Program-made: the position numbers and the translations under genes
Assembly: GCF_002897035.1 (NCBI RefSeq)
Contig: NZ_BAUX01000001.1
Coordinates: 1 to 64,000 of the forward strand
DNA: 64,000 nt
From: Methylopila sp. Yamaguchi
GTDB lineage: Bacteria; Pseudomonadota; Alphaproteobacteria; Rhizobiales; Methylopilaceae
Direction of reading: 5' to 3'
In this document: positions 1 to 64,000 of the stretch, piece by piece
Numbering within the stretch: position 1 is the first letter of the stretch
How the letters are laid out: each line of letters opens with the position of its first letter
Notes under the pieces: generated by a model
Seen by the model: only the letters and a program-made list of their open reading frames with translations
Database searches by the model: none
What the model was told of the DNA's origin: nothing

Positions 1-2892
1 ATCGAGCGTCGACCAGTTCAGAACCAGCGTGTCGAGACCCGCTCCAAAGGACAGAGCGTCGTTCCCCGTCCCGCCGTTCAGCAGGTCGCTTCCGGCTGCG
101 CCGAACAGGCTGTCATCACCCCTGCCGCCCGTCAGTTCAAAGCGTTCGACGTTGACGAAGGACGCCGTAAAGAACAGCTGGATCGAGCTGTGGTTTTCCG
201 TGGTCGCGGTGTACCAGAACGACTTGTAGCTGCCGTCGTTGTCTCGGAAGATGTTGTTGACGGCCGCCGACCAGTCCATGATCAGCAGGTCGCCGCTGCC
301 CGCGCCGCCGTCGAAATGTGCGCCGGGAGTCGCGAAGGTCCCGCCGCCGCCCGACGTGGCGAGGTCGACCGCCAGCGTGTCGTTTCCGCCGAGCCCCGAG
401 AACTCCGTGTAGGCCGTCGGATAGGCCGGATCGTTCGGCGCTCGATTGTCCGGATTGGCGACCGTGCCCCGCACGTCGAGGAAGTCTGCACCATCGCCCG
501 CCTCGAGGTCGATCGCCTCGATGGAGGTGAGCTTGGTGCCGTCCGACAGCGTAACAGTTCCGCCGTTCTGCAGGTTCTTGAGGACGATTGTATTCGCGCC
601 GTTGCCGGACAGCTTGACCACCGCCCGGTCGAAGCCGCCGCCGCCGTTGATGTCGTCGCCGCCGCCTCCACCGTACAGCGTGTCGTTCCCGCCGTTGCCC
701 ACGAGCTTATCGGCGAGCGCGCCTCCGTTCAGCCGATCGCCGCCTTCGCCGCCGGTCAGCTCGAAGCGCTCGACTTCCTTGAAAAACAGACGCTTGCCGC
801 CGGCGATGTAGCTTTCAGCGACCCCAATGCTCGCGGAGTTCGTGGTGTAGAGGCCGCTGTAGGAGATGCCCGTGGTCGCGCCCGACCAGTTCATGACCAG
901 CGTGTCGACCCCCGCGCCGCCGTCGAAGTGGTCGTCGCCCGGGCCGACCTCCTCGAAGATCGCGCGGTCATTTCCGCCGTGGCCGTACACGGTGTCGGCG
1001 CCGGCTCCCGGCTCGAAGACGTCGTCGCCGTCCCGCAGGGGATCGTTGGTGTTTGCCGGCAGGCCGTTGCCCGGATCGCGGTAGAGGCGGACATTGTCGA
1101 GCAGCGTTCCGTGCGCGTCGCCGCCGCCGATTTCGGTGAAGGTCAGCCGGTCCTTGTCCCCGGCCTCGCCGGCGCCGCCCGTGACGTGGACCCAGTAGGT
1201 GTACCATTCCGTGCCAGGTTCGGCGAAAGCCGCGTCCCCCGGGAAGCTCAGCTTTTCGCCCCCCCAGTAGACCTCGAGCTTGGCGTTCGCGGCGGCGCTG
1301 ACCTTGCGGACGTCGAAGCCGAGCCAATAGCCGGCGCCCTCCTCCAGGCCTTGGACGGCCTGCGTGATCGATGCGTTGGTGTTCGCCTGGTTGCTCTCGA
1401 GGTCGACGCCGTACGCGCCGGACGAGCTCGACCCCGCGGCTCCTCCACTGACGAAGAGCTCGATGCCGCCCGGCCTGAAGTTGCCCCAGCCTTCGATCGG
1501 GCTGTGGACGGCGTAGCCGTTGGCGTCGGGGACCACGCCGGAAACCACCTCAAAACCGCCGTTGCGGATGAAGTTGGAATCCTGTCCGTGCAGGACGTCG
1601 TCGCCGCCGTTGCCGACGAGCCGGTCAGCGCCCGCTCCCCCACGCAGGACGTCGCGGTCCTCGCCGCCGAACAGCGTGTCGTCGCCGTCGAGCCCGTCCA
1701 GACGGGAGCCGCCGACTCCAGTCAGGCCCACGAGACGGTCATTGTGGTTGCTCCCGATCAGGTTCTCGATCGAGATCAGGGTGTCGCCCTGCGCGTCTCC
1801 GCCGGACGGCGGCCGCGTGCCCTGCCGGCCCAGATCCACGTCGACCCCGAACTGAGAAGACCGGTAGCTCGCCGTGTCCGACCCGGCCCCGCCGTCGATG
1901 ACGTCGGCCTGCGCCCCGCCCTCGAGCACGTTGTCGGCCGCGTTGCCGGTCAGCTTGTCCGCGCCGGCGCCGCCGATCGCGTTCTCGATCACGGCCTTGT
2001 TGGCGATGGTGAAGCCGCCCAGAATGCCCGTCACGTAGGAGACGAGCCCGCCGGCATTCGCGCCCGTCAGTGGCGCGGCGGTGAGATCGATCGTGCAGGA
2101 TGCTGCGACGCCGGCGCTGCTGATCGTGTCGATCCCGCCGCCATCCCAGATGCAGGTCCAGCCGACGCCGTCGCCGTTGGCGCTCGCGAGCGTGTAGAGG
2201 TCATCGCCGGACCGTGTTGACCAGTTGATCCCGTAAAGCGTCTGGATCGCGGCGATGTCGAACGCCATGAGGCCGGTGGCGTGGCCCATCCGGTCGGTCA
2301 ATGCAGGCGTGGTCGCGGCGTCTGGACGCGTCGTCCAACCGCGATTGTAGGACATGACCGAGAAGATCGCCTGGTTCAGGTTGTTGTCGCCGAGATCGCC
2401 GAAGGCGGCGCCGCGGCTGACACCGGGGAACAGTTCCGCGCCGTCGTGCGGGTGATCGAGCCCCATCGCGTGCCCGAGTTCGTGCACGATGGTGGAGAAG
2501 CCCATGCCCCCGGGGGTGAGATAGCTCCACGAGGAATGGGTCGTGTTGTACCGCCCGACCGTGACGTCGTCGCCAGGACCTTGGCCGACTGGGTTGTGAT
2601 CGGCGAGCGTCGTGCGGCCGGGAGGGTCGTTCCAGGTCGCCCCGGTGGTCTCGAACTCGTTGATGTTGACGACGGTGTTGGTCGTGTCCTCGGCGAAGGT
2701 CAGGCCGGACACGTCCGAAAACTGCTTGAAGGCCGCGACGAAAGCGTCGTGCTCGGCGTCGGACCAGGTTTGTCCAGAGCTTGACTGCAAGCTCCAGTTG
2801 ACCGTTCCGACCCACTTGTTCCCGATGATCAAGGAGTCGAGATACGCATTGCCGTAGCCGCTCTCGGCCGGCGAAGTGTCGTCAGTGGCCAT
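1..2892 (-). CDS. RTX serralysin-type metalloprotease, partial at left edge
   Basis: An uninterrupted minus-strand frame of 964 codons starts at ATG 2892 and leaves the window at base 1, so the C-terminus is missing. The zinc site HELGHAMGLDH lies at residues 137-147 (ligands H137, H141, H147; catalytic E138) and the Met-turn SVMSYN follows at about 178-183, the order expected of an M10/serralysin catalytic domain. From about residue 310 there are blocks of GGxGxD-type nonapeptides (for example GGAGSD, GGNGND-like turns) that bind calcium. A non-RTX segment of about 165 residues (about 435-600) resembles a jelly-roll carbohydrate-binding module. No N-terminal signal peptide is present, as expected for type I secretion with a C-terminal signal. 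The ribosome-binding site AGGGA precedes the ATG by 8 bases. No type I exporter genes are in the window. Family call is firm; the substrate is unknown. Confidence 0.9.
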   Translation of the reverse strand, partial: MATDDTSPAESGYGNAYLDSLIIGNKWVGTVNWSLQSSSGQTWSDAEHDAFVAAFKQFSDVSGLTFAEDTTNTVVNINEFETTGATWNDPPGRTTLADHNPVGQGPGDDVTVGRYNTTHSSWSYLTPGGMGFSTIVHELGHAMGLDHPHDGAELFPGVSRGAAFGDLGDNNLNQAIFSVMSYNRGWTTRPDAATTPALTDRMGHATGLMAFDIAAIQTLYGINWSTRSGDDLYTLASANGDGVGWTCIWDGGGIDTISSAGVAASCTIDLTAAPLTGANAGGLVSYVTGILGGFTIANKAVIENAIGGAGADKLTGNAADNVLEGGAQADVIDGGAGSDTASYRSSQFGVDVDLGRQGTRPPSGGDAQGDTLISIENLIGSNHNDRLVGLTGVGGSRLDGLDGDDTLFGGEDRDVLRGGAGADRLVGNGGDDVLHGQDSNFIRNGGFEVVSGVVPDANGYAVHSPIEGWGNFRPGGIELFVSGGAAGSSSSGAYGVDLESNQANTNASITQAVQGLEEGAGYWLGFDVRKVSAAANAKLEVYWGGEKLSFPGDAAFAEPGTEWYTYWVHVTGGAGEAGDKDRLTFTEIGGGDAHGTLLDNVRLYRDPGNGLPANTNDPLRDGDDVFEPGAGADTVYGHGGNDRAIFEEVGPGDDHFDGGAGVDTLVMNWSGATTGISYSGLYTTNSASIGVAESYIAGGKRLFFKEVERFELTGGEGGDRLNGGALADKLVGNGGNDTLYGGGGGDDINGGGGFDRAVVKLSGNGANTIVLKNLQNGGTVTLSDGTKLTSIEAIDLEAGDGADFLDVRGTVANPDNRAPNDPAYPTAYTEFSGLGGNDTLAVDLATSGGGGTFATPGAHFDGGAGSGDLLIMDWSAAVNNIFRDNDGSYKSFWYTATTENHSSIQLFFTASFVNVERFELTGGRGDDSLFGAAGSDLLNGGTGNDALSFGAGLDTLVLNWSTLD

Positions 2893-3545
2893 GCGATATT
2901 CCCTGCGTATTGACCAGTCCAGGCGCGGCCATTCACGCCGCCCTGCACCGACGTACCTGCAAATTATGGAAAGCGCTTCTTCTGCTGACGAAGCGTTAGG
3001 ACGCATTAATCAGGCGGAATGAATCTTCCGCCAAGACGAATCTGCAGATTAACCAGCGTGAGAATTAGTCAATTCTTAGCTGACTAATCTGCACAATTAT
3101 CTCAGAACCAGTCACAAATGGCGCGCCGCCAACGCAAAGCTTGCGGCGCTCGAATTGGAACAGTTTTAATGAGACTAGATACGATTTCTCAATCCTGCAA
3201 GTTGCTTAACATGCATAATACCACCTACGTAAAAGTACTGATCAAATGCTAAGAAGGGGCGCCCTATTAAGTTCCGTCGCTGCCGAAACCCTCTTCGGCG
3301 CCACTAGCTTTGATGCGCGCCGCCAAAGAGCACGCCCGAAGTATCAATGTCTTATCTAGATAAAATGAAGTCCCTGCGCGTTCTGCGAAGCTCAGCTGAG
3401 AAACCTCTCCGTGCTGTTAATCGCGCGCGCTTGAGAAGCGGCGGGTTATCTGAGCGCTGTCGAACAGTTCGGCCTCACCTGGAGCGGCGCCACCACCAAA
3501 ATCGGGTTGTTCCGTTCGGGCCTATAGCTGTCGTCGGCGTGCGGA
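2893..3545. other. Gene-free AT-rich interval
   Basis: This 653-base gap lies between the protease start and the tail of the TetR remnant. Apart from the inverted repeats at 3013-3087 I see no convincing gene. A short plus-strand frame begins at 3347 but has no recognisable family and runs across the end of the TetR remnant, so it is not called. Confidence 0.6.
3013..3087. promoter_or_regulatory. Cluster of inverted repeats upstream of RTX protease
   Basis: Three perfect inverted repeats sit 120-195 bases upstream of the protease start: GGCGGAA/TTCCGCC with a 6-base loop (3013-3032), the 12-base palindrome AATCTGCAGATT (3039-3050), and TTAGTCA/TGACTAA with a 9-base spacer (3065-3087). The stretch is AT-rich compared with the flanking genes. 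They could be operators or a 5' leader structure for the protease; assignment is inference. Confidence 0.4.
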
Positions 3546-4180
3546 TTACGAGATTTCGAGCCCCCGAAGCACGATCCGGATGCACCACCTCACGTGATCC
3601 CTCCGCATGTCCTGGCTGGGCCAGTCTTCGGTGGATCCGGGTTGAAACCGCGACGATGCGAACACGAGGTCCATGAGCAGGCGCGCGAGACGCTCGGGAT
3701 CCTCGTCGACGATCCGGCCGGCGTCGATCTGGCGTCTGAGCCACCGGGTCAGCCTGCGACGCGCCGGGTCGATGCCGTTCTCGACGATCGCCGCGCGCGA
3801 TTGCGGAAAACGGCTCTGGTCCTGTATCGCGGCGTTCAGGAAGGCAAAACGGTAGCGATCGCTCTCCTCGTTGATGTCGAGATTGCAGATGAAAGCGATG
3901 GCGTCTCGAGCGGCATCGCGTCATCGTCCGGCGGCTCGCGGAGCATCTCCATCGAATGCTCGGCGACAACCGCGGCGAACAAAGCGTCGATGCTTTCGAA
4001 GGCTTCATAGAGGGAGCGTTTCGACGCCTTCGCGCGGGCGGCCACGGCGTTCGTGGTCAGCGCCGCATATCCGCCTTCGACGAACAGGGCTCGCGCGGCC
4101 GCGATGAATGCCGCGCAACGATCGTCCTCGCTCACCCGCGGGCGGCCGGGCGATCGCCTCGCGTCGTCAACGCTGACCAA
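3546..4180 (-). pseudogene. TetR-family regulator, frameshifted
   Basis: The first minus frame (from about 4180) encodes a typical TetR DNA-binding domain: an SPGRPRVSEDDR lead, then a helix-turn-helix with FVEGGYAALTTNAVA and KASKRSLYEAF. At about 3910-3925 this frame loses similarity, and the neighbouring frame carries the ligand-binding half (AIAFICNLD through QSRFPQSRAAIVENG to RLARLLMDLVF) ending at TAA 3546. A stop (TGA) lies in the second frame immediately upstream of the junction, so one reading frame cannot make the whole protein. The N-terminus has no ATG; a TTG at 4178-4180 is the only start at the right place. It is either a decayed gene or a single-base sequence error. TetR repressors of this type commonly sit divergently beside efflux operons, which fits the adjacent remnant. 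Confidence 0.7.
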
Positions 4181-5042
4181 GCAGAAGCTCGACGCAGGCT
4201 CCGCCTCCTCGGTCGACGCTTCGAACGCCGCCGGCCTTGCGGCTTCGACGGCCGCCGAAATCCCTTCGCTCGAATCCTCGCTCGCCCAGTCGATCCACCG
4301 TCTTAGCGTGCTGACGGGACGCCCCCCGGCGGCGCTTTCGGCGCGCATGGCGGCTGCGAAGCCGATCCCAAACCCGCGGCGCCTGCCCTCCGCTGGCGTC
4401 CCGGCGGACGTGCTGCGCAACCGCCCGGACGTGCGCCTCGCCGAGCGCCGGCTCGCCCAGTACACGGCGAAGATCGGGCAAGCGGAGGCCGCGCTCCATC
4501 CCAGCGTCAGCCTGACGGGGTCGACTTCGACCACGAGCTCCAGGATCGGCGACCTCGCCAAGCGGTCGACGATCGGGTGGTCCTACGGGCCGTCCGTCAA
4601 CCTGCCGCTGTTCCAGGGCGGCTCGCTGCGCGCCGCGGTCGACGTCGCACGGGCCCAGCGCGATCAGTACTTCGTGGCGTTCATGTCTTCGGTGCTGACC
4701 GCGCTCGAAGACGTCGAGAACGCGCTGGTGTCGCTCGTCAAGGAGCGCCAGCGGAGCGGTCAGCTTGCGACGGCCGCCTCGAGCTATCGCGAGGCCGCGC
4801 GGCTCTCCCGGGGACTTTACCGTGCAGGCGCGGCCGACTTCCTCGACGTCCTCGACGCCGAACGCTCGGCGTTCGAGGCGGAGGATGCGTTGCTTCAGAG
4901 TAGAGCCTCGGCCGCAACCGACTACGTCGCGCTCAACAAAGCGCTCGGCGGCGGCTGGGAGAAGCCGGTCGCCGCCTTGAAGCCTGAAGTGGTTGACGTC
5001 GCGACAGGCCCAAGGTGGCGGCGCGGCGATGACTTGCGCTGA
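4173..5042 (+). pseudogene. RND efflux outer-membrane factor, C-terminal remnant
   Basis: Similarity to TolC/NodT/OprM-type outer-membrane factors begins abruptly at LTKQKLDAGSASSVDAS (about 4173) and runs to the stop. It includes RPDVRLAERRLA, an alpha-helical-barrel segment, SVNLPLFQGGSLRA and LYRAGAADFLDVLDAERS, all family hallmarks. About 290 residues remain of a usual 450-500. The lipoprotein signal and the first half are missing, and no start codon with a ribosome-binding site is visible at the point where similarity begins; the frame is merely open back to 4053 through antisense TetR sequence. No membrane-fusion or pump gene is present. It is best read as the downstream end of a deleted efflux operon. 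Confidence 0.75.
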
Positions 5043-5305
5043 CCGCGACGTGGCCTTAGATCCGGCGTCGAGAGTGACGGCCAAGGTCCGATTTAGGCTG
5101 CGCCGTTAAGTACGGCTATTGGCGCCGAACCGCCGTTGAACGCCAGCCGGAGGTGACCCGTTTCGCGCGGCTTCTCGATCTGACCTCCCCGCATGCATCT
5201 CTAGGTGCGATGCGACGGTGCCTTGTCCGGCTATGGACCCGATAGTGCTATTTGCTGCCGATTTATGTTGCAGTTTGTGCAACATCAAACCGGTGTTTCT
5301 GGTTG

Positions 5306-6214
5306 CTAACTCGCCCGTTGGGCGTCGCGCAGCATGATACCCCTGCACAGGCCCTCGCAGCATTCGACCATCATTTCAGTCAACACACGCACCTTTCTAG
5401 CGGGATGATTGCCGGGTGGCCGCACAACGTAGATGCCCAAGGTCGGCGGCGGATATTGCTTCATCACCGGCACCAGCGCGCCGGTATCGAGATGCTCGAT
5501 GATCAGTTCCTTGGGAATACCCGCAAGCCCGATGCCTGCAAGGGCGCCGGCGACGAGCGCGACGGCGTTGTCCGCTTTGAAGCGCCCCCTCGGCTTAAGC
5601 GTGATCAACTTGTCGCCGTCGAGTGCCAGCCAGCTTTCCGTCCCTTGCATGACGACGTCATGAGTTTGGAATTCGTCCGGTGTTTCCGGAGCGCCATGAC
5701 GTTCAATGTATTCAGGCGTGGCCACGTATACGGCGGGCGTGTATCCGACTTTTCTGGCGAGCAGGTTTGAGTCAGTGAGATGACCGATCCTGATGGCGCA
5801 ATCGAACCCTTCAGCGATCAGGTCAACGAACCTGTCCGTATAACAAGCGCGAACCTGCAGCTCAGGATTAAGCCGCGCCAGTTCCGCGATCACAGGCGCA
5901 AAGTGTGTTGGACCGAACGTCAGCGGGGCGGCAATCCGCAAGGTCCCGCGTAGTGCGCCCGCTGGCAGTATTGTTTCGCGGGCGATGTCGATCTCTGCGC
6001 AGATCTTTCCGGCATGTTCCCGGAACGTTATCCCAGCTTCTGTGAGGCCGGCGCCGCGAGTCGTCCGGGCAAGCAACTGGATACCTAGGTCGTCCTCCAG
6101 CCTGGCGAGACGCCGGCTGACAATCGACTTCGAAACGCCAAGACGAAGCGCAGCTGCCGTGACGCTTCCTGCATCGGCGACCTCCACAAACGTACGCAGT
6201 TCCTCGATATCCAC
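5306..6214 (-). CDS. LysR-type transcriptional regulator
   Basis: The protein (302 aa from GTG 6214) has an N-terminal winged helix-turn-helix (FVEVADAGSVTAAALRLGVS, then SRRLARLEDDLGIQLLARTTR) and a C-terminal periplasmic-binding-like effector domain (LRGTLRIAAPLTFGPTHFAP, FDCAIRIGHLTDSNLLARK). I prefer GTG 6214 over the upstream ATG at 6247 because GGGGAA precedes it at proper spacing and the protein then starts as LysR proteins usually do (DIEELRTF). It is divergent from the isochorismatase-like hydrolase at 6366, with about 150 bases between, so it probably controls that gene. The effector is unknown. Confidence 0.88.
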   Translation of the reverse strand: MDIEELRTFVEVADAGSVTAAALRLGVSKSIVSRRLARLEDDLGIQLLARTTRGAGLTEAGITFREHAGKICAEIDIARETILPAGALRGTLRIAAPLTFGPTHFAPVIAELARLNPELQVRACYTDRFVDLIAEGFDCAIRIGHLTDSNLLARKVGYTPAVYVATPEYIERHGAPETPDEFQTHDVVMQGTESWLALDGDKLITLKPRGRFKADNAVALVAGALAGIGLAGIPKELIIEHLDTGALVPVMKQYPPPTLGIYVVRPPGNHPARKVRVLTEMMVECCEGLCRGIMLRDAQRAS

Positions 6215-6365
6215 GCTTGTTCCCCGATCTGCAACACAGCACGGCACGATCTGAAGCTACCCGCACGAGAAGTGCAATGGCATTGGAACATGCGCTGGGC
6301 TAACCGCCGGGCGCCCCACCGCCGCTGTGCCTCGCCCGTCACGAGCGCTTGTGCAGGAAAGGAAA

Positions 6366-7034
6366 ATGACCATGAGCTTCCGCCAAGGTGTCGACTCCCT
6401 CCTTCGACCGGAGGACTCGGTGTTGGTCCTGATCGACCATCAGCCCTACCAGCTCGCCAACCTGAACAGTCATGATCCGCAGGCAGTGGTGAACAATACG
6501 ACTGCTCTGGCCAAAACCGCCAAGGCCTTCGGCGTTCCGACGATCTTGACGAGCGTCATCGCGGCGCGGGGCGGCTTGATCTTCAGGCATGTCACCGACG
6601 TTTTTCCCGATCAGGAGGTGATCGATCGCACCTTCATCAATACTTGGGAGGACAAGGCAGTCGTCGACGCCGTGAAAGCGACCGGACGCAAGCAACTGAT
6701 CATCGCCGGTCTCTGGACAGAGGTCTGCGTCGCGATGCCGGCGATCCAGGCCGCAGGCGAAGGTTGGGACGTGACCGTGATTACGGACGCATCCGGGGGC
6801 ACATCGGTTGAGGCCCACGCGGTCGCCATTCAGCGCATGATCGGGGCCGGCATCAACATGATGACCTGGCTGGCCCTCGCGGCCGAATGGCAGCGCGATT
6901 GGGCCCGCGTCGAAACGGCCGGTCCGCTGACGCAGGTCATGATCGATCATGTCGGCGGCAGCGGCGTCGCCTACATGTGGGAGCAGCAATTGCTCAACAC
7001 GCCGGTTCCGAAGGAACAGTCGGTAGGCGCCTGA
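6366..7034 (+). CDS. Isochorismatase-family (YcaC-like) hydrolase
   Basis: This 222-residue alpha/beta hydrolase of the cysteine-hydrolase superfamily carries the catalytic Asp in VLVLIDHQPYQL near the N-terminus and the nucleophilic Cys in IIAGLWTEVCVAMPA, with the expected conserved region between. The sequence is closest to the YcaC-like branch, whose substrate is not established. ATG 6366 is chosen because GGAAAGGAAA precedes it; upstream in-frame codons lack a ribosome-binding site. It lies divergent to a LysR regulator and is followed by a double hairpin. Confidence 0.82.
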   Translation: MTMSFRQGVDSLLRPEDSVLVLIDHQPYQLANLNSHDPQAVVNNTTALAKTAKAFGVPTILTSVIAARGGLIFRHVTDVFPDQEVIDRTFINTWEDKAVVDAVKATGRKQLIIAGLWTEVCVAMPAIQAAGEGWDVTVITDASGGTSVEAHAVAIQRMIGAGINMMTWLALAAEWQRDWARVETAGPLTQVMIDHVGGSGVAYMWEQQLLNTPVPKEQSVGA

Positions 7035-7354
7035 TCGGAATGGAGGGCGGGAAACGGGATGCGCACCTGGTGCAACCTGTACCCGGTCCTCCCCAGATCA
7101 CCGACAGTCTAAGGCGCAGCTCGCTGGAGAGAAGTGTGAAGCTATCGACTGATGGTTTCTCCGGGGGCAAGTGGATGGACGTCATCCATCCCGAGTTTCG
7201 GAGAAACCTCAGGGTCTAACCAGGACCCTGTCGATCGAGATCAATTAAGGTTTTTTCGCCCCGGCGAGGGTTGAGAGGGAAGCTTTCCTGGCAAGAAGTC
7301 GCCTCGGTCGCCAGGACCGTTATGAAGCTGACGCTAAAATCCAGGAGAGTCGCT
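7035..7354. other. Intergenic interval with hairpins
   Basis: The 320 bases between the hydrolase and the SDR hold the paired hairpins listed separately and the ribosome-binding site AGGAGAG of the next gene. I see no supported gene. Confidence 0.6.
7154..7230 (+). terminator. Two consecutive hairpins after the hydrolase
   Basis: A 10-base perfect stem GGTTTCTCCG/CGGAGAAACC (7154-7163 with 7199-7208), which itself encloses a smaller GGATG/CATCC stem, is followed at once by CAGGGTC/GACCCTG (7210-7216 with 7224-7230). A short T-run (GGTTTTTTCG) lies about 20 bases further. These fit transcription termination of the 6366 gene, although the T-run is not directly attached to a stem. Confidence 0.5.
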
Positions 7355-8221
7355 ATGGCGCTTCGCTCTCGACGCCGCTGGTGTTCAGTTGTGATTACCG
7401 GAGCCGGTGCCGGACTTGGTCGCGAGCTCGCCCTGGGCTATGCGGCGCAAGGCTGTATCGTCTTCGGAACTGCAGCGTCCTCTGCTGAAGTGCAGGAACT
7501 CAGAACCGCCTCGGGCGGGCGCGTCAGCCTCGCGGTGAGCGACGTCACCAAATTTACCAAGGGAAGAATTTGGGCGGAGGGCGTGTCGGAGGCGCTCGAC
7601 GGGGCCGGTCTCGACCTTCTGATCAACAGGTCTCATGTCATCCCGCCGAGCCCGCTCGAAGCGGTCCCCATCGACACCGCACGATATGTCTTTGAGCAGA
7701 ATGTCCTCGGCGCGATGAGCATCATCAATGCCTTCTTGCCGGCGCTTCGCCGATCACGGGGCCGAATCCTCCAGATCGTCGACGCGATGGCCAGCACACC
7801 AGTCCCCTTCAGCGGCCTCGCGGGAGCGACGAATGCGGCGCTCGACGCGCTCCTATCCGCTTACCGGGCCGACCTTAAGCCGCATAGCGTGCACATCACG
7901 ACGGCCTTGATGGGTCGAGTCCAAGGCAGTGACGCATCGAAGACTTCTGCCCTGATCAGCGCCGCCGAGGACATGACGCCTGAGCAGCGAGAGCTGTATG
8001 GCAGGCAGCTTGCGACGTACGCTAAGCGTATAGGCGTACCGGCTGCCGACCTTCTGGACGCTCGGGGCGCCGCTGCCCTCCTGATCGAGATACTCGAGCG
8101 AGATCCTGCTCCAAGCCGGGTCGCCGTCGGCGCCGATGCGGAAGCGGTACTTAAAGCAATTCAGCATCTCTCCGACGACGAACTGGATGACATGCGTCTG
8201 GAGCCCACTGCCACGAGCTAA
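7355..8221 (+). CDS. SDR-fold protein lacking catalytic Tyr/Lys
   Basis: A Rossmann fold is evident from VVITGAGAGLGRELAL (cofactor-binding TGxxxGxG) and the later LDLLINRSH, which replaces the usual NNAG. At the place of the SDR active site YxxxK the sequence reads SGLAGATNAALDALL, so Tyr and Lys are replaced (by Leu and Thr in my alignment), and the usual preceding Ser is also not evident in IVDAMASTP. The protein may therefore bind NAD(P) without normal dehydrogenase chemistry. ATG 7355 is preferred because AGGAGAG stands 7 bases before it; upstream in-frame ATG at 7322 has no such site. The function is unknown. Confidence 0.75.
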   Translation: MALRSRRRWCSVVITGAGAGLGRELALGYAAQGCIVFGTAASSAEVQELRTASGGRVSLAVSDVTKFTKGRIWAEGVSEALDGAGLDLLINRSHVIPPSPLEAVPIDTARYVFEQNVLGAMSIINAFLPALRRSRGRILQIVDAMASTPVPFSGLAGATNAALDALLSAYRADLKPHSVHITTALMGRVQGSDASKTSALISAAEDMTPEQRELYGRQLATYAKRIGVPAADLLDARGAAALLIEILERDPAPSRVAVGADAEAVLKAIQHLSDDELDDMRLEPTATS

Positions 8222-8506
8222 CGAGGATTCGCGAGATCGCGGTCACGGAAACTCGAACCCGCCCTGCATGCCGACGTCCGCAATGCGCTGCCGCAATTAG
8301 ACCGGAAGCGTCGAAAACGGCAGGCGCCGCGTCGGCGAAAATCCTCCGCCTCCGCGTTCCGATCCCTGCAACACTGCTCGGCAGCTTCCGACACTAAGCA
8401 CGCCGAGATGCAAACGCCATTATACCGCCGGTGCAATGTTGGGATGCCATTGCGGTGCACATCTGCTTTGGAGTGCTTGATTTCCTGTAATAAGGAGCAC
8501 TATGGA

Positions 8507-9247
8507 ATGATCGATCTAACTGGAAAGCGCGCGCTCGTCTCCGGCGGATCGCGCGGCATCGGCGCCGCAATCGCGCTGGTGCTGGCGGAAAACGGCGCGG
8601 ATGTCGCATTCACTTATCTGAGCTCGGCCGAGAAGGGCCAAGCGGTGACGAATTCGATCGAATCGACGGGACGACGCGCTGTTGCCATTCAGGCCGACAG
8701 CGGCGATCCCGAGGCGATCGCCCGGGCCGTCAGCGAGGCCGTGGCAGCGCTTGGCGGCCTCGATATCCTCATCAATAGTGCTGCGGTCGGTTACTACGGT
8801 CCTATCGCCGAGCTGGACCTTGACCGATATCAGAAGCTGATGGACGTGAACGTGCGAGCGCCCATGCTGTTCGCAAAGGCGGCCATCCCGCACCTCCCCT
8901 CGGGCGGGCGCATCGTCACCATCGGTTCGGGGTTGGGCGAGCGCGTTCCGTTCCCGGGCGTGACGGCATATGCCGTCTCGAAGGCAGCACTGACGTCGTT
9001 CACCCGCGGCTTGTCGCGTGAGCTCGGTCCGAACGGCATCACCGTCAACCTGGTGCAGCCTGGGTCGACCGATACCGATGCAAACCCCGCGAACGGCGAT
9101 GCCGCCGACTTCCAGCGGGGCATGACGTCCCTTGGGCGCTACGCCGAGCCACGCGAGATCGCCAACGCAGTGGTGTTCCTGGCGAGTCCTGCCGCCAGCG
9201 TGATCACCGGCGCCGTCCTCAACGCTGACGCGGGCGCGCTCGCGTAA
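8507..9247 (+). CDS. Short-chain dehydrogenase/reductase (FabG-like)
   Basis: This 246-residue protein is a canonical SDR with SGGSRGIGAAIALVLA for the cofactor, LINSAAVGYYGP, the catalytic Ser in TIGSGLGERVPFPG and YAVSKAAL carrying the Tyr/Lys pair, and a C-terminal VVFLASPAASVITGAVLNAD. ATG 8507 follows TAAGGAG by about 9 bases. It probably reduces or oxidises a small carbonyl/alcohol with NAD(P)(H). Family-level assignment only. Confidence 0.88.
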   Translation: MIDLTGKRALVSGGSRGIGAAIALVLAENGADVAFTYLSSAEKGQAVTNSIESTGRRAVAIQADSGDPEAIARAVSEAVAALGGLDILINSAAVGYYGPIAELDLDRYQKLMDVNVRAPMLFAKAAIPHLPSGGRIVTIGSGLGERVPFPGVTAYAVSKAALTSFTRGLSRELGPNGITVNLVQPGSTDTDANPANGDAADFQRGMTSLGRYAEPREIANAVVFLASPAASVITGAVLNADAGALA

Positions 9248-9430
9248 CACAAGCGGCACGTCGGCGGGTTCAACACGCAACCCGGCGGCGCGGTTAACTG
9301 GCTGAGAAGCGGATCACATGACTTTGCGCTGGAAACACATCACTGCGAGATCGCCAGGCTTATTCGAGACTTTCTCGCACGTTCCTTGAGCAATGAAAGA
9401 AATAGCCGACCGCAGACCTTGGAGGTACCG

Positions 9431-9829
9431 ATGACAGGACGTGAAGCGATCTTCCCCGCCGATCGGCATGCCCTTTATGCCGAGCATCGCTATTCAGCCG
9501 CGATCAAATCCGGCGATCTGCTATTTGTCTCCGGACAAGTGGGGAGCAGAGAAGACGGCTCGCCCGAACCGATATTTGAGGAGCAGGTTCGGCGTGCCTT
9601 CGCCAATCTGAAGTCTGTTTTGGCAGCGGCCGGTTGCACGTTTGATGACGTGGTCGATGTGACCACCTTCCACACCGATCCCGAGGCGCAGTTCGACACG
9701 ATCATGAAGGTCCGATCTGCGGAGATTGGGGATCCGCCTTTCCCGAACTGGACGGCGGTCGGCGTGACGTGGCTGGCCGGCTTCGATTTCGAAATCAAGG
9801 CGATCGCCCGTATTCCAGTTCAGCCTTGA
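9431..9829 (+). CDS. RidA (YjgF/YER057c)-family protein
   Basis: The 132-residue product shows the RidA fold signature: LLFVSGQVGSREDG, EEQVRRAFANLKSVLAAAG, VVDVTTFHTDP and a terminal FEIKAIARIPV. RidA proteins hydrolyse reactive enamines or imines, though distant members have other roles. The start at ATG 9431 follows GGAGGT closely. It follows the SDR in the same direction about 180 bases on and may be a separate transcript. Confidence 0.85.
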   Translation: MTGREAIFPADRHALYAEHRYSAAIKSGDLLFVSGQVGSREDGSPEPIFEEQVRRAFANLKSVLAAAGCTFDDVVDVTTFHTDPEAQFDTIMKVRSAEIGDPPFPNWTAVGVTWLAGFDFEIKAIARIPVQP

Positions 9830-10291
9830 GCGGCCATCGACGGTTCCGACGTCCTGCCGCCCTGCTGCCGGATGGTGAGATCGCAACCGGGGCTGGATGG
9901 CTCAGCCGAGATCCGGGCATTGCCGTCGTCGCCCGCGATCGTGGCGGAGGCTACGGGAGGCGGCAAACGCGCGTTTTGCCTCACGCGTTCAGGTCGCGGA
10001 TCGCTGGCATCTAATGGAGAATGCGGGCGCCGCCTTCCGCGACGCCGTTCGCGGCGCCATGTAGCCAATCCGCGATGCGTTCGGCGAGACCCGGATCGAT
10101 CCAAAGCTTCCGCTCGTGTTCCACTTTTCAGGACACAGTTTGTCGAATCACGGACCTAGCCGCGGACGCGCTCGCACGTCAGACAGTGTTCTGAACCACC
10201 GAGGGTCCCCACCTGCGCGATGCAGACGGATCCCTTCAAATCTGTATTTCGGATGGCGAGCTCCGCCGTTAGCCCGAGTAGGACGACGCGC
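9830..10291. other. Gene-free interval
   Basis: These 462 bases between the RidA-like gene and the pirin gene hold only short overlapping frames without family features. A weak AGGA stands before the pirin start. I see no RNA gene or repeat. Confidence 0.5.
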
Positions 10292-11227
10292 ATGAGTTGG
10301 AACCCCGCCATAGAGCCGGGCTGTCCCGACGAGGTGGGAATCGAAGCGATCGAAACCCTCATCGTTCCCCGAGCCCGAGACCTGGGTGGCTTCGAGGTTC
10401 GGCGCGCGCTGCCGGCTCCGAAGCGGCAGATGGTCGGCCCCTTCATCTTCTTCGACCAAGCCGGTCCGGCCGAGTTCCTCACCGGCCAGGGCGTCGATGT
10501 ACGGCCGCACCCGCATATAGGAATTGGCACCGTCACCTACCTGTATCGCGGCGACTTCCATCATCGAGACAGCATCGGCTCCGACCGGATCATCCGTCCC
10601 GGCGCGCTGAACTGGATGGTCGCCGGGCGTGGCGTCTCCCATTCGGAACGCACCTCGGCAGAAAGCCGCAAGGGGCCCAACAGCCTGTTCGGCATTCAGA
10701 CCTGGGTCGCCCTGCCCGAAAGCCATGAGGACATGGCGCCCGTTTTCGAGCATCACGGCAAGGAGATGCTGCCGGTGATCGAGGACCAGGGTGTTTCGGT
10801 TCGACTCATCCTGGGAAGCGCTTATGGCAAAATGGCCCCGGCCACGATGTTCTCCGAGACGTTCTACGCGGATGTCAGCCTCGAGGCAGGTCGCCGACTG
10901 CCGATGCCCGACGATCACGAGGACCGGGGCATTTACATCGTCGAAGGATCGATCTCGATCGCCGGCCAGGATTACGAGGCCCCCCAGATGATGGTCTTTC
11001 GCCCTGGCGACAGGATCACGGTCGCGGCTGGCGCGCGAGGCGCGCGGCTGATGATCCTGGGTGGCGCGACGCTCGCAGGACCACGTTACATCTGGTGGAA
11101 CTTCGTCGCCTCGTCATTGGAGCGCATCGAGGAGGCCAAAGCCGAATGGCGCGCGCAAGACTGGGGCAAGGGACGCTTTGATCTTCCGGCCGATGACCGG
11201 GACGAGCACATCCCCCTCCCCGACTAA
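10292..11227 (+). CDS. Pirin-family bicupin
   Basis: The 311-residue protein has the N-terminal cupin metal motif DVRPHPHIGIGTVTYLYRG followed by FHHRDS, and AGRGVSHSERT with a conserved His and Glu, as in pirins with quercetinase-like activity; a second cupin follows (EDRGIYIVEGSISIAG). The start ATG 10292 (MSWNPAIEPG) is chosen over an upstream in-frame ATG at 10220 because the extra residues are not conserved-looking and AGGA lies just upstream. Cellular role unknown. Confidence 0.85.
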   Translation: MSWNPAIEPGCPDEVGIEAIETLIVPRARDLGGFEVRRALPAPKRQMVGPFIFFDQAGPAEFLTGQGVDVRPHPHIGIGTVTYLYRGDFHHRDSIGSDRIIRPGALNWMVAGRGVSHSERTSAESRKGPNSLFGIQTWVALPESHEDMAPVFEHHGKEMLPVIEDQGVSVRLILGSAYGKMAPATMFSETFYADVSLEAGRRLPMPDDHEDRGIYIVEGSISIAGQDYEAPQMMVFRPGDRITVAAGARGARLMILGGATLAGPRYIWWNFVASSLERIEEAKAEWRAQDWGKGRFDLPADDRDEHIPLPD

Positions 11228-11317
11228 CCTGCGGACAGAAATCGCCGAAATCCCACCTGTTATCGCGCACGCCGTGAGCGATACGCGTTAATCCATTTGA
11301 TGCCCGGGGTGAGGCAG

Positions 11318-11944
11318 ATGATCTTCGCGACCTTCGTAGCCTTCGTACTGATCAGTGCGGCCCAAGTCGCCACGCCCGGTCCCTCGACGGTGTTCTTGCT
11401 CAACAATGCCATAATGTACGGCCCGCGGCGCGCCATCCTGGCGCTCAGTGGCGATCTGGCGGCCATCGTCATCCTCGCATCGCTGTCGGCCGTTGGGGTC
11501 GGCGCGTTGCTGGCGACCAACGCCGCGCTGTTCACCGCCCTTCGCCTCGGCGGTGCGCTGTATCTCTTCTGGCTTGGCGCTCAATACTTTCGTGCACCGA
11601 CGGTCGCGGCGGACCGCGACGATATTCGGCCGTCGCCCGAGGGCGGTGGTCTAGGCCTCTGGCTGCAGTCCTTCGGGATCGGGATCAGCAACCCGAAGGC
11701 CGTACTGTTCTTCGCCGCGCTGTTCCCGCAGTTTATCCCAGCGGATGGTGGGTACGGCCTGCTGGTTGCGCTTGTAGTGGCATTCGTAGCGACGAAGCTC
11801 GTCGTGCTCTCTTGCTACGCGCTCGCCGCCCGGCAGCTCCGCGGTCTGTTTTCCGGCAAGGCAAACGTCGAACTTGGACGCCGACTGACCGGAACCGTTT
11901 TCGTCCTGTTTGGCTGCCTGATGGTGTGGCCCATCCTGACCTGA
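11318..11944 (+). CDS. LysE/RhtB-family exporter
   Basis: The protein is a small hydrophobic membrane protein with about six transmembrane segments. ATPGPSTVFLLNNA near the N-terminus is the LysE/RhtB signature, and GIGISNPKAVLFFAALFPQF is the second conserved region. Such proteins export amino acids or similar metabolites. Start choice is uncertain: in-frame TTG 11297 and ATG 11300 also exist, but ATG 11318 follows GTGAGGCAG. The gene stands alone in the plus direction. Confidence 0.85.
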   Translation: MIFATFVAFVLISAAQVATPGPSTVFLLNNAIMYGPRRAILALSGDLAAIVILASLSAVGVGALLATNAALFTALRLGGALYLFWLGAQYFRAPTVAADRDDIRPSPEGGGLGLWLQSFGIGISNPKAVLFFAALFPQFIPADGGYGLLVALVVAFVATKLVVLSCYALAARQLRGLFSGKANVELGRRLTGTVFVLFGCLMVWPILT

Positions 11945-12136
11945 TTACCGGATGTTCTCGCGCCAATCGCAAGCTGCGTCACGGGCCGGGATCTCAGCAA
12001 ACCAATCTTAAAGTCTGCAAAAGCGCGCGGCCCAGCCCCTTAAGACCTACAGATCCAAACCAGACGACATGCCACCACCTGGATGACTCCGCTCGATATT
12101 CCGACATCGTGAAAGAGGCAGAGAAAGAAGATAACA

Positions 12137-12904
12137 ATGTCCAAGCTTGCAGCTACGGTCGCTGTCACGACCGCCCTTCTCTCCGGCTCGGCCGATGCCG
12201 AGCCGGCCAGGCCGACCATCGTCCTCGTCCACGGCGCCTTCGCCGATTCGTCGAGTTGGAATGGCGTCATTACCAATCTCCAGAAGCTCAGCTACAAGGT
12301 CGTGGCCGTCGCAAACCCTCTGCGCAGCGTCTCGAACGACGCGCGATACGTTTCCGAAGTTGTTGGAAGCATCGCAGGCCCGGTAGTCCTCGTCGGCCAT
12401 TCCTATGGCGGCCAGGTCATCGCAAACGCGGCCAAGGGACAGGGCCACGTCAAGTCGCTGGTCTTCGTTGCCGCCTTCGCGCCCGACGCTGGCGAGGCCG
12501 CTGCCGAGCTGGCAGGCAAATTCCCCGGCGGTACGCTTGGCTCGGCACTAGCGCCGCCGGTCAAGCTCGCGGGCGGCGGCGTCGACCTTTATATCGACCA
12601 AGCGAAGTTTCGCGAGCAGTTCGCCCATGACCTCCCCGCCGAGGCCACCGCGTTGATGGCGGCCGGCCAGCGACCCATCACCGAGGCGGCCCTGACGGAG
12701 AAGTCGGGCGAACCGGCCTGGAAGTCCCTGCCCTCGTATTTCATCTACGGCGACGGCGACAAGAACATCCCGGCTAAGGCGCTGGGATACATGGCGGAGC
12801 GGGCAGGCTCGAAGCGGACGATCGTGGTCCCAGGCGGATCGCACGTCGTCATGGTCTCGCAGCCGCAGGTCGTGGCGGACCTTATCGTGGAAGCTGCTCG
12901 TTAG
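12137..12904 (+). CDS. Exported alpha/beta hydrolase
   Basis: A short signal peptide (KLAATVAVTTALLSGSADA) precedes an alpha/beta-hydrolase domain of about 235 residues. VLVHGAFADSSSW supplies the oxyanion region, LVGHSYGG the nucleophile elbow with catalytic Ser, GDGDKNIP the acid region, and VVPGGSHVVMVSQP the catalytic His. The family includes salicylate esterase- and pyrethroid hydrolase-like enzymes; the substrate cannot be deduced. The start ATG 12137 follows an AGAAAGAAG purine tract. Confidence 0.85.
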   Translation: MSKLAATVAVTTALLSGSADAEPARPTIVLVHGAFADSSSWNGVITNLQKLSYKVVAVANPLRSVSNDARYVSEVVGSIAGPVVLVGHSYGGQVIANAAKGQGHVKSLVFVAAFAPDAGEAAAELAGKFPGGTLGSALAPPVKLAGGGVDLYIDQAKFREQFAHDLPAEATALMAAGQRPITEAALTEKSGEPAWKSLPSYFIYGDGDKNIPAKALGYMAERAGSKRTIVVPGGSHVVMVSQPQVVADLIVEAAR

Positions 12905-13573
12905 GCGCCATTGGCGGAATCGCGCCACGACGGTCGGCGTCGTGGCCGTCGGCGCCCTGGCTTTGCTTGCCTTCCGCCACTCAAGTCCGTCGGCCTCTCA
13001 CCGGCAAGCGGGATCGAACGGGAGGCCGCACGACTTTGCAGCCACTGTCTCGAACGTGGCGATGAAATCGGGGATTGTGAGTGTTGTTGCGGCAACGCGG
13101 CCTCAACGGAGTTGTCATGCACGCCGGAGCGCCATTGCCTCACCGAACGGCGAGTTCGACCATTGCGGCCCTTCCAGGGAGCGGAAAATGCGCAGGCGAA
13201 AGACCGCGAGTTTTGAAAGGCGCGGCCAACGAGATGTTGACGCGCACCGGCGGTGGTGATCGCCATCGGAGCTGTCGTCTTACTGCCATTGATCGGCCGA
13301 ATGATACGCTTGATCGTGCGCTGATAGCAGGCCGATCGCCTCAGGGAACGCCCTTCAAAAAAACCGGCCGACGATCCAGCCCGCTCATCAGGCTACGTTT
13401 GCTCGGCAAGACCCGACTTGCCGCACGATACTAGCTCGTGCTTGTCTTATCGCCGTACCGAGACGCCCACCGCTTGCGTCAAGGACCACGACAGCCACGA
13501 GGGCTGTCCGGCACCTAGTCTAGTCCCTCGACGCGAACGATCCTGCGTTAGTTCGGCGGACCAAATATTGTCT
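12905..13573. other. Gene-free interval
   Basis: No frame in these 669 bases shows family features or a good ribosome-binding site, and several short frames overlap on both strands. It borders the lower-GC SnoaL-like gene and the transposase scar and may be decayed accessory DNA. Confidence 0.5.
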
Positions 13574-14161
13574 TCAGACCCTGGTTTCCCACCCGTCCGG
13601 CCTTGCCTTGATGAGATACTCACCACTTTCTCTAAAACTGCGGACGGTTGCAAAAGTATCTTCCATAAACTGCACGTAGGACAGCTTGCCGTGTTCCCCG
13701 CGCGCCAGAACCGCGAATGGTGATGTCACCGTTTTACCCAAAAGACTTGACGTGTAGGTAAACGAGCCAAAAATCGCTGCGCCATCCTTGTTTTCAAAAG
13801 TGTCATGAATCTCGAAGTTGTCCACTTTCCAATAACGGCTGACGTCGATAAATGTCTTCACGAGTGCTTCTGTACCATCGTTCGTTCCGGCCCAAGGCAT
13901 GATCTTCTTTAGTTCCGCGTTTTGAAAGTTGAGCGATACGTATGTGAATTTATCAGTCGTAAATTGTTTGACGAAATCGATATCGGTCGGGTTGGACAAG
14001 ATCGACTTCAATACAGCCAAAGGTGATGCCATCGATGCAGGTTCGGCTGTGGAAGACTGCTGCGCAAGAGCGTGTGCACTAATGGACACGATGAAATCAT
14101 CCTCTGCGGTAATCCCGGAAACGGGGTGCCCAATAGTCAGACCTTCATCAGTCACCAGCAA
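13574..14161 (-). CDS. SnoaL/NTF2-like protein
   Basis: The C-terminal two-thirds looks like a small alpha+beta-barrel SnoaL/ketosteroid-isomerase-like domain (AELKKIMPWAGTNDGTEAL, YWKVDNFEIHDTFENKDGAAIFGSF, FRESGEYLIKARP). The N-terminus is uncertain: the frame opens at 14161, but MASPLAVLKSILSNP at about 14032 is a plausible start, and the preceding ISAHALAQQ resembles the end of a signal peptide whose beginning is missing. Its base composition is clearly more AT-rich than neighbouring genes, suggesting separate origin. Function unknown. Confidence 0.6.
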   Translation of the reverse strand: MLVTDEGLTIGHPVSGITAEDDFIVSISAHALAQQSSTAEPASMASPLAVLKSILSNPTDIDFVKQFTTDKFTYVSLNFQNAELKKIMPWAGTNDGTEALVKTFIDVSRYWKVDNFEIHDTFENKDGAAIFGSFTYTSSLLGKTVTSPFAVLARGEHGKLSYVQFMEDTFATVRSFRESGEYLIKARPDGWETRV

Positions 14162-14353
14162 GCGGTGTGAGGAGGCCGGGACACCATTGGCTTATCCCGT
14201 TAACCGCTTTGGAGCACAATTGCTCCTTAGGACACGATAGCGCTCAGAACCGGCCACTGTTAGTCTCACGCGGTGTCAAGCTGTGTTGCGCTAGCTGGAA
14301 CGTTGCACCTAGGCGTGCGCGTTTGACATCCACACCAAGTAGAGCATTTCAGA

Positions 14354-14838
14354 TGGCGCGCGCTCGGCATTGTCACGTTAGGGGCTGCCCGGCGCATGGT
14401 GGCGGAATGACCTCGACCTCCTACGCTCGTCACCGTTTCGCGCCGGCCATCATCAAACATGCCGTGTGGCTCTATCTCCGCTTTACGCTAAGCTTCAGAG
14501 ACGTCGAGGACCTGCTCGCAGATCGAGGCGTCGACGTCTCCTACGAGACGGTCAGACGATGGGTGACGAAATTCGGCCCGGCCTTCGCAAAGTCCTATGT
14601 GAAGACGCAGCAGCTGCGCGAGAGCGAGGCCCTGTTCGCGGCGAAGAGCGGCGCCCTTACGCTGATCCCGGTCAACGAGGGCGGCGAAGGCTTCAAGGCG
14701 GAGCTCGTCGTGACCGAGAAGCTGTCCAAGATCGGGTTCTACCCGCGCCCCGTCGATTTCCGGACGGTGATCGACGACCGCTACACCGCCCAGATCGAGG
14801 CCGGCGACGCTTGGCGCGAGGCGGCCAAGGCCAACTGA
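14354..14838 (+). pseudogene. IS6-type transposase fragment fused to a foreign C-terminus
   Basis: From about 14408 to 14600 the frame encodes the N-terminus of an IS6/IS26-like transposase: YARHRFAPAIIKHAVWLYLR, FRDVEDLLADRGVDVSYETV and RRWVTKFGPAFA. The expected DDE core (which should begin with a WHLDE-like motif) is missing. Instead the frame continues without a stop into about 80 unrelated residues (VNEGGEGFKAELVVTEKL, FYPRPVDFRTVIDDRY, ending AWREAAKAN), which resemble the end of a periplasmic binding protein, though that is tentative. The junction is near 14600. Neither half is complete; terminal inverted repeats were not found. Confidence 0.65.
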
Positions 14839-14849
14839 ACATGTGGGCT

Positions 14850-14883
14850 GAACCGGCCGCCGGAGCGATCCGGCGGCCGGTTC
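14850..14883. terminator. Bidirectional hairpin terminator
   Basis: A perfect 15-base stem (GAACCGGCCGCCGGA / TCCGGCGGCCGGTTC) with loop GCGA lies between the converging 14838 and 14885 gene ends. No T-run follows, but position and strength fit a terminator for either strand. Confidence 0.65.
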
Positions 14884-14884
14884 G

Positions 14885-15751
14885 TCACGTGTTGCGGAAG
14901 CCGAGCGCCTCGAGCGCCTGCCGCAGCACATGACGGCCCTTGAGCGCGGCGACGGTGCGGAGGCGGTCCACCGCCAGCACCGTCCACGGCGTCGGATCGA
15001 GCCGCTGTTCGGCGCGGAAGTCGAGGCTGTGGGCGTCGTGGCGGCCGATCGCCGGATGCTGGGCGTCCAGCGCATACCGGTTCCGATGCAGCACCGCTGC
15101 CTGCGGCAGTCGGGGCTTCACGGCTGCAGGCGTCTCCGGATCCTCGTAGCCGACCGTGAGGCCGAACACGACGGCCGCCCGGGGAGGCAGGCCCACTTCG
15201 CGGGCGACCTCGACGGGATGGTTGCGGAGCGCGCCGATGTAGCACGTTCCGAGTCCGAGCGACTCCGCCGCGACCAGCGCGTTCTGGGCCGCAAGCGCCG
15301 CATCGAACGCCGCGATCAGGAAGCCTTCCAGATAATCGCCGCCCTCGAGGCCGGTGCCCTGCTCGTCGGCGAGCGCGGCGGCCCGGGCGAGATCCGCGAC
15401 CCAGACCAGGAGCAGCGGCGCCTCGCGGATGTGCTTCTGGTCGCCCGCGAGCCGGGACAGCCGCGCCTTCTGCTCGGGGTCGTCGACCGCCACGACGCTC
15501 CAGGCCTGCGCGTTCGACGACGTAGGGGCGGATTGCGCCGCGGCTACGAGGATCTCGACGACGCCGTCGGGAAGCGGCGTCGGGCGATAGCTCCGCACGC
15601 TGCGATGGCCGAGCAGCACGCCGAGGGTCTCGTTCCAGTGCGCGCTCGCCCCCGCCACGAGCTCGCGGTAGCGCGCGTGAAGCGCCGCCTCCGCATCGGC
15701 GCGTGCGTCGGCGAAGGCCGGTTCGGCCGGCAGATCGGCGGTCAACGTCAT
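14885..15751 (-). CDS. NfsA/Frp-type FMN oxidoreductase (nitroreductase family)
   Basis: The 288-residue protein matches NfsA/Frp flavoproteins: HRSVRSYRPTPLP and SAPTSSNAQAWS near the N-terminus, GDQKHIREAPLLLVW, AQNALVAAESLGLGTCYIG and LTVGYEDPETPAAVKPRLP. These enzymes use NADPH to reduce FMN, flavins or nitro compounds. ATG 15751 follows GGAG. No other flavin reductase is visible in the window, while six monooxygenases that need reduced FMN follow, so this protein may be their electron supplier; that is inference from context. It is divergent from the SDR at 16159. Confidence 0.82.
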   Translation of the reverse strand: MTLTADLPAEPAFADARADAEAALHARYRELVAGASAHWNETLGVLLGHRSVRSYRPTPLPDGVVEILVAAAQSAPTSSNAQAWSVVAVDDPEQKARLSRLAGDQKHIREAPLLLVWVADLARAAALADEQGTGLEGGDYLEGFLIAAFDAALAAQNALVAAESLGLGTCYIGALRNHPVEVAREVGLPPRAAVVFGLTVGYEDPETPAAVKPRLPQAAVLHRNRYALDAQHPAIGRHDAHSLDFRAEQRLDPTPWTVLAVDRLRTVAALKGRHVLRQALEALGFRNT

Positions 15752-16158
15752 GAGTATCTCCAACTGAAAGGGCCCTGGCGCGGCGTCCGGAACGATGGGC
15801 CGCAGAGTTCGCCGACCGAACCGGCGTTCCAGTCCGCCAACGTCCGGCGCGACCGAGGATCGTTCGCATCCTGCGCGACAAATCACCTTCTGAACGAAGG
15901 ACGACCAACGGACGACGTCAAGTGCGTGGAATCAACCGATCATCCCGAAACATCGCTGGCGAAGGCGATTATTTTCTTCTCGTCCCGAAAACGTATCGTT
16001 GCTTTGCGACTTGCGCGGATCACCTATGATCCCGGCGCACGGGGCGGTTCGTCGTCCGTTGCCTCGGCTCAGCCCGGCCCCTCCGCCCTGTCCCCGCCAG
16101 TCCCTGTCGCCAAGCGCCGCCCTCACCCCTTTTGCCGCTTTCTGGAGACGCCACCGCC
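15752..16158. other. Divergent promoter interval
   Basis: The 407-base gap separates the divergent flavin oxidoreductase and SDR. An AT-rich patch around 15965-16010 (GATTATTTTCTTC) is the likely promoter zone for one or both genes. No gene with family features is visible. Confidence 0.5.
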
Positions 16159-16896
16159 ATGCCGCTTCCGTTCGACGACAAGGTCTTCTGGGTCACCGGC
16201 GCGTCGGGCGCGCTCGGGCGCGCCACCGCCCTCCTGCTCGCCGAGCGCGGCGCGACCGTGGTCGCCTCGGGCCGCTCGGTCGCGGAGACCGACTTCGGCG
16301 ACGCTCCGCGCATCGACCGCCTTCCTGTCGACGTGACCGACGACGCCAGCGTCCGCGCGGGCTTCGCCGCCCTGCTGGAGCGCCATGGCCGCATCGACGG
16401 TCTTGTCGCCAGCACCAACGTCGGCGCCTTCGCGGACTTTCTCGAGCTGACCGACGACGACTGGCTGCGTGTGATCCAAGCCAAGCTGCTCGGGAGCGTC
16501 CGTCCCGTCCGCGCGGCGCTCCCGACGCTGATCGATCAGGCCAAGGGCGCCATCGTGCTGATCTCGGGCCGCGGCGGCATCGATCCGCCCCCGCAGCACT
16601 TCCCGGGCGCGAGCGTCAACGCCGCGCTCGATCTGCTGGCGCAGAGCCTCGGCCGGCGCTACGGGCCGGACGGCGTGCGCGTCAACGCGGTCGCGCCGGG
16701 TCCCATCCAGTCGCCACGCTCGGCCCGGCTTGCCGGCGCCACCGAGGAGCGGAAGCGCTTCAGCCGCACCGCGACGCCAGGGCCGGGCCTCCCCGCAGAC
16801 GTTGCGGAGGCCGTCGCGTTCCTGCTGTCCGACGCCGCGAAGTTCGTGAACGGGTCGCGGCTTTACGTGGACGGCGGCGGGCAGCCCTACGCGTGA
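16159..16896 (+). CDS. SDR-family protein with altered active site
   Basis: The 245-residue Rossmann protein has WVTGASGALGRATALLLAE for cofactor binding and a C-terminal VAFLLSDAAKFVNGSRLYVD. At the catalytic YxxxK region it reads HFPGASVNAALDLLAQ, where both Tyr and Lys appear replaced, although the preceding Ser remains (VLISGRGG). Such GAxNAAL variants exist in the family and may be non-classical or inactive. ATG 16159 follows GGAG. It stands just before the first monooxygenase, separated from it by a strong hairpin. Confidence 0.8.
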   Translation: MPLPFDDKVFWVTGASGALGRATALLLAERGATVVASGRSVAETDFGDAPRIDRLPVDVTDDASVRAGFAALLERHGRIDGLVASTNVGAFADFLELTDDDWLRVIQAKLLGSVRPVRAALPTLIDQAKGAIVLISGRGGIDPPPQHFPGASVNAALDLLAQSLGRRYGPDGVRVNAVAPGPIQSPRSARLAGATEERKRFSRTATPGPGLPADVAEAVAFLLSDAAKFVNGSRLYVDGGGQPYA

Positions 16897-16943
16897 GCAC
16901 ACCCCGCGCGACGAGGGCCTCCCTATCGCCCGGCCGCTCAACG

Positions 16944-16973
16944 CTTTCGTCGGCGCACGCCCGCCGACGAAAG
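16944..16973 (+). terminator. Hairpin after SDR
   Basis: A perfect 12-base stem CTTTCGTCGGCG/CGCCGACGAAAG with a 6-base loop lies 47 bases after the SDR stop and is followed by AAATTCTTTCTC, a loose T-rich tract. It fits a rho-independent terminator and separates the SDR from the following operon. Confidence 0.6.
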
Positions 16974-17064
16974 AAATTCTTTCTCTCGGAAAAACAAATG
17001 ATAATTTCTATCGAAATTGTGAATTGAGTTAGCCCTGTCCCTCCTGACACGGGACACCGCAGAC
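16970..17064 (+). promoter_or_regulatory. Promoter region of first organosulfur operon
   Basis: This AT-rich stretch just before the LLM gene contains AAAGAA-A-TTCTTT (16970-16982) and AATTTC/GAAATT with a 4-base centre (17003-17018). These are candidate regulator sites; no clear -35/-10 pair is defined. Confidence 0.35.
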
Positions 17065-18423
17065 GTGGCCGCAACGCGAGAGCTCCACCTCAACCTGAAC
17101 TTCCTCCACGCCGGCACCTTCGCCTCCGCGTGGCGTTGGCCGGCGTCGCAGCCGGGCGACTTCGCCGACGTGGAGTTCTACGTCCGCATCGCGCAGCTCG
17201 CGGAGAAGGCGACCTTCGACGCGATCTTCCTCGCGGACGTGCCCTCGCTGTCGGACCAGCCGGGCCACCGCACCTTCAACGCGCTCGAGCCCACGATCAC
17301 GCTCGCCACCATCGCGGCGCGCACCACGCGCATCGGCCTGATCGCCACCGCCTCGTCGAGCTTCAACGAGCCCTACAACATCGCCCGCCGCTTCGCCTCC
17401 CTCGACCATGCGAGCGGCGGCCGCGCCGGCCTCAACGTGGTCACAACGGCCGATCCGTCGACGGCCGCGAACTTCAGCGCGACCCAGCTGTCCCATGGCG
17501 CCCGCTACGACCGCGCGGCCGAGTTCGCGGAGGTGGTGAAGACGCTCTGGGACAGCTGGGAGGACGGCGCGCTGGTGGGCCACAAGGCCTCCGGTAGGCT
17601 CGTCGACACCGCGAAAGTGCATCCCGCCCGGCATGAGGGCGCGCATTTCTCCGTCGCCGGCGCCCTCAACGTGCCGCGCCCTCCCCAGGGCCGGCCGATC
17701 GTGGTGCAGGCCGGAGGCTCCGACGACGGCAAGCGGCTGGCCGCGGAGCACGCCGACGCGGTCTTCACCGTCGCCTACACGCTCGACGACGCAGAGCTTT
17801 ACGCGAACGATCTCCGCGCCCGGCTGGTCCAAGCGGGCCGGTCCCCGTCCGACGTCCTGATCTTCCCGGGCCTCGTCACCGTGATTGGCGGCACCGAGAC
17901 TGAGGCGAAGCGGCGCGAACAGGAGCTCTGGGAGCTGACGCCGATCGAGTACGGGATCGGCCGGCTCGCGAGCATCCTCCAGGTCGATCCCGCCCGCCTG
18001 AAGCTCGACGAGCCCCTGCCCTCTGACCTGACGCTGCCGGCGAACGGCATGCAGACCTTCTTCCGCGGGGCGGTCGCGCTCGCCGCGCGCGGCGGCTTCA
18101 CCGTGCGCCAGCTCATCCGCGCCCAGGGCGGCGGCACCGGGCACCGCATCATCGTCGGGACGCCCGAGCAGATCGCCGACGACATCGAGCGCTGGTTCCG
18201 CGCCGGCGCCGTCGACGGCTTCAACGTGATGCCGGATGTGATCGCCGACGGCTTCCCCGCCTTCGCGGAGCAGGTCGTCCCGCTGCTGCGCGCGAAAGGC
18301 CTGTTCCGCGCCGCCTATGAGGGCCGGACCCTGCGCGACCACTTCGGGCTTGCCCGCCCTCCCCGGCGCGCGGCTGCGCAACCCGTCGAGGCCGGCCGCC
18401 TGCTTCAGGAGAGCTACGCATGA
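17065..18423 (+). CDS. LLM flavin-dependent monooxygenase (NtaA/DszA family) 1
   Basis: This 452-residue TIM-barrel protein has the bacterial-luciferase-like signatures FDAIFLADVPSLS, TASSSFNEPYNIARRFASLD, SGGRAGLNVVTTAD, RPIVVQAGGSDDGKRLAA and DGFNVMPDVI. Members of the NtaA/SnaA/DszA branch use FMNH2 and O2 to cleave C-N or C-S bonds; there is no flavin reductase domain, so reduced FMN must be supplied by another enzyme. The start is GTG 17065. Its stop overlaps the ATG of the DszC-like gene (ATGA), a pairing that recalls DszA/DszC. Exact substrate unknown. Confidence 0.88.
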   Translation: MAATRELHLNLNFLHAGTFASAWRWPASQPGDFADVEFYVRIAQLAEKATFDAIFLADVPSLSDQPGHRTFNALEPTITLATIAARTTRIGLIATASSSFNEPYNIARRFASLDHASGGRAGLNVVTTADPSTAANFSATQLSHGARYDRAAEFAEVVKTLWDSWEDGALVGHKASGRLVDTAKVHPARHEGAHFSVAGALNVPRPPQGRPIVVQAGGSDDGKRLAAEHADAVFTVAYTLDDAELYANDLRARLVQAGRSPSDVLIFPGLVTVIGGTETEAKRREQELWELTPIEYGIGRLASILQVDPARLKLDEPLPSDLTLPANGMQTFFRGAVALAARGGFTVRQLIRAQGGGTGHRIIVGTPEQIADDIERWFRAGAVDGFNVMPDVIADGFPAFAEQVVPLLRAKGLFRAAYEGRTLRDHFGLARPPRRAAAQPVEAGRLLQESYA

Positions 18424-19640
18424 ACGCTCCGAACCCGTCCCCCCGCCCCGTCGATGCGCCGGTCGCCTCCGGTTCGCCGGAGCTCGCCGGGCTGATCGCC
18501 GTCATCGCGGCCGGGGCCGAGGCGCGGGATCGGGGCGAGGCCGACGCGCGCGAGGCGATCGGCCTGGTCAAGGGCGCACGCCTCGGCGTCCTGCGGCTGC
18601 CGAGGGACGCCGGCGGCGCCGGCGCCCGCCTGACCGAGCTGTTCGAGGTCGTGCTGGCGCTTGGCGAGGCCGACTCCAACATTCCCCATATTCTGCGCAA
18701 CCACTTCGCCTTCGTGGAGCGCGCTTTACGGGTCCCCGGCAGCGCCAAGCATCGCCGCTGGCTCGACGAGGCGCGCGCCGGCCGCATCTTCGGCCTCGGC
18801 GCGAGCGAACTCGGCACCCAGAACATCGGCGACGGCTCGAGCGAGACCTCGCTGACGCCCGACGGCGACGGCCACCGGCTGAACGGCGCCAAGTACTACA
18901 GCACCGGCAACTACTACGCCGACATCCTCTACGTGCACGCGCGGACGCCGGAGGGCGAGCGGGTGGCGGCCGTGATCCCGGCCGACCGCGACGGGATCGA
19001 CCGCACCGACGACTGGGACGGCATCGGCCAGCGCCTGACGGCGAGCGGCGCGACGACCTTCGCCAACGTCCGCGTCGAGCCGGACGAGGTCGTGCGGATC
19101 GCGGCGGAAGAGCTGAAGGTGCCGCACGACGCCACCTTCGCGCAGCTCTACCTCACGGCGATCGTCGCCGGGATCCTGAAGGCGGTCGTGCGCGACGCGC
19201 GGGCGCTGCTGACGTCGCGGGGGCGGAACTACTACCACGCCGTCGCGGCCAAGCCGGCGGACGATCCCCTGCTGCAGGAGACGCTCGGCCGGCTGGCGAG
19301 CGCGGCCTATGTCGCGGAGGCGGCGGTGCTGCGGGCGGCCGCCGCGCTCGAGCGCGCCTACGACACCGCGCTTGCCGGCGCGCCCGACGCGGAGCTGTTC
19401 GAGGAGGCCTCGCTCCAGGCCGCCCAGTCCAAGATCGTCATCGACGAACTGGCGCTGACGGCCGCCACGCGGCTGTTCGACGTTGGCGGCGCCTCCGCGG
19501 CCAAGCAGAGCGCGCGGCTCGACCGACACTGGCGGAACATCCGAACGATCTCGTCGCACAACCCGGTCGCCTACAAGGCGCGCGCCGTCGGCCTTCACAC
19601 GCTCGACGGGACGCCGCTCCCGACCGCCGCCTTCTTCTGA
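18420..19640 (+). CDS. DszC/SfnB-like flavoprotein monooxygenase 1
   Basis: The 406-residue protein has the acyl-CoA-dehydrogenase fold but is of the DszC/SfnB type. Visible features are RNHFAFVERAL, FGLGASELGTQN, RLNGAKYYSTGNYYAD, DDWDGIGQRLTASG and the C-terminal RHWRNIRTISSHNPVAYKA with the conserved His. Such enzymes use reduced flavin and O2 to oxygenate sulfur rather than dehydrogenate acyl-CoA. It is translationally coupled to the LLM upstream and 28 bases from the rhodanese downstream, so all three are likely one operon. Confidence 0.85.
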   Translation: MNAPNPSPRPVDAPVASGSPELAGLIAVIAAGAEARDRGEADAREAIGLVKGARLGVLRLPRDAGGAGARLTELFEVVLALGEADSNIPHILRNHFAFVERALRVPGSAKHRRWLDEARAGRIFGLGASELGTQNIGDGSSETSLTPDGDGHRLNGAKYYSTGNYYADILYVHARTPEGERVAAVIPADRDGIDRTDDWDGIGQRLTASGATTFANVRVEPDEVVRIAAEELKVPHDATFAQLYLTAIVAGILKAVVRDARALLTSRGRNYYHAVAAKPADDPLLQETLGRLASAAYVAEAAVLRAAAALERAYDTALAGAPDAELFEEASLQAAQSKIVIDELALTAATRLFDVGGASAAKQSARLDRHWRNIRTISSHNPVAYKARAVGLHTLDGTPLPTAAFF

Positions 19641-19668
19641 CGTCTCGCGCCCCGAAGGGAACGCCTCG

Positions 19669-21300
19669 ATGACCCTCGCCGTCTCTCCCGAGAAGACTGT
19701 CGCCGCGCAGATCCCGCTGATCGACGTCGAGACGCTCGCGGACCTCCTCGCCGACCCCTCCGAGAGCGCCGTCGTCGACGTCCGCGACGAGGGCGTCTAC
19801 GGCCGCGACGGCCACATCCTGCTCTCCGTGCCGCTGCCGCTCAGCCTGCTGGAGCTCAGGGCCGCCCTGCTGCTGCCGCGCAAGGGCGTGCGGGTGATCG
19901 TGACCGACGCCGGCGACGGCGTCCTCGCCGCGCGCGCGGCGCAGAAGCTCAAGGCCTTCGGGTATTCCGACGTCAGTCTGCTCGACGGCGGCGTCGCCGC
20001 CTGGCGGGCCTCGGGCCGCGAGGTCTACACCGGCTCCGGGGCCTATTCGAAGGCTTTCGGCGAGTTCGTCGAGCACGCCTACGGCACGCCCCATCTCTCC
20101 GCCGCGGAGCTCAAGCGCAAGCTCGACGCCGGCGAGGACGTGGTCGTGGTCGACGGCCGCACCATCAAGGAGTTCGAGAACTTCTCCATCCCCGGCGCCT
20201 ACGCCGTGCCGAACGCCGAGCTGCCCTACCGGGTCCACGACCTGCTGCCCTCCGACGACACGCTCGTGGTCGTCAACTGCGCCGGCCGCACCCGTTCGAT
20301 CATCGGCGCCCAGGCGCTGATCAACGCCGGCCTCCCGAACCGCGTCGTCGCGCTCGAGAACGGCACCATGGACTGGCTGAAGGAGGGCTACAGGCTCGAA
20401 AGCGGCGTCGTCCGCCACGCGCCGAGCCCGAGCGACGCCGCGCTCGCCAAGGCCCGCGCCTCCGTCGATCGACTGACCGAGCGCTTCGGGATCCGCTGGC
20501 TCGACGACGAGGCGCTCGACGCGCTGCGGGCCGAGAGCGAGGCCCGCACGCTCTATCTCTACGACGTCCGCACCCGAGGCGAGTTCGAGGCCGGCCATCT
20601 CGCCGGCTCCCACTGGGCGGAAGGCGGCCAGCTGGTGCAGGCGCTCGACAAGTTCGCGGCCGTGCGCAACGGGCGCATCGTCGTGATCGACGACGCCGAC
20701 GGGGTGCGGGCCGCGATCACCGCCTCCTGGCTGATCCAGCTCGGCTGGGGCGAGGTCTTCGCCCATCGCCTCATCGCGGCGGGCCTCGAGACGGGCCCGG
20801 ACCGGATCCCGCTCGCAAGCCCCGTCCCGGCAGCGGAGACCGTGACGGCGGAGCGCCTCAAGGCCTTGCTCGCAAGCGGCGAGACCAGCGTGATCGACCT
20901 CGCCGACAGCCTGACCTACGAGGCCGGGCACATCCCCGGCGCTGTTTTCGCGGTGCGGTCGCGCCTCGGCGACGACGCGGACCGCCTCCCCTCCAAGGCG
21001 CTCGTGCTGACCTCGCCCGACGGCGCGCTCGCGGGCTTCGCCGCGCCCGAACTCGCAGCCCTGCTCGGCCGGCAGGTCCGGGTTCTCACCGGCGGAACCG
21101 CCGCCTGGCGCGCCGCCGGCCACGACCTCGAGACCGGCGCGACCGCCCTCCACCACGCCGCCGAAGACGTCTGGCGCTCCCCCTACCAGGTGGCAGGCGA
21201 GCGGCAGCAAGCCTTCAAGGCCTACCTCGACTGGGAGGTCGACCTGCTCAACCAGATCCAGCGCGACGGCGCCGTCGAGCGCTTTGCCGTCTTCAAGTGA
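19669..21300 (+). CDS. Four-domain rhodanese with one catalytic Cys
   Basis: The 543-residue protein is made of four consecutive rhodanese-like domains (about 15-120, 140-245, 270-385, 390-490) and a helical tail. Only domain 2 keeps the active-site loop: VVNCAGRTRS with Cys204. The corresponding loops in domains 1, 3 and 4 read DAGDGV, DDADGV and SPDGAL and lack Cys. No signal peptide, so cytosolic. It likely carries or transfers sulfane sulfur released by the neighbouring monooxygenases. ATG 19669 follows GAAGGGA. The next gene (permease) overlaps its stop as GTGA. Confidence 0.85.
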   Translation: MTLAVSPEKTVAAQIPLIDVETLADLLADPSESAVVDVRDEGVYGRDGHILLSVPLPLSLLELRAALLLPRKGVRVIVTDAGDGVLAARAAQKLKAFGYSDVSLLDGGVAAWRASGREVYTGSGAYSKAFGEFVEHAYGTPHLSAAELKRKLDAGEDVVVVDGRTIKEFENFSIPGAYAVPNAELPYRVHDLLPSDDTLVVVNCAGRTRSIIGAQALINAGLPNRVVALENGTMDWLKEGYRLESGVVRHAPSPSDAALAKARASVDRLTERFGIRWLDDEALDALRAESEARTLYLYDVRTRGEFEAGHLAGSHWAEGGQLVQALDKFAAVRNGRIVVIDDADGVRAAITASWLIQLGWGEVFAHRLIAAGLETGPDRIPLASPVPAAETVTAERLKALLASGETSVIDLADSLTYEAGHIPGAVFAVRSRLGDDADRLPSKALVLTSPDGALAGFAAPELAALLGRQVRVLTGGTAAWRAAGHDLETGATALHHAAEDVWRSPYQVAGERQQAFKAYLDWEVDLLNQIQRDGAVERFAVFK

Positions 21301-22184
21301 CGGTCCTCGGAGCGTCAAGCGCCATGACCTACGCCCCCTCCCCCGCACCGGCGAACGGGCCGCTGGCGCTGGTCGACCTCCCGACGCGGCCCAAGGTGCG
21401 GAGCGCGGCCGACGCCTTCGTCCGCGGGCGCCGCTTCGCCTCCCGGGCGCTCGCTCCGGTTCTCATCCTCGTCGTCTGGCAGCTCTCGTCCGCGACCGGC
21501 TGGGTCGACCCCTTGGTGCTGCCGTCGCCGACCGACATCCTCGCAGCCTATGGCGAGCTGACGGCCGACGGTGAACTTTACGACGCGTTGCAGGCGTCGC
21601 TCGCCCGCTCGCTCACCGGCCTCGCCCTCGGCGGCTTCACCGGCCTGCTGCTCGGTCTGTTCGCCGGGCTCTGGCGGGTGGGCGAAGAGCTGTTCGACGC
21701 GCCGCTGCAGATGCTGCGGACGGTGCCGTTCATCGCCATGATCCCGCTGTTCATCATCTGGTTCGGCATCGGCGAGAACGCCAAGATCGCGCTGATCTAC
21801 GCCGCCACCATCTTCCCCGTGTATCTGAACACCTACGCCGGCGTGCGGGGCGTCGACTCCAAGCTGATCGAGGCCGGCCGGGTGTTCGACCTCGGCCCGA
21901 CGCGGATCGCGCTGCGGGTGATCCTGCCCACCGCGCTGCCGTCGATCCTCGTCGGCTTCCGCTACTCGGCGGGCGTCGCCCTGCTCGCGCTGGTCGCCGC
22001 CGAGCAGATCAACGCCCGCTCGGGCATCGGCTACATCCTGATCAACGCCAACGTGAACCAGCGCACCGACGTCATCGTCGCCGGCATCATCCTCTACGCG
22101 GTTCTGGGCATCGTCATCGACATCGTCATGCGCGTGATCGAGCGGATCGCGTTGCCGTGGAGGGGAAAGCTTGTCCTCGCTTAG
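21297..22184 (+). CDS. SsuC/TauC-type ABC permease A
   Basis: This 295-residue inner-membrane protein has about six hydrophobic segments and the BPD-transporter EAA-like loop (RIALRVILPTALPSILVGFR). The N-terminal LVVWQLSSATGWVDPLVLPS is typical of nitrate/sulfonate/taurine permeases. GTG 21297 overlaps the rhodanese stop; ATG 21324 is an alternative start. It forms an importer with the ATPase and binding protein directly downstream. Confidence 0.88.
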   Translation: MTVLGASSAMTYAPSPAPANGPLALVDLPTRPKVRSAADAFVRGRRFASRALAPVLILVVWQLSSATGWVDPLVLPSPTDILAAYGELTADGELYDALQASLARSLTGLALGGFTGLLLGLFAGLWRVGEELFDAPLQMLRTVPFIAMIPLFIIWFGIGENAKIALIYAATIFPVYLNTYAGVRGVDSKLIEAGRVFDLGPTRIALRVILPTALPSILVGFRYSAGVALLALVAAEQINARSGIGYILINANVNQRTDVIVAGIILYAVLGIVIDIVMRVIERIALPWRGKLVLA

Positions 22185-22971
22185 TCTCGCCCGCCTGCCG
22201 GACCCTGCGCCCCCGGAAGGCCCGTCCCGAGCCCCGCGCCGGTTCGACGACGAGCCGCTTGCGGTGCGCCTCCAGGGCGTCCGGCGGACCTTCGGCGCCC
22301 GCGCGGTCATCAACGGCGTCGATCTCGAGGTCCGACGCGGCGAATTCGTCTCGCTTCTTGGGCGCTCCGGCACGGGCAAGACGACGCTGCTGCGCATCCT
22401 CGCAGGCCTCGACCAGGCCGACGGCGGCGAGGCGCGCGTACCCCAGGCGCGGTCCGTCGTGTTCCAGGAGCCGCGGCTGGTGCCGGCGAAGCGCGTCTGG
22501 CGGAACGTGACGCTCGGCCATCGGCGCGGGCGCGAGACCCGCAGGATCGCCGAAGCGGCGCTCGAGGAAGTGGGCCTCGGCGGCCACGCCGACGCCTGGC
22601 CGCGGACGCTCTCCGGCGGCGAAGCGCAGCGCGTCGCGCTCGCCCGCGCGCTCGCCAAGGAGCCGAGCCTGCTCCTGTTGGACGAACCTTTCGCAGCCCT
22701 CGACGCGCTCACCCGCATCCGCATGCACGATCTGGTGGAGCAGCTCTGCCGACGGCACCGGCCGGCCGTCGTTCTCGTCACCCATGACGTGGACGAGGCG
22801 ATCCTGCTGTCGGACCGGGTGCTCGTGCTCGCCGACGGCGGCATCCGCTTCGACGCGCAGGTGGAGCTTGCGCGCCCGCGCGGCCAGACCGAGCCGGGCT
22901 TCGCGGCGCTGCGCGCCCGCCTCCTGGCCGAACTCGGCGTCGCCGGCCCCGCCGATCCGCATCACGCCTGA
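22171..22971 (+). CDS. SsuB/TauB-type ABC ATPase A
   Basis: The 266-residue ATPase shows Walker A GRSGTGKTT, the Q-loop VVFQEPRL, signature LSGGEAQR, Walker B LLLLDEPF and switch His in VTHDVDEA. The start is TTG 22171, overlapping the permease end by 14 bases. It energises the aliphatic sulfonate-type importer of this operon. Confidence 0.87.
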   Translation: MSSLSLARLPDPAPPEGPSRAPRRFDDEPLAVRLQGVRRTFGARAVINGVDLEVRRGEFVSLLGRSGTGKTTLLRILAGLDQADGGEARVPQARSVVFQEPRLVPAKRVWRNVTLGHRRGRETRRIAEAALEEVGLGGHADAWPRTLSGGEAQRVALARALAKEPSLLLLDEPFAALDALTRIRMHDLVEQLCRRHRPAVVLVTHDVDEAILLSDRVLVLADGGIRFDAQVELARPRGQTEPGFAALRARLLAELGVAGPADPHHA

Positions 22972-23009
22972 TCCCCTCTTTGCCTTTTTCCGTTCCCGGA
23001 GACCGCACC

Positions 23010-24029
23010 GTGACCTTCAAGTTCATCTCGCCGACGCGCCGCGCGGCGCTCGCCGCCGCGGCCCTCCTGTTCGCTGCGGGTCCCGGCTGGGCCGACGCCC
23101 CGAAGACCAAGCTGCTCGTCGGCTTCCAGGACTGGACCCTGCCCGAAACGGTCGGGGCCTCCGGCGTGCTCGAGGGCGCACCTTATGAGATCCAGTGGGT
23201 GGTGCTGCCGGGTCCCGCGTCGCAGCTCTCGGCGCTCTACTCCAAGGCCATCGACGTCGGCCACATGGGCGACACCTCGCTCATCATCGAGCAGGGCAAG
23301 TCCAAGACGCCGTGGGTCGCCGGCGAGCAGCCGCTGCAGATCGTCGCCGGCTGGCGGGCGACCGACGCCAAGTACCCGCCCATCATCACGGTCGGCCGGG
23401 CGGAGGCCGGGGTAAACACGCTGGAGGATCTGCGCGGCAAGACCTGGGCGTTCAACTTCGGCGGCTTCAACTACGTGCAGTACCTGCTGTCGTCGCTGAA
23501 GTCCGGCCTAGGCAAGAAGGACTTCGAGCCGGTCCAGCTCGCCGACCAGAACGCGACCTCGGCCGCCTTCCTGTCCGGCAAGGTCGACGCCTTCTCCGGC
23601 AGCACCACCGTCGTCGCCGAGGCGATCGAGAAGGGCTACGCCAAGGTCCTGCAGACCAGCGACGAGCTGGGCATTCCCGCGCTGAACGTGCTGACCGCGC
23701 GCGGCGATGTGCTGCGCGACCCGGCGAAGAAGGCCGCGCTCGCCGACTTCCTCGACCGCGTGCGCAAGCACTGGGCCTGGTACGCCGCCAACACCGACCG
23801 GGTGGAAAAGCTCCTCATCGAGAAGATCAAGCAGAGCCCGGCGCGCGCGAAGATTTCGACCGAGTACTCGAAGGCAACGTTCCAGCCGCTCGACACCGAC
23901 CTGATCAAGCGCGAACAGCGGATAGCCGACGTGCTGTTCGAGGCTAAGGCGATCCCGAACAAGATCGACGTCAGCCTCGAATTCGCGAGCGAGTTCAACG
24001 CCTCGACCGTGCCGACGGTGCAGAACTGA
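23010..24029 (+). CDS. SsuA-type sulfonate-binding protein A
   Basis: A Tat-like or Sec signal (RRAALAAAALLFAAGPGWA, cleaved near ADAP) precedes a periplasmic NMT1/THI5-type binding domain of about 310 residues. Features include ASQLSALYSKAIDVGHMGDT, LEDLRGKTWAFNFGGFNY and FLSGKVDAFSGSTTVVAEA, as in aliphatic sulfonate-binding proteins. The start is GTG 23010 behind CCGGAGACC. It completes the permease-ATPase-binding protein set and precedes the second LLM by 25 bases. Confidence 0.85.
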   Translation: MTFKFISPTRRAALAAAALLFAAGPGWADAPKTKLLVGFQDWTLPETVGASGVLEGAPYEIQWVVLPGPASQLSALYSKAIDVGHMGDTSLIIEQGKSKTPWVAGEQPLQIVAGWRATDAKYPPIITVGRAEAGVNTLEDLRGKTWAFNFGGFNYVQYLLSSLKSGLGKKDFEPVQLADQNATSAAFLSGKVDAFSGSTTVVAEAIEKGYAKVLQTSDELGIPALNVLTARGDVLRDPAKKAALADFLDRVRKHWAWYAANTDRVEKLLIEKIKQSPARAKISTEYSKATFQPLDTDLIKREQRIADVLFEAKAIPNKIDVSLEFASEFNASTVPTVQN

Positions 24030-24054
24030 CCGCGCTGACCTGGAGACGCCGCCC

Positions 24055-25470
24055 ATGACCGCACGCCGCGAAATCCGGCTGAACGCCTTCCACATGAACG
24101 CGCCCGGCCATTCCTGGGCCGGACTGTGGCGGCACCCGCGCGACCGGTCGGTCGACTACAACACGCCGGAGTACTGGGCCGATCTCGCCCGCATCGCGGA
24201 GCGCGGCAAGTTCGACGGCGTGTTCCTGGCGGACGTGTTCGGGACCTACGACGTCTACGGCGGCTCGGCTGACGCCGCACTCGCCGGAGCGGCGCAGGCG
24301 CCGAACGCCGATCCGACGCTGGTCGTGCCGATCATGGCGCAGGTCACCGAGCACCTGGGCTTCGGCGTCACTGCGAACCTAACCTACGAGCACCCCTACC
24401 AGTTCGCCCGCCGCTTCGCGACGCTCGACCACCTGACCCGCGGCCGCGTCGGCTGGAACGTCGTCACCGGTTATCTCGAGAGCGGCGCAAAGGGCATGGG
24501 GCTCGCCGAGGCCCGGGCCCATGACGACCGCTACGCCGCCGGCGAAGACTTCCTGGAGGCCGTCTACAAGCTCTGGGAAGGCAGCTGGGAGGACGACGCC
24601 GCGGGCCGCGACCGGGCGCGGGCGGTGTTCACCGATCCGCGCAAGGTCCACCGCGTCCGACATGACGGTCCCTACTACAAGGTCGACGGCCTGGCGCTCA
24701 GCGAGCCGTCCCCGCAGCGCACGCCGGTGCTCTATCAGGCGGGGACCTCGTCACGCGGAAAGCGCTTCGCCTCCAGACACGCGGAGGCGATCTTCCTCAA
24801 CGGGCAGACCAAGAAGATGGTCGCGGACAGCGTGCGGGCCATCCGCGAGGGCGCGCGCGAATTCGGCCGCGACCCGCGCGACATCCAGTTCTTTCTCGGC
24901 ACGACCGTCATCGTCGCGCCGACCCGCGCGGAAGCCGTTGAGAAGCAGCGCGAGATCGCGCGCTACCTCGACGTCGCGGGGCAGCTCGCCCTGCTCTCCG
25001 GCTGGACCGGCATCGACTTCGCGCGGTTCTCGCCGGACGAGGCCGTCCGCTACGTCGAGAGCAACGCCCTGCGCTCGCTGGTCGAGAACCTGACCGTCAA
25101 CAGCGACCGCCCGTTCACCTATGGCGAACTCGCGGGCTTCAATCCCGTCGGCGCCCGCGCTGGCTTCGTCGTCGGCTCGCCTTCGGAGGTCGCGGACGAA
25201 CTGATCTCCTGGGTCGAGGACACCGACATCGACGGCTTCAACCTCGTGCGGGTCATCGCCCACGAGACGCTCGAGGATTTCGTCGATCTGGTGGTGCCCG
25301 AGCTTCAGTCCCGCGGCGTGTTCAAGACCGAGTACCGCACCGGCACGCTGCGCGAGAAGCTGTTCCCGGGCGAAGGCCCCCGCCTGCCGACGCGCCACCC
25401 CGCCGCGGCCCACCGCCGGAAGGCGGTGGCGGCGCAATCGATCGTCGAGCCCGCGCAAGCCGAGGCCTGA
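24055..25470 (+). CDS. LLM flavin-dependent monooxygenase (DszA-like) 2
   Basis: This 471-residue protein has the DszA/SnaA/NtaA organisation: IRLNAFHMNAPGHSWAGLWR, FDGVFLADVFGTYDVYGG, GRVGWNVVTGYLESGAKGMG, RTPVLYQAGTSSRGKRFASR and DIDGFNLVRVIAHETLEDF. The TYDVYGG and VTGYLESGAKGMG elements resemble dibenzothiophene-sulfone monooxygenase more than the other LLMs here. FMNH2 and O2 would be used to open a C-S bond of a sulfone. It lies in the operon behind SsuA-type protein A. Confidence 0.87.
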   Translation: MTARREIRLNAFHMNAPGHSWAGLWRHPRDRSVDYNTPEYWADLARIAERGKFDGVFLADVFGTYDVYGGSADAALAGAAQAPNADPTLVVPIMAQVTEHLGFGVTANLTYEHPYQFARRFATLDHLTRGRVGWNVVTGYLESGAKGMGLAEARAHDDRYAAGEDFLEAVYKLWEGSWEDDAAGRDRARAVFTDPRKVHRVRHDGPYYKVDGLALSEPSPQRTPVLYQAGTSSRGKRFASRHAEAIFLNGQTKKMVADSVRAIREGAREFGRDPRDIQFFLGTTVIVAPTRAEAVEKQREIARYLDVAGQLALLSGWTGIDFARFSPDEAVRYVESNALRSLVENLTVNSDRPFTYGELAGFNPVGARAGFVVGSPSEVADELISWVEDTDIDGFNLVRVIAHETLEDFVDLVVPELQSRGVFKTEYRTGTLREKLFPGEGPRLPTRHPAAAHRRKAVAAQSIVEPAQAEA

Positions 25471-25515
25471 CGCCGCACGGCCTCCCGCCACAACGTCAAC
25501 GCTAGGATGTTGGAC

Positions 25516-26871
25516 ATGACGAAGCGCAAGGGTCAGCTGAAGCTCGGGGCGTTCTACCACGAGGGCGGCCACCACATCGCCGCCTGGCGGCACCCAGAAG
25601 CGGAGCTGGGGGACCGGTTGGAGAATTACGTCTCCTTCGCGCGCAAGGCGGAGGCGGCGAAGTTCGACGCGGTGTTCCTGGCGGACGCGCCCACCGTGCG
25701 CCTGCGCGACGGTGAGGCGTCGGCCTCCCACGCCCACAGCGGCGTGCGCACCTTCGAGCCGTTGACGCTGCTCTCGGCGCTCGCCGGCGTCACCAGCCGC
25801 ATCGGCTTCGTGGCGACGGCCTCCACCAGCTTCAACGAGCCCTACAACATCGCCCGGCAGTTCAATTCGCTGGACCACCTGAGCGGCGGCCGCGCCGGCT
25901 GGAACCTCGTCACCACCGGCGACCAAGACGCGGCCTTCAACTACGGCCACGCCGCGCATATCCCGCATCATCTGCGCTACGAGCGCGCCGGGGAGTTCGC
26001 CGACGTCGTCACCGGGCTGTGGGACAGCTGGGCCGACGACGCCTTCCCGCGCGACCGCGCCGCCGGACGCTATTTCGACACGGACAAGCTGCACGTCCTC
26101 AATCACGAGGGCTCGCATTTCCGCGTGCGCGGACCGCTCAACACGCCACGCTCGCCGCAGGGGCGGCCCGTGCTGGTGCAGGCCGGCTCGTCGGAGCCGG
26201 GCAAAGAGCTCGCCGCCCGCACCGCGGAGGTGATCTTCACCGCGCAGCAGACGCTGGGCGAGGCCGTCGCCTTCTATGCCGACGTCAAGGGCCGGCTAAC
26301 CCGCTACGGACGCTCGCCGGACGACCTCAAGATCCTGCCCGGCGTGTCGCCGGTGGTGGCGCGCACCGAGTCGGAGGCCCGAGAGAAGTTCGAGTATCTT
26401 CAGAGCCTGATCACCCCGAAGGTCGGCGTCGATCTGCTCAGCCAGCACATCGGCGGCTTCGACCTCAGCGGCTATCCCGTCGATGGTCCGTTGCCTGACC
26501 TGCCGGAGACTAATGGCCCGAAGAGCCGACAGGCCTTGGTGACCGAGCTCGCCCGCCGCGAAAACCTGTCGATCCGGGAGCTTTATCTGCGCATCTCGGG
26601 CGCCCGCGGCCATTGGCAGGTGGTGGGCTCCGCCGAGCAGGTCGTGGACCTGCTGGAGGAGCGCTTCGTCAACCACGGCGCCGACGGCTTCAACATCATG
26701 GCGCCGCTCCTCCCTGGGGGGCTCGACGACTTCATCGAGCTGGTCGTCCCGGAGCTGCGCCGCCGCGGCCTGTTCCGCGACGACTACGAGGGGACCACGC
26801 TGCGCGAGCACCTCGGCCTCCAGCGGCCCGCGGACGCCTTCGCCCGAGGGGCGCGCGCGGCGGCCGAGTGA
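25516..26871 (+). CDS. LLM flavin-dependent monooxygenase (YxeK/NtaA type) 3
   Basis: The 451-residue protein starts with the marker LKLGAFYHEGGHHIAAWRHP, followed by EAAKFDAVFLADAPTVRL, STSFNEPYNIARQFNSLD, GGRAGWNLVTTGDQDAAFN and VEVIFTAQQTL-like TAEVIFTAQQT. It is a close paralog of the LLMs at 58095 and 60398. The family includes nitrilotriacetate and S-succinocysteine-type monooxygenases. I chose ATG 25516 rather than 25507 because TAGGA then sits 9 bases upstream and the start matches the paralogs (TKR-LKLGAF). Followed 37 bases on by a DszC-like gene. Confidence 0.86.
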   Translation: MTKRKGQLKLGAFYHEGGHHIAAWRHPEAELGDRLENYVSFARKAEAAKFDAVFLADAPTVRLRDGEASASHAHSGVRTFEPLTLLSALAGVTSRIGFVATASTSFNEPYNIARQFNSLDHLSGGRAGWNLVTTGDQDAAFNYGHAAHIPHHLRYERAGEFADVVTGLWDSWADDAFPRDRAAGRYFDTDKLHVLNHEGSHFRVRGPLNTPRSPQGRPVLVQAGSSEPGKELAARTAEVIFTAQQTLGEAVAFYADVKGRLTRYGRSPDDLKILPGVSPVVARTESEAREKFEYLQSLITPKVGVDLLSQHIGGFDLSGYPVDGPLPDLPETNGPKSRQALVTELARRENLSIRELYLRISGARGHWQVVGSAEQVVDLLEERFVNHGADGFNIMAPLLPGGLDDFIELVVPELRRRGLFRDDYEGTTLREHLGLQRPADAFARGARAAAE

Positions 26872-26908
26872 GGACGTCCGCCACGGCGGACAAGCGAAGG
26901 CGATATCC

Positions 26909-28162
26909 ATGACGCAGATCGAACAGGGCTGGGGCGCGGGGCCTACCGCCCGCTACGAGACTCTGGCCGCGCCGTTTCGCGCCGTCTTCGCCCGCATCCG
27001 CGCCTCCGCCGCGGAGCGGGACCTGAAGCGCCGGCTGCCGCACGACGAGCTCCTCTGGCTCAAGGAGGCGGGCTTCACCACGTTGCGGCTGCCCGCGGAC
27101 CGGGGCGGACTGGGCGTGACCCTGCCCGAGCTGTTCGCGCTGCTGATCGAGCTGTCGGAGGCGGACACCAACGTCACCAACGCGCTCCGCGCGCACCTCG
27201 GTTTCACCGAGGACGTGCTGACCTCGCCCTTCGACGGCTGGCGCGAGCGCTGGATCCCGGTGATCGCCGCGCGGGAGACCGTCGGCAGCGGGTTCTCCGA
27301 GACCGGGGAGGCTAAGGTCGGCGCCTTCGAGACGACGCTCGAACCGGACGGCGAGGGCTTCCGCCTGAACGGCCGCAAGTTCTACACCACCGGCTCGCTG
27401 TTCGCGGATTGGATCAACTTCAGCGCCCACAGCGAGGGTTCGCTGCTGCAGGCGGTCGTCTCGACGACCGCAGAGGGCGTCACGATCGACGATGATTGGG
27501 ACGGCTTCGGGCAGGCGCTGACGGCGAGCGGCACGGTACGGTTCGCGGAGGTGCGGGTGGCCGCGGAGCTGGTGAACCCTTCTCCGAAGCGCTTCCGGCA
27601 CGCGGTCGCCTTCTTCCAGCTGGTCCATCTCGCCTCGCTCGCGGGCATCGGACGCGCCGCCGCGAAGGACGTCGCCCGGCTGGTGCGCGAGCGCCGCCGC
27701 GTCTACAGCCACGGCGCCGCGCCGCGGGCGAGCGCCGATCCGCAGATCCTGCAAGTGGTCGGCGGCGCGCACGGCGCGGCCTATGCGGCGGGTGCGATCG
27801 TGCTCAAGGCGGCGGAGGCGATCCAGCGCGTCTATGACGCCAACCGGGCCGGCGACACCGAGGCCGAGGAGACCGAAGCCGCGCTTGCGGACGTCGAGGT
27901 CAATCAGGCGGTGACGGTCGTCACCAACCTGATCCTCGACGCGACGACCACCCTGTTCGACGCGCTCGGCGCGTCCGCCACCAGCCGCACGCTGGGCCTT
28001 GATCGCTACTGGCGAAACGCCCGCACCATCGCGTCCCACAACCCCCGCATCTACCGTGAGCGGACCGTAGGCGATTTCGCGGTGAACGGCGCGGCGCCGC
28101 CGTCAATCTACCGCGTCGGCGTCGCGTCGGCGGCCGAAGAGGCAAGGATTGCGGCGGAGTAG
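26909..28162 (+). CDS. DszC/SfnB-like flavoprotein monooxygenase 2
   Basis: The 417-residue acyl-CoA-dehydrogenase-fold protein keeps the DszC-type features GLGVTLPELFALLIELSEAD, GSGFSETGEAKVGAF, FRLNGRKFYTTGSLFADW, DDDWDGFGQALTASG and a C-terminal RYWRNARTIASHNPRIYRE with the conserved His. It is the second monooxygenase of this fold paired with an LLM gene. It ends the long plus-strand operon that begins at 17065. Confidence 0.84.
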   Translation: MTQIEQGWGAGPTARYETLAAPFRAVFARIRASAAERDLKRRLPHDELLWLKEAGFTTLRLPADRGGLGVTLPELFALLIELSEADTNVTNALRAHLGFTEDVLTSPFDGWRERWIPVIAARETVGSGFSETGEAKVGAFETTLEPDGEGFRLNGRKFYTTGSLFADWINFSAHSEGSLLQAVVSTTAEGVTIDDDWDGFGQALTASGTVRFAEVRVAAELVNPSPKRFRHAVAFFQLVHLASLAGIGRAAAKDVARLVRERRRVYSHGAAPRASADPQILQVVGGAHGAAYAAGAIVLKAAEAIQRVYDANRAGDTEAEETEAALADVEVNQAVTVVTNLILDATTTLFDALGASATSRTLGLDRYWRNARTIASHNPRIYRERTVGDFAVNGAAPPSIYRVGVASAAEEARIAAE

Positions 28163-28376
28163 GCTTCTACGACGGGAGGGAGGCCACGCCGCGCGCGCGG
28201 CAAAATATTATTCCTATTGAATGTATATGATGTCTCTTCTAGGACTCGGGCGTCGGCTTGACCGCGCCGCGCGAGGGACACGCGCCTTCGCTCTTCCGTT
28301 CGCCCTTCAGGCGAGATGTTCGAACGGCGGTTGCGGTCCCGCGGTCAAGCGACGGCTGTGAGGATCTACGCCGCCC
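28163..28376 (+). promoter_or_regulatory. AT-rich promoter region of LysR gene
   Basis: The gap between the DszC-like gene and the LysR gene holds an AT-rich run (around 28200-28240, AAAATATTATTCC and GTATATGATG) in otherwise GC-rich DNA, the probable promoter of the regulator. No inverted repeat of the kind seen at 30813 was found here. Confidence 0.4.
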
Positions 28377-29369
28377 ATGAACCGGCCCTTTCGCGAACCT
28401 CGGACCAACCTCGCGCAGCTGCCGCCCATGACGGCCCTGCGCGCGTTCGTCGCCGTGGCCCAGCACGGCAGCTTCATCCGCGCCGGCGAGGCGCTGCACG
28501 TCACGCCGGCGGCCATCGGCCAGCAGATCCGGCAGCTCGAGGCGCACATCGGAACGCAGCTGTTTCGGCGCGACCGCGGTCAAGCGCTTGAGCCGACCGA
28601 GGTCGCCCAGAAGCTGCTGCCGGGCCTCGTCGAAGGCTTCGCGTCGATCCTCGCCGCGGTCGACCGGTTGTCGGAATCGGAAGAGGCGCTCCCGCTCCGA
28701 ATTTCGGTCGCGCCGTCGTTCGCGCTGAAATGGCTGCTGCCACGCCTCGACCGGTTGCGGGCGCGTCATCCCGAGTTCGACGTCCGCATCGCCACCACGA
28801 CCGATCTCGTGGACTTCTCGCGCGACGAGGCCGATTGCGCCATCCGCTTCGGCGCGGGCTCCTACTCCGGCCTGCACTCCGAAATCCTCCTGTCGGACTA
28901 TGTGGTCCCGGTCTGCAGCCCCGCCCTGCTGCGCGGCCCCTTCCCGCTCGACGACATCTCGCGCCTGCCGGCGCACGTCCTGCTCCACGACGACGGCGCC
29001 GCGATCGACGCGAGCGCGCCGGACTGGCGGACCTGGCTGAAAACGGAACACGTCGAAGGCATCGACCTGACCCGCGGCCCGCGCTTCGACCAGGCGCTGA
29101 TGGCGATCGAGGCGGCCATCGCCGGCCAGGGCATCGCGCTCGCCCGAAGCACCCTGGTCAGCGACGACCTCGCGAACGGACGCCTGATCCACCCCTTCGG
29201 CGAGCCGCGGAAGGTGCTGCATTCCTACCATTTCGTCTGCCGGCCCCACCGCCTGCACACGCCGCGGATCCAGCTCTTTCTCAACTGGCTGCGCGAGGAA
29301 GCCGCGGCGAGCGCCGCGGCGCCGGGGACGGCGCACGCGCCCGATCCTAGGGCGCAACTCTCAGCCTGA
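28377..29369 (+). CDS. LysR-type regulator, GcvA-like
   Basis: The 330-residue protein has an N-terminal helix-turn-helix (MTALRAFVAVAQHGSFIRAG, VTPAAIGQQIRQLEAHIG) and an effector domain (ISVAPSFALKWLLPRLDRL, EADCAIRFGAGSYSGLHSE). These are hallmarks of the GcvA branch. It is the only regulator within the 49-kb organosulfur island and is thus the best local candidate for controlling it, although sulfur-responsive CysB/Cbl proteins belong to another LysR branch. It lies between a plus-strand operon and the minus-strand LLM 4. Confidence 0.86.
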   Translation: MNRPFREPRTNLAQLPPMTALRAFVAVAQHGSFIRAGEALHVTPAAIGQQIRQLEAHIGTQLFRRDRGQALEPTEVAQKLLPGLVEGFASILAAVDRLSESEEALPLRISVAPSFALKWLLPRLDRLRARHPEFDVRIATTTDLVDFSRDEADCAIRFGAGSYSGLHSEILLSDYVVPVCSPALLRGPFPLDDISRLPAHVLLHDDGAAIDASAPDWRTWLKTEHVEGIDLTRGPRFDQALMAIEAAIAGQGIALARSTLVSDDLANGRLIHPFGEPRKVLHSYHFVCRPHRLHTPRIQLFLNWLREEAAASAAAPGTAHAPDPRAQLSA

Positions 29370-29410
29370 GCGACCGGACCTCTGCGTAGACGCCGGGCTC
29401 GCGGCGCTTG

Positions 29411-29584
29411 GAGCGGTTTCGGGTCTCGATGACCTAGTGACACCACGTCAGTCCGGGCGAAGTCCCGGAATCCATGATCACGCCGGCGGAGGCTGATCTC
29501 GACCGGGCTCATGGGCCCCGGGACAGCTCCGGGGCGACGGCGGAACGTGAGGCGCCGCCGCGGCCCGCGGACCTGAAACCGCTC
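29411..29584. repeat. Long inverted-repeat element between lysR and LLM 4
   Basis: Outer arms GAGCGGTTTCGGGTC (29411-29425) and GACCTGAAACCGCTC (29570-29584) pair over 15 bases with one mismatch. Inside are CCGGG/CCCGG (29453-29468) and CCCCGG/CCGGGG (29516-29534) hairpins. The right arm ends on the last base of the minus-strand LLM stop codon. It looks like a palindromic intergenic repeat family member that would also act as terminator for both convergent genes. Confidence 0.55.
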
Positions 29585-30762
29585 TAGGCCCTCAAGCCAG
29601 CCTGCGTCATCAGCGGGAGGATACGCTCGCCGAAGAACGTCAGGTCGGGTGCGAAGTCGTAGAACGAGAGCTGGAAGCCGTCGACGCCGGCGCGTTTGAG
29701 CGCGACCAGTTGCTCGACGATCTGCTCGGGCGTTCCGACCAGCTCCATGTTGCCGCCGATCGCGCTGCGGGCGAGCGTGCCACGGTCGACCTGCCCCTTC
29801 CAGGCCTGCGCGTCGCTGTCGAACCGCGTGAACCGGCCGATGGGATCAGCGTGCGCGACGATGGCGTCGTAATAGGCGCGCGTGTCGGATTCGGTCTCGC
29901 GCGAGACGATGAGGGGATTCAGCAGCGTCCGCACCGAGCGGCCGACCTCCGCCGCCGCGCGCTTGGCCTTGGCGGTGTGCGCGGGCAGGCTCTCGAGCGC
30001 GGTTCCGATGGTTCCGCCGCCGGGGCTCGTCACGAACACGATGTCGGAGTAGCGGCCGGCGAAGGCGAGGCCCGCGTCCGAGCCGGTGGCGTTGACCAGA
30101 GTCGGCCGGCCATAGCGCGGCTTCGGGGTGACGAAGGCGTCCTTCAGCTTCCACGACGAAATCCCGTCGAAGGAAAAGTTGTCTTCCGCCGCCCAAAGGC
30201 TCTGCAGCACCTCCACGAACTCCGCGGCGAGCTCGTAGCGGCGATCATGGTCGATCCGGCTCCAGCCGAAGGCCTCGTGCTCGATCGCCCGGTGGCCGGT
30301 GACGACGTTAACGCCCCAGCGGCCGCCGGAGATGTGGTCGAGCGTCGCGCCGAACTTTGCGAGGTGCAGCGGGTGCCATGGGCCGTAGAGCACGTGGATG
30401 GTCGAGATCAGCAGCACGCGCGAGGTGACCGCCGCGAGCGAGGCGGTGGCGACGAAGCTGTCCAGCGCCTGCCCGTCGAACACGCCGCCGTAGCCGCCCT
30501 TGGGAAGCCATTGCGACAGCGCGAACACGAGGTCGAAGCCGAGCTCCTCCGCCTGCAGCGTCAGCGCCTTGTTGTAGTCAAAGCTCCAGTCGGTGGTCCG
30601 CGGATAGGTCGAGGCGCTCCATCCCCCGGCCTGGATCGGCAGGAACAGCCCAAGCAGCGTCGGTTGCGCGAAGGCCGTGGCGAGCGGGCTGCCGGGGAAG
30701 TCCGCCGGACCCGGCGGCAGCGGCCGGCCCACGAGCGCGCCGGGACGGTGGGCGATGGTCAT
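29584..30762 (-). CDS. LLM monooxygenase of the SfnG/RutA type (4)
   Basis: The 392-residue protein differs from the DszA-like LLMs and matches the RutA/SfnG branch: RTTDWSFDYNKALTLQAEEL, FDLVFALSQWLPKGGYGG, ATLDHISGGRWGVNVVTGH, DHDRRYELAAEFVEVLQSLW, GSDAGLAFAGRYSDIVF and LSFYDFAPDLTFFGERILP. SfnG converts dimethyl sulfone to methanesulfinate with FMNH2, while RutA opens uracil; the organosulfur setting favours an SfnG-like role, but the final YDF-x-FGERI element is RutA-like, so the substrate is open. It is divergent from the Dpp-type operon. Confidence 0.82.
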   Translation of the reverse strand: MTIAHRPGALVGRPLPPGPADFPGSPLATAFAQPTLLGLFLPIQAGGWSASTYPRTTDWSFDYNKALTLQAEELGFDLVFALSQWLPKGGYGGVFDGQALDSFVATASLAAVTSRVLLISTIHVLYGPWHPLHLAKFGATLDHISGGRWGVNVVTGHRAIEHEAFGWSRIDHDRRYELAAEFVEVLQSLWAAEDNFSFDGISSWKLKDAFVTPKPRYGRPTLVNATGSDAGLAFAGRYSDIVFVTSPGGGTIGTALESLPAHTAKAKRAAAEVGRSVRTLLNPLIVSRETESDTRAYYDAIVAHADPIGRFTRFDSDAQAWKGQVDRGTLARSAIGGNMELVGTPEQIVEQLVALKRAGVDGFQLSFYDFAPDLTFFGERILPLMTQAGLRA

Positions 30763-30812
30763 GGCGTCTCTCCTGCCGGTCCTGTCGCCTGGTCAGGCGC
30801 CGAACACCAATC

Positions 30813-30842
30813 AATTGACTCATTCACTAAACTTAGTCAATT
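30813..30842. promoter_or_regulatory. Candidate operator shared with 54619
   Basis: A perfect inverted repeat AATTGACT/AGTCAATT with a 14-base spacer lies between the divergent LLM 4 and Dpp operons. Its core read on the minus strand (30839 to 30816) starts TGACTAA and ends TGAGTCA, and is identical at 18 of 24 positions to the site at 54625-54648. TTGACT boxes occur on both strands 17 bases from CAATTT/CAATTG, so the operator overlaps likely -35 elements of both promoters. Confidence 0.6.
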
Positions 30843-30884
30843 TCAGTCCTCGCCGGTGCTCGGCCGCGCCAACCGAAGAGCCTG

Positions 30885-31874
30885 ATGTCCGCGATCTCCC
30901 GACTTGCCAAGGCCCTGCGCCGCGCGCTGCTGAGCGCCGTCCCGACCGCGCTTGGCGTGGTGGTGCTGAGCTTTCTGCTGCTGCAGCTCGCCCCCGGCGA
31001 CGCCGCCGACGTGATGGCGGCGGAGGCGGGATCGGCGACCGAGGAGACCATGGCGGCGCTGCGCGCAAGCTTCGGGCTCGACCTGCCGATGCTGGAGCGG
31101 CTCCTGGCCTACCTCTGGGGGCTCGCGCACTTCAGCCTCGGCTTCTCGCCGCGCTTCAACATGCCGGTGGCGGAGCTGATCGCGCAGCGGCTGCCGGGGA
31201 CGCTCGCGCTGATGGGCGTGTCGCTCGCCCTGGCGCTCGTCATCGGGCTCGCGCTCGGGGCCGTGATGTCGGCCTTCGCGGGGCGCTGGCCGGACCGGGC
31301 GCTCTCGGTGGTGGCCTTGCTGTTCTATTCCATCCCCGGCTTCTGGATCGGGCTGATGCTGATCGTGCTGTTCGCGGTGAAGCTCGGCTGGCTGCCGAGC
31401 GGCGGCGGCGGCGCGATCGGCTCAGCTGCAACCGGGCTCGACGGCGTGCTCGACCGCGCCCGCTACATGATCCTGCCCGGCGTTTCGCTCGCGCTGTTCT
31501 ACGTCGCGATCTACGCCCGCCTCGCCCGCGCGGCGATGCTGGAGGTGAAGGCGCAGGACTTCGTCCGCACCGCCGCCGCCAAGGGCCTGTCGCCGGCCGC
31601 CGTGACGCTCGGCCACGTGCTGCCGAACGCGTTGTCGCCGATCGTCACCATGGCGGGCCTCCACTTCGGCGGGCTGATGGGCGGCGCCGTGGTGGTGGAG
31701 ACGGTCTACTCCTGGCCCGGCCTCGGCCGGCTGTCCTACGAGGCGGTGATGAGCCGCGACTTCTCGGTGCTGCTCGGCGTGCTGCTGCTGTCCTCGCTGC
31801 TCGTGATGGCGGCGAACGTGACCGCGGACCTCGTGCAGGCCTGGCTTGACCCGCGGCTGGAGCGAGCCTCGTGA
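30885..31874 (+). CDS. DppB-type ABC permease, set 1
   Basis: This 329-residue inner-membrane protein has the N-terminal segment VVVLSFLLLQLAPGDAADVM, a conserved APGD-type loop, and the EAA-like region YARLARAAMLEVKAQDFVRT of oligopeptide/nickel-type permeases. It is the first gene of a complete five-part importer (30885-37769). It starts 43 bases after the candidate operator. The next gene overlaps as GTGA. Confidence 0.88.
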   Translation: MSAISRLAKALRRALLSAVPTALGVVVLSFLLLQLAPGDAADVMAAEAGSATEETMAALRASFGLDLPMLERLLAYLWGLAHFSLGFSPRFNMPVAELIAQRLPGTLALMGVSLALALVIGLALGAVMSAFAGRWPDRALSVVALLFYSIPGFWIGLMLIVLFAVKLGWLPSGGGGAIGSAATGLDGVLDRARYMILPGVSLALFYVAIYARLARAAMLEVKAQDFVRTAAAKGLSPAAVTLGHVLPNALSPIVTMAGLHFGGLMGGAVVVETVYSWPGLGRLSYEAVMSRDFSVLLGVLLLSSLLVMAANVTADLVQAWLDPRLERAS

Positions 31875-32869
31875 GCCTGTCGGAGACCGCCGACGCCCGC
31901 TCTGCGGCGACCGTCGCCCGCGCCCGTGCGCTGACGCCCCAGGCGCCCGCCGACGTTCCGCCGGAGTGGTCCAACGTCCACGCGCCGGACGCGCGCAAGG
32001 CCGCGACCCGATCGGTCGTTCGGCCGCCGGACCGCCGCCGCGCGCTCCGCGCCTTTCTGCGCAATCCGAACGCGCTCGTCGGCGTCCTGCTGCTCGCGGG
32101 CGTCGCCCTCGCGGCGTTGCTCGCCCCCGCGCTGTTCCCCGGCGACCCGCTCGCCATGGTCGGCCGGCCTGTGCTGTGGCCCGCCCAGAACCCTCGCTTT
32201 CCCCTCGGCACCGACCGGCTCGGCCGCGACGTGCTGGCGGGACTGATGCACGGCGCCCGCGTCTCGCTGGCCATCGGCTTCGCCGCCACCGCCTTCGCGC
32301 TCACCACCGGCGTCGCTGTCGGCGCCGTCGCCGGCTATTGCGGCGGGCGGATCGACGCGGCGCTCGTGAAGCTCGTCGAGATCTTCCAGGCCGTCCCCGG
32401 CTTCATCCTGCTGATCGTGCTGGTCGCGATCGCCCAGCCCTCGACCCTCACGCTGGTCTGGGCGATCGCGCTGGTGAGCTGGCCGCAGGTGGCGCGGCTC
32501 ACCCGCGCCGAGGTGCGCGCAGTGCGGGCGAAGGAGTTCGTGGAGGCCGCCCGTAGCCTCGGCTACGGCCACGGCCGCATCATCGTCCGCGAGATCCTGC
32601 CCAACGCCCTGCCCCCGATCATCGTCACTGCATCGGTCATGGTAGCGACCGCGATCCTGATGGAGAGCGCCCTCGCCTTCATGGGCCTGTCCGACCCCAA
32701 CGTGGTGAGCTGGGGCTCGATGATCGGCTCGGGACGCGAGCTGCTGCGCACCGCCTGGCCGCTGACCGCGATCCCCGGGCTTGCGATCGTCGTCACGGTG
32801 CTCGCGCTGAACTTGCTCGGCGACGGTCTGAACGACGCCCTCAACCCGCGCCTCTCGGCGGAGCGCTGA
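31871..32869 (+). CDS. DppC-type ABC permease, set 1
   Basis: A 332-residue permease with an unusually long cytosolic lead (about 60 residues) before FLRNPNALVGVLLLAGVAL. FPLGTDRLGRDVLAGLMHG is the DppC signature, and VRAKEFVEAARSLGYGHGRI the EAA loop. The start is GTG 31871 overlapping the dppB stop. Confidence 0.88.
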   Translation: MSLSETADARSAATVARARALTPQAPADVPPEWSNVHAPDARKAATRSVVRPPDRRRALRAFLRNPNALVGVLLLAGVALAALLAPALFPGDPLAMVGRPVLWPAQNPRFPLGTDRLGRDVLAGLMHGARVSLAIGFAATAFALTTGVAVGAVAGYCGGRIDAALVKLVEIFQAVPGFILLIVLVAIAQPSTLTLVWAIALVSWPQVARLTRAEVRAVRAKEFVEAARSLGYGHGRIIVREILPNALPPIIVTASVMVATAILMESALAFMGLSDPNVVSWGSMIGSGRELLRTAWPLTAIPGLAIVVTVLALNLLGDGLNDALNPRLSAER

Positions 32870-32870
32870 C

Positions 32871-33920
32871 ATGGCAGCGCTACTCGAGGTCGACCGGCTC
32901 TCCGTCGCTTTCCCAACCGCGACGCCGGTGCGCGAGCTGTCGTTCGCGGTCGAGCGCGGAGAGACCCTCGCGATCGTAGGCGAGTCCGGCTCGGGCAAAT
33001 CGCTCACCGCGCTCGCGCTGATGCGGCTGCTGCCGCCCGCGGGCCGGATCGCCTCGGGGAGCGTCCGTTTCGGCGGCGAAGATCTCGCGCGCCTCGACGA
33101 GCGCGCCATGCGGCGGGTGCGCGGCGCGGAGATCGCGATGGTGTTCCAGGAGCCGATGACGTCGCTCAACCCGCTGAAGACGCTGGGCGCCCAGATCGGC
33201 GAGGCGCTGCGCCTGCATGAGGGCCTGTCGCGCCGCGCCGCGCGGGCGCGCGCGATCGAACTGCTCGACCTCGTGCGCATCCCGGAGCCGCACCGGCGGG
33301 TCGACGACTACCCGCACCGGCTGTCGGGCGGCATGCGCCAGCGCGCCATGATCGCCATCGCCGTCGCCTGCGGTCCCAGGCTGCTGATCGCCGACGAGCC
33401 CACCACCGCGCTCGACGTCACCATCCAGGCGCAGGTTCTGGCCCTGCTCGACCGGCTACGGGCGGAGCTGTCGATGGCGCTGCTGCTCATCACCCACGAC
33501 CTCGGCGTGGTGGCGCAATGGGCCGACCGGGTGATCGTGATGTACGCCGGCGCCAAGGTGGAGGAGGCGTCGCCGCATGTGCTGTTCGAGCGGCCGCTGC
33601 ACCCCTACGCCAAGGGCCTGCTCGCCGCCTCGCCGCGGCTCGAGACCACGCGCCACTACCGCGACGGCCCGCTGACGGAGATCCCCGGCTCGATCGGGTC
33701 CGCCGCCCGCGAACGCGGCTGCGCCTTCGCGCCGCGCTGCCCTGAGGCGGTCTCCGCGTGCAGGGCCCAGGTCCCCGCCCTCACCTTCGCGGGCGAAGAC
33801 CGCCTCGTCGCCTGTCCGGTGGCCCTCCACACGGAAAGCCGAGAAGCCCCCTCACCCTCCATCGCTGACGCGATCTCGACCTCTTCCCGCCGGGGAGAGG
33901 TGAGAAGGCCAGTCCTATGA
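32871..33920 (+). CDS. DppD-type ABC ATPase, set 1
   Basis: The 349-residue ATPase carries Walker [11 protein letters not shown]-loop [11 protein letters not shown], signature LSGGMRQR, Walker [10 protein letters not shown] and the OppD-type C-terminal cysteine cluster ([19 protein letters not shown]) that can bind an iron-sulfur centre. The last 25 or so residues (from about 33843) are encoded by a palindromic repeat of the kind seen in intergenic DNA. One base separates it from dppC, and its stop overlaps the next ATG. Confidence 0.87.
33843..33911. repeat. Palindromic repeat inside the dppD 3' end
   Basis: CCCCCTCACCCTCC followed by CCTCTTCCCGCCGGGGAGAGG and GTGAGAAGG resembles the intergenic element at 61765-61925 (same CCCCCTCACC edge and CCTCTCCC/GGGAGAGG stem). 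Here it forms the last codons of the upstream ATPase gene, apparently extending the protein with low-complexity Ser/Ile residues. Confidence 0.5.
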
Positions 33921-34903
33921 GCATTGCGGAAGCTGAAGCGGTCGCGGGCGGCGGAGCGAGCGAACGCGCCCCCCTCCTCGCCGTGCGCGACCTGAAAACT
34001 CATTACGAGACGGCGGACGGGACGCTGCGCGCGGTCGATGGCGTGTCGTTCGAGCTGCGCCGTGGCGAGACGCTCGGCCTCGTGGGCGAAAGCGGCTGCG
34101 GCAAGTCCACGCTCGGCAAGACGCTGCTGCGGCTGATCCGGCCCACCGCGGGCGAGGTGCGCTTCGCGGGCGAGGACCTCGCGACCCTCGACGACGGCCG
34201 GCTGCGCAAGCTCCGCCCCCGCCTGCAGATGGTGTTCCAGGACCCGTTCGGCTCGCTCAACCCGCGGCACACCATCGGCGAGATCCTGAACGGTCCGCTC
34301 ATCGTGCATGGGCGCGGAACGAAGACCGAGCGGCGGGCGCGGATCGCCTGGATGCTCGACAAGGTCGGGCTGCCGCCCGACGCCGGCGGCCGCTACCCCC
34401 ACGAGTTCTCCGGCGGCCAGCGCCAGCGCATCGGCGTCGCCCGCGCGCTGATCCTGAACCCCGACCTCGTGGTCTGCGACGAGCCGGTGTCGGCTCTCGA
34501 TCTCTCCATCCAGGCGCAGATCCTGAACCTGCTGGCGGCCCTGAAGCGGGAGCTCGACCTCTCCTACCTCTTCATCTCCCACGACCTGTCGGTGGTGCGC
34601 TACTTCGCCGACCGGGTGCTCGTGATGTACCTCGGGCGGATCGTCGAGAGCGGCCCGCACGACGTGCTCTGGGCGAAGCCCCGCCACCCCTACACCCAGG
34701 CCCTGATCGCCGCCGCGCCCGATCCGTCGCGCCGGCGCCAGGCCGCCCCGATCGCGGGCGACCTTCCCAGCGCGCGGGCCGTTCCAACCGGTTGCCGCTT
34801 TCATCCGCGTTGTCCGAAGGCGACCGATCTCTGCGCCCGCGAGGAGCCGCCGCTGCGCGCCCTCGGCGGCGCGGAGGTCGCCTGCCACCACGCCGACGCC
34901 TGA
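33917..34903 (+). CDS. DppF-type ABC ATPase, set 1
   Basis: The 328-residue second ATPase has Walker [25 protein letters not shown], signature FSGGQRQR, Walker [13 protein letters not shown], and a C-terminal [15 protein letters not shown] cysteine cluster of the OppF type. It pairs with the preceding DppD as a heterodimer. ATG 33917 overlaps the dppD stop. Confidence 0.88.
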
Positions 34904-34923
34904 CGCTCCAAGGAGACGATCCC

Positions 34924-35997
34924 ATGAGCCAAGATCACGCCATCCACGACTACCGCTATCTCGGCCGCAGCGCCCTCAAGGTCTCGCCGCTGTCGCTCGG
35001 GACCATGATGTTCGGCGGCCCCACCGACGAGGCCACCTCCCACCGCATCATCGCCAAGGCCCGCAGCCACGGCTTCAACTTCCTCGACACCGCCGACGTC
35101 TACAACAAGGGCGCGTCCGAGGAGGTCGTGGGCCGCGCGATCAAGAGCGAACGCCACTGGTGGGTGCTCGCGACCAAGTTCGCGAACCCCGGCGGCGAGG
35201 GGCCGAACCAGCGCGGCGTCTCGCGCAAGTGGATTATCGAGGCGGTCGAGGCCAGCCTCAGGCGGCTGAACACCGACTACATCGACATCCTCTACTTCCA
35301 CCGCGCCGTGTTCGACGCGCCCTTAGACGAAGGCGTGCGGGCGATCGGCGACCTGATCGCGCAGGGCAAGCTGCGCTACTTTGGCGTCTCGAACTTCCGG
35401 GCGTTCCGCATCGCGGAAGTCGCGCACATCGCCGACCAGCTCGGGATCGACCGGCCGGTCGCGAGCCAGCCGCTCTACAACATCGTCGACCGCAAGGCCG
35501 AAACGGAACAGCTTCCGGCTGCGGACCACTACGGCCTCGGCGTGGTGTCCTACTCGCCGCTCGCGCGCGGCGTGCTGACCGGCAAGTACGCGCCGGACGA
35601 AAAGCCCGCCGCCGACACCCGCGCGGGCCGCGCCGACAGGCGCATCCTCGAAACCGAATGGCGGCCGGAGTCGCTCGCCATCGCCCAGGAGATCAAGCGC
35701 CATGCGGAGGCGCGGGGAATCTCGGCCGCCGACTTCGCGCTCGCCTGGGTGCTGAACAACCGGCTCGTCACCTCGGCGATCACCGGCCCTCGCACTGAGG
35801 CGCATTGGGACGCCTATGTGAAGGCGCTCGACTACCGCTTCACGCCCGAGGACGAGGCGCTGGTCGACCGTCTGGTCGCGCCGGGCCACGCCTCGACGCT
35901 CGGCTTCAACGACCCCGGCCACCCCGTCGAGGGCCGCGTCTCGCGCGTCGGCGCCGGCGGGGCGCGCCAGCCCATCCCGCTCCGCAAGGCGGGCTGA
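34924..35997 (+). CDS. Aldo/keto reductase
   Basis: This 357-residue NADPH-dependent reductase has the AKR start YRYLGRSALKVSPLSLGTM, the catalytic Asp/Tyr in FLDTADVYNKGASEEVVGRA, Lys in VLATKFANP and His in IDILYFHRAVFDAP. The C-terminal cofactor site reads SAITGPRTEAH. ATG 34924 follows AAGGAGACG. It sits inside the Dpp set 1 operon between the ATPase and the binding protein, and may reduce an aldehyde or ketone left after monooxygenase cleavage. Confidence 0.85.
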   Translation: MSQDHAIHDYRYLGRSALKVSPLSLGTMMFGGPTDEATSHRIIAKARSHGFNFLDTADVYNKGASEEVVGRAIKSERHWWVLATKFANPGGEGPNQRGVSRKWIIEAVEASLRRLNTDYIDILYFHRAVFDAPLDEGVRAIGDLIAQGKLRYFGVSNFRAFRIAEVAHIADQLGIDRPVASQPLYNIVDRKAETEQLPAADHYGLGVVSYSPLARGVLTGKYAPDEKPAADTRAGRADRRILETEWRPESLAIAQEIKRHAEARGISAADFALAWVLNNRLVTSAITGPRTEAHWDAYVKALDYRFTPEDEALVDRLVAPGHASTLGFNDPGHPVEGRVSRVGAGGARQPIPLRKAG

Positions 35998-36014
35998 GGG
36001 CCGAAGCCGCCCCG

Positions 36015-36123
36015 CGTCATCCCGGCCGAGCGTGAGCCAAGAGCCGGGATCGTGCGCCGCAGATGGCGCTCCTCCCCCGACGATCCCGGATGGGCGCGGC
36101 TTCGCCGCTTGTCCGGGATGACG
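36015..36123. repeat. REP-like palindromic element
   Basis: Ends CGTCATCCCGG (36015-36025) and CCGGGATGACG (36113-36123) are perfect inverted copies, with further internal GATCCCGG/CCGGGATC pairs. It lies between the aldo/keto reductase and the binding protein, and belongs to the GTCATCCCGG type of repeat common in Rhizobiales intergenic DNA. Confidence 0.7.
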
Positions 36124-36161
36124 AGATCAAACCACTAACCCTCAAACCATCGGAGTCCACA

Positions 36162-37769
36162 ATGATCGGGGGATCCTCCACCTCGCGCCGCAGCGTCCTG
36201 AAGCTGATGCTCGGGACGACCGCGGCCTTCGCGGGGCCCGGCCTCGCCTTGCCCGCGCTCGCCGCCGAGCCGCCCCGCGGCGGCACGGTCAACTTCATCC
36301 TAGAGGCTGAGCCCCCGACGCTCGTCACCATCGCCCACACCGCGGGCGGCTCGCAGCGCATCTCGCCGAAGATCACCGAGGGGCTGCTCACCTACGACTT
36401 CGACCTCAAGCCGCGGCCGGTGCTGGCGACGGCCTGGGACGTCGCCCCCGACGGCCTGACTTACACGTTCAAGCTGCGCCAGGGCGTCAAATGGCACGAC
36501 GGCCGCGACTTCACCTCGGCGGACGTGGCCTACTCCTTCGGCCTGCTGAAGCAGTCGCACCCGCGCGGCCGCGGCACCTTCGCCAACGTCACGGAGGTGA
36601 CGACCCCGGACGCCTTCACCATCGTCCTGAAGCTCTCGAAGCCGACGCCGTTCCTGCTGTCGGCGCTGGACGCGACGGAGTCTCCCATTGTCCCGAAGCA
36701 CGTCTATGAGGGCACGGATCCGCTCACGAACAAGAACGGCTCCGCGCCCATCGGCACCGGCCCCTTCATGTTCAAGGAGTGGGTGAAGGGCAGCCACGTG
36801 CTGCTGGAGCGGAACCCGAACTACTGGGACGCCGGCAAGCCGCACCTCGACCGCGTGGTGGTGCGCTTCATCGCCGACGAGGCCGCCCGCGCGGCGGGCT
36901 TCGAAACCGGCGAGCTCGACATCGGCGCCGGGCCGCCGGTCGCCCGCGCCGACCTCGACCGGCTCAAGGAGCTGCCGCAGCTCGCCTTCGAGGACCGCGG
37001 CGGCGAGTACAACGCGTCGCTGACGCAGCTGTTCTTCAACTACGAAAACCCAATCTTCAAGGACATCCGCGTGCGGCAGGCGATCGCCCACGCGATCGAC
37101 ACCACGCTGCTGCTGGAGACCGTCTGGTACGGCTACGGCAAGGTCTCGCCGACCGTGGTCAGCCCCTACCTGACGAAGTTCCACGACCCGAGCGTGCCGC
37201 CCTACGCCTTCGACGCCGCAAAGGCCGAGAAGCTTCTGGACGAGGCCGGCTTCCCGCGGAAGAGCGGCGGAACGCGCTTCCCGCTCCGGCTCTACAACAA
37301 CCCCTATTACGGCCGCGGAGCCGGCGAGTTCATCCGGCAGGCGCTGACCGCCATCGGCATCGCGGTCGACCTGCAGAACTTCGACTTCTCGACCTACATC
37401 GTGAAGACTTACACCGAGCGGAAGTTCGATCTGACCGTCGAGGCGCTCTCGAACATCTTCGACCCCAACATCGGGGTGCAGCGGGCCTACTGGTCGAAAA
37501 ACTTCAAGATCGGCCTGCCGTTCTCCAACGCCTCGCATTACGAGAACCCGGAGATCGACCGCCTGCTGGAGGCCTCAGCCACCGAGGCCGACGAGGAGCA
37601 GCGCGTGCAGCTATGGCGCGACATCCAGCGCAAGCTCTACGACGACGTGGCCTCCGTGACGCTGATCGCGCCTCAGCCCGTGACGATCTTCAACAAGCGG
37701 GTGAAGAACCACACGCTGGGCGCCGCCGGCGTGAACGCGAGCTTCGCCGACGTCTACGTCGAGTCCTGA
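36162..37769 (+). CDS. Family-5 (Dpp/Opp) substrate-binding protein, set 1
   Basis: A twin-arginine signal (SRRSVLKLMLG, cleavage near ALAAEP) leads a family-5 peptide-type binding domain of about 500 residues: LKPRPVLATAWDVAPDG, GVKWHDGRDFTSADVAYSF, GSAPIGTGPFMFKEWVKG, LLERNPNYWDAGKPHLD and VRQAIAHAIDTTLLLETVW. It supplies substrate to the DppBCDF complex upstream. Related proteins bind peptides, glutathione or nickel; the monooxygenase setting suggests S-containing peptides or amino acids. Tat export is unusual for the family but also seen in two other binding proteins here. Confidence 0.86.
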   Translation: MIGGSSTSRRSVLKLMLGTTAAFAGPGLALPALAAEPPRGGTVNFILEAEPPTLVTIAHTAGGSQRISPKITEGLLTYDFDLKPRPVLATAWDVAPDGLTYTFKLRQGVKWHDGRDFTSADVAYSFGLLKQSHPRGRGTFANVTEVTTPDAFTIVLKLSKPTPFLLSALDATESPIVPKHVYEGTDPLTNKNGSAPIGTGPFMFKEWVKGSHVLLERNPNYWDAGKPHLDRVVVRFIADEAARAAGFETGELDIGAGPPVARADLDRLKELPQLAFEDRGGEYNASLTQLFFNYENPIFKDIRVRQAIAHAIDTTLLLETVWYGYGKVSPTVVSPYLTKFHDPSVPPYAFDAAKAEKLLDEAGFPRKSGGTRFPLRLYNNPYYGRGAGEFIRQALTAIGIAVDLQNFDFSTYIVKTYTERKFDLTVEALSNIFDPNIGVQRAYWSKNFKIGLPFSNASHYENPEIDRLLEASATEADEEQRVQLWRDIQRKLYDDVASVTLIAPQPVTIFNKRVKNHTLGAAGVNASFADVYVES

Positions 37770-37774
37770 GGCGG

Positions 37775-37817
37775 AACCGACCGCCCGGCCCCCGGGGCGC
37801 GGCCGGTCGGTCCGTTC
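37775..37817 (+). terminator. Hairpin after set 1 binding protein
   Basis: ACCGACCG and CGGTCGGT form an 8-base perfect stem with an inner GC-rich loop just behind the stop codon. There is no T-run; termination is inferred from position. Confidence 0.45.
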
Positions 37818-37824
37818 GTCCACT

Positions 37825-37838
37825 CAATCTAGCGATTG
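37825..37838. promoter_or_regulatory. Inverted repeat before CMD gene
   Basis: CAATC/GATTG with a 4-base centre lies about 60 bases before the CMD gene in a small AT-rich pocket. It could be an operator. Confidence 0.3.
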
Positions 37839-37898
37839 TGTTGCGAGCGGCGCATGGACCGCCTAGATCGAGGGCGACACGCGCATCAGGGAGTTCCC

Positions 37899-38471
37899 AT
37901 GTCCCGTCTTCCGCTTCGCACCCACGACGACGCGCCCGACGCCGCCAAGCCCGCGCTGGCCGCAGCCGAGAAGGCCAACGGCTTTCTGCCGAACCTTCTG
38001 CGGGTGCTGGCGAACGCGCCCGTGGCGCTCGAGACCTATCTGACCGTCGGGCAGATCAATGCCCGGTCCTCGCTCCGTCTGGCGGAGCGCGAGGTGGTGC
38101 AGATCACCGCCGCGGCCACCCACGGCTGCGGCTTCTGCGTCGCCGGGCACACGGCGGTCGCCTTCAAGAAGGCCGGCCTCGACGAGCCCAAGGTCGAGGC
38201 GCTGCGGGCCCTGCGGCCGACTGGCGATCCGCGCTTCGACGCGGTCCAGGCCTTCACGTCAGCCGTCATCGCGACCCGCGGCCGGGTCTCCGACGCCGAC
38301 CTCGAGGCCTTCAAGGACGCCGGCTTCGACGACCAGGCGGCGCTCGAGGTGGTGCTCGGCGTCAGCCTCGCGACGCTGTGCAACTTCGCGAACAACCTCG
38401 GACAGCCGCCTCTCAACCCGCAGCTCGAAGCCTATCGCTGGGACGGGTTAACCGCCGAAGCCGCCGAGTAA
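37899..38471 (+). CDS. CMD/AhpD-like peroxidase-related protein 1
   Basis: The 190-residue protein has the carboxymuconolactone-decarboxylase fold with the AhpD motif: Glu in AEREVVQITAAATHG, then CGFCVAGH with the CxxC pair and the conserved His. Such proteins act as thiol-dependent peroxidases or disulfide reductases. ATG 37899 follows CAGGGAG. It may remove peroxide or sulfenic by-products of the monooxygenases. Downstream ACAD gene starts 19 bases on. Confidence 0.84.
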   Translation: MSRLPLRTHDDAPDAAKPALAAAEKANGFLPNLLRVLANAPVALETYLTVGQINARSSLRLAEREVVQITAAATHGCGFCVAGHTAVAFKKAGLDEPKVEALRALRPTGDPRFDAVQAFTSAVIATRGRVSDADLEAFKDAGFDDQAALEVVLGVSLATLCNFANNLGQPPLNPQLEAYRWDGLTAEAAE

Positions 38472-38490
38472 CCCGGACGTTAACCCCGCG

Positions 38491-39564
38491 ATGACCATCG
38501 GCTCACCTCTTGTCGTCTGGCTCAATGCCGAGGCCCACGGCCTCGACGTCGGCGCGACGTCGCCCTCCGTCCTGCTGCCGCGGCTGGCGGAGGCCGGCGT
38601 GTTCCGCGCCGGCGTGGCCGAAACCCTCGGCGGCGCAGGCGGTTCTCTCGGCGACGCCGTAGAGACGGTCGCCGCGATCTCCGAGCGGTCGCTGGCGGCG
38701 GGCTTCGTGTTCTGGGGCCACCGGACCTACGTCGAATATCTGCTGCAGAGCCCCACCGCGCCGCTGCGGGAGCGCCTGCTTCCCGACCTTCTGGAGGGCC
38801 GCGTCGCCGGCGCGACAGGCCTTTCCAACGCCATGAAGTTCCTGGCGGGACTGGAGGAATTGCAGGTCGCCGCCCGCGTCGACGGTGGCGCGATCCGGCT
38901 CGACGGCAAGCTCCCCTGGGTGACCAACCTGCGCGCCGAGGGCTTCCATGTGGCGGCCGCTGTCAGTCGCCCGGACGGGAGCGCCTTCGTCGCCTCGATC
39001 GCCCACGACCGCCCGGGCGTCGCCCGCTCCGACGACCTCGAACTGATGGCCATGCGCTCGGCCAGCACCGCCGCGATCAAGCTGGACGACGTCGCGATCG
39101 ACGCCGACGAGGTGATCGCGCCGGACGCTAAGAACTGGCTGCCGGCGGTGCGCCCGGCGTTCCTCGGGCTGCAGATCGGCATGTCGATCGGCCTCGCCCG
39201 GCGGTCCCTTGCGGAAGCCCGGGAAGCCGCAGGCGCCGGCCGCCACGTGCTGGGCCCCGACCTCGACGATGTCGCGGAACGACTCGACGGCCAAACGCGC
39301 GCGCTGCTCAAGGGCCTGAGTGACAACGTGTTTCTGGGCCGGCCGGCGGATCTGTTCCGCATCCGCATCGCGCTCGCCGAGATCGCGCAGGAGGCGGTCG
39401 GGCTCGAACTCCAGGCGAGCGGCGGCAAGTGTTACCTGACGACCCCCGGCGAGGGCTTCGCGCGGCGGTGGCGCGAGGCGGCGTTCCTCCCGGTGATCAC
39501 GCCGAGCCTCGTCCAGCTCAAAGCCGCGCTTGCGGCTCAGGCCCAGGCCGGCCGCGCGGCATGA
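38491..39564 (+). CDS. Acyl-CoA-dehydrogenase-fold flavoprotein
   Basis: The 357-residue protein is shorter than the other three and more divergent. LAEAGVFRAGVAETLGGAGG, ERLLPDLLEGRVAGATGLSN and IRLDGKLPWVTNL identify the fold, but the C-terminal RHWRN...SHNP motif of the DszC group is absent; it ends GGKCYLTTPGEGFARRWREA. It may be a flavin-dependent oxygenase or dehydrogenase for a sulfur compound. It is followed in an ATGA overlap by the ABC ATPase B. Confidence 0.78.
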   Translation: MTIGSPLVVWLNAEAHGLDVGATSPSVLLPRLAEAGVFRAGVAETLGGAGGSLGDAVETVAAISERSLAAGFVFWGHRTYVEYLLQSPTAPLRERLLPDLLEGRVAGATGLSNAMKFLAGLEELQVAARVDGGAIRLDGKLPWVTNLRAEGFHVAAAVSRPDGSAFVASIAHDRPGVARSDDLELMAMRSASTAAIKLDDVAIDADEVIAPDAKNWLPAVRPAFLGLQIGMSIGLARRSLAEAREAAGAGRHVLGPDLDDVAERLDGQTRALLKGLSDNVFLGRPADLFRIRIALAEIAQEAVGLELQASGGKCYLTTPGEGFARRWREAAFLPVITPSLVQLKAALAAQAQAGRAA

Positions 39565-40325
39565 GCGCGGCGCTCCAAGCCGACGGGGTCGCAGTGCGCT
39601 ATCCCGGCGCTGCGGCGCCTGTGCTCGCGGACTTCGACCTCGCGGTGGCGCCCGGCGAGATCGTGGCTTTGCTGGGCCCGAGCGGCGTCGGAAAATCGAG
39701 CCTTCTCAGGGTTCTGGGAGGTTTGCAGGCACCGAGCGCCGGCGCCGTGACGGCTGGCGGCGTCGCCGTCCATGCCCCCCAACCCCGTATCGCCGTGGCG
39801 TTCCAGGACCCCGGCCTGCTGCCCTGGCTGACGCTCGAGGCCAACGTCGCCTTCGGGCTCGACTTCAAGCGCCAGCCGGCGCGTTCGAAGGCCGAGCGGC
39901 AGGCGCTTGTCGACGCGGCAATCGCTGAGGTCGGCCTCGACGCCGCGCGAAAGCTCCACCCGGCGGCGCTCTCCGGCGGCATGGCCCAGCGGACCGCGCT
40001 CGCCCGCTGCCTCGCCCGCCGCCCCGAGGTGTTGCTGCTCGACGAGCCCTTCGGCGCGCTGGATGAGGTGACCCGCGCCGACATGCAACGCCTGCTTCTC
40101 AAGGTCGTCGCCGACCACGGCGCCGCCGCCCTGATCATCACCCACGACATTGACGAGGCGCTGGCCCTCGCGGACCGCGTCGTCCTGCTCGGCGGCGCGC
40201 CGGCGCGGGCGATCGGCGAGTGGCCGATCGCCCTGCCCCACCCCCGCGACGACGCCATCGCCGAAACAGGCGCGCTGCGCGTCGAGATCCTCACGGCGCT
40301 GCGCGCCGCCATCCGTCCCCACTGA
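39561..40325 (+). CDS. SsuB/TauB-type ABC ATPase B
   Basis: The 254-residue ATPase has Walker A GPSGVGKSS, Q-loop VAFQDPGLLPWLT, signature LSGGMAQR and Walker B LLLLDEPFGALDE. The start ATG 39561 overlaps the ACAD stop. It is the first gene of an ATPase-binding protein-permease set. Confidence 0.87.
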   Translation: MSAALQADGVAVRYPGAAAPVLADFDLAVAPGEIVALLGPSGVGKSSLLRVLGGLQAPSAGAVTAGGVAVHAPQPRIAVAFQDPGLLPWLTLEANVAFGLDFKRQPARSKAERQALVDAAIAEVGLDAARKLHPAALSGGMAQRTALARCLARRPEVLLLDEPFGALDEVTRADMQRLLLKVVADHGAAALIITHDIDEALALADRVVLLGGAPARAIGEWPIALPHPRDDAIAETGALRVEILTALRAAIRPH

Positions 40326-40339
40326 CCGGACACCCGCCC

Positions 40340-41533
40340 ATGCCGACCGACGATTTCGTCTTCTCCCGCCGCGACGCCGTCAAGCTCGCGAGCCTGTTCA
40401 CGGCGGCCGGCGCCGCGCCGCTGCTGCGCGCGGCCGAAGCCCGCGCGCAGGCCGCCGACGAGCCGGTCAAGATCGGCTACCTGCCGATCACCGACGCGAC
40501 CCCGCTGCTTGTCGCCCACGGCAAGGGCTTCTTCGACAAGGAAGGCCTCAAGGCCGAAAAGCCGGTCCTCTTCCGCAGCTGGGCGCAGATCGTCGAGGCC
40601 TTCATCGCGGGCCAGGTCAACGTCGTGCACCTGCTGTCGCCGATCACCGTCTGGGCCCGCTACGGCTCCAAGGCGCCGGCGAAGGTCGTGGCCTGGAACC
40701 ACACCGGCGGCTCCGGCCTCACCGTCGGCCTCGACGTCACCGACGCGAAGCAGCTCGGCGGCAAGACCATCGCGGTGCCGTTCTGGTACTCGATCCACAA
40801 TGTGGTGCTGCAGGCGCTGCTCAAGGAGAACGGGCTGACGCCGGTGACGAAGAAGGCCGGCCAGCCCGCGGCCAACGAGGTCCAGCTGGTGGTGATGGCG
40901 CCCTCGGACATGGTGCCCGCGCTCGCATCCAAGCAGATCGCCGGCTACATCGTGGCCGAGCCGTTCAACGCGGCGGCCGAGACGCTCGGCGTCGGCAAGG
41001 TGCTGCGCTTCACCGGCGACGTGTGGAAGGACCACGCCTGCTGCGTCGTGTTCATGCAGGAGCGTGACCTCAGAGAGCGCCCCGAATGGAGCCAGAAGGT
41101 CGTCGACGCCATGGTCAGGGCGCAGCTCTGGACGCGCGACAACCGCGCCGAGACTGCGGCGTTGCTCTCCAAGGACGGCGAGAACCGCTACACGCCCCAC
41201 GCCAAGGCCGTGCTGGAGAAGGTGCTGGCGCCCGCGGAGAGCGACGCCGCCGGCTATGTCGCGTCCGGCGCGATCAAGAACCCCGACTGGCGCGAGCGGC
41301 GCATCGACTTCCAGCCCTATCCCTTCCCGAGCTACACCGAGGAGCTGGTACGCCGCCTGAAGGACACCGCGATCGAAGGCGACAACCGCTTCCTCGCGGA
41401 GCTCGACCCCGCCTTCGCGGCGCGCGATCTGGTGGACGACAGCTTCGTGAAGAAAGCGGTGCTCAAGACCGGCGGCTTGCAGGCCTTCGGCCTGCCCGAG
41501 GGCTTCACGCGGACCGAGACGATCTCGGCGTGA
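40340..41533 (+). CDS. Sulfonate/nitrate-type binding protein B
   Basis: A twin-arginine signal (SRRDAVKLASLFTAAG) precedes an NMT1/SsuA-type domain in a 397-residue protein: VKIGYLPITDATPLLVAHGK, EAFIAGQVNVVHLLSPI, LGGKTIAVPFWYSIHNVV and APSDMVPALASKQIAGYIV. It is longer than SsuA and closer to nitrate/bicarbonate-type binding proteins such as NrtA, so the ligand is uncertain. ATG 40340 is the start; its stop overlaps the permease GTG. Confidence 0.84.
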   Translation: MPTDDFVFSRRDAVKLASLFTAAGAAPLLRAAEARAQAADEPVKIGYLPITDATPLLVAHGKGFFDKEGLKAEKPVLFRSWAQIVEAFIAGQVNVVHLLSPITVWARYGSKAPAKVVAWNHTGGSGLTVGLDVTDAKQLGGKTIAVPFWYSIHNVVLQALLKENGLTPVTKKAGQPAANEVQLVVMAPSDMVPALASKQIAGYIVAEPFNAAAETLGVGKVLRFTGDVWKDHACCVVFMQERDLRERPEWSQKVVDAMVRAQLWTRDNRAETAALLSKDGENRYTPHAKAVLEKVLAPAESDAAGYVASGAIKNPDWRERRIDFQPYPFPSYTEELVRRLKDTAIEGDNRFLAELDPAFAARDLVDDSFVKKAVLKTGGLQAFGLPEGFTRTETISA

Positions 41534-42327
41534 GCACGCCTTCCGCGGCGGCCCCGCGCCGCCGCCGAGCCGCCGGCGGGCTCGGCTATGCGCTGTTGGG
41601 CGCGGCCGGGCTCGGGGCGGTGCTCGCGCTGTGGTGGATCGCGACCGAGGCGCTGCCGCGGGACGGCTCCTTTGCGCGCATGTTCGCGCCGGGGCCCACC
41701 TTCGCGGCGCTTGGCGAGCTGGTCGGCGGGCGCGACCTGCCGCTGCACGTCATGGTCAGCCTGAAGCGGATCGCCGTCGGCCTCGCGCTCGCGCTCGCGA
41801 TCGGCGTGCCGCTCGGGCTCGCCGTCGGCGCCAGCGCGCGGCTGGAGGCGGCGACCACGCCGGCGTTCCAGCTGCTCCGTATGATCTCGCCGCTGTCCTG
41901 GATGCCCATCGCGGTGATGACGTTCGGCGTCGGCGACGCGCCGATCTACTTCCTGCTGACGTTTGCGGCCGTCTGGCCGATCGTGCTCAACACCGCCGCC
42001 GGAGTGCGGCAGCTCGACCGGCGCTGGCTGTTGCTGGCGGAAAGCCTCGCGGCCACGAAGGCGGAGACGCTGGGGCGGATCGTGCTGCCCGGCGTCATGG
42101 CGCACGTGCTCACCGGCCTCCGCCTCGCGATCGGGATCTCGTGGATCGTGCTGGTGCCCTGCGAGATGCTGGGCGTCTCGGCCGGGCTCGGCTACTTCAT
42201 CCTCGACACCCGCGACCGGCTCGCCTACCCGGAGCTGATGGCGACCGTGCTCGTCATCGGCGTGCTCGGCTTCCTGCTCGACGGCGCCGCCCGCTGGGCG
42301 CACCGGCGCTGGGCGCCGGCGGTCTGA
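41530..42327 (+). CDS. SsuC/TauC-type ABC permease B
   Basis: The 265-residue membrane protein has about six hydrophobic segments and the conserved MISPLSWMPIAVMTFGVGDA and GRIVLPGVMAHVLTGLRLAI (EAA loop). The start GTG 41530 overlaps the binding-protein stop (GTGA). It ends the plus-strand operon; the next gene converges from the other strand. Confidence 0.87.
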   Translation: MSTPSAAAPRRRRAAGGLGYALLGAAGLGAVLALWWIATEALPRDGSFARMFAPGPTFAALGELVGGRDLPLHVMVSLKRIAVGLALALAIGVPLGLAVGASARLEAATTPAFQLLRMISPLSWMPIAVMTFGVGDAPIYFLLTFAAVWPIVLNTAAGVRQLDRRWLLLAESLAATKAETLGRIVLPGVMAHVLTGLRLAIGISWIVLVPCEMLGVSAGLGYFILDTRDRLAYPELMATVLVIGVLGFLLDGAARWAHRRWAPAV

Positions 42328-42349
42328 GCGACGTGCGCAAGGTGCCGTC

Positions 42350-42898
42350 TCAGGCCACCTCTGGCAACGCGACGCCCTCTTCGACCTCGATCCGCAGTCC
42401 TTCGTTGAAGCGGTTGAAGAAGGCGCAGAGGGCGGCGCGAAGTGTGATCTCGACGATCTGCTCCTCGGTGAAGACGGCTTTGAGCCGGACGAAGAACGCG
42501 TCGGACACGCGCTTGGGGTCACGGGTGAGCTGGACGGCGTAGTCCCGAACCAGCAGGTCTACGTCGTCGAAGCCGGGAGGCGCGTCGTCAAGCACGCGGT
42601 CGGCCGCCTCCTGCGGCAGGCCCTGCTCGACGAGGCGCGGCGCGTGGTGCGCGACGCAGTACTCGCAGGCGGCCGCGGCCGACGCCGACAGCAGCACGAT
42701 CTCCAGATGCCGCTTCGAGATCACCGCGTCGCGCTTGGAGGCGAGCAGCAGCCCGAAGATGTGCTCGAGCGCCGGGGGGCGGTGCGCGAACACGGAGAGC
42801 ATATTGCCGAACGGGCCGTACTCCCGCTCGATCCGCTCATAAACGGTCCGGGCCTCGCCGGTCAGGTCGCTCGGGGTGAGGTCGCGCACGCGCGCCAT
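42350..42898 (-). CDS. CMD/AhpD-like peroxidase-related protein 2
   Basis: The 182-residue carboxymuconolactone-decarboxylase-fold protein carries SASAAAACEYCVAHHAPRL with the CxxC pair and following His, as in AhpD-like and peroxidase-related proteins. It is the last gene of the minus-strand Dpp set 2 operon, 12 bases behind the ATPase. Families of CMD proteins linked to family-5 ABC importers and LLM monooxygenases are known (as I recall, TIGR04027-TIGR04030), without an established substrate. Confidence 0.84.
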   Translation of the reverse strand: MARVRDLTPSDLTGEARTVYERIEREYGPFGNMLSVFAHRPPALEHIFGLLLASKRDAVISKRHLEIVLLSASAAAACEYCVAHHAPRLVEQGLPQEAADRVLDDAPPGFDDVDLLVRDYAVQLTRDPKRVSDAFFVRLKAVFTEEQIVEITLRAALCAFFNRFNEGLRIEVEEGVALPEVA

Positions 42899-42910
42899 GG
42901 ATGTCTCCTG

Positions 42911-43859
42911 TCAGATCTCGCCGGCGCGATGGCAGGCGACGTGTTGTCCGGCGCCGAGATCACTCAACTTGGGCGTCTCGACGGCGCAGCGCTCCACCGC
43001 GTGGGGACAGCGGGTGCGGAAGCGGCAGCCGGAGGGCGGGTCGTAGGGGCTCGGCAGCTCGTTCGAGGCGGGGGCCGGGGTCCGCCGCGGCGCGTTTGCG
43101 TCGAGGCTCGGCGCCGCGTCGAGCAACAGACGGGAATAGGGGTGCGCCGGACGGCGGAACAGCGCCTCCCGCGGCGCGCTCTCGACGATGCGGCCGAGAT
43201 ACATCACCGCGACGCGGTCGCAGAGGTGCTCGACCACCCCGAGGTCGTGGCTGATGAACAGGAAGGCGACGCCGAGCCGCTCCTGCAGGTCGACCAGCAG
43301 GTTGAGGATCTGCGCCTGCACCGAGACGTCGAGCGCGGAGACGGGCTCGTCCAGCACCACCACCTTGGGATCGAGCGCGAGCGCGCGGGCGATGCCGATG
43401 CGCTGGCGCTGGCCGCCGGAGAAGGCGTGGGGCCGGCGCTCGGCCGCCTCTGGCGGCAGGCCGACCTGGCGCAGCAGGTCCCGCACCTTCGCCTTCCGCT
43501 CCGCCCGCGTGCCGACGCCGTGAATGTGCAGCGGCTCGGCGATAAGGTCGCCCACCGTCCAGCGCGGATCGAGCGAAGCGGCGGGATCCTGGAACACCAT
43601 CTGCAGACCGCGGCGGGCCGACCGGAGCGCAGCGCGCGAGCGGCCGGCGAGGTCGTCGCCGTCGAAACGGATCGCGCCGGCCTTCGGCTCGACGAGCCGG
43701 AGGATCGCGCGGCCGAGCGTGGACTTGCCGCAGCCGCTTTCGCCCACGAGCCCGAGCGTCTCGCCGCGCGCCACATGCAGCGAGACGCCGTCGACGGCCG
43801 AGACCGTCCCGCGCGGCGTGTCGAAGCGCACGACGAGGTCGTCGACCGCGAGCAGGGGC

Positions 43860-43867
<8 letters not shown>
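42911..43867 (-). CDS. DppF-type ABC ATPase, set 2
   Basis: The 318-residue ATPase shows Walker [25 protein letters not shown], signature FSGGQRQR, Walker [13 protein letters not shown] and the CRFRTRCPHAVERCA cysteine cluster near the C-terminus. The start ATG 43867 overlaps the DppD end by 8 bases. An in-frame upstream codon exists but lies inside dppD. Confidence 0.87.
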
Positions 43868-44872
<1,005 letters not shown>

Positions 44873-44876
<4 letters not shown>

Positions 44877-45760
44877 CGGCGGCCGCTCCGGGGATCGAGG
44901 GCGTCGTTCAGCCCGTCGCCCAGCAGGTTGAGCGCCAGCACCGCGATCACGATCGCGACGCCTGGCAGGGTCGCGACATACCAGTCGGTCCGCAGCACCT
45001 CGCGGCCCGCGCCCACCATGCCGCCCCAGCTCACGACGTTCGGATCGCCCAGTCCCAGGAAGGCGAGGCTCGACTCGGTCAGGATCGCCGTCGCGACCAG
45101 AATGGAGGCGGAGACCAGGATCGGCCCGGCGGCGTTCGGCAGGATGTGGCGGAGGATGATGCGGGCGTCGCCGGCGCCGAGCGCGATCGAAGCCTCGACC
45201 ATCTCGGAGGTTCGGAGCTTCAGCACCTCGGCCCGCACCAGCCGGGCGAGGCTCGGCCACGAGGTCACGCCGATCGCGCCGACGATGGTCGGGATCGACG
45301 GCTGCAGCACCGCGACGATGGCGAGCGCGAACAGGAACGGCGGGATGGTCTGGAACAGCTCGGTGACGCGCATCAGCGCGCGGTCGAGGGCGCCGCGGTA
45401 GTAGCCCGCGAGCGCGCCTATGCCGACGCCGATGACGAGCGAGACCAGCGTCGCCACCACGCCGATCAGCAGCGACACACGCGCGCCGTGGAACACGCCG
45501 GCCGCGATGTCGCGGCCGAGCATGTCGGTCCCGAGCGGGAACGCCGGGTCTTCGCCCGGCGGCAGCAGCGGCAGCGCGACCATGGCGAGCGGGTCTTCGG
45601 GGAAGAACCTGTCGGCCCCGGCCGCCGCGACCAGCACGATCGCCAGCAGCGCGAGGCCCACGACGGCGGAAGGCCGCGCCAGCAGCCGGACGAGCAGGCC
45701 GTCGGCCGCCGCCCGAGGGCGGCGTCGGGCGACGGCGGCGCCGAAATCGAGCAGCGCCAT
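44873..45760 (-). CDS. DppC-type ABC permease, set 2
   Basis: The 295-residue permease shows the DppC mark FPLGTDMLGRDIAAGVFHG, the EAA loop LRTSEMVEASIALGAGDARI and ILVATAILTESSLAFLGLGDP near the C-terminus. Its ATG overlaps the dppB stop, and its own stop overlaps the ATPase start. Confidence 0.88.
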
Positions 45761-46749
45761 CAGGCGACCTCAATGCGCGGGTCGAGGGCGGCGTAGGCGA
45801 GGTCGACCACGAGGTTGACCACGACCACGACGACCGAGCTGCACAGCAGCACACCGAGCAACAGGTTGAGGTCGCGCTGGAACAGCGCCTCGAAGGCGAG
45901 CCGCCCGAGGCCCGGCCAGGAGAACACCGTCTCGACCAGCACCGCCCCGCCGAGCACGGAGCCGATCTGGACGCCGAGCATGGTGACAACGGGCAGCAGC
46001 GCGTTGCGGAGCACGTGGCGGCGGAGGATGCGGTGGGACCGCAGGCCCTTGGCGACGGCGGTGCGCACGTAATCCCGGCCCTGCACGTCGATCACCGAGG
46101 CGCGCATAAGCCGCGCATAGACCGCGACGTAGAACAGCCCGAGCGTCGCCGCCGGCAGCACGAGGTGATGCGCGACGTCGAGCGCGTAGGCCGCGCCGCT
46201 GAAGCCCGCCCCGATCGTCGTCATGCCACCGACCGGCAGCCAGTCGAGCCAGACCGAGAAGATGACGGTGAGCACCAGCCCGACCCAGAAGGTGGGCGTG
46301 GCGTAGAACAGCAGCGCGACCGTGGACACTGCGGTGTCTGCGAGACTTCCGGCGCGGCGGCCCGCCAGGGCGCCGAGCGCGGAGCCCGCGAGCGCCGCGA
46401 ACCCGACGCTTGCCCCCATCAGCAGGAGGGTCGCCGGCAGGCGGTCAAGAATGAGCCGGCCGACGGACATGCCATGCCGGAACGACCAGCCGAGGTCGAA
46501 GGTGAGCACATTGCCGAGGTAGCTCAGGAACTGGCTCCACAGCGGCCGGTCGAGCCCGAACTGCGCGCGCAGTGTCGCGATGTACTCGGGCGTCGCCGAG
46601 CCCGCCTCCCCCGCCAGCACCTGGGCCGCGTCGCCCGGCGCGAGATGCAGCAGGAAGAAGTTGATCGTGGCGATGCCGAGCACCACCACGATCATGTCGA
46701 GGGTCCGCCGCGACCAGCGGCGGAGGCCCGCTCCGGTCACGCGGGTCAC
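45760..46749 (-). CDS. DppB-type ABC permease, set 2
   Basis: The 329-residue permease has INFFLLHLAPGDAAQVLAGE, FDLGWSFRHGMSVGRLILDR and the EAA-type RASVIDVQGRDYVRTAVAKG. The start is GTG 46749, 52 bases downstream of the binding-protein stop. Together with 42911-45760 and 46802 it forms a complete importer. Confidence 0.88.
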   Translation of the reverse strand: MTRVTGAGLRRWSRRTLDMIVVVLGIATINFFLLHLAPGDAAQVLAGEAGSATPEYIATLRAQFGLDRPLWSQFLSYLGNVLTFDLGWSFRHGMSVGRLILDRLPATLLLMGASVGFAALAGSALGALAGRRAGSLADTAVSTVALLFYATPTFWVGLVLTVIFSVWLDWLPVGGMTTIGAGFSGAAYALDVAHHLVLPAATLGLFYVAVYARLMRASVIDVQGRDYVRTAVAKGLRSHRILRRHVLRNALLPVVTMLGVQIGSVLGGAVLVETVFSWPGLGRLAFEALFQRDLNLLLGVLLCSSVVVVVVNLVVDLAYAALDPRIEVA

Positions 46750-46801
46750 CGCGAGCCCGCGCCGAGGCCAGAAAGAACGAAGCGGGTCACGGGTCGCGCC
46801 T

Positions 46802-48511
46802 TCAGTTCTGCGCCGGCGCGGTTTCGAACCATGCGTTCTTCAGCGAGCCGTAGACCTGGTCGCCCGTCGTCACGGCGTCCTTCAGCCCGGCTGCGTGGAC
46901 CGTGAAGAACTTGAGCTCGACCAGCGGGATCGTCGGCAGATCGGTCAGCACGATCTGCTGCAGTTTGCGGAAATCCGCCACGCGTTTCTCGGGATCGGCC
47001 TCTCCCTGCACCGAGGAGATCAAGGCGTCGACCTCCGGGTTGCGGTAGCCCGAGCCGTTGGTCCAGGGGATGTTCTTGCCGATCGAGGCGGAATTGTAGA
47101 CACGCGTCACCCCGACCTGCGGGTCCGAGAACGCCGCGAACCAGGTGAGGGCCACGTCGCTGTCGCGGTCGCCGTAGACGCGCTTAGTATAGGTCGGCAC
47201 GTCCTGGGTGCGGACGTTGACCTCGACGCCGACGCGCTTCAGCGCCTGCTTGATGAACTCAGCCGAGCGTTTGTAGTCGTCGCCGTAGGGAATGTAGTCG
47301 TGGTTGAGCGTGAAGCGTACGCCGCCGGCGCCGCGCGGGAAGCCCGCTTCGTCCAGCAGAGCCTCGGCCTGCTTCGTGTCGAAGGCGTAGGCCGGCGCCG
47401 CGGGGTCGTGGAACGCCTTCAGCGTGGACGGGACCGGGCTCGACGCCGGTTCGCCGAATCCGAACCAAACGATCCGGGCGAGCGCGGCCTTGTCGATCGC
47501 GTGCGCGATCGCGCGGCGGACGCGGACGTCCTTGAGCTGCGGATTGTCCACGTTCAGATCGATGAACAGGAACGGCGAGAGCCACTCGTAGCCCTTGGTC
47601 TCGACCTTCAGGGTCGGCAGTTCGGCGAGGCGCTTGGCGTCCTTCAGCGGAACGGGGCTGAGCACGCCGTACTGGACCTCGCCCTTCTCGAAGGCGGCGG
47701 CGCGGGCGGCGGCGTCCGGAATCACGCGGAAGATCAAGCGGTCAAGGTAGGGCTTCGGCTTGTCCCAGTAGTTGGGGTTGCGCTCGAGCGCGATGTACTC
47801 GCCCTTCTTCCATTCCTTGAACACGAAGGGACCGGTGCCGACCGGCTTGTTGTTGTACGGGTTGTTGAGGACGTCGGTGCCCTCGTAAAGGTGCTTCGGA
47901 AGCACCTGCGCGCCGTTGGAGTTGACCGAGCTCAGGATCGCGACCGACGGCTGGGAGAGCTTCAGGACGACTGTCAGGTCGTCCGGCGTCTCGACCTCCG
48001 TCACCTTGGCGAAGGTGAGCTGGTTGCGAGGATGGATCTTCTTCCAGACATTCTCCAGCGTCCACTTCACGTCCGCTGAGGTGAAGGGCGTGCCGTCGTG
48101 CCAGGTTACGCCCGGGCGCAGATGAAAGGTGATGGCCTTGCCGTCGGCCGAGGTCTCCCAGCTGGTCGCGAGCGCGGGCCGCGGCTTGAGGTCGAAGTCA
48201 TAGTCGACGAGGCCGTCGAAGATGTTGCCTGAGACGGTGCCGGTGGGCGCGGCGGAATTCAGCGCCGAGGTCAGGACGACAGGCTCCGGCTGGATGATCG
48301 CGGTCACCGTTCCGCCGGCCTTGGGCTCGGCGGCCGAGACGCGCGTCGCAATCAACAGCAAGGCGGCGATCACGGCTGCGCCCGCGGCGAAACGCAGGAA
48401 CGACCATGCGTAAAGCGCTACGCTCGCGAACCTGAGCGTCTGCGCGATCGCAGAGCCCCCGTGTCCGTCGCCCCGCGCGAGACGCGAGCCAACCCCGAAA
48501 TGCCTGGCCAT
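46802..48511 (-). CDS. Family-5 (Dpp/Opp) substrate-binding protein, set 2
   Basis: The 569-residue protein has a long lead (about 35 residues) before a hydrophobic signal (AGAAVIAALLLIATRVSAAE), then a family-5 domain: PRPALATSWETSADGKAIT, VTWHDGTPFTSADVKWTLE, KPVGTGPFVFKEWKKGEYIA, LERNPNYWDKPKPYLDRL and VRRAIAHAIDKAALARIVW. It resembles the set 1 protein throughout and is likely its paralog, with ligand such as an S-containing peptide or amino acid inferred. It is the first gene of the minus-strand operon. Confidence 0.85.
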   Translation of the reverse strand: MARHFGVGSRLARGDGHGGSAIAQTLRFASVALYAWSFLRFAAGAAVIAALLLIATRVSAAEPKAGGTVTAIIQPEPVVLTSALNSAAPTGTVSGNIFDGLVDYDFDLKPRPALATSWETSADGKAITFHLRPGVTWHDGTPFTSADVKWTLENVWKKIHPRNQLTFAKVTEVETPDDLTVVLKLSQPSVAILSSVNSNGAQVLPKHLYEGTDVLNNPYNNKPVGTGPFVFKEWKKGEYIALERNPNYWDKPKPYLDRLIFRVIPDAAARAAAFEKGEVQYGVLSPVPLKDAKRLAELPTLKVETKGYEWLSPFLFIDLNVDNPQLKDVRVRRAIAHAIDKAALARIVWFGFGEPASSPVPSTLKAFHDPAAPAYAFDTKQAEALLDEAGFPRGAGGVRFTLNHDYIPYGDDYKRSAEFIKQALKRVGVEVNVRTQDVPTYTKRVYGDRDSDVALTWFAAFSDPQVGVTRVYNSASIGKNIPWTNGSGYRNPEVDALISSVQGEADPEKRVADFRKLQQIVLTDLPTIPLVELKFFTVHAAGLKDAVTTGDQVYGSLKNAWFETAPAQN

Positions 48512-48585
48512 TGTGACCCCCTGAGACGCCCAGTGACGGGCGGAGAAAACGATGGTCGCGCCGCCTCCGGCGAAACGAAGAAACT

Positions 48586-48614
48586 ATGTCTATAAAAACA
48601 ATCTAATGTGTCAA
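48586..48614 (-). promoter_or_regulatory. Possible promoter of Dpp set 2
   Basis: On the minus strand a perfect TTGACA (48614-48609) is followed by an AT-rich run with TATAGA at 14 bases and AGACAT at 17 bases. The spacing of the best -10 is short, so this is tentative. The leader to the binding-protein ATG would be about 75 bases. Confidence 0.35.
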
Positions 48615-48631
48615 CTTAGAAATCTCAGTAT

Positions 48632-48668
48632 GGCTGGCGCGCCGCCGGGGCGCGGAGGCGCGCCAGCC
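48632..48668 (-). terminator. Hairpin after FAD oxidoreductase
   Basis: A perfect 12-base stem GGCTGGCGCGCC/GGCGCGCCAGCC with a 13-base loop lies directly after the minus-strand stop at 48672 and is followed (minus strand) by ATACTGAGATTTC. It separates this gene from the Dpp set 2 promoter. Confidence 0.6.
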
Positions 48669-48671
48669 GTC

Positions 48672-50114
48672 TCACTCCGCGGCAAGCGCCTTTGCGTCGC
48701 CGTGAAGAAGAGATGCGTAGAGCTCGTGCGGAAAATCCGCCGGGACGTCGCCCGCGAAGCGCTCAGCGTGGTGCGCGAGGTCGGCGAAGAAGAGGTCGCG
48801 GCTGATCTGCGCGACAACCGCCGGCACGTCGCGCTTGAGGCTGGGCACGTCGCCGACGGGCAGGCCGAAGCTGACGAAGGCGCTCGGATTGAAAACGTGG
48901 ATGTCCTTCAGGAACGGCGCGGCGCCTGGCTGACGCTCCTGATAAACATGCCCGGCGCCGAGGTAGGGATGGGCGCCGAGGCTTTCGTCCTCGTCGCCGG
49001 CCGGCGGCGCGTAGACGTCGCGCCAGCGCAGGATGTCGCCGGCGAAATCGGCGAGCTCGGGCCGAAGCGCGGGATCTGCAGCGTAGCCCGCCGCCGAGAT
49101 CACGACGTCCGCGACATGGCGTTCCATCCCGAAGTCGAGGGTCAGGACGTCCGCCCCCTCCGTCGCCGAGAGCAGCGTCACGCCGAGATGCAGGCGGGCG
49201 TTCGAGAATGCCGCGACGCGCTCGACGGCGTCGACGGTCGCGGTCGAACCGGACCGGCGAAACCGCAGCGCCGAGCGCCACTTCAGGGCGTCGGGAAGCG
49301 CGGGATAGTTGTCGTAGGCTCCGGGATAGGCGCGGGCGCGTGAGACCGGCAGGTTGGCGAGCGCCGGCCGCCGCACGAACAGCCGCGCCTCCGCGGCGCC
49401 GGCCTCCAGCGCGGTTCCCGCAACGTCGAACGCCGCCGCCGCGCCGCCGATCACCGCGACGCGCCTTCCCTTGAGACGCTCGAAGTCGATGTCCTCGGAG
49501 GTGTGCGCAAGCCGCTCCGCTGAAAGTCCCCGCAGCACCTCGGGCGTAAACGGCGCGCCGGCGCCCAGGAATCCGTTCGCGAGGATCACCTTGCGCGCGG
49601 TCTCGACGGTGGGGCCGGCGGCGCTCTGCAGATGCAGGCGGAAGCCTGTCTCCGCCGGCTCGATGCGGACCAGCCGCACGCCGTAACGCGGCGCGAACTC
49701 GGTGACGCGCGCGTACCAGGCGAGATAGTCGGACCAGTCCGTGCGCGCGATCCGGTCGATCGCCGCGTAGGCCTCGCGGCCGTGGCGCGCTTCGTACCAG
49801 GCCTGGAAGCTCAACTGCGGCAGGCCAAGTTCGGGGCCGACAAGGTTCTTCGGCGTCCGAAGCTTTCCCATGCGCGCGGACCGACGCCAGATCCCGGCGC
49901 GGGCGGGGTCCGCTTCGGCCTCGATGACGGTCACGGCGCCCACGCCCGCCCGCTTCAGAGCGAAGGCGAAGGCGGCGCCGGTCTGGCCGCCGCCGACCAC
50001 CGCCACGTTGTGGTCGACGCCGGCCGGCAGAGGCGCCCAGTTCTCCGGCGTGGGGCCGATCAGCCGCAGCGCCTCGCGCGCCGCGGCGTCGGCCGCGGAG
50101 GTGGTCTCGGTCAT
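48672..50114 (-). CDS. FAD/NAD(P)-binding oxidoreductase, FMO-like
   Basis: The 480-residue flavoprotein has the FAD-binding NVAVVGGGQTGAAFAFAL near residue 37, SARMGKLRTPKNLVGPE, and a second Rossmann motif for NADPH (GRRVAVIGGAAAAFDVAGTA) in which the usual GxGxxG is GGAAAA. VVISAAGYAADPALRPEL closes the FAD domain. The layout is that of flavin-containing monooxygenases or lysine-N-hydroxylase-like proteins that oxygenate N or S. It follows the DszC-like gene in the same operon and probably takes part in the same S-oxidation, which is inference. Confidence 0.8.
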   Translation of the reverse strand: MTETTSAADAAAREALRLIGPTPENWAPLPAGVDHNVAVVGGGQTGAAFAFALKRAGVGAVTVIEAEADPARAGIWRRSARMGKLRTPKNLVGPELGLPQLSFQAWYEARHGREAYAAIDRIARTDWSDYLAWYARVTEFAPRYGVRLVRIEPAETGFRLHLQSAAGPTVETARKVILANGFLGAGAPFTPEVLRGLSAERLAHTSEDIDFERLKGRRVAVIGGAAAAFDVAGTALEAGAAEARLFVRRPALANLPVSRARAYPGAYDNYPALPDALKWRSALRFRRSGSTATVDAVERVAAFSNARLHLGVTLLSATEGADVLTLDFGMERHVADVVISAAGYAADPALRPELADFAGDILRWRDVYAPPAGDEDESLGAHPYLGAGHVYQERQPGAAPFLKDIHVFNPSAFVSFGLPVGDVPSLKRDVPAVVAQISRDLFFADLAHHAERFAGDVPADFPHELYASLLHGDAKALAAE

Positions 50115-50136
50115 CGGGTGTCTCCGGTTCGCGGCC

Positions 50137-51360
50137 TCAGAAGAAGCCCTTGCTCGGCAGCGGCGCGCCCGTGAGGACGTTCGCGCCGAGCGCCGCCGCC
50201 TTCAGCGATCCGGAATTGTGCGACGCAAGCGTGCGGGCGTTTCGCCAATGCCGGTCGAGGTTCTTGACGCGCTTTGTGGCGGAGGCGCCGCCGACGTCGA
50301 ACAGGCGGCTCGCGTTCTTGAGCGTCAATTCGTCCACGATCAGCTTGGCCTTGGCGGAGGCGGCCGCAGCGTCCTGCGCGAGCGTCTCCGCCGGCCGGCC
50401 GGCGTCACGAGCCGCAGTCAGCTCGTCGAGCGCGTCGGCCGCCGCCAGCACCACCGTCTCGGCGGCGAAGGCCGCGGCGGAGATCTCGCCGACAATCCCC
50501 TGCAACAGGGGGTCATCCGCCGCGCGGGGAACGGCCGCATAGTAGAAATGCCGGTCCTTGCGGGAGCCCAGCAGCGCCACGGCGTCGTCCAGCACGTTCC
50601 GGAGGATGCCGGCGACGATGCCCGTCACCAGCAGCTGGGCGAGCGTGTTGGCGTAAGGCAATCCGTAGCCGACGGCGGGCGTGTCGAGCACGACCTCGTC
50701 AGGCTCCACGCGCACGTTCCGGAGGACAGTCGTGCCCGACCCGGTGAGCCGCTGCCCCGCGCCATCCCAATCGTCCACGAGCTCGACGCCCTCCCGGGTC
50801 ACCGGGATGATCGCGGAAGCCGCAAGGTCGCCGGGCGCGGCGGCGCGGACGATGACATGGTCGGCGTAGAGCGTGCCGGTGCTGTAGTACTTCGTGCCGT
50901 CCAGGCGGTATCCGTCGCCGTCCGGCGTCAGCCGCGTCTCGTAGGGAGCTCCGCCGATGGTGGCGCTCGACAGTTCGGTGTTTCCAAGCCCGAAGATCGC
51001 GCCGCTGGCGACCAGGGTGACCCACTTCTCGCGGTTCGGCGCGCGGGGGGACCGTGCGAAGCGATCCACGAAGGCGAAGTGGTTGCGCAGCGCATGCGCG
51101 ACATTGGGATCGGCCGCCGCGAGGCGGATGACGGTTCCCAGCAGCTGGCGCAGGCTGATGCCGTAGCCGCCCTCCGCCGGCGACAGCCGCAGCGCGCCGA
51201 TCCGGTTTTGCCGGATCAGGTCGATGATGGCGTAGGGGTGAATGCGCTCGCGGTCGCGCTCAGCGGCGCCCTCCGCAATGCTTGCGAACAGCTCGGAGAA
51301 ATCGGGCGCCTGGACGCTGGAGGTTTCGGCGAAGCGCTGCGCGGGGATCGGGACGTTCAT
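50137..51360 (-). CDS. DszC/SfnB-like flavoprotein monooxygenase 3
   Basis: The 407-residue protein shows RNHFAFVDRFARSP, FGLGNTELSSATIGGAPYE, RLDGTKYYSTGTLYADHV, DDWDGAGQRLTGSGTT and FDVGGASATKRVKNLDRHWR, matching the 18420 gene closely; the final motif is SHNSGSLK instead of SHNPxxYK. It probably oxygenates a sulfur substrate with reduced flavin. ATG 51360 is used since upstream in-frame codons fall in the hairpin between the ATPase and this gene. Confidence 0.84.
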   Translation of the reverse strand: MNVPIPAQRFAETSSVQAPDFSELFASIAEGAAERDRERIHPYAIIDLIRQNRIGALRLSPAEGGYGISLRQLLGTVIRLAAADPNVAHALRNHFAFVDRFARSPRAPNREKWVTLVASGAIFGLGNTELSSATIGGAPYETRLTPDGDGYRLDGTKYYSTGTLYADHVIVRAAAPGDLAASAIIPVTREGVELVDDWDGAGQRLTGSGTTVLRNVRVEPDEVVLDTPAVGYGLPYANTLAQLLVTGIVAGILRNVLDDAVALLGSRKDRHFYYAAVPRAADDPLLQGIVGEISAAAFAAETVVLAAADALDELTAARDAGRPAETLAQDAAAASAKAKLIVDELTLKNASRLFDVGGASATKRVKNLDRHWRNARTLASHNSGSLKAAALGANVLTGAPLPSKGFF

Positions 51361-51395
51361 CGTCGTCGCGCCTTTCGTGTCTTTGAAGCGGGGAT

Positions 51396-51415
51396 GGCCG
51401 GCGGAGCCGCCGGCC
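51396..51415 (-). terminator. Hairpin between ATPase C and DszC-like gene
   Basis: GGCCGGCGG/CCGCCGGCC with a 2-base loop lies just after the ATPase stop and 35 bases before the next start. It may attenuate transcription into the DszC-like and FMO-like genes rather than end it. Confidence 0.4.
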
Positions 51416-51421
51416 GGGACG

Positions 51422-52204
51422 TCAGGCCAGCAGGCCGAGAATGTCGCGGCGAAGCGCGACCAGCGCGGCGCCGTCACGGGCGCGCGGACGGGCCTCCGTC
51501 ACCTCGATCTCGGCGAGGATGCGCGCTGGGCGGCCGCTCAGCACGACCACCCGGTCGGCCAGAATGAGCGCCTCCTCGACGTCGTGCGTGACGAGCAAAG
51601 CGCTGAACCCGGCTTCGGCCCATAGCCGCGCCAGTTCGCTCTGCATGGCGAGACGCGTCAGGGAGTCGAGCTTGCCGAGCGGCTCGTCGAGGATGAGCAA
51701 CCGCGGCTCGTTGACGAGCGCGCGGGCGAGCGCGGCGCGCTGCGCCATGCCGCCGGAGAGCTGATGCGGATAGGCCGAGGCGAACTCGGCGAGCCCCACC
51801 AGCTTCAGCGCCTCCGCGATGCGGTGGCGATGCGTCTTCAGCAGGCCTTGCGCCTCCAGGCCCAGTGCGACGTTCGCCTCCACCGTCCGCCAGGGGAAAA
51901 GCGTCGGATCCTGGAACACCACGACCCGCGAGGGATCGGGGCCCGCGATGGTCGCGCCGTCGAAGACGAGGCTCCCGGAGCTCGGCGGCTCGAGGCCTGC
52001 GACCAGGCGGAGCAGTGTCGACTTCCCGCAGCCCGAGGGCCCGAGCAGCGCGACGAACTCGCCCGGCGCGACGTCGAGCGTGATGCGGTCGAGTACCGGG
52101 AGCGGTTTGCCTTCCAATTCGAAGCGATGGGTGACCTCGCGCACCGCGAGCGCGCCGCCGGCCGCGAAGGGTTCGGGCTTGAGGGTCCGTGCGGCGCTCA
52201 CCAT
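51422..52204 (-). CDS. SsuB/TauB-type ABC ATPase C
   Basis: The 260-residue ATPase has Walker A GPSGCGKST, Q-loop VVFQDPTLFPWRT, signature LSGGMAQR, Walker B LLILDEPLGKLD and switch VTHDVEEA. ATG 52204 lies within the end of the permease gene (7-base overlap). It belongs to the SBP-permease-ATPase set 51422-54309. Confidence 0.87.
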   Translation of the reverse strand: MVSAARTLKPEPFAAGGALAVREVTHRFELEGKPLPVLDRITLDVAPGEFVALLGPSGCGKSTLLRLVAGLEPPSSGSLVFDGATIAGPDPSRVVVFQDPTLFPWRTVEANVALGLEAQGLLKTHRHRIAEALKLVGLAEFASAYPHQLSGGMAQRAALARALVNEPRLLILDEPLGKLDSLTRLAMQSELARLWAEAGFSALLVTHDVEEALILADRVVVLSGRPARILAEIEVTEARPRARDGAALVALRRDILGLLA

Positions 52205-53208
52205 CGGACGACGCCCTTCTGCCAGCCGAGCTGCCGGTCGCGCAGCTTGAACAGCGCCGTGATCAGGCTGGAGCAGCCGAGCGCCAGCACGATCAGCGCG
52301 GCGTACATATTGGCGTAGGACGCCCAGCCCTGGGCCCATTGCAGGTACCAGCCGAGCCCGGCCTTCACGCCGAGCATCTCGGCGACCACGAGCACGGCGA
52401 AGGACGAGCCGAGCCCCATGAACAGGCCGACGAAGACGTGAGGCAGCGCCGCGGGGATCGCGACCTTCAGCACCAGAAAGGCCCGGTTCGCGCCGAGGGT
52501 CCGCGCGACGTCATAGTAGCCGGAGTGGACGCTGGCCACCCCTGACCAGGTGAGGACCGTCACGGGGAAGCCGGTCGCGAGCGCGATTAGGAAGGTGCTC
52601 GCGCTCCAGCTCGACGGGAACAGGAAGAAGGCGAGCGGCAGCCAGGCGGTCGCCGGCAACGGGCCTACGAAGCGCAGGATCGGATGCGTCCAGTAGGCGA
52701 CCACCTGCGACCAGCCGACCGCGACGCCGAGCAGGAAGCCGGCGCTGGCTCCAAAGAGATAGCCCACGGCCAGAAGCTTGGCGGACGCCACGAGGCTTTC
52801 GAGCAGACGAGGATAGTCGTCGAGATAGACCTCAAGGATTGCCTGCGGCGGCGGGAAAAACGGCATCGGCAGAAGTTCGAGCTTCGCCGTCACGAGCTCC
52901 CAGCCGGCGGAGCCGACGGCGATCAGGATCAGCCACGGCGCCCAGTGCCGCAGCCGGCGGCCTAACGCCGGCGCGGCCCGCCCGACAAGCGCCGCGATGA
53001 GGATCGCGCCTCCGACGCCAGCCAAGAGAAATGCGAACTCCTGCGTGTAGCCGAAGTCTCCGGCCTCCTCGATCAGAGCCGTGATAGCTCCTGCCCCGAT
53101 CCAGGCGGCCGCGGCCGCTATCTCGAGCGCCGGCCAGGGCCTGCGAGGCGAGGCCGTCCGCTCGGTCGCGGCCTCGCCCGATGCGACGTCGTAGGCGGCG
53201 CTCATCAC
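52198..53208 (-). CDS. SsuC/TauC-type ABC permease C, with extra N-terminal segments
   Basis: This 336-residue permease is longer than the usual 260-290 residues because two or three extra hydrophobic segments precede the conserved part (IAAAAAWIGAGAITALIEEA, FAFLLAGVGGAILIAALVG). The canonical region follows with ELLPMPFFPPPQAILEVYLD and the EAA loop RAFLVLKVAIPAALPHVFVG. It overlaps the ATPase and lies 9 bases behind the binding protein. Confidence 0.86.
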   Translation of the reverse strand: MMSAAYDVASGEAATERTASPRRPWPALEIAAAAAWIGAGAITALIEEAGDFGYTQEFAFLLAGVGGAILIAALVGRAAPALGRRLRHWAPWLILIAVGSAGWELVTAKLELLPMPFFPPPQAILEVYLDDYPRLLESLVASAKLLAVGYLFGASAGFLLGVAVGWSQVVAYWTHPILRFVGPLPATAWLPLAFFLFPSSWSASTFLIALATGFPVTVLTWSGVASVHSGYYDVARTLGANRAFLVLKVAIPAALPHVFVGLFMGLGSSFAVLVVAEMLGVKAGLGWYLQWAQGWASYANMYAALIVLALGCSSLITALFKLRDRQLGWQKGVVRW

Positions 53209-53217
53209 GTCTCCCCC

Positions 53218-54309
53218 TCAGCTCGCGGTCAGTACGTCGGCGTAGACGCGGTCGGCAAATTTTTGCAGGTCGGTCCGCGGCTTGAACACGTTGACGAGCT
53301 TCAGCTCCTCGCCATAGGCCACAAGCTGCCGCTTGAGGTCGTCTCCGATGGGACGGTGTCCGTGGTCGTGGGTCGTGAGGATCTTGGCCAGATCCTCGAT
53401 CGATCCCTTGCCGCCGTACTTCGCGAAGGCCTCGGCGGCGTAGCGCGGATCGGTCGCGACCCGGTGGCCGGCCTCGAGCAGCGCCTTCGTAAGCGCCGTC
53501 GCGATCGGGCGCTCGTCGCGCACCAGCGACCCGCGCACCGCGAGCAGGCAGCAGGTGCGGTCCTTGTATTCGCCGCTGAGATTGGTCGCGACCTCGACGA
53601 GGTTCGGATCCTTCAGCCAGATGAAGGTCTTAGGGTCGGCGTCGGCCAGGGCCTGGGCCTCGCCCTTCTGGATCGCAAGCGGCAGCAGCTCGCCGGGATA
53701 CTGGCGCCATTCGACGTCGGTCTCGGGATTGAGACCCGCCTTAGCGAGGGCGATGGAGAAGAAGTTCTTGCCGGGGCTCGCCTGGTCGCTGACGGCGACG
53801 GTCTTGCCCTTCAGGTCGGCGAGGGTGGTGATCCCGGAATCCTTCGCCGCCAGCAGGCGCAGGCACCCGCCGTGGATTCCCGCGGTGACCTTGACGTCGA
53901 ACCCCTGCTCCAGCGGCTTCAGCCACCGCAGCGCCATGCCGATGCCGGCGTCGGCCTTCCCCGTGGCGATCGCCTCCAGCAGCGCCTCAGTGGAGCCGCC
54001 GAAGTTCACGAACTCAACCTCGAGCCCATGGCGCGCGAAGATGCCGGACTCATGCGCGACCGGCGCAGCCGCGGTGCAGATTCCGGACGCGTTCCAGGCG
54101 AGCTTGAGCTTGATCGGCGCGCCGTCGGCGGCGACAGGCGCCCCGGTGCGGCAGATTTCGGCAAGCGCGTCGAGCGGCGCGGCGGCCGGACGAAGCGCCG
54201 GCAGCGCCGCGGCGGCGCTCAGCGGCAGAACGCCGGCGCCGGCGATCCCGGCGAGCTGAAGAACGGTGCGGCGCGAAACGCGACGTGACGGCGAGGCCGG
54301 ATCGGTCAT
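53218..54309 (-). CDS. SsuA/TauA-type binding protein C
   Basis: A twin-arginine signal (SRRTVLQLAGIAGAG) leads a 363-residue periplasmic protein of the NMT1/SsuA family: KLKLAWNASGICTAAAPVAH, IFARHGLEVEFVNFGGSTE, ALLEAIATGKADAGIGMALR and TTLADLKGKTVAVSDQASPG. It is likely the ligand receptor for permease C and ATPase C. Ligand unknown, presumably a sulfonate or related anion. Confidence 0.85.
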   Translation of the reverse strand: MTDPASPSRRVSRRTVLQLAGIAGAGVLPLSAAAALPALRPAAAPLDALAEICRTGAPVAADGAPIKLKLAWNASGICTAAAPVAHESGIFARHGLEVEFVNFGGSTEALLEAIATGKADAGIGMALRWLKPLEQGFDVKVTAGIHGGCLRLLAAKDSGITTLADLKGKTVAVSDQASPGKNFFSIALAKAGLNPETDVEWRQYPGELLPLAIQKGEAQALADADPKTFIWLKDPNLVEVATNLSGEYKDRTCCLLAVRGSLVRDERPIATALTKALLEAGHRVATDPRYAAEAFAKYGGKGSIEDLAKILTTHDHGHRPIGDDLKRQLVAYGEELKLVNVFKPRTDLQKFADRVYADVLTAS

Positions 54310-54345
54310 GGACGTAGAGCCTTCTGGGAGGATGGCGGCTGGATG

Positions 54346-54606
54346 TCAGCGGCGCGTGGCGCTGCGCCCCGGCCGAAGCTGGAGGCGGGCGAGCCACTGG
54401 CCGATGCGGCGAAACGCGGTCTTCGACGCGGCTGCGGCCGGCGCCGCGGAGCCGCGCGGCTCCGCCCTGTCATCGAATGCGATCCCGCCGAGCGGCGAGA
54501 ACAGATCGAGAGGCTGGAGGCCGAACGCGGCCTCCCGGCCACGCGCACCAACGTTCGACGATCCGACGCCCATAGCGGTCACCCCAAGAAACAGCCGCCA
54601 CGGCAC
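54346..54606 (-). CDS. Small hypothetical protein (86 aa)
   Basis: A GTG-initiated frame of 86 residues precedes the binding protein C gene by 36 bases and begins only 13 bases from the candidate operator. It is Ala/Arg-rich with SNVGARGREAAFG near the start and FRRIGQWLARLQLRPGR at the end; no family or membrane segment is evident. If not translated, the operon would have a leader of about 300 bases. Support is position only. Confidence 0.35.
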   Translation of the reverse strand: MPWRLFLGVTAMGVGSSNVGARGREAAFGLQPLDLFSPLGGIAFDDRAEPRGSAAPAAAASKTAFRRIGQWLARLQLRPGRSATRR

Positions 54607-54618
54607 TGGCGACGAGTC

Positions 54619-54651
54619 ATTTGATGACTAAATCTATGTAGTGAGTCAAAT
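54619..54651. promoter_or_regulatory. Candidate operator shared with 30813
   Basis: An AT-rich site between the SsuA-type operon (minus) and cysE (plus) contains ATTTGA/TCAAAT as outer arms and TGACT/AGTCA 14 bases apart as inner arms. The 24-base core (54625-54648) starts TGACTAA and ends TGAGTCA and agrees at 18 of 24 positions with the core at 30816-30839. TTGACT on the minus strand could be a -35 element, so binding would overlap the promoter. Confidence 0.6.
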
Positions 54652-54797
54652 AAAGATTGACGCTGCATGGCGGCGCTGGTGAGCTCTGGTCTCGATCACA
54701 CGCGCGGCCGCTAAGCCCCCGCGAACCAATGGAGGCCGAATGCCGGCATTATTGGAAGGTGTGCGGCGCCGGCCCCGATGCCGCAGGAGGCTGCGCC

Positions 54798-55631
54798 ATG
54801 GTCGCTGACGTCGTTCAACTCGAAGCCGCCGCGCGGGAGGCCGACGCCGCCGGCCTCTGGGCCGCGCTGAGGAAAGAGGCCGAGGCCGCGATCGTTGAGG
54901 AACCGCTTTACGCCGGCGTGGTCCAGGCGACGATCCTCGACCAGCGCGACATTTGGCGGGCGTTCTCGCACCGGCTCGCCCATCGCCTGGGCGACGGCGA
55001 CCTCTCCCGTCTCGCCGTCCGCGACCTCTGTCTTTCAGCGTTCGCGGCGAATCCGCCGGCTCGGCTGAATGTCGTCCGGGACCTGCGCGCGATCCGCGAC
55101 CGAGATCCCGCGAGCCGGCGTTTCCTCGACCCATTCCTGTTTTACAAGGGCTTCGCCGCGCTCGAGGCGCATCGCGTCGCGCACTGGCTCTGGCACGAGG
55201 GCCGCGCGACGCTCGCGCTGCATCTCCAGAGCCGGATTTCCGAGGTCTTCGGCGCGGACATCCATCCTGCCGCCCAGATTGGCGGCGGCGTCTTCCTTGA
55301 CCACGCGACCGCGCTCGTCATCGGCGAGACCGCCGTCGTCGCTGACGACGTCTCGATTCTGCAATCGGTGACCCTCGGGGGCAGCGGCAAGCAGAACGGC
55401 GACCGGCATCCGAAGATCGAGCGCGGCGTGCTGCTCAGCGTCGGCGCCAAGGTGCTTGGCAACATCCGCGTGGGCGAAGGCGCCCGCGTCGCCGCGGCCG
55501 CCGTCGTGCTGCACGACGTGCCGCCCCATACCACGGTCGCCGGCGTTCCGGCCCGCGTCATCGGACGCTCAGGCGGCACGCCCGCCTTCAACCTCGACCA
55601 GATGTTCGGCGATCACGGCGACGGCATCTGA
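54798..55631 (+). CDS. cysE: Serine O-acetyltransferase
   Basis: The 277-residue protein matches CysE: an alpha-helical N-domain (LWAALRKEAEAA, VVQATILDQRDIWRAFSHRL) then a left-handed beta-helix with hexapeptide repeats (FGADIHPAAQIGGGVFLDHA, GETAVVADDVSILQSVTLGG, GAKVLGNIRVGEGARVAAAA, VAGVPARVIG). The catalytic His is in FLDHAT. The C-terminus GDGI ends in the Ile known to insert into cysteine synthase (CysK) to form the cysteine synthase complex. It makes O-acetylserine, the carbon acceptor for sulfide. ATG 54798 follows AGGAGG by 6 bases. It is divergent from the sulfonate operon at the shared operator. Confidence 0.93.
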   Translation: MVADVVQLEAAAREADAAGLWAALRKEAEAAIVEEPLYAGVVQATILDQRDIWRAFSHRLAHRLGDGDLSRLAVRDLCLSAFAANPPARLNVVRDLRAIRDRDPASRRFLDPFLFYKGFAALEAHRVAHWLWHEGRATLALHLQSRISEVFGADIHPAAQIGGGVFLDHATALVIGETAVVADDVSILQSVTLGGSGKQNGDRHPKIERGVLLSVGAKVLGNIRVGEGARVAAAAVVLHDVPPHTTVAGVPARVIGRSGGTPAFNLDQMFGDHGDGI

Positions 55632-55748
55632 CGCGGCTGCGTCCTCCGGACACGCCGACACGCGTCACCATCCCGATCATCGCGGGGGTGGCCGACGCTG
55701 CGCTGTGGGCTTGCTGCGCGCCCGCGCGTCGTGGAACGCGCGGGCGTT

Positions 55749-56999
55749 TCAGCCGGGCGCCTGAATCGGCCGCAGGCGTCGTCCGAGGGCGTCGGCCGCG
55801 ACGACGCCGAGGACGACGAACATGAGGAAGATCCAGCCGGACAGCGCGCCGGCGTGGATGCCCGACAGCAGCACGCCCACCGTGCAGCCGAGCGCGGTCA
55901 TCGCTCCCCACCCCATCAGCGCGCCGCCGACGAGCCCGCGGACGATCTGGCCGCCCGTGGGCGCCGCCGGCCTGAACCGCCCGGACACGAGCGCCGCGGC
56001 GAAGCTCGCGGCGACGAGGCCGAGGACGAACAGGCCGTTCTCCGACAGCAGCGTCTCCTTGACGACCGTCGCGCAGCCGCGCAGGCCGTCCAGGCCGAAA
56101 AGGGTGTCCGGCAACCACCCGGCGGCCGACGCCGCGGTGCGGGCGGCGCTGCCGATCTCGGCCGTGACGCCGAGCGGCGCGACCCGAAGATAGCTGAGCG
56201 TCGCGATCGCGCCCACAAGCAGACCCGCGATCGCCGGCGGCCAACGCTCCACGAAAACCGCGTGCGCGACGCCGGGATGCGGAACGGACGGCGTCGCCGG
56301 CTTGGCCCGCGTCTGCGCCAGCCACGCCAAAGCCCCGAGGACCGCGAGCGTCGCCACGAGCCAGACGGGATAGCCGAGATGCGCCGGCAGCCACACGGAG
56401 GGCGTCTCGACAGTCAGTGCGAGGTAGATCGGGTTCCAGGTGAGAAAGCCGAGGACGAAGCCGGCAACGGCCCCGAGCACCGCGAAGGGCGAGGTCGGAG
56501 AGCCCTCCCCCAGCCGGTAAAGATGGGCCGACAGGCACGATCCCGACGCCGCCATGCCGACGCCGAAGACGAACGCCGCCAACGCAAGCGCAGGGCCGAC
56601 CGGGCCGACGTGCGCGGTTGGCGGAAGCCGCCCGCCGAAGGGGTTCGGCAGCCAGGCGCCGAACACCGCCGCATAGCCGATCGTCCCGGCGGCGAGCGCC
56701 ACGAGGATCGCGAGAACGCCGCGTGCGTCGCCGTCGCGCAGCAGGTCGCGGAGATTGCACAGGAAGCAGAACCGGCCGCGCTGGAGCACGATCCCGAAGG
56801 CCGCCCCGGCGAGGAGCGCGAACGACTGCCGCTGGCCGATCGCGCCCGGCGTCTGCCCGAGCCCGTAGGCGGCGACGGCGAGCCCCCCGAACACGAGCAA
56901 GGCGATCCCAGCGCGCGCCGGCGAAGTGATGGAAGACGCGGACATGAGCGGACCGACAGGCGCGGGCGCCCGGCGCTTCGGCGGCCGGACGCCCGACAT
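55749..56999 (-). CDS. YeeE/YedE-type thiosulfate transporter
   Basis: The 416-residue membrane protein has about nine to eleven hydrophobic segments and the conserved Cys motifs of YeeE/TsuA: GRFCFLCNLRD, GMAASGSCLSAHLYRLGEGS and MTALGCTVGVLLSG, positioned to relay thiosulfate by S-H contacts. It probably imports thiosulfate or a related sulfur anion. It follows the sulfurtransferase by 24 bases in the same direction. Start could also be ATG 56945. Confidence 0.85.
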   Translation of the reverse strand: MSGVRPPKRRAPAPVGPLMSASSITSPARAGIALLVFGGLAVAAYGLGQTPGAIGQRQSFALLAGAAFGIVLQRGRFCFLCNLRDLLRDGDARGVLAILVALAAGTIGYAAVFGAWLPNPFGGRLPPTAHVGPVGPALALAAFVFGVGMAASGSCLSAHLYRLGEGSPTSPFAVLGAVAGFVLGFLTWNPIYLALTVETPSVWLPAHLGYPVWLVATLAVLGALAWLAQTRAKPATPSVPHPGVAHAVFVERWPPAIAGLLVGAIATLSYLRVAPLGVTAEIGSAARTAASAAGWLPDTLFGLDGLRGCATVVKETLLSENGLFVLGLVAASFAAALVSGRFRPAAPTGGQIVRGLVGGALMGWGAMTALGCTVGVLLSGIHAGALSGWIFLMFVVLGVVAADALGRRLRPIQAPG

Positions 57000-57023
57000 G
57001 GCTTAAGGACTGGCTGGGGCTGG

Positions 57024-57944
57024 CTACTTGCCCTGCCACACCGTGCCGGACAGATTGGCCACCGGTACGCCGACCGAGTTGCCGTACTCGGTCCAGGAGC
57101 CGTCGTAGTTCTTCACGTCGTAGCCGAGCACCTTGGAGAGCACGAACCAGGTGTGGCTCGAGCGCTCGCCGATGCGGCAATAGACGATCACCGGCTTGGA
57201 CCCGTCGACGCCCGCCTCGGCGTAGAGCTTCTTCAGCTCCTCCTTAGGCTTCAGCGTGCCGTCGGCGTTCACCGCCTTCGACCAGGGCACGTTCTTCGCG
57301 CCCGGCACGTGGCCGGCGCGGATGGTCAGCTCCTTCGAACCTTCCGGAGCGAAGATCTTGCCGGAGAACTCGTCCGGCGAGCGGATGTCGAGCAGCACCG
57401 AGCCCTTATCGCCCTCGGCGACCTTCAGCACGTCGCCGAGACGAGCGCGCACCGCGGCCTTGAGAGGAGTCAGCTCCACCGAACCATTCCCGGCTTCGGG
57501 CGTCGCGGTGTCGAGCGGCAGGCCCTTGGCCTCCCAGACCTTCCGGCCGCCGTCGAGCAGCTTCACCCGGTCGCCCAGTCCGTAGGTCTCCAGCACCCAG
57601 GCGCCCCAGGCGGCGAACCAGTTGTTGTTGTCGCCGTAGAGGACGATCGTCGTGTCCTTGTCGACGCCCGCCGCGGACAGGAGCTTCTGCAGGCTCTCAC
57701 GGCTGGCGATGTCGCGCTTCACCGGATCGACCAGCTCCGAATGCCAGCGGATGTTGACGGCGCCCGGCACATGGCCGCGCTCGTAGACGCCCGGATCGAC
57801 GCTGACTTCGAACACCTTGACCTTCGGGTTCTTCAGATTGTCGGCGACCCAGTCCGCCGTCACCACAGCGCTTCCCTCCGCGGCGGCGACGCCCCCGAGC
57901 GCTAGCGCGAACCCAAAGCCCAGAACCCCCGAAATCACCTTCAT
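57024..57944 (-). CDS. Exported thiosulfate/mercaptopyruvate sulfurtransferase
   Basis: A Sec signal peptide (GVLGFGFALALGGVAAAEG) precedes two rhodanese domains. The first (about 25-150) lacks a Cys (VLYGDNNNWFAA), and the second has the active loop VIVYCRIGERSSHTWFVL with the catalytic Cys, the usual arrangement of tandem rhodaneses. It acts in the periplasm, likely on thiosulfate or a thiosulfonate before uptake by the neighbouring transporter. The -10-like TATAAT lies at 58011-58006 on the minus strand. Confidence 0.87.
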   Translation of the reverse strand: MKVISGVLGFGFALALGGVAAAEGSAVVTADWVADNLKNPKVKVFEVSVDPGVYERGHVPGAVNIRWHSELVDPVKRDIASRESLQKLLSAAGVDKDTTIVLYGDNNNWFAAWGAWVLETYGLGDRVKLLDGGRKVWEAKGLPLDTATPEAGNGSVELTPLKAAVRARLGDVLKVAEGDKGSVLLDIRSPDEFSGKIFAPEGSKELTIRAGHVPGAKNVPWSKAVNADGTLKPKEELKKLYAEAGVDGSKPVIVYCRIGERSSHTWFVLSKVLGYDVKNYDGSWTEYGNSVGVPVANLSGTVWQGK

Positions 57945-57989
57945 CGCCGGCCTCCTCAGCCGTTCGTCAGAACCATCGCCAATCTCACA

Positions 57990-58060
57990 GGCACGCCAGA
58001 TTTTTATTATAGTCTTTCTGTCGTTTTAATTGACATTAGCGTGATGAATGTGTGGTGATG
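57990..58060. promoter_or_regulatory. Divergent promoter region, sulfurtransferase and LLM 5
   Basis: An AT-rich stretch carries TATAAT on the minus strand (58011-58006) toward the sulfurtransferase and TTGACA on the plus strand (58030-58035) toward LLM 5. Neither has a clear partner box at 17 bases. The 30813/54619 operator is not seen here. Confidence 0.35.
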
Positions 58061-58094
58061 TGATCGATCGAATGGCGCCCGAGGGAGCACGACG

Positions 58095-59462
58095 ATGGCG
58101 AAACGTCGCGACAAGCTGAAGCTAGGGGCCTTCCTCTATCCAACCGGCCACCACGTCGCCGCATGGCGTCACCCGCAAGCGCAGGCCGACGCGGGAGTGA
58201 ACTTCCGGCACTACGTGGCGCTGGCGAAAAAGGCCGAAGCGGCGAAGTTCGACCTCGTCTTCATGGCCGACAGCGTCGCCGTGCGCGGCACGGACGTGGA
58301 CGTTCTCAGCCGCGGCGCCCTGCGCTACGTCGCGCAGTTCGAGCCGCTGACGCTGCTCACGGCGCTGTCCGCGGTCACCACGAACCTCGGCTTCGTGGCC
58401 ACCGCCTCCACAACCTACAATGAGCCCTTCCATCTCGCCCGCGCCTTCGCCTCGCTGGACCAGATCTCCGGCGGTCGCGGCGGCTGGAACCTCGTGACGT
58501 CATCGAACGAGACCGAAGCTCTGAATTTCGGGCTCGACGCCCATCCCGCGCACGCCGACCGCTACGAGCGGGCGCGGGAGTTCGCGGCCGTGGTCGAGGG
58601 CCTGTGGGACAGCTGGGAAGACGACGCCTTCGTCCGCGACAAGGACAGCGGGATCTATTTCGCCCGCGACAAGCTCCATGTGCTCCATCACCGCGGCAAG
58701 CACTTCCAGGTGAAGGGGCCGCTCAACGTCGCCCGATCTCCCCAGGGGCGTCCGGTGGTGGTGCAGGCAGGCTCTTCGGAAGCGGGCAAGCAGCTTGCGG
58801 CGGAGAGCGCCGAGGTGATCTTCACCGCGCAGCAGACGCTGGCCGACGCGACCGCGTTCTACGCCGACGTGAAGGGGCGGCTCGCCCAGCACGGCCGAGA
58901 GCCGGACGACCTGAAGATCATGCCGGGCGTCTTTCCCGTCGTCGGGCGCACCGAGGCGGAGGCGCGGGAGAAGTACGAGGAGATCCAGTCCCTCATCCAT
59001 CCCGCGGTCGGCCTGTCGCTGCTGTCGCACATGACCGGCGGGCTCGACCTGTCGTCCTACGATCTCGACGGACCGCTGCCTGTGGAGGCGCTGCCCGTGA
59101 CCGAGGGTGGCAAAAGCCGGCAGACCCTGCTGATCGAACTCGCCACCCGCGAGAATCTCACCATTCGGCAGCTCTATCTCCGCATCGCCGGCGCCCGCGG
59201 ACACTGGACGCTGATCGGCACCCCCGAGCAGATCGTCGACCAGCTCGAAGAGCGCTTCCAGAACTACGGCGCGGACGGCTTCAACGTGATGCCGCCGCAT
59301 CTTCCGGTTGGCCTCGACGATTTCGTCGCGCTCGTCGTCCCGGAGCTGCGCCGCCGCGGCCTGTTCCGCGAGGAATACGAGGGCCGGACGCTGCGCGAAA
59401 ACCTCGGCCTCCGCCGACCGGAGCATTTCGCCCGCCGCGCCGTCGCGCAGGCCGCCGAATGA
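58095..59462 (+). CDS. LLM flavin-dependent monooxygenase (YxeK/NtaA type) 5
   Basis: The 455-residue protein begins LKLGAFLYPTGHHVAAWRHP, followed by KFDLVFMADSVAVRG, STTYNEPFHLARAFASLDQI, GGRGGWNLVTSSNETEALNF and AEVIFTAQQTLADATAF. It is closely similar to LLMs 3 and 6, pointing to local duplication. It would use FMNH2/O2 to cleave a C-S bond or related. ATG 58095 follows GGGAG. It overlaps the ATPase D start. Confidence 0.87.
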   Translation: MAKRRDKLKLGAFLYPTGHHVAAWRHPQAQADAGVNFRHYVALAKKAEAAKFDLVFMADSVAVRGTDVDVLSRGALRYVAQFEPLTLLTALSAVTTNLGFVATASTTYNEPFHLARAFASLDQISGGRGGWNLVTSSNETEALNFGLDAHPAHADRYERAREFAAVVEGLWDSWEDDAFVRDKDSGIYFARDKLHVLHHRGKHFQVKGPLNVARSPQGRPVVVQAGSSEAGKQLAAESAEVIFTAQQTLADATAFYADVKGRLAQHGREPDDLKIMPGVFPVVGRTEAEAREKYEEIQSLIHPAVGLSLLSHMTGGLDLSSYDLDGPLPVEALPVTEGGKSRQTLLIELATRENLTIRQLYLRIAGARGHWTLIGTPEQIVDQLEERFQNYGADGFNVMPPHLPVGLDDFVALVVPELRRRGLFREEYEGRTLRENLGLRRPEHFARRAVAQAAE

Positions 59463-60385
59463 GCGTCTCTAGCGAAGACTTCGTCGCCCGAGGCCGCACT
59501 ACGCGAGGACGCGACATGGACGCACGCGGCGGAACGGCGGCGGCGCATCTGGAGGTCACCGACGTCGGGAAGCGCTTCGCCGTCAACGGCGAGGCGTTCG
59601 CCGCCCTCGACCACGTGGCCCTCGGCGTCGCCAAGGGCGGGTTCGTCACCATCGTCGGGGCGAGCGGCTGCGGGAAGTCCACCCTGCTGCGCCTGATCGC
59701 CGGGCTCGACCGCCCCACGTCAGGCGCGCTGCGGCTCGGCGGCGTCCCTATCGACGGGCCGAGCCTCGACCGAGGGATTGTGTTCCAGGAGCCGCGGTTG
59801 TTTCCGTGGCTCACCGTCGCCGGCAACGTAATGCTCGGCCTCGAAAACGCGCAGATGCCGAAGTCCGCGAAGCGCGCGGCCGTCGCCAAGCATCTCGCGC
59901 TCGTCGGCCTCACCGCCTTCGCCGATGCCTATCCGCACCAACTCTCCGGCGGCATGGCACAGCGCGCGGCCATCGCCCGCGGCCTCGTCAACCGCCCGGC
60001 CGTGCTGCTGCTGGACGAGCCCTTCGGCGCGCTCGACGCGCTGACGCGGACGCGACTCCAGGGCGAGCTTCAGGCGATCTGGGCGCAGGAGAAGATCACG
60101 ACCGTTTTCGTCACCCACGACGTCGACGAGGCGGTCTATCTCGGCGACCGCATCGTGGTGATGGCGCCGCGTCCGGGCCGCATCGCGAAGGTGTTCGAGA
60201 ACGCCCGCCCGCGCCCGCGCGAGCGGACCGACGCCGCGCTCGTTCATCTGCGCAACGCGGTGCTCCGCGAACTGGAGGCGACGCTCGGCGCCGAAGCCCC
60301 CGAACCAACCCGCGCGGGCCCGCAGGCCGCCGCGCGGCCGCAGCGCCCTGCCGCCCTTCGGCTGCCGGGCGCCGCCGGCGCCTGA
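59459..60385 (+). CDS. SsuB/TauB-type ABC ATPase D
   Basis: The 308-residue ATPase has Walker A GASGCGKST, IVFQEPRLFPWLT, signature LSGGMAQR, Walker B LLLLDEPFGALDA and VTHDVDEAVYLG. A 30-residue lead and a Pro/Ala-rich C-tail make it longer than its paralogs; an internal ATG at 59516 would give a shorter protein. ATG 59459 overlaps the LLM 5 stop. It sits between two LLM paralogs; its permease is not in the window. Confidence 0.85.
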   Translation: MSVSSEDFVARGRTTRGRDMDARGGTAAAHLEVTDVGKRFAVNGEAFAALDHVALGVAKGGFVTIVGASGCGKSTLLRLIAGLDRPTSGALRLGGVPIDGPSLDRGIVFQEPRLFPWLTVAGNVMLGLENAQMPKSAKRAAVAKHLALVGLTAFADAYPHQLSGGMAQRAAIARGLVNRPAVLLLDEPFGALDALTRTRLQGELQAIWAQEKITTVFVTHDVDEAVYLGDRIVVMAPRPGRIAKVFENARPRPRERTDAALVHLRNAVLRELEATLGAEAPEPTRAGPQAAARPQRPAALRLPGAAGA

Positions 60386-60397
60386 AGGAGAGCTTCC

Positions 60398-61750
60398 ATG
60401 ACCGCCCCCCGCCAGATGAAGCTGAACGCCTTCATCCACGCCACCGGCCATCATGTCGCCGCCTGGCGCCACCCCGACGCGCAGGCCGACGCCGGCGTCA
60501 ACTTCGAGCACTACGCGCAGCTTGCGAAGACCGCGGAAGCGGCGAAGTTCGACGCGCTGTTTCTGGCCGACACCGTCGCGATCCGCGATGGGAACATCGA
60601 GAGCGCTAGCCGCACCGCGCGATACATCGTGCAGTTCGAACCGCTGACGCTGCTGGCGGGCCTCGCCGCCGTCACTGAACGGCTCGGACTGATCGCCACG
60701 GCCTCGACCACCTACAACGAGCCCTATCACATCGCCCGCAAGTTCGCGTCGCTCGACCACATCTCGGAGGGTCGCGCGGGCTGGAATCTCGTGACCTCCG
60801 CGACCGAGGGCGAGGCGCTGAACTTCAGCCGCGAGAAGCATCTGGAGCACGCGCTTCGCTACGAGCGGGCGCGCGAGTTCGCCGAAGTCGTGACCGGCCT
60901 GTGGGACAGCTACGAGGACGACGCCTTCCCGCGCGACAAGGCCGAGGGGCGCTTCTTCGATCCGGACAAGCTCCACGTGCTGAACCACGCGGGCAAGCAC
61001 TTCCGCGTGCGGGGGCCGCTCAACACGGCGCGATCGCCGCAGGGGCGACCAGTCATCGTGCAGGCGGGCTCCTCCGAGGCCGGCAAGCAGCTCGCGGCGG
61101 AGACGGCGGACGTCGTGTTCACCGCCCAGCAGACGCTGGAAGAGGCGCAGGCGTTCTACGCCGACGTGAAGGCGCGCGCCGTCGCCGCCGGCCGCTCGGC
61201 GGACGCGATAAAGATCCTGCCCGGCGTCTCGCCGGTGGTCGGGCGCACACGCGCGGAGGCGCAGGCGACGTTCGAGAAGCTCCAGTCCCTGATCCACCCG
61301 GTGGTCGGCGTCTCGCTGCTGTCCAGCATGATCGGCGGCTTCGACCTGTCCGGCTACGACCTCGACGGTCCGGTGCCGGACCTGCCCGAGACCAACAACG
61401 GCAAGAGCCGGCAGGCGCTGCTGTTCGGCATCGCGAAACGCGAGAACCTGACGATCCGCGGCCTCTATGAGTGGATCGCCGGCGCCCGCGGGCACTGGAC
61501 CGTCGTGGGCTCCCCCGAGGAGATCGCGGACCAGCTGCAGGAGCGCTTCGAACAGGGCGGCGCCGACGGCTTCAATGTCATGCCGCCGTATCTCCCGGGC
61601 GGCTTGGACGATTTCGTCGCGCTCGTCGTGCCGGAGCTCCGCCGCCGCGGCCTGTTCCGCACCGAGTACGAGGGCCGGACGCTGCGCGAAAACCTCGGCC
61701 TGCCCTACCCGCACCACTCGGCCGCCGGCCTCGCCCAGGCGGCGGAGTGA
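60398..61750 (+). CDS. LLM flavin-dependent monooxygenase (YxeK/NtaA type) 6
   Basis: The 450-residue protein begins MKLNAFIHATGHHVAAWRHP and shares EAAKFDALFLADTVAIRD, STTYNEPYHIARKFASLDHI, GRAGWNLVTSATEGEALNFS and DVVFTAQQTLEEAQAFYADV with LLMs 3 and 5. ATG 60398 follows AAGGAGAG well placed. It precedes the intergenic repeat and two binding proteins. Confidence 0.87.
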   Translation: MTAPRQMKLNAFIHATGHHVAAWRHPDAQADAGVNFEHYAQLAKTAEAAKFDALFLADTVAIRDGNIESASRTARYIVQFEPLTLLAGLAAVTERLGLIATASTTYNEPYHIARKFASLDHISEGRAGWNLVTSATEGEALNFSREKHLEHALRYERAREFAEVVTGLWDSYEDDAFPRDKAEGRFFDPDKLHVLNHAGKHFRVRGPLNTARSPQGRPVIVQAGSSEAGKQLAAETADVVFTAQQTLEEAQAFYADVKARAVAAGRSADAIKILPGVSPVVGRTRAEAQATFEKLQSLIHPVVGVSLLSSMIGGFDLSGYDLDGPVPDLPETNNGKSRQALLFGIAKRENLTIRGLYEWIAGARGHWTVVGSPEEIADQLQERFEQGGADGFNVMPPYLPGGLDDFVALVVPELRRRGLFRTEYEGRTLRENLGLPYPHHSAAGLAQAAE

Positions 61751-61764
61751 TGTTCGTCATCTGA

Positions 61765-61925
61765 GGCTCCCCCTCACCCACCGTTGCGCGGCGACCTCTC
61801 CCACCGGTGAGAGGTGAAGACCAGCGCCTCTTCTCAAACGTCGGCGCGCTCGCGCAAGGCCGCCGTCGCTTACCTCTCCCCGGAGGGGAGAGGTCGGCCC
61901 GAAGGGCCGGGTGAGGGGGCTCTCC
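61765..61925. repeat. Palindromic intergenic repeat with double hairpin
   Basis: After CCCCCTCACCCACC, the element carries ACCTCTCCCC-gga-GGGGAGAGGT (61873-61895) and CGGCCC-gaa-GGGCCG (61896-61910), ending GGGTGAGGGGG which mirrors the first edge. It separates LLM 6 from the tandem binding proteins and could stabilise or end transcripts. A related element lies inside dppD at 33843-33911. Confidence 0.65.
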
Positions 61926-61950
61926 GCTATCCCGTAAGGATTGAAACGAA

Positions 61951-63012
61951 ATGCGCTTCCGCCCCCTCCTCCTCGGCCTCATCGCTCTGCTTGCCGCGAC
62001 CGCCGCCTCCGCCGAGCCGCTGACCATCCGTCTCGCCTTCTCGCAGGTTGGGACCGCCGGTCAGCAGTTCGCCGGCATCCAGACCTCCGCCATCGCCCAC
62101 GCCCGTCATTACCTGGAGGACGAGTTCAGGAGCGAGGACGTGAAGATCGAATGGACCTTCTTCCGCGGCGCCGGGCCCGCCACCAACGAGGCGGTGGCGA
62201 ACGGTCAGATCGATTTCTTCTCGCAGGGCGACCTGCCCTCGCTCGCCGGCCGCGCGGCTGGGCTGAAGACCAAGCTGCTCGCGAACGTCGCCGCACGCCA
62301 GAGCCGCTACCTCGCGGTGCGCCCGGACAGCGACATCACGGGCGTCGCGGACCTTCGGGGCAAGAAGGTCTCGCAGCACCAGGGCACCAACATCACGCTA
62401 TCAATCCCGAAGATCCTCGCGAACCACGGGCTGACCGACCGCGACGTCCGCTTCATCAACATGGACAACGCGACGGCGGTCGCCGCGCTGCTGAAGGGCG
62501 ACACGGACGCGGCGTTCGGGACCCAGCAGCTGCTGGAGCTCGCGAACAAGGGCCAGGTCAAGATCGTCTACTCGACCAAGACCGACGACCCGAGGACCAC
62601 CAGCAACTCCGCATTCTTCGTCACCGAAGATTTCGAGGCCAAGCATCCCGATGTCACCTACCGCGTCGTCAAGGCGCTGACCAAGGCCGCGGCCTGGGCG
62701 TCCGACGAGGCGAACCGCGAAGCGGTGTTCGAGACCTGGGCGCTGAGCGGCGTGCCTGTCGAAACCTATCGGGCGGAGTTCGAAGGCCAGACAGTCGCCT
62801 ACCGCAACTCGCCGCTGATCGACGACTTCCTCATCGAGTTCTACCGGGAGCAGGCCAAGCAGGCCAAAGCCTTCGGCTATGTCCGCAAGGAGGTCTCGGT
62901 CGACGGCTGGTTCGAGCCCAAATACCTTACGCGCGCGATCGCGGAACTCGGACTGAAGGACACCTGGAAGCCGCTCGACGCCGACGGCAAGGTCGTGGCG
63001 GTGAACCAGTGA
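61951..63012 (+). CDS. SsuA-type binding protein D1 (Sec-exported)
   Basis: A Sec signal (LLLGLIALLAATAASAEP) is followed by a 353-residue NMT1/SsuA domain: VKIEWTFFRGAGPATNEAVA, NGQIDFFSQGDLPSLAGRAA, LKTKLLANVAARQSRYLAV and DLRGKKVSQHQGTNITLSIP. It is a close paralog of the next gene. GTGA overlap links both. It probably recognises an aliphatic sulfonate or similar. Confidence 0.87.
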   Translation: MRFRPLLLGLIALLAATAASAEPLTIRLAFSQVGTAGQQFAGIQTSAIAHARHYLEDEFRSEDVKIEWTFFRGAGPATNEAVANGQIDFFSQGDLPSLAGRAAGLKTKLLANVAARQSRYLAVRPDSDITGVADLRGKKVSQHQGTNITLSIPKILANHGLTDRDVRFINMDNATAVAALLKGDTDAAFGTQQLLELANKGQVKIVYSTKTDDPRTTSNSAFFVTEDFEAKHPDVTYRVVKALTKAAAWASDEANREAVFETWALSGVPVETYRAEFEGQTVAYRNSPLIDDFLIEFYREQAKQAKAFGYVRKEVSVDGWFEPKYLTRAIAELGLKDTWKPLDADGKVVAVNQ

Positions 63013-64000
63013 GCGCCGCCCTCACCCGCCGCGCGCTGCTCACGGTCGGCGCCGCAGCCGGCGCCCTCGCACTGGCGCCCCGGCCGGCCCGCGCCGACGC
63101 GCTGACGGTGCGGATCGGCTACGCGGCCATCGGCGCCGACAACGCCCCCTTCGCCAACGGCACCATCGCCGCCACCGCCCACGCCGCAAACGCGCTCGAG
63201 AAGGCCTTCGCAGACCAGCCGGACGTGAAGATCGAATGGTTTTTCTTCCGCGGCGCAGGCCCCGCCGTGAACGAGGCGCTGGCGAACGGCCAACTGGACC
63301 TCGCCTACCAAGGCGACCTGCCCGCGATCGCCGCCCGCGCGAACGGCCTCAAGACCAGGCTCCTGCTCGCCGCAGGCGCCCGCACGCCGCTCTACCTCGC
63401 CGTCCAGCCGGACAGCGCAATCGCGACGGTCAAAGACCTCAGGGGCAAGAAGGTCGCGCTGTTCCGCGGCACGAGCGGGCATCTGGCCGCCGTCAAAGTG
63501 CTGACCGCGAACGGCCTGACCGAGCGTGACCTGCAGATCGTCAATCTGGACTACGCCGCCGCAGTCGCGGCCATCGCCAACAAGGACATCGACGCGATCT
63601 TCGGCCAGCTCAACCTGATCGGGCTGAAGGACAAGAGCGTCGCCAAGATCGTCTACACCACCAAGGGCGACCGCCCGGAGTTCGGCCGCAACGGGCACGT
63701 GCTGGCGACGGAGGCCTTCGAGCGGTCGCGTCCGGAGATCGTGCAGAAGGTGGTGACCACGCTGGTCCGCACCGCGCACTGGTCGTCGCTTCCCGAGAAC
63801 CGCGCGGCGCTGATCGACCTCTGGGCCAAGTCCGGCGTCGAGAAGGGCATCCTCGCCCAGGATCTCGAAGGCGACGATCTCGCCGTGCGCTCTTCGCCGG
63901 TCATCGACGATTTCATCCGCGCGCAGTACGCCGCTCAGGCGCGAGCCGCCCGCGAAAACGGCCTCGTGCGCCGTGACGTCGACACCGACGGCTGGTTCGA
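63009..64000 (+). CDS. SsuA-type binding protein D2 (Tat-like signal), partial
   Basis: The frame opens at GTG 63009 and leaves the window at 64000 after about 330 codons. A twin-arginine-like signal (TRRALLTVGAAAGALAL) replaces the Sec signal of the upstream paralog. The mature part, from ADALTVRIGYAAIG through VKIEWFFFRGAGPAVNEALA and NGQLDLAYQGDLPAIAARAN, is similar to D1 over its full visible length. The permease for this set is presumably beyond the edge. Confidence 0.85.
   Translation, partial: MSAALTRRALLTVGAAAGALALAPRPARADALTVRIGYAAIGADNAPFANGTIAATAHAANALEKAFADQPDVKIEWFFFRGAGPAVNEALANGQLDLAYQGDLPAIAARANGLKTRLLLAAGARTPLYLAVQPDSAIATVKDLRGKKVALFRGTSGHLAAVKVLTANGLTERDLQIVNLDYAAAVAAIANKDIDAIFGQLNLIGLKDKSVAKIVYTTKGDRPEFGRNGHVLATEAFERSRPEIVQKVVTTLVRTAHWSSLPENRAALIDLWAKSGVEKGILAQDLEGDDLAVRSSPVIDDFIRAQYAAQARAARENGLVRRDVDTDGWF

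Follow-up and report, generated by a model that had tools for sequence, protein, structure and literature searches.

The window, i.e. the whole stretch of 64,000 nucleotides analysed, carries a block of 45 called genes which starts at 14,885 and ends beyond the window at contig position 65,670. Judged by homology and gene context, this block is probably a modular, acquired organosulfur-scavenging island composed of importer and flavin-oxygenase modules. Importers and flavin oxygenases account for most of the called genes (Table 1). The inventory of the first-pass annotation (six LLM, four ACAD-fold proteins, importers, CMD proteins, rhodaneses, CysE and YeeE) was confirmed. Its description of a dense, probably organosulfur-related region, which combines sulfonate-type and peptide-type importers and resembles no single pathway compared, was also upheld. 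The gene caller was trained on the window and loses genes in loci of lower GC content; therefore, most cross-genome comparisons were performed using tblastn.

Table 1. Features of the island (window positions, unless a contig position is given).
Feature	Position	Strand	Basis
NTR, nitroreductase-fold NfrA/FRP-like NAD(P)H-flavin reductase; candidate FMNH2 supplier	14885..15751	-	PF00881
SDR dehydrogenase	16159..16896	+	PF13561
LLM1, NtaA/DmoA family; nearest solved relative YtnJ/MoxC	17065..18423	+	TIGR03860 488.9 bits; 1tvl 318 bits
ACAD1, DszC/SfnB-like flavin oxygenase	18420..19640	+	TIGR04022 258 bits; 8cda/TdsC/DszC 138-139 bits
Four-rhodanese protein, single Cys C204, CAGRTR loop	19669..21300	+	PF00581, four stretches
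SsuCBA-type import set a: permease, ATPase, binding protein	21324..24029	+	family models
LLM2, DmoA-like	24055..25470	+	PDB 6ak1 452.5 bits; 3b9n 435 bits
LLM3, NtaA family, nearest YtnJ/MoxC	25516..26871	+	family model, PDB comparison
ACAD2, TdsC/SfnB-like	26909..28162	+	family model, PDB comparison
LysR regulator, GcvA type	28377..29369	+	NF008352 304.6 bits, cut-off 288
LLM4, between SfnG and RutA	29584..30762	-	SfnG model 205 bits; PDB SfnG 169, RutA 156
DppBCDF-type importer 1	30885..34903	+	Pfam BPD_transp_1, OppC_N, oligo_HPY
Aldo/keto reductase (AKR)	34924..35997	+	PF00248
SBP5-1, substrate-binding protein of importer 1	36162..37769	+	PF00496
Cassette b: CMD1, divergent ACAD3, ATPase, binding protein, permease	37899..42327	+	family models
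CMD2	42350..42898	-	PF02627
DppFDCB-type importer 2 and SBP5-2	42911..48373	-	family models
FAD/NAD(P)-binding oxidoreductase	48672..50114	-	PF13434/PF13454
ACAD4	50137..51360	-	family models
SsuABC-type import set c	51422..54309	-	family models
CysE serine O-acetyltransferase	54798..55631	+	TIGR01172 217.7 bits, cut-off 210.65
YeeE-like sulfur transporter	55749..56894	-	PF04143 197 bits
Two-domain rhodanese, signal-like N-terminus, one Cys (C256)	57024..57944	-	PF00581
LLM5, NtaA family	58095..59462	+	TIGR03860 599 bits
ATPase of import set d	59516..60385	+	PF00005
LLM6, NtaA family	60398..61750	+	TIGR03860 617 bits
Import set d, two binding proteins, second cut by window end	61951..64000	+	family models
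Import set d, two permeases after the binding proteins	to contig position 65,670		

The leftmost island gene is the nitroreductase/flavin reductase, and unrelated genes occupy the left part of the window (1-14 kb). A tRNA-Gly(CCC) gene is located at 73,760-73,833 on the minus strand. Nucleotide alignments with the two closest relatives, G007 and G010, begin at 73,759 and 73,756, respectively, i.e. synteny breaks at the 3' end of this tRNA gene. Thus, the entire window is DNA which is extra to both relatives at this site. The gene block beside the tRNA gene is apparently an insertion, and this break suggests horizontal acquisition of the island. Within C1:1-100000, the tRNA region had no exact repeat longer than 13 bp and no second att copy was found; among the ORFs scanned, none encoded an integrase. 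The left end of the region is the contig end. This boundary, the island's candidate reductase and the recurrence of its modules elsewhere had been left out of the first-pass annotation.

All six LLM scored below the cut-offs of the SfnG model TIGR04021 (382.95; LLM4 205 bits, the other five 57-88 bits) and the SsuD/MsuD model TIGR03565 (518.2; 53-88 bits). Likewise, all four ACAD-fold proteins were below the cut-offs of the SfnB model TIGR04022 (430.9; three proteins 256-261 bits, ACAD3 42 bits) and the DszC model NF043015 (850; 117-150 and 25 bits, respectively). Proteins exceeding the cut-offs are encoded outside the island, namely SfnG (600 bits) and SfnB (620 bits) on contig C7, two SsuD (639 and 587 bits) and an MsuE-type reductase. 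By these curated cut-offs an SfnG/SsuD or DszC pathway was ruled out for the island. The SfnG/SsuD route, which the first-pass annotation had named among the known pathways, is thus not supported for the island. Since the canonical SfnG, SfnB, SsuD and MsuE are found elsewhere in the genome, the island seems to add an accessory layer to this core.

The NtaA/DmoA model TIGR03860 (cut-off 279.7) was passed by five of the six LLM with 489-617 bits, and LLM4 failed with 134.7 bits. For LLM2, the best PDB match is a dimethyl-sulfide monooxygenase (6ak1), closely followed by an alkane monooxygenase (3b9n). YtnJ/MoxC is the nearest solved relative of LLM1 and LLM3, and nearly so for LLM5 and LLM6; YtnJ is taken here to be identical with CmoJ. 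ACAD1, ACAD2 and ACAD4 are nearest to DszC/TdsC/MsuC and 8cda. Inspection by eye revealed that ACAD3 lacks the C-terminal S-H-N stretch present in the other three. That ACAD3 is a fragment was ruled out by its conservation (53-75% identity, 29 homologs aligned), its profile match to the other ACADs (residues 7-252, 98.2%) and a confident predicted model matching the whole acyl-CoA dehydrogenase fold. Structurally, ACAD3 is matched best by acyl-CoA dehydrogenases; DszC, TdsC and MsuC are absent from the 50 structural matches listed, which proves nothing alone.

None of the reductases of the families PF01613 (4 in the genome) and PF03358 (7 in the genome) is encoded within the island. The NTR protein is closest in the PDB to NfrA1 (3n2s, 140.6 bits) and to the V. 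harveyi flavin reductase 1bkj (120.8 bits). NTR homologs adjoin LLM genes in X. agilis, in Aquabacter and, as checked by sequence, on two rhizobial plasmids, and one is 3.3 kb from an LLM gene in P. oryzihabitans. Thus, NTR is a candidate for the island's own reductase.

The island contains four sulfonate-type and two peptide-type importers, and a family-library scan of 11 transporter genes yielded ABC permeases or ATPases in every case. All five sulfonate-type binding proteins were below the cut-off of the SsuA model TIGR01728 (73.5-148.9 bits; cut-off 163.5), and the LysR regulator is of the GcvA type, not CysB. In 75 of the 80 relatives listed, gene order and strand of cassette b are identical. 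This cassette mostly occurs apart from the rest of the island: a DppF2- or SBP5-2-like gene (50% identity) was present in 3 of 80 loci by examination of their DNA. Its neighbours include a nitrilase at 2 of 80 loci; a cytochrome bd oxidase occurs at one of 80 loci and on each of the two plasmids that were opened out of 20 matching records. A cyanide or nitrile role of cassette b was considered weak, given nitrilases at only two loci. For CMD2, a scan of viral contigs gave 139 pattern matches and zero confirmed relatives.

Several observations count against the preferred reading of an acquired organosulfur-scavenging island, namely the sub-threshold binding proteins, the GcvA-type LysR and an LLM family with non-sulfur enzymes. 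Further counterpoints are the mostly solitary cassette b, the divergent ACAD3, the occurrence of the oxygenases beside branched-chain-type permeases as well, and the failure to find a second att copy or, among the ORFs scanned, an integrase.

The C-x-G-R-T-R loop of the four-rhodanese protein was found in 11 of 11 homologous places. In Shinella, its gene is accompanied by an SDR gene, which follows it (32% identity to the island SDR), a TauE-type sulfite exporter and two LLM; on a Comamonadaceae plasmid, it is found with cysteine dioxygenase, ACAD, LLM, ssuDE and a CysB-type regulator. Cysteine dioxygenase adjoins the multi-rhodanese gene at two of three annotated plasmid loci opened, but not in Shinella. 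The Methylopila genome has zero CDO_I (cysteine dioxygenase) matches; hence, a partnership with this enzyme was ruled out here and the multi-rhodanese must work otherwise. The two-domain rhodanese adjoins YeeE in G004, Tardiphaga, X. agilis and X. autotrophicus. The YeeE-like protein is below the cut-offs of the TsuA models NF041049 and NF052577 (88 of 645 and 82 of 400 bits, respectively).

Comparison of the gene content with other genomes revealed that the modules recur in Xanthobacter, Tardiphaga and rhizobial plasmids. Mutual best tblastn matches (coverage ≥ 60%) were obtained for 37 of the 45 island proteins in a 127-kb stretch of X. agilis, for 30 in X. aminoxidans and for 19 in Tardiphaga. 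When 50% identity and 60% coverage were required, 35 of the 45 island proteins matched in X. agilis; as a control, none of 33 proteins encoded on the same contig outside the island matched the Xanthobacter or Tardiphaga regions at these thresholds. A Dpp-AKR-LLM-reductase-LysR module was present on all four rhizobial plasmids opened (of 244 records). The cluster on these plasmids (e.g. pRapFH23a; ~20 kb) has the order ACAD-LLM-DUF3088-ACAD-LLM-NTR-LysR-SBP5-FAD protein-LLM-ACAD-AKR-DppFDCB. It shares the LLM1, LLM3, NTR, LysR, SBP5-1, AKR and Dpp1 types with the island at 44-73% identity, whereas its ACADs are merely 28-40% identical to those of the island and the stretch displayed contains no sulfonate-type set, rhodanese, YeeE or CysE. 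The literature searches made returned no functional description of this cluster.

With the sfn/msu/ssu system (SfnG, MsuC, SsuD, MsuE; Acinetobacter baylyi DMS pathway, PMC13352529) the island shares putative two-component oxygenases of the ACAD fold and LLM type, Ssu-type importers and probably a reductase that serves them in trans. It differs by enzymes below the SfnG, SfnB and SsuD cut-offs, two peptide-type importers and the NfrA/FRP-like reductase. As in the Dsz/Tds 4S pathway for dibenzothiophene (DszA, DszC, DszD), a DszC-like ACAD adjoins an LLM of DszA's family, but the island ACADs are far below the DszC cut-off, DszC being the protein covered by the model comparison. DmoA is resembled by LLM2, which matches the alkane monooxygenase almost equally.

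In the proposed mechanism, for which we infer all reactions, all substrates and a sulfur-responsive control, each ABC importer would bring in one organosulfur class and would be coupled, per module, to flavin oxygenases. DszC-like ACAD-fold enzymes may oxygenate thioether or sulfoxide sulfur inside the cell, and DmoA/YtnJ-like LLM may then cleave C-S bonds to give an aldehyde plus sulfinate, sulfonate or sulfite. The aldehydes would be handled by the SDR and the aldo/keto reductase, and FMNH2 would be supplied by the NfrA/FRP-like reductase together with the core MsuE. Sulfinates and sulfonates would be passed on to the core SsuD, and sulfite, once reduced, would combine with CysE-derived O-acetylserine to form cysteine. 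Thiosulfate and sulfane sulfur might be managed by YeeE and two rhodaneses, namely the four-rhodanese protein with its single Cys and the exported one. In A. baylyi, ACAD-fold enzymes convert DMS to DMSO2, a single reductase serves all, and one added monooxygenase gene is argued to be enough for a wider sulfur diet (PMC13352529). No A. baylyi LLM oxidised DMS in that study, which counts against the explanation preferred here. If the organosulfur-scavenging reading holds, alphaproteobacterial organosulfur diets would be widened by large, probably mobile assemblies on an SfnG/SsuD/MsuE core. The importer, oxygenase and reductase modules would be recurrent and their substrates assignable singly, NfrA/FRP-like proteins would be a candidate second class of reductase partners for these oxygenases, and sulfur scavenging would gain peptide-type importers.

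More tentatively, the peptide-type importers might form, with AKR, ACAD, LLM, the GcvA-type LysR and the NfrA/FRP-like reductase, an undescribed mobile sulfur-acquisition system. Sulfur peptides or peptide-like thioethers would be imported whole and desulfurized inside by flavin oxygenation with the system's own reductase. Large assemblies of such modules would then be seen in the Methylopila island and in the ~115-kb X. agilis region.

Some or most modules could instead oxidise nitrogen compounds or other xenobiotics, which we consider rather unlikely. NtaA, EmoA, RutA and HcbA1 belong to the same families as island enzymes, and the NtaA/DmoA family includes EDTA, nitrilotriacetate, alkane, riboflavin and hexachlorobenzene enzymes too. 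Furthermore, LLM2/ACAD2-like pairs lie beside branched-chain-amino-acid-type permeases in G006, G027, G066 and G100 (PF02653 confirmed in one); thus, a sulfonate importer cannot be deduced from the oxygenases. The nitrilase and cytochrome bd oxidase near some cassette b loci point the same way. Against this stand CysE, YeeE and two rhodaneses, the sulfite-exporter/ssu/CysB context of homologous loci, and the similarity of ACAD1, ACAD2 and ACAD4 to DszC/TdsC/MsuC and 8cda.

That the island mainly recovers cysteine from S-alkylated cysteines or peptides is also unlikely. Here, the Dpp importers would take up glutathione-like conjugates or S-alkyl-cysteinyl peptides. Sulfoxide formation by an ACAD would be followed by release of the thiol by a YtnJ/CmoJ-like LLM. 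The YtnJ/MoxC-like LLM1, LLM3, LLM5 and LLM6 fit this scheme, as does CmoJ being a homologue of YxeK and DszA (PMC10863075). The GsiB glutathione-binding model gave 143 and 167 bits for the two SBP5 proteins, below its cut-off of 594 and less than these proteins scored on the Opp4A and NikA models. In contrast to the CmoO/CmoJ S-alkylcysteine salvage of Bacillus subtilis (PMC10863075), an ACAD replaces CmoO, and the 45 called genes include no recognisable amino-acid N-acetyltransferase, deacetylase or peptidase. Neither the DmoA-like LLM2 nor the importers of the sulfonate type fit this scheme.

A mosaic of unrelated acquired operons, gathered at a tRNA hotspot and having no common function, would agree with the usual isolation of cassette b and with the unrelated genes at 1-14 kb, but is very unlikely, as the same modules occur together again in X. 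agilis, X. aminoxidans and Tardiphaga. Methylopila is a methylotrophic genus, LLM2 is DmoA-like, and FchA and malate-CoA ligase beta exceed their cut-offs at L002; still, a carbon and energy island delivering formaldehyde from methylated sulfur compounds to the serine cycle is most improbable, since many importers and slow two-component enzymes suit sulfur scavenging better and the serine-cycle genes are located 18 kb further on, across tRNA-Gly and outside the extra DNA.

Conservation differs between the single parts of the island. Importer 1 has counterparts of 63-72% identity in X. agilis and on two rhizobial plasmids, AKR is 72-75% identical beside importer-1 counterparts elsewhere, and LLM3 is 70% identical to an LLM on two rhizobial plasmids. 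The SDR gene lies beside the four-rhodanese gene in X. agilis and X. aminoxidans (60-61% identity). Two Xanthobacter regions contain the FAD/NAD(P)-binding oxidoreductase at 46-47% identity; by tblastn, none of the FAD/NAD(P)-binding genes in the rhizobial clusters matched it. Import set c has 58-73% identity in G121 and G131 and is not kept in X. agilis. Importer 2 with SBP5-2 is 64-73% identical in Tardiphaga, and LLM6 is 81% identical in G003.

Genes in the window were called with a codon-usage script and the products were scanned with Pfam and NCBIfam; all items named in the first-pass annotation, which had proposed a broad organosulfur-scavenging island matching no single described pathway, were present. 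The genome comprises 4.42 Mb in 39 contigs, the window being positions 1-64000 of contig C1. A profile search for luciferase-like monooxygenases (LLM, PF00296) gave 16 matches genome-wide, 6 of them within the island. The block starts with a nitroreductase-family gene (NTR) and ends behind two permeases of import set d, one of the sulfonate-type sets. Island-internal GC is ~0.68-0.735 (2-kb windows) and is lower on both flanks (0.55-0.70 at 3-15 kb in 1-kb windows; 0.61-0.69 at 66-72 kb).

The closest relatives, G007 and G010, share 92% nucleotide identity. Their alignment begins at 73,759 and 73,756, respectively, which is the 3' end of tRNA-Gly(CCC), and extends rightwards, whereas C1:1-73,755 against 13 same-genus loci (20 or 40 kb per genome) gave only a few stretches of < 600 bases at 74% identity. 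Therefore, the window is DNA which is extra at this place compared to these relatives, and it was probably inserted at tRNA-Gly. Of 10 same-genus genomes checked, 9 have this tRNA in the corresponding neighbourhood, the exception being G004. The scanned ORFs included no integrase, and a search of C1:1-100000 for exact repeats of the tRNA region (> 13 bp) revealed no second att copy; the left end is the contig end. Between island and tRNA-Gly, at C1:68.5-73.2 kb, three further genes are located (see table). Beside the left end of the island, one reading frame resembles the start of an IS6-type transposase by eye and has no Pfam match. The RTX/serralysin-like gene (Peptidase_M10, HemolysinCabind) extends past the contig start and is followed by an OEP efflux protein.

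Coordinates of features in and around the island (contig C1 unless a locus is named)
Feature	Position	Strand
RTX/serralysin-like protein	1-2892	-
OEP efflux protein	4053-5042	
IS6-type transposase-like start	14167-14838	+
NTR, block start	14,885	
Gene-free stretch before cassette b	37,769-37,899	
Cassette b	37899-42327	+
Block end	65,670	
RepB/ParB plasmid-partition fragment	L001:8491-9633	
Helix-turn-helix regulator	L001:9786-10061	
AAA/M41 protease-like gene	L001:11445-13217	
tRNA-Gly(CCC)	73,760-73,833	-
Second organosulfur locus	164.8-174.0 kb (L003:4819-13956)	
Second SsuD	172.8-174.0 kb	
Rrf2-family regulator, M. jiangsuensis	L040:9001-9450	

Gene content and order were compared with relatives, as the first-pass annotation had proposed, by tblastn and mutual best matches of the 45 island proteins; modules recur in Xanthobacter, Tardiphaga and rhizobial plasmids. 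In Xanthobacter agilis, a 127-kb stretch gave mutual best matches for 37/45 proteins (31/45 at ≥ 50% identity), lacking them for LLM3, LLM5, LysR, CMD2, DppC2, two set-c genes and SBP-d2; the island-like genes span ~21-135.6 kb of a 137.6-kb contig. Within 80 kb each, 30/45 proteins (23 at 50%) had mutual best matches in X. aminoxidans and 19/45 (14 at 50%) in Tardiphaga. As a control, non-island proteins of the same contig were used; with thresholds of 50% identity and 60% coverage, 0/33 match the compared regions. At the same thresholds, 35/45 island proteins match in X. agilis, 30 in X. aminoxidans, 19 in Tardiphaga, 8 in X. autotrophicus and 4 each in Aquabacter and P. oryzihabitans. Conserved micro-operons are SDR/four-rhodanese/import set a/ACAD2/LLM1 (ACAD, acyl-CoA-dehydrogenase-fold flavoprotein), SBP5-1/Dpp1/AKR (peptide-type importer with its binding protein, aldo/keto reductase), cassette b and YeeE/rhodanese. 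Among 244 plasmid records matching SBP5-1, four high-ranking ones were examined, two of them compared by sequence; the Dpp1/AKR layout was present in 4/4 (in L199 some genes are split or missing from the gene list). On these rhizobial plasmids the module is accompanied by ACADs, LLM1- and LLM3-like genes, the NTR-type reductase and a GcvA-type LysR. Island pieces occur in several same-genus genomes; a near-whole island was not seen in the searches and compared loci of this genus. The enzyme classes and their logic are known, and the assembly is large and probably mobile. In open-access literature, judged by title and start of abstract, no description was found of the island or of its counterparts in Xanthobacter and on the rhizobial plasmids.

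Within the island, a link to sulfur is suggested by CysE (over cut-off), a YeeE-like transporter, an exported rhodanese and a four-rhodanese protein. On a Shinella plasmid the gene of the latter is accompanied by an SDR, two LLM and a TauE-type sulfite exporter; on a Comamonadaceae plasmid it is grouped with cysteine dioxygenase, an ACAD, an LLM, a CysB-type regulator and ssuDE. Cysteine dioxygenase has no match in the own genome. The single Cys and the C-x-G-R-T-R loop kept in 11/11 homologous places indicate that the protein is one catalytic rhodanese plus three without Cys. On the X. agilis contig (L155-L157, 32-87 kb), three four-rhodanese genes lie in one organosulfur region, one adjoining a cysteine-dioxygenase-like gene.

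Canonical sulfur genes are found outside the island, all over cut-off: contig C7 carries neighbouring SfnG and SfnB, C8 an MsuE-type reductase together with SsuD, and C1 another SsuD. The latter belongs to a second small organosulfur locus with an SfnB-like ACAD, a DmoA-type LLM and further ABC importers; its ACAD-LLM pair occurs in at least four same-genus genomes. Flavin reductases of PF01613 (4 in the genome) and PF03358 (7) are absent from the island. NTR is closest to NfrA1, with the flavin reductase of Vibrio harveyi also near; homologs of NTR adjoin LLM genes in X. agilis, Aquabacter cavernae and on two rhizobial plasmids, and one lies 3.3 kb from an LLM gene in P. oryzihabitans. Thus, NTR is likely the island's own reductase.

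Several observations speak against an organosulfur function: 5/5 sulfonate-type binding proteins are below the SsuA cut-off, the island LysR is GcvA-like, the NtaA/DmoA family includes non-sulfur enzymes, and LLM2/ACAD2-like pairs elsewhere adjoin branched-chain-amino-acid-type permeases (G006, G027, G066, G100). At L019, L021, L027 and L017, similar oxygenases are combined with another importer class in these four genomes. Alternatively, methylthio compounds would yield formaldehyde, usable by a methylotroph via the serine-cycle genes beyond tRNA-Gly, where FchA and malate-CoA ligase beta are over cut-off; sulfur scavenging is the simpler reading. In Acinetobacter baylyi, according to PMC13352529, ACAD-fold oxygenases convert DMS to DMSO2, LLM oxygenases perform the later C-S cleavage, a single reductase serves all, and DMS was oxidised by none of the LLM. 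Its authors argue that one new monooxygenase gene can suffice for a wider sulfur diet; the island fits this idea on a larger scale. CmoJ, a DszA homologue, cleaves S-alkylcysteine sulfoxides (PMC10863075).

Cassette b (CMD1, ACAD3, ATPase, binding protein, permease) kept its gene order in 75/80 loci (best 80 of 304 relatives), and in 4 of the remaining 5 a contig end truncates it. Most occurrences lack the other parts of the island, often in Pseudomonas. A sulfur role is least sure for this module, because a nitrilase (2/80 loci) and cytochrome bd oxidase (1/80, L104, plus both plasmids examined) are neighbours elsewhere. These neighbours (L143, L104, L200, L201) give a weak cyanide/nitrile lead. 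In L071 (G008, one contig, 88% completeness) the homologs are broken into several tblastn pieces, perhaps by sequencing errors. No gene lies in the stretch before cassette b in the own island. In M. jiangsuensis an Rrf2-family regulator (PF02082) directly precedes the cassette, and relatives of it are present in two Xanthobacter (L102, L106).
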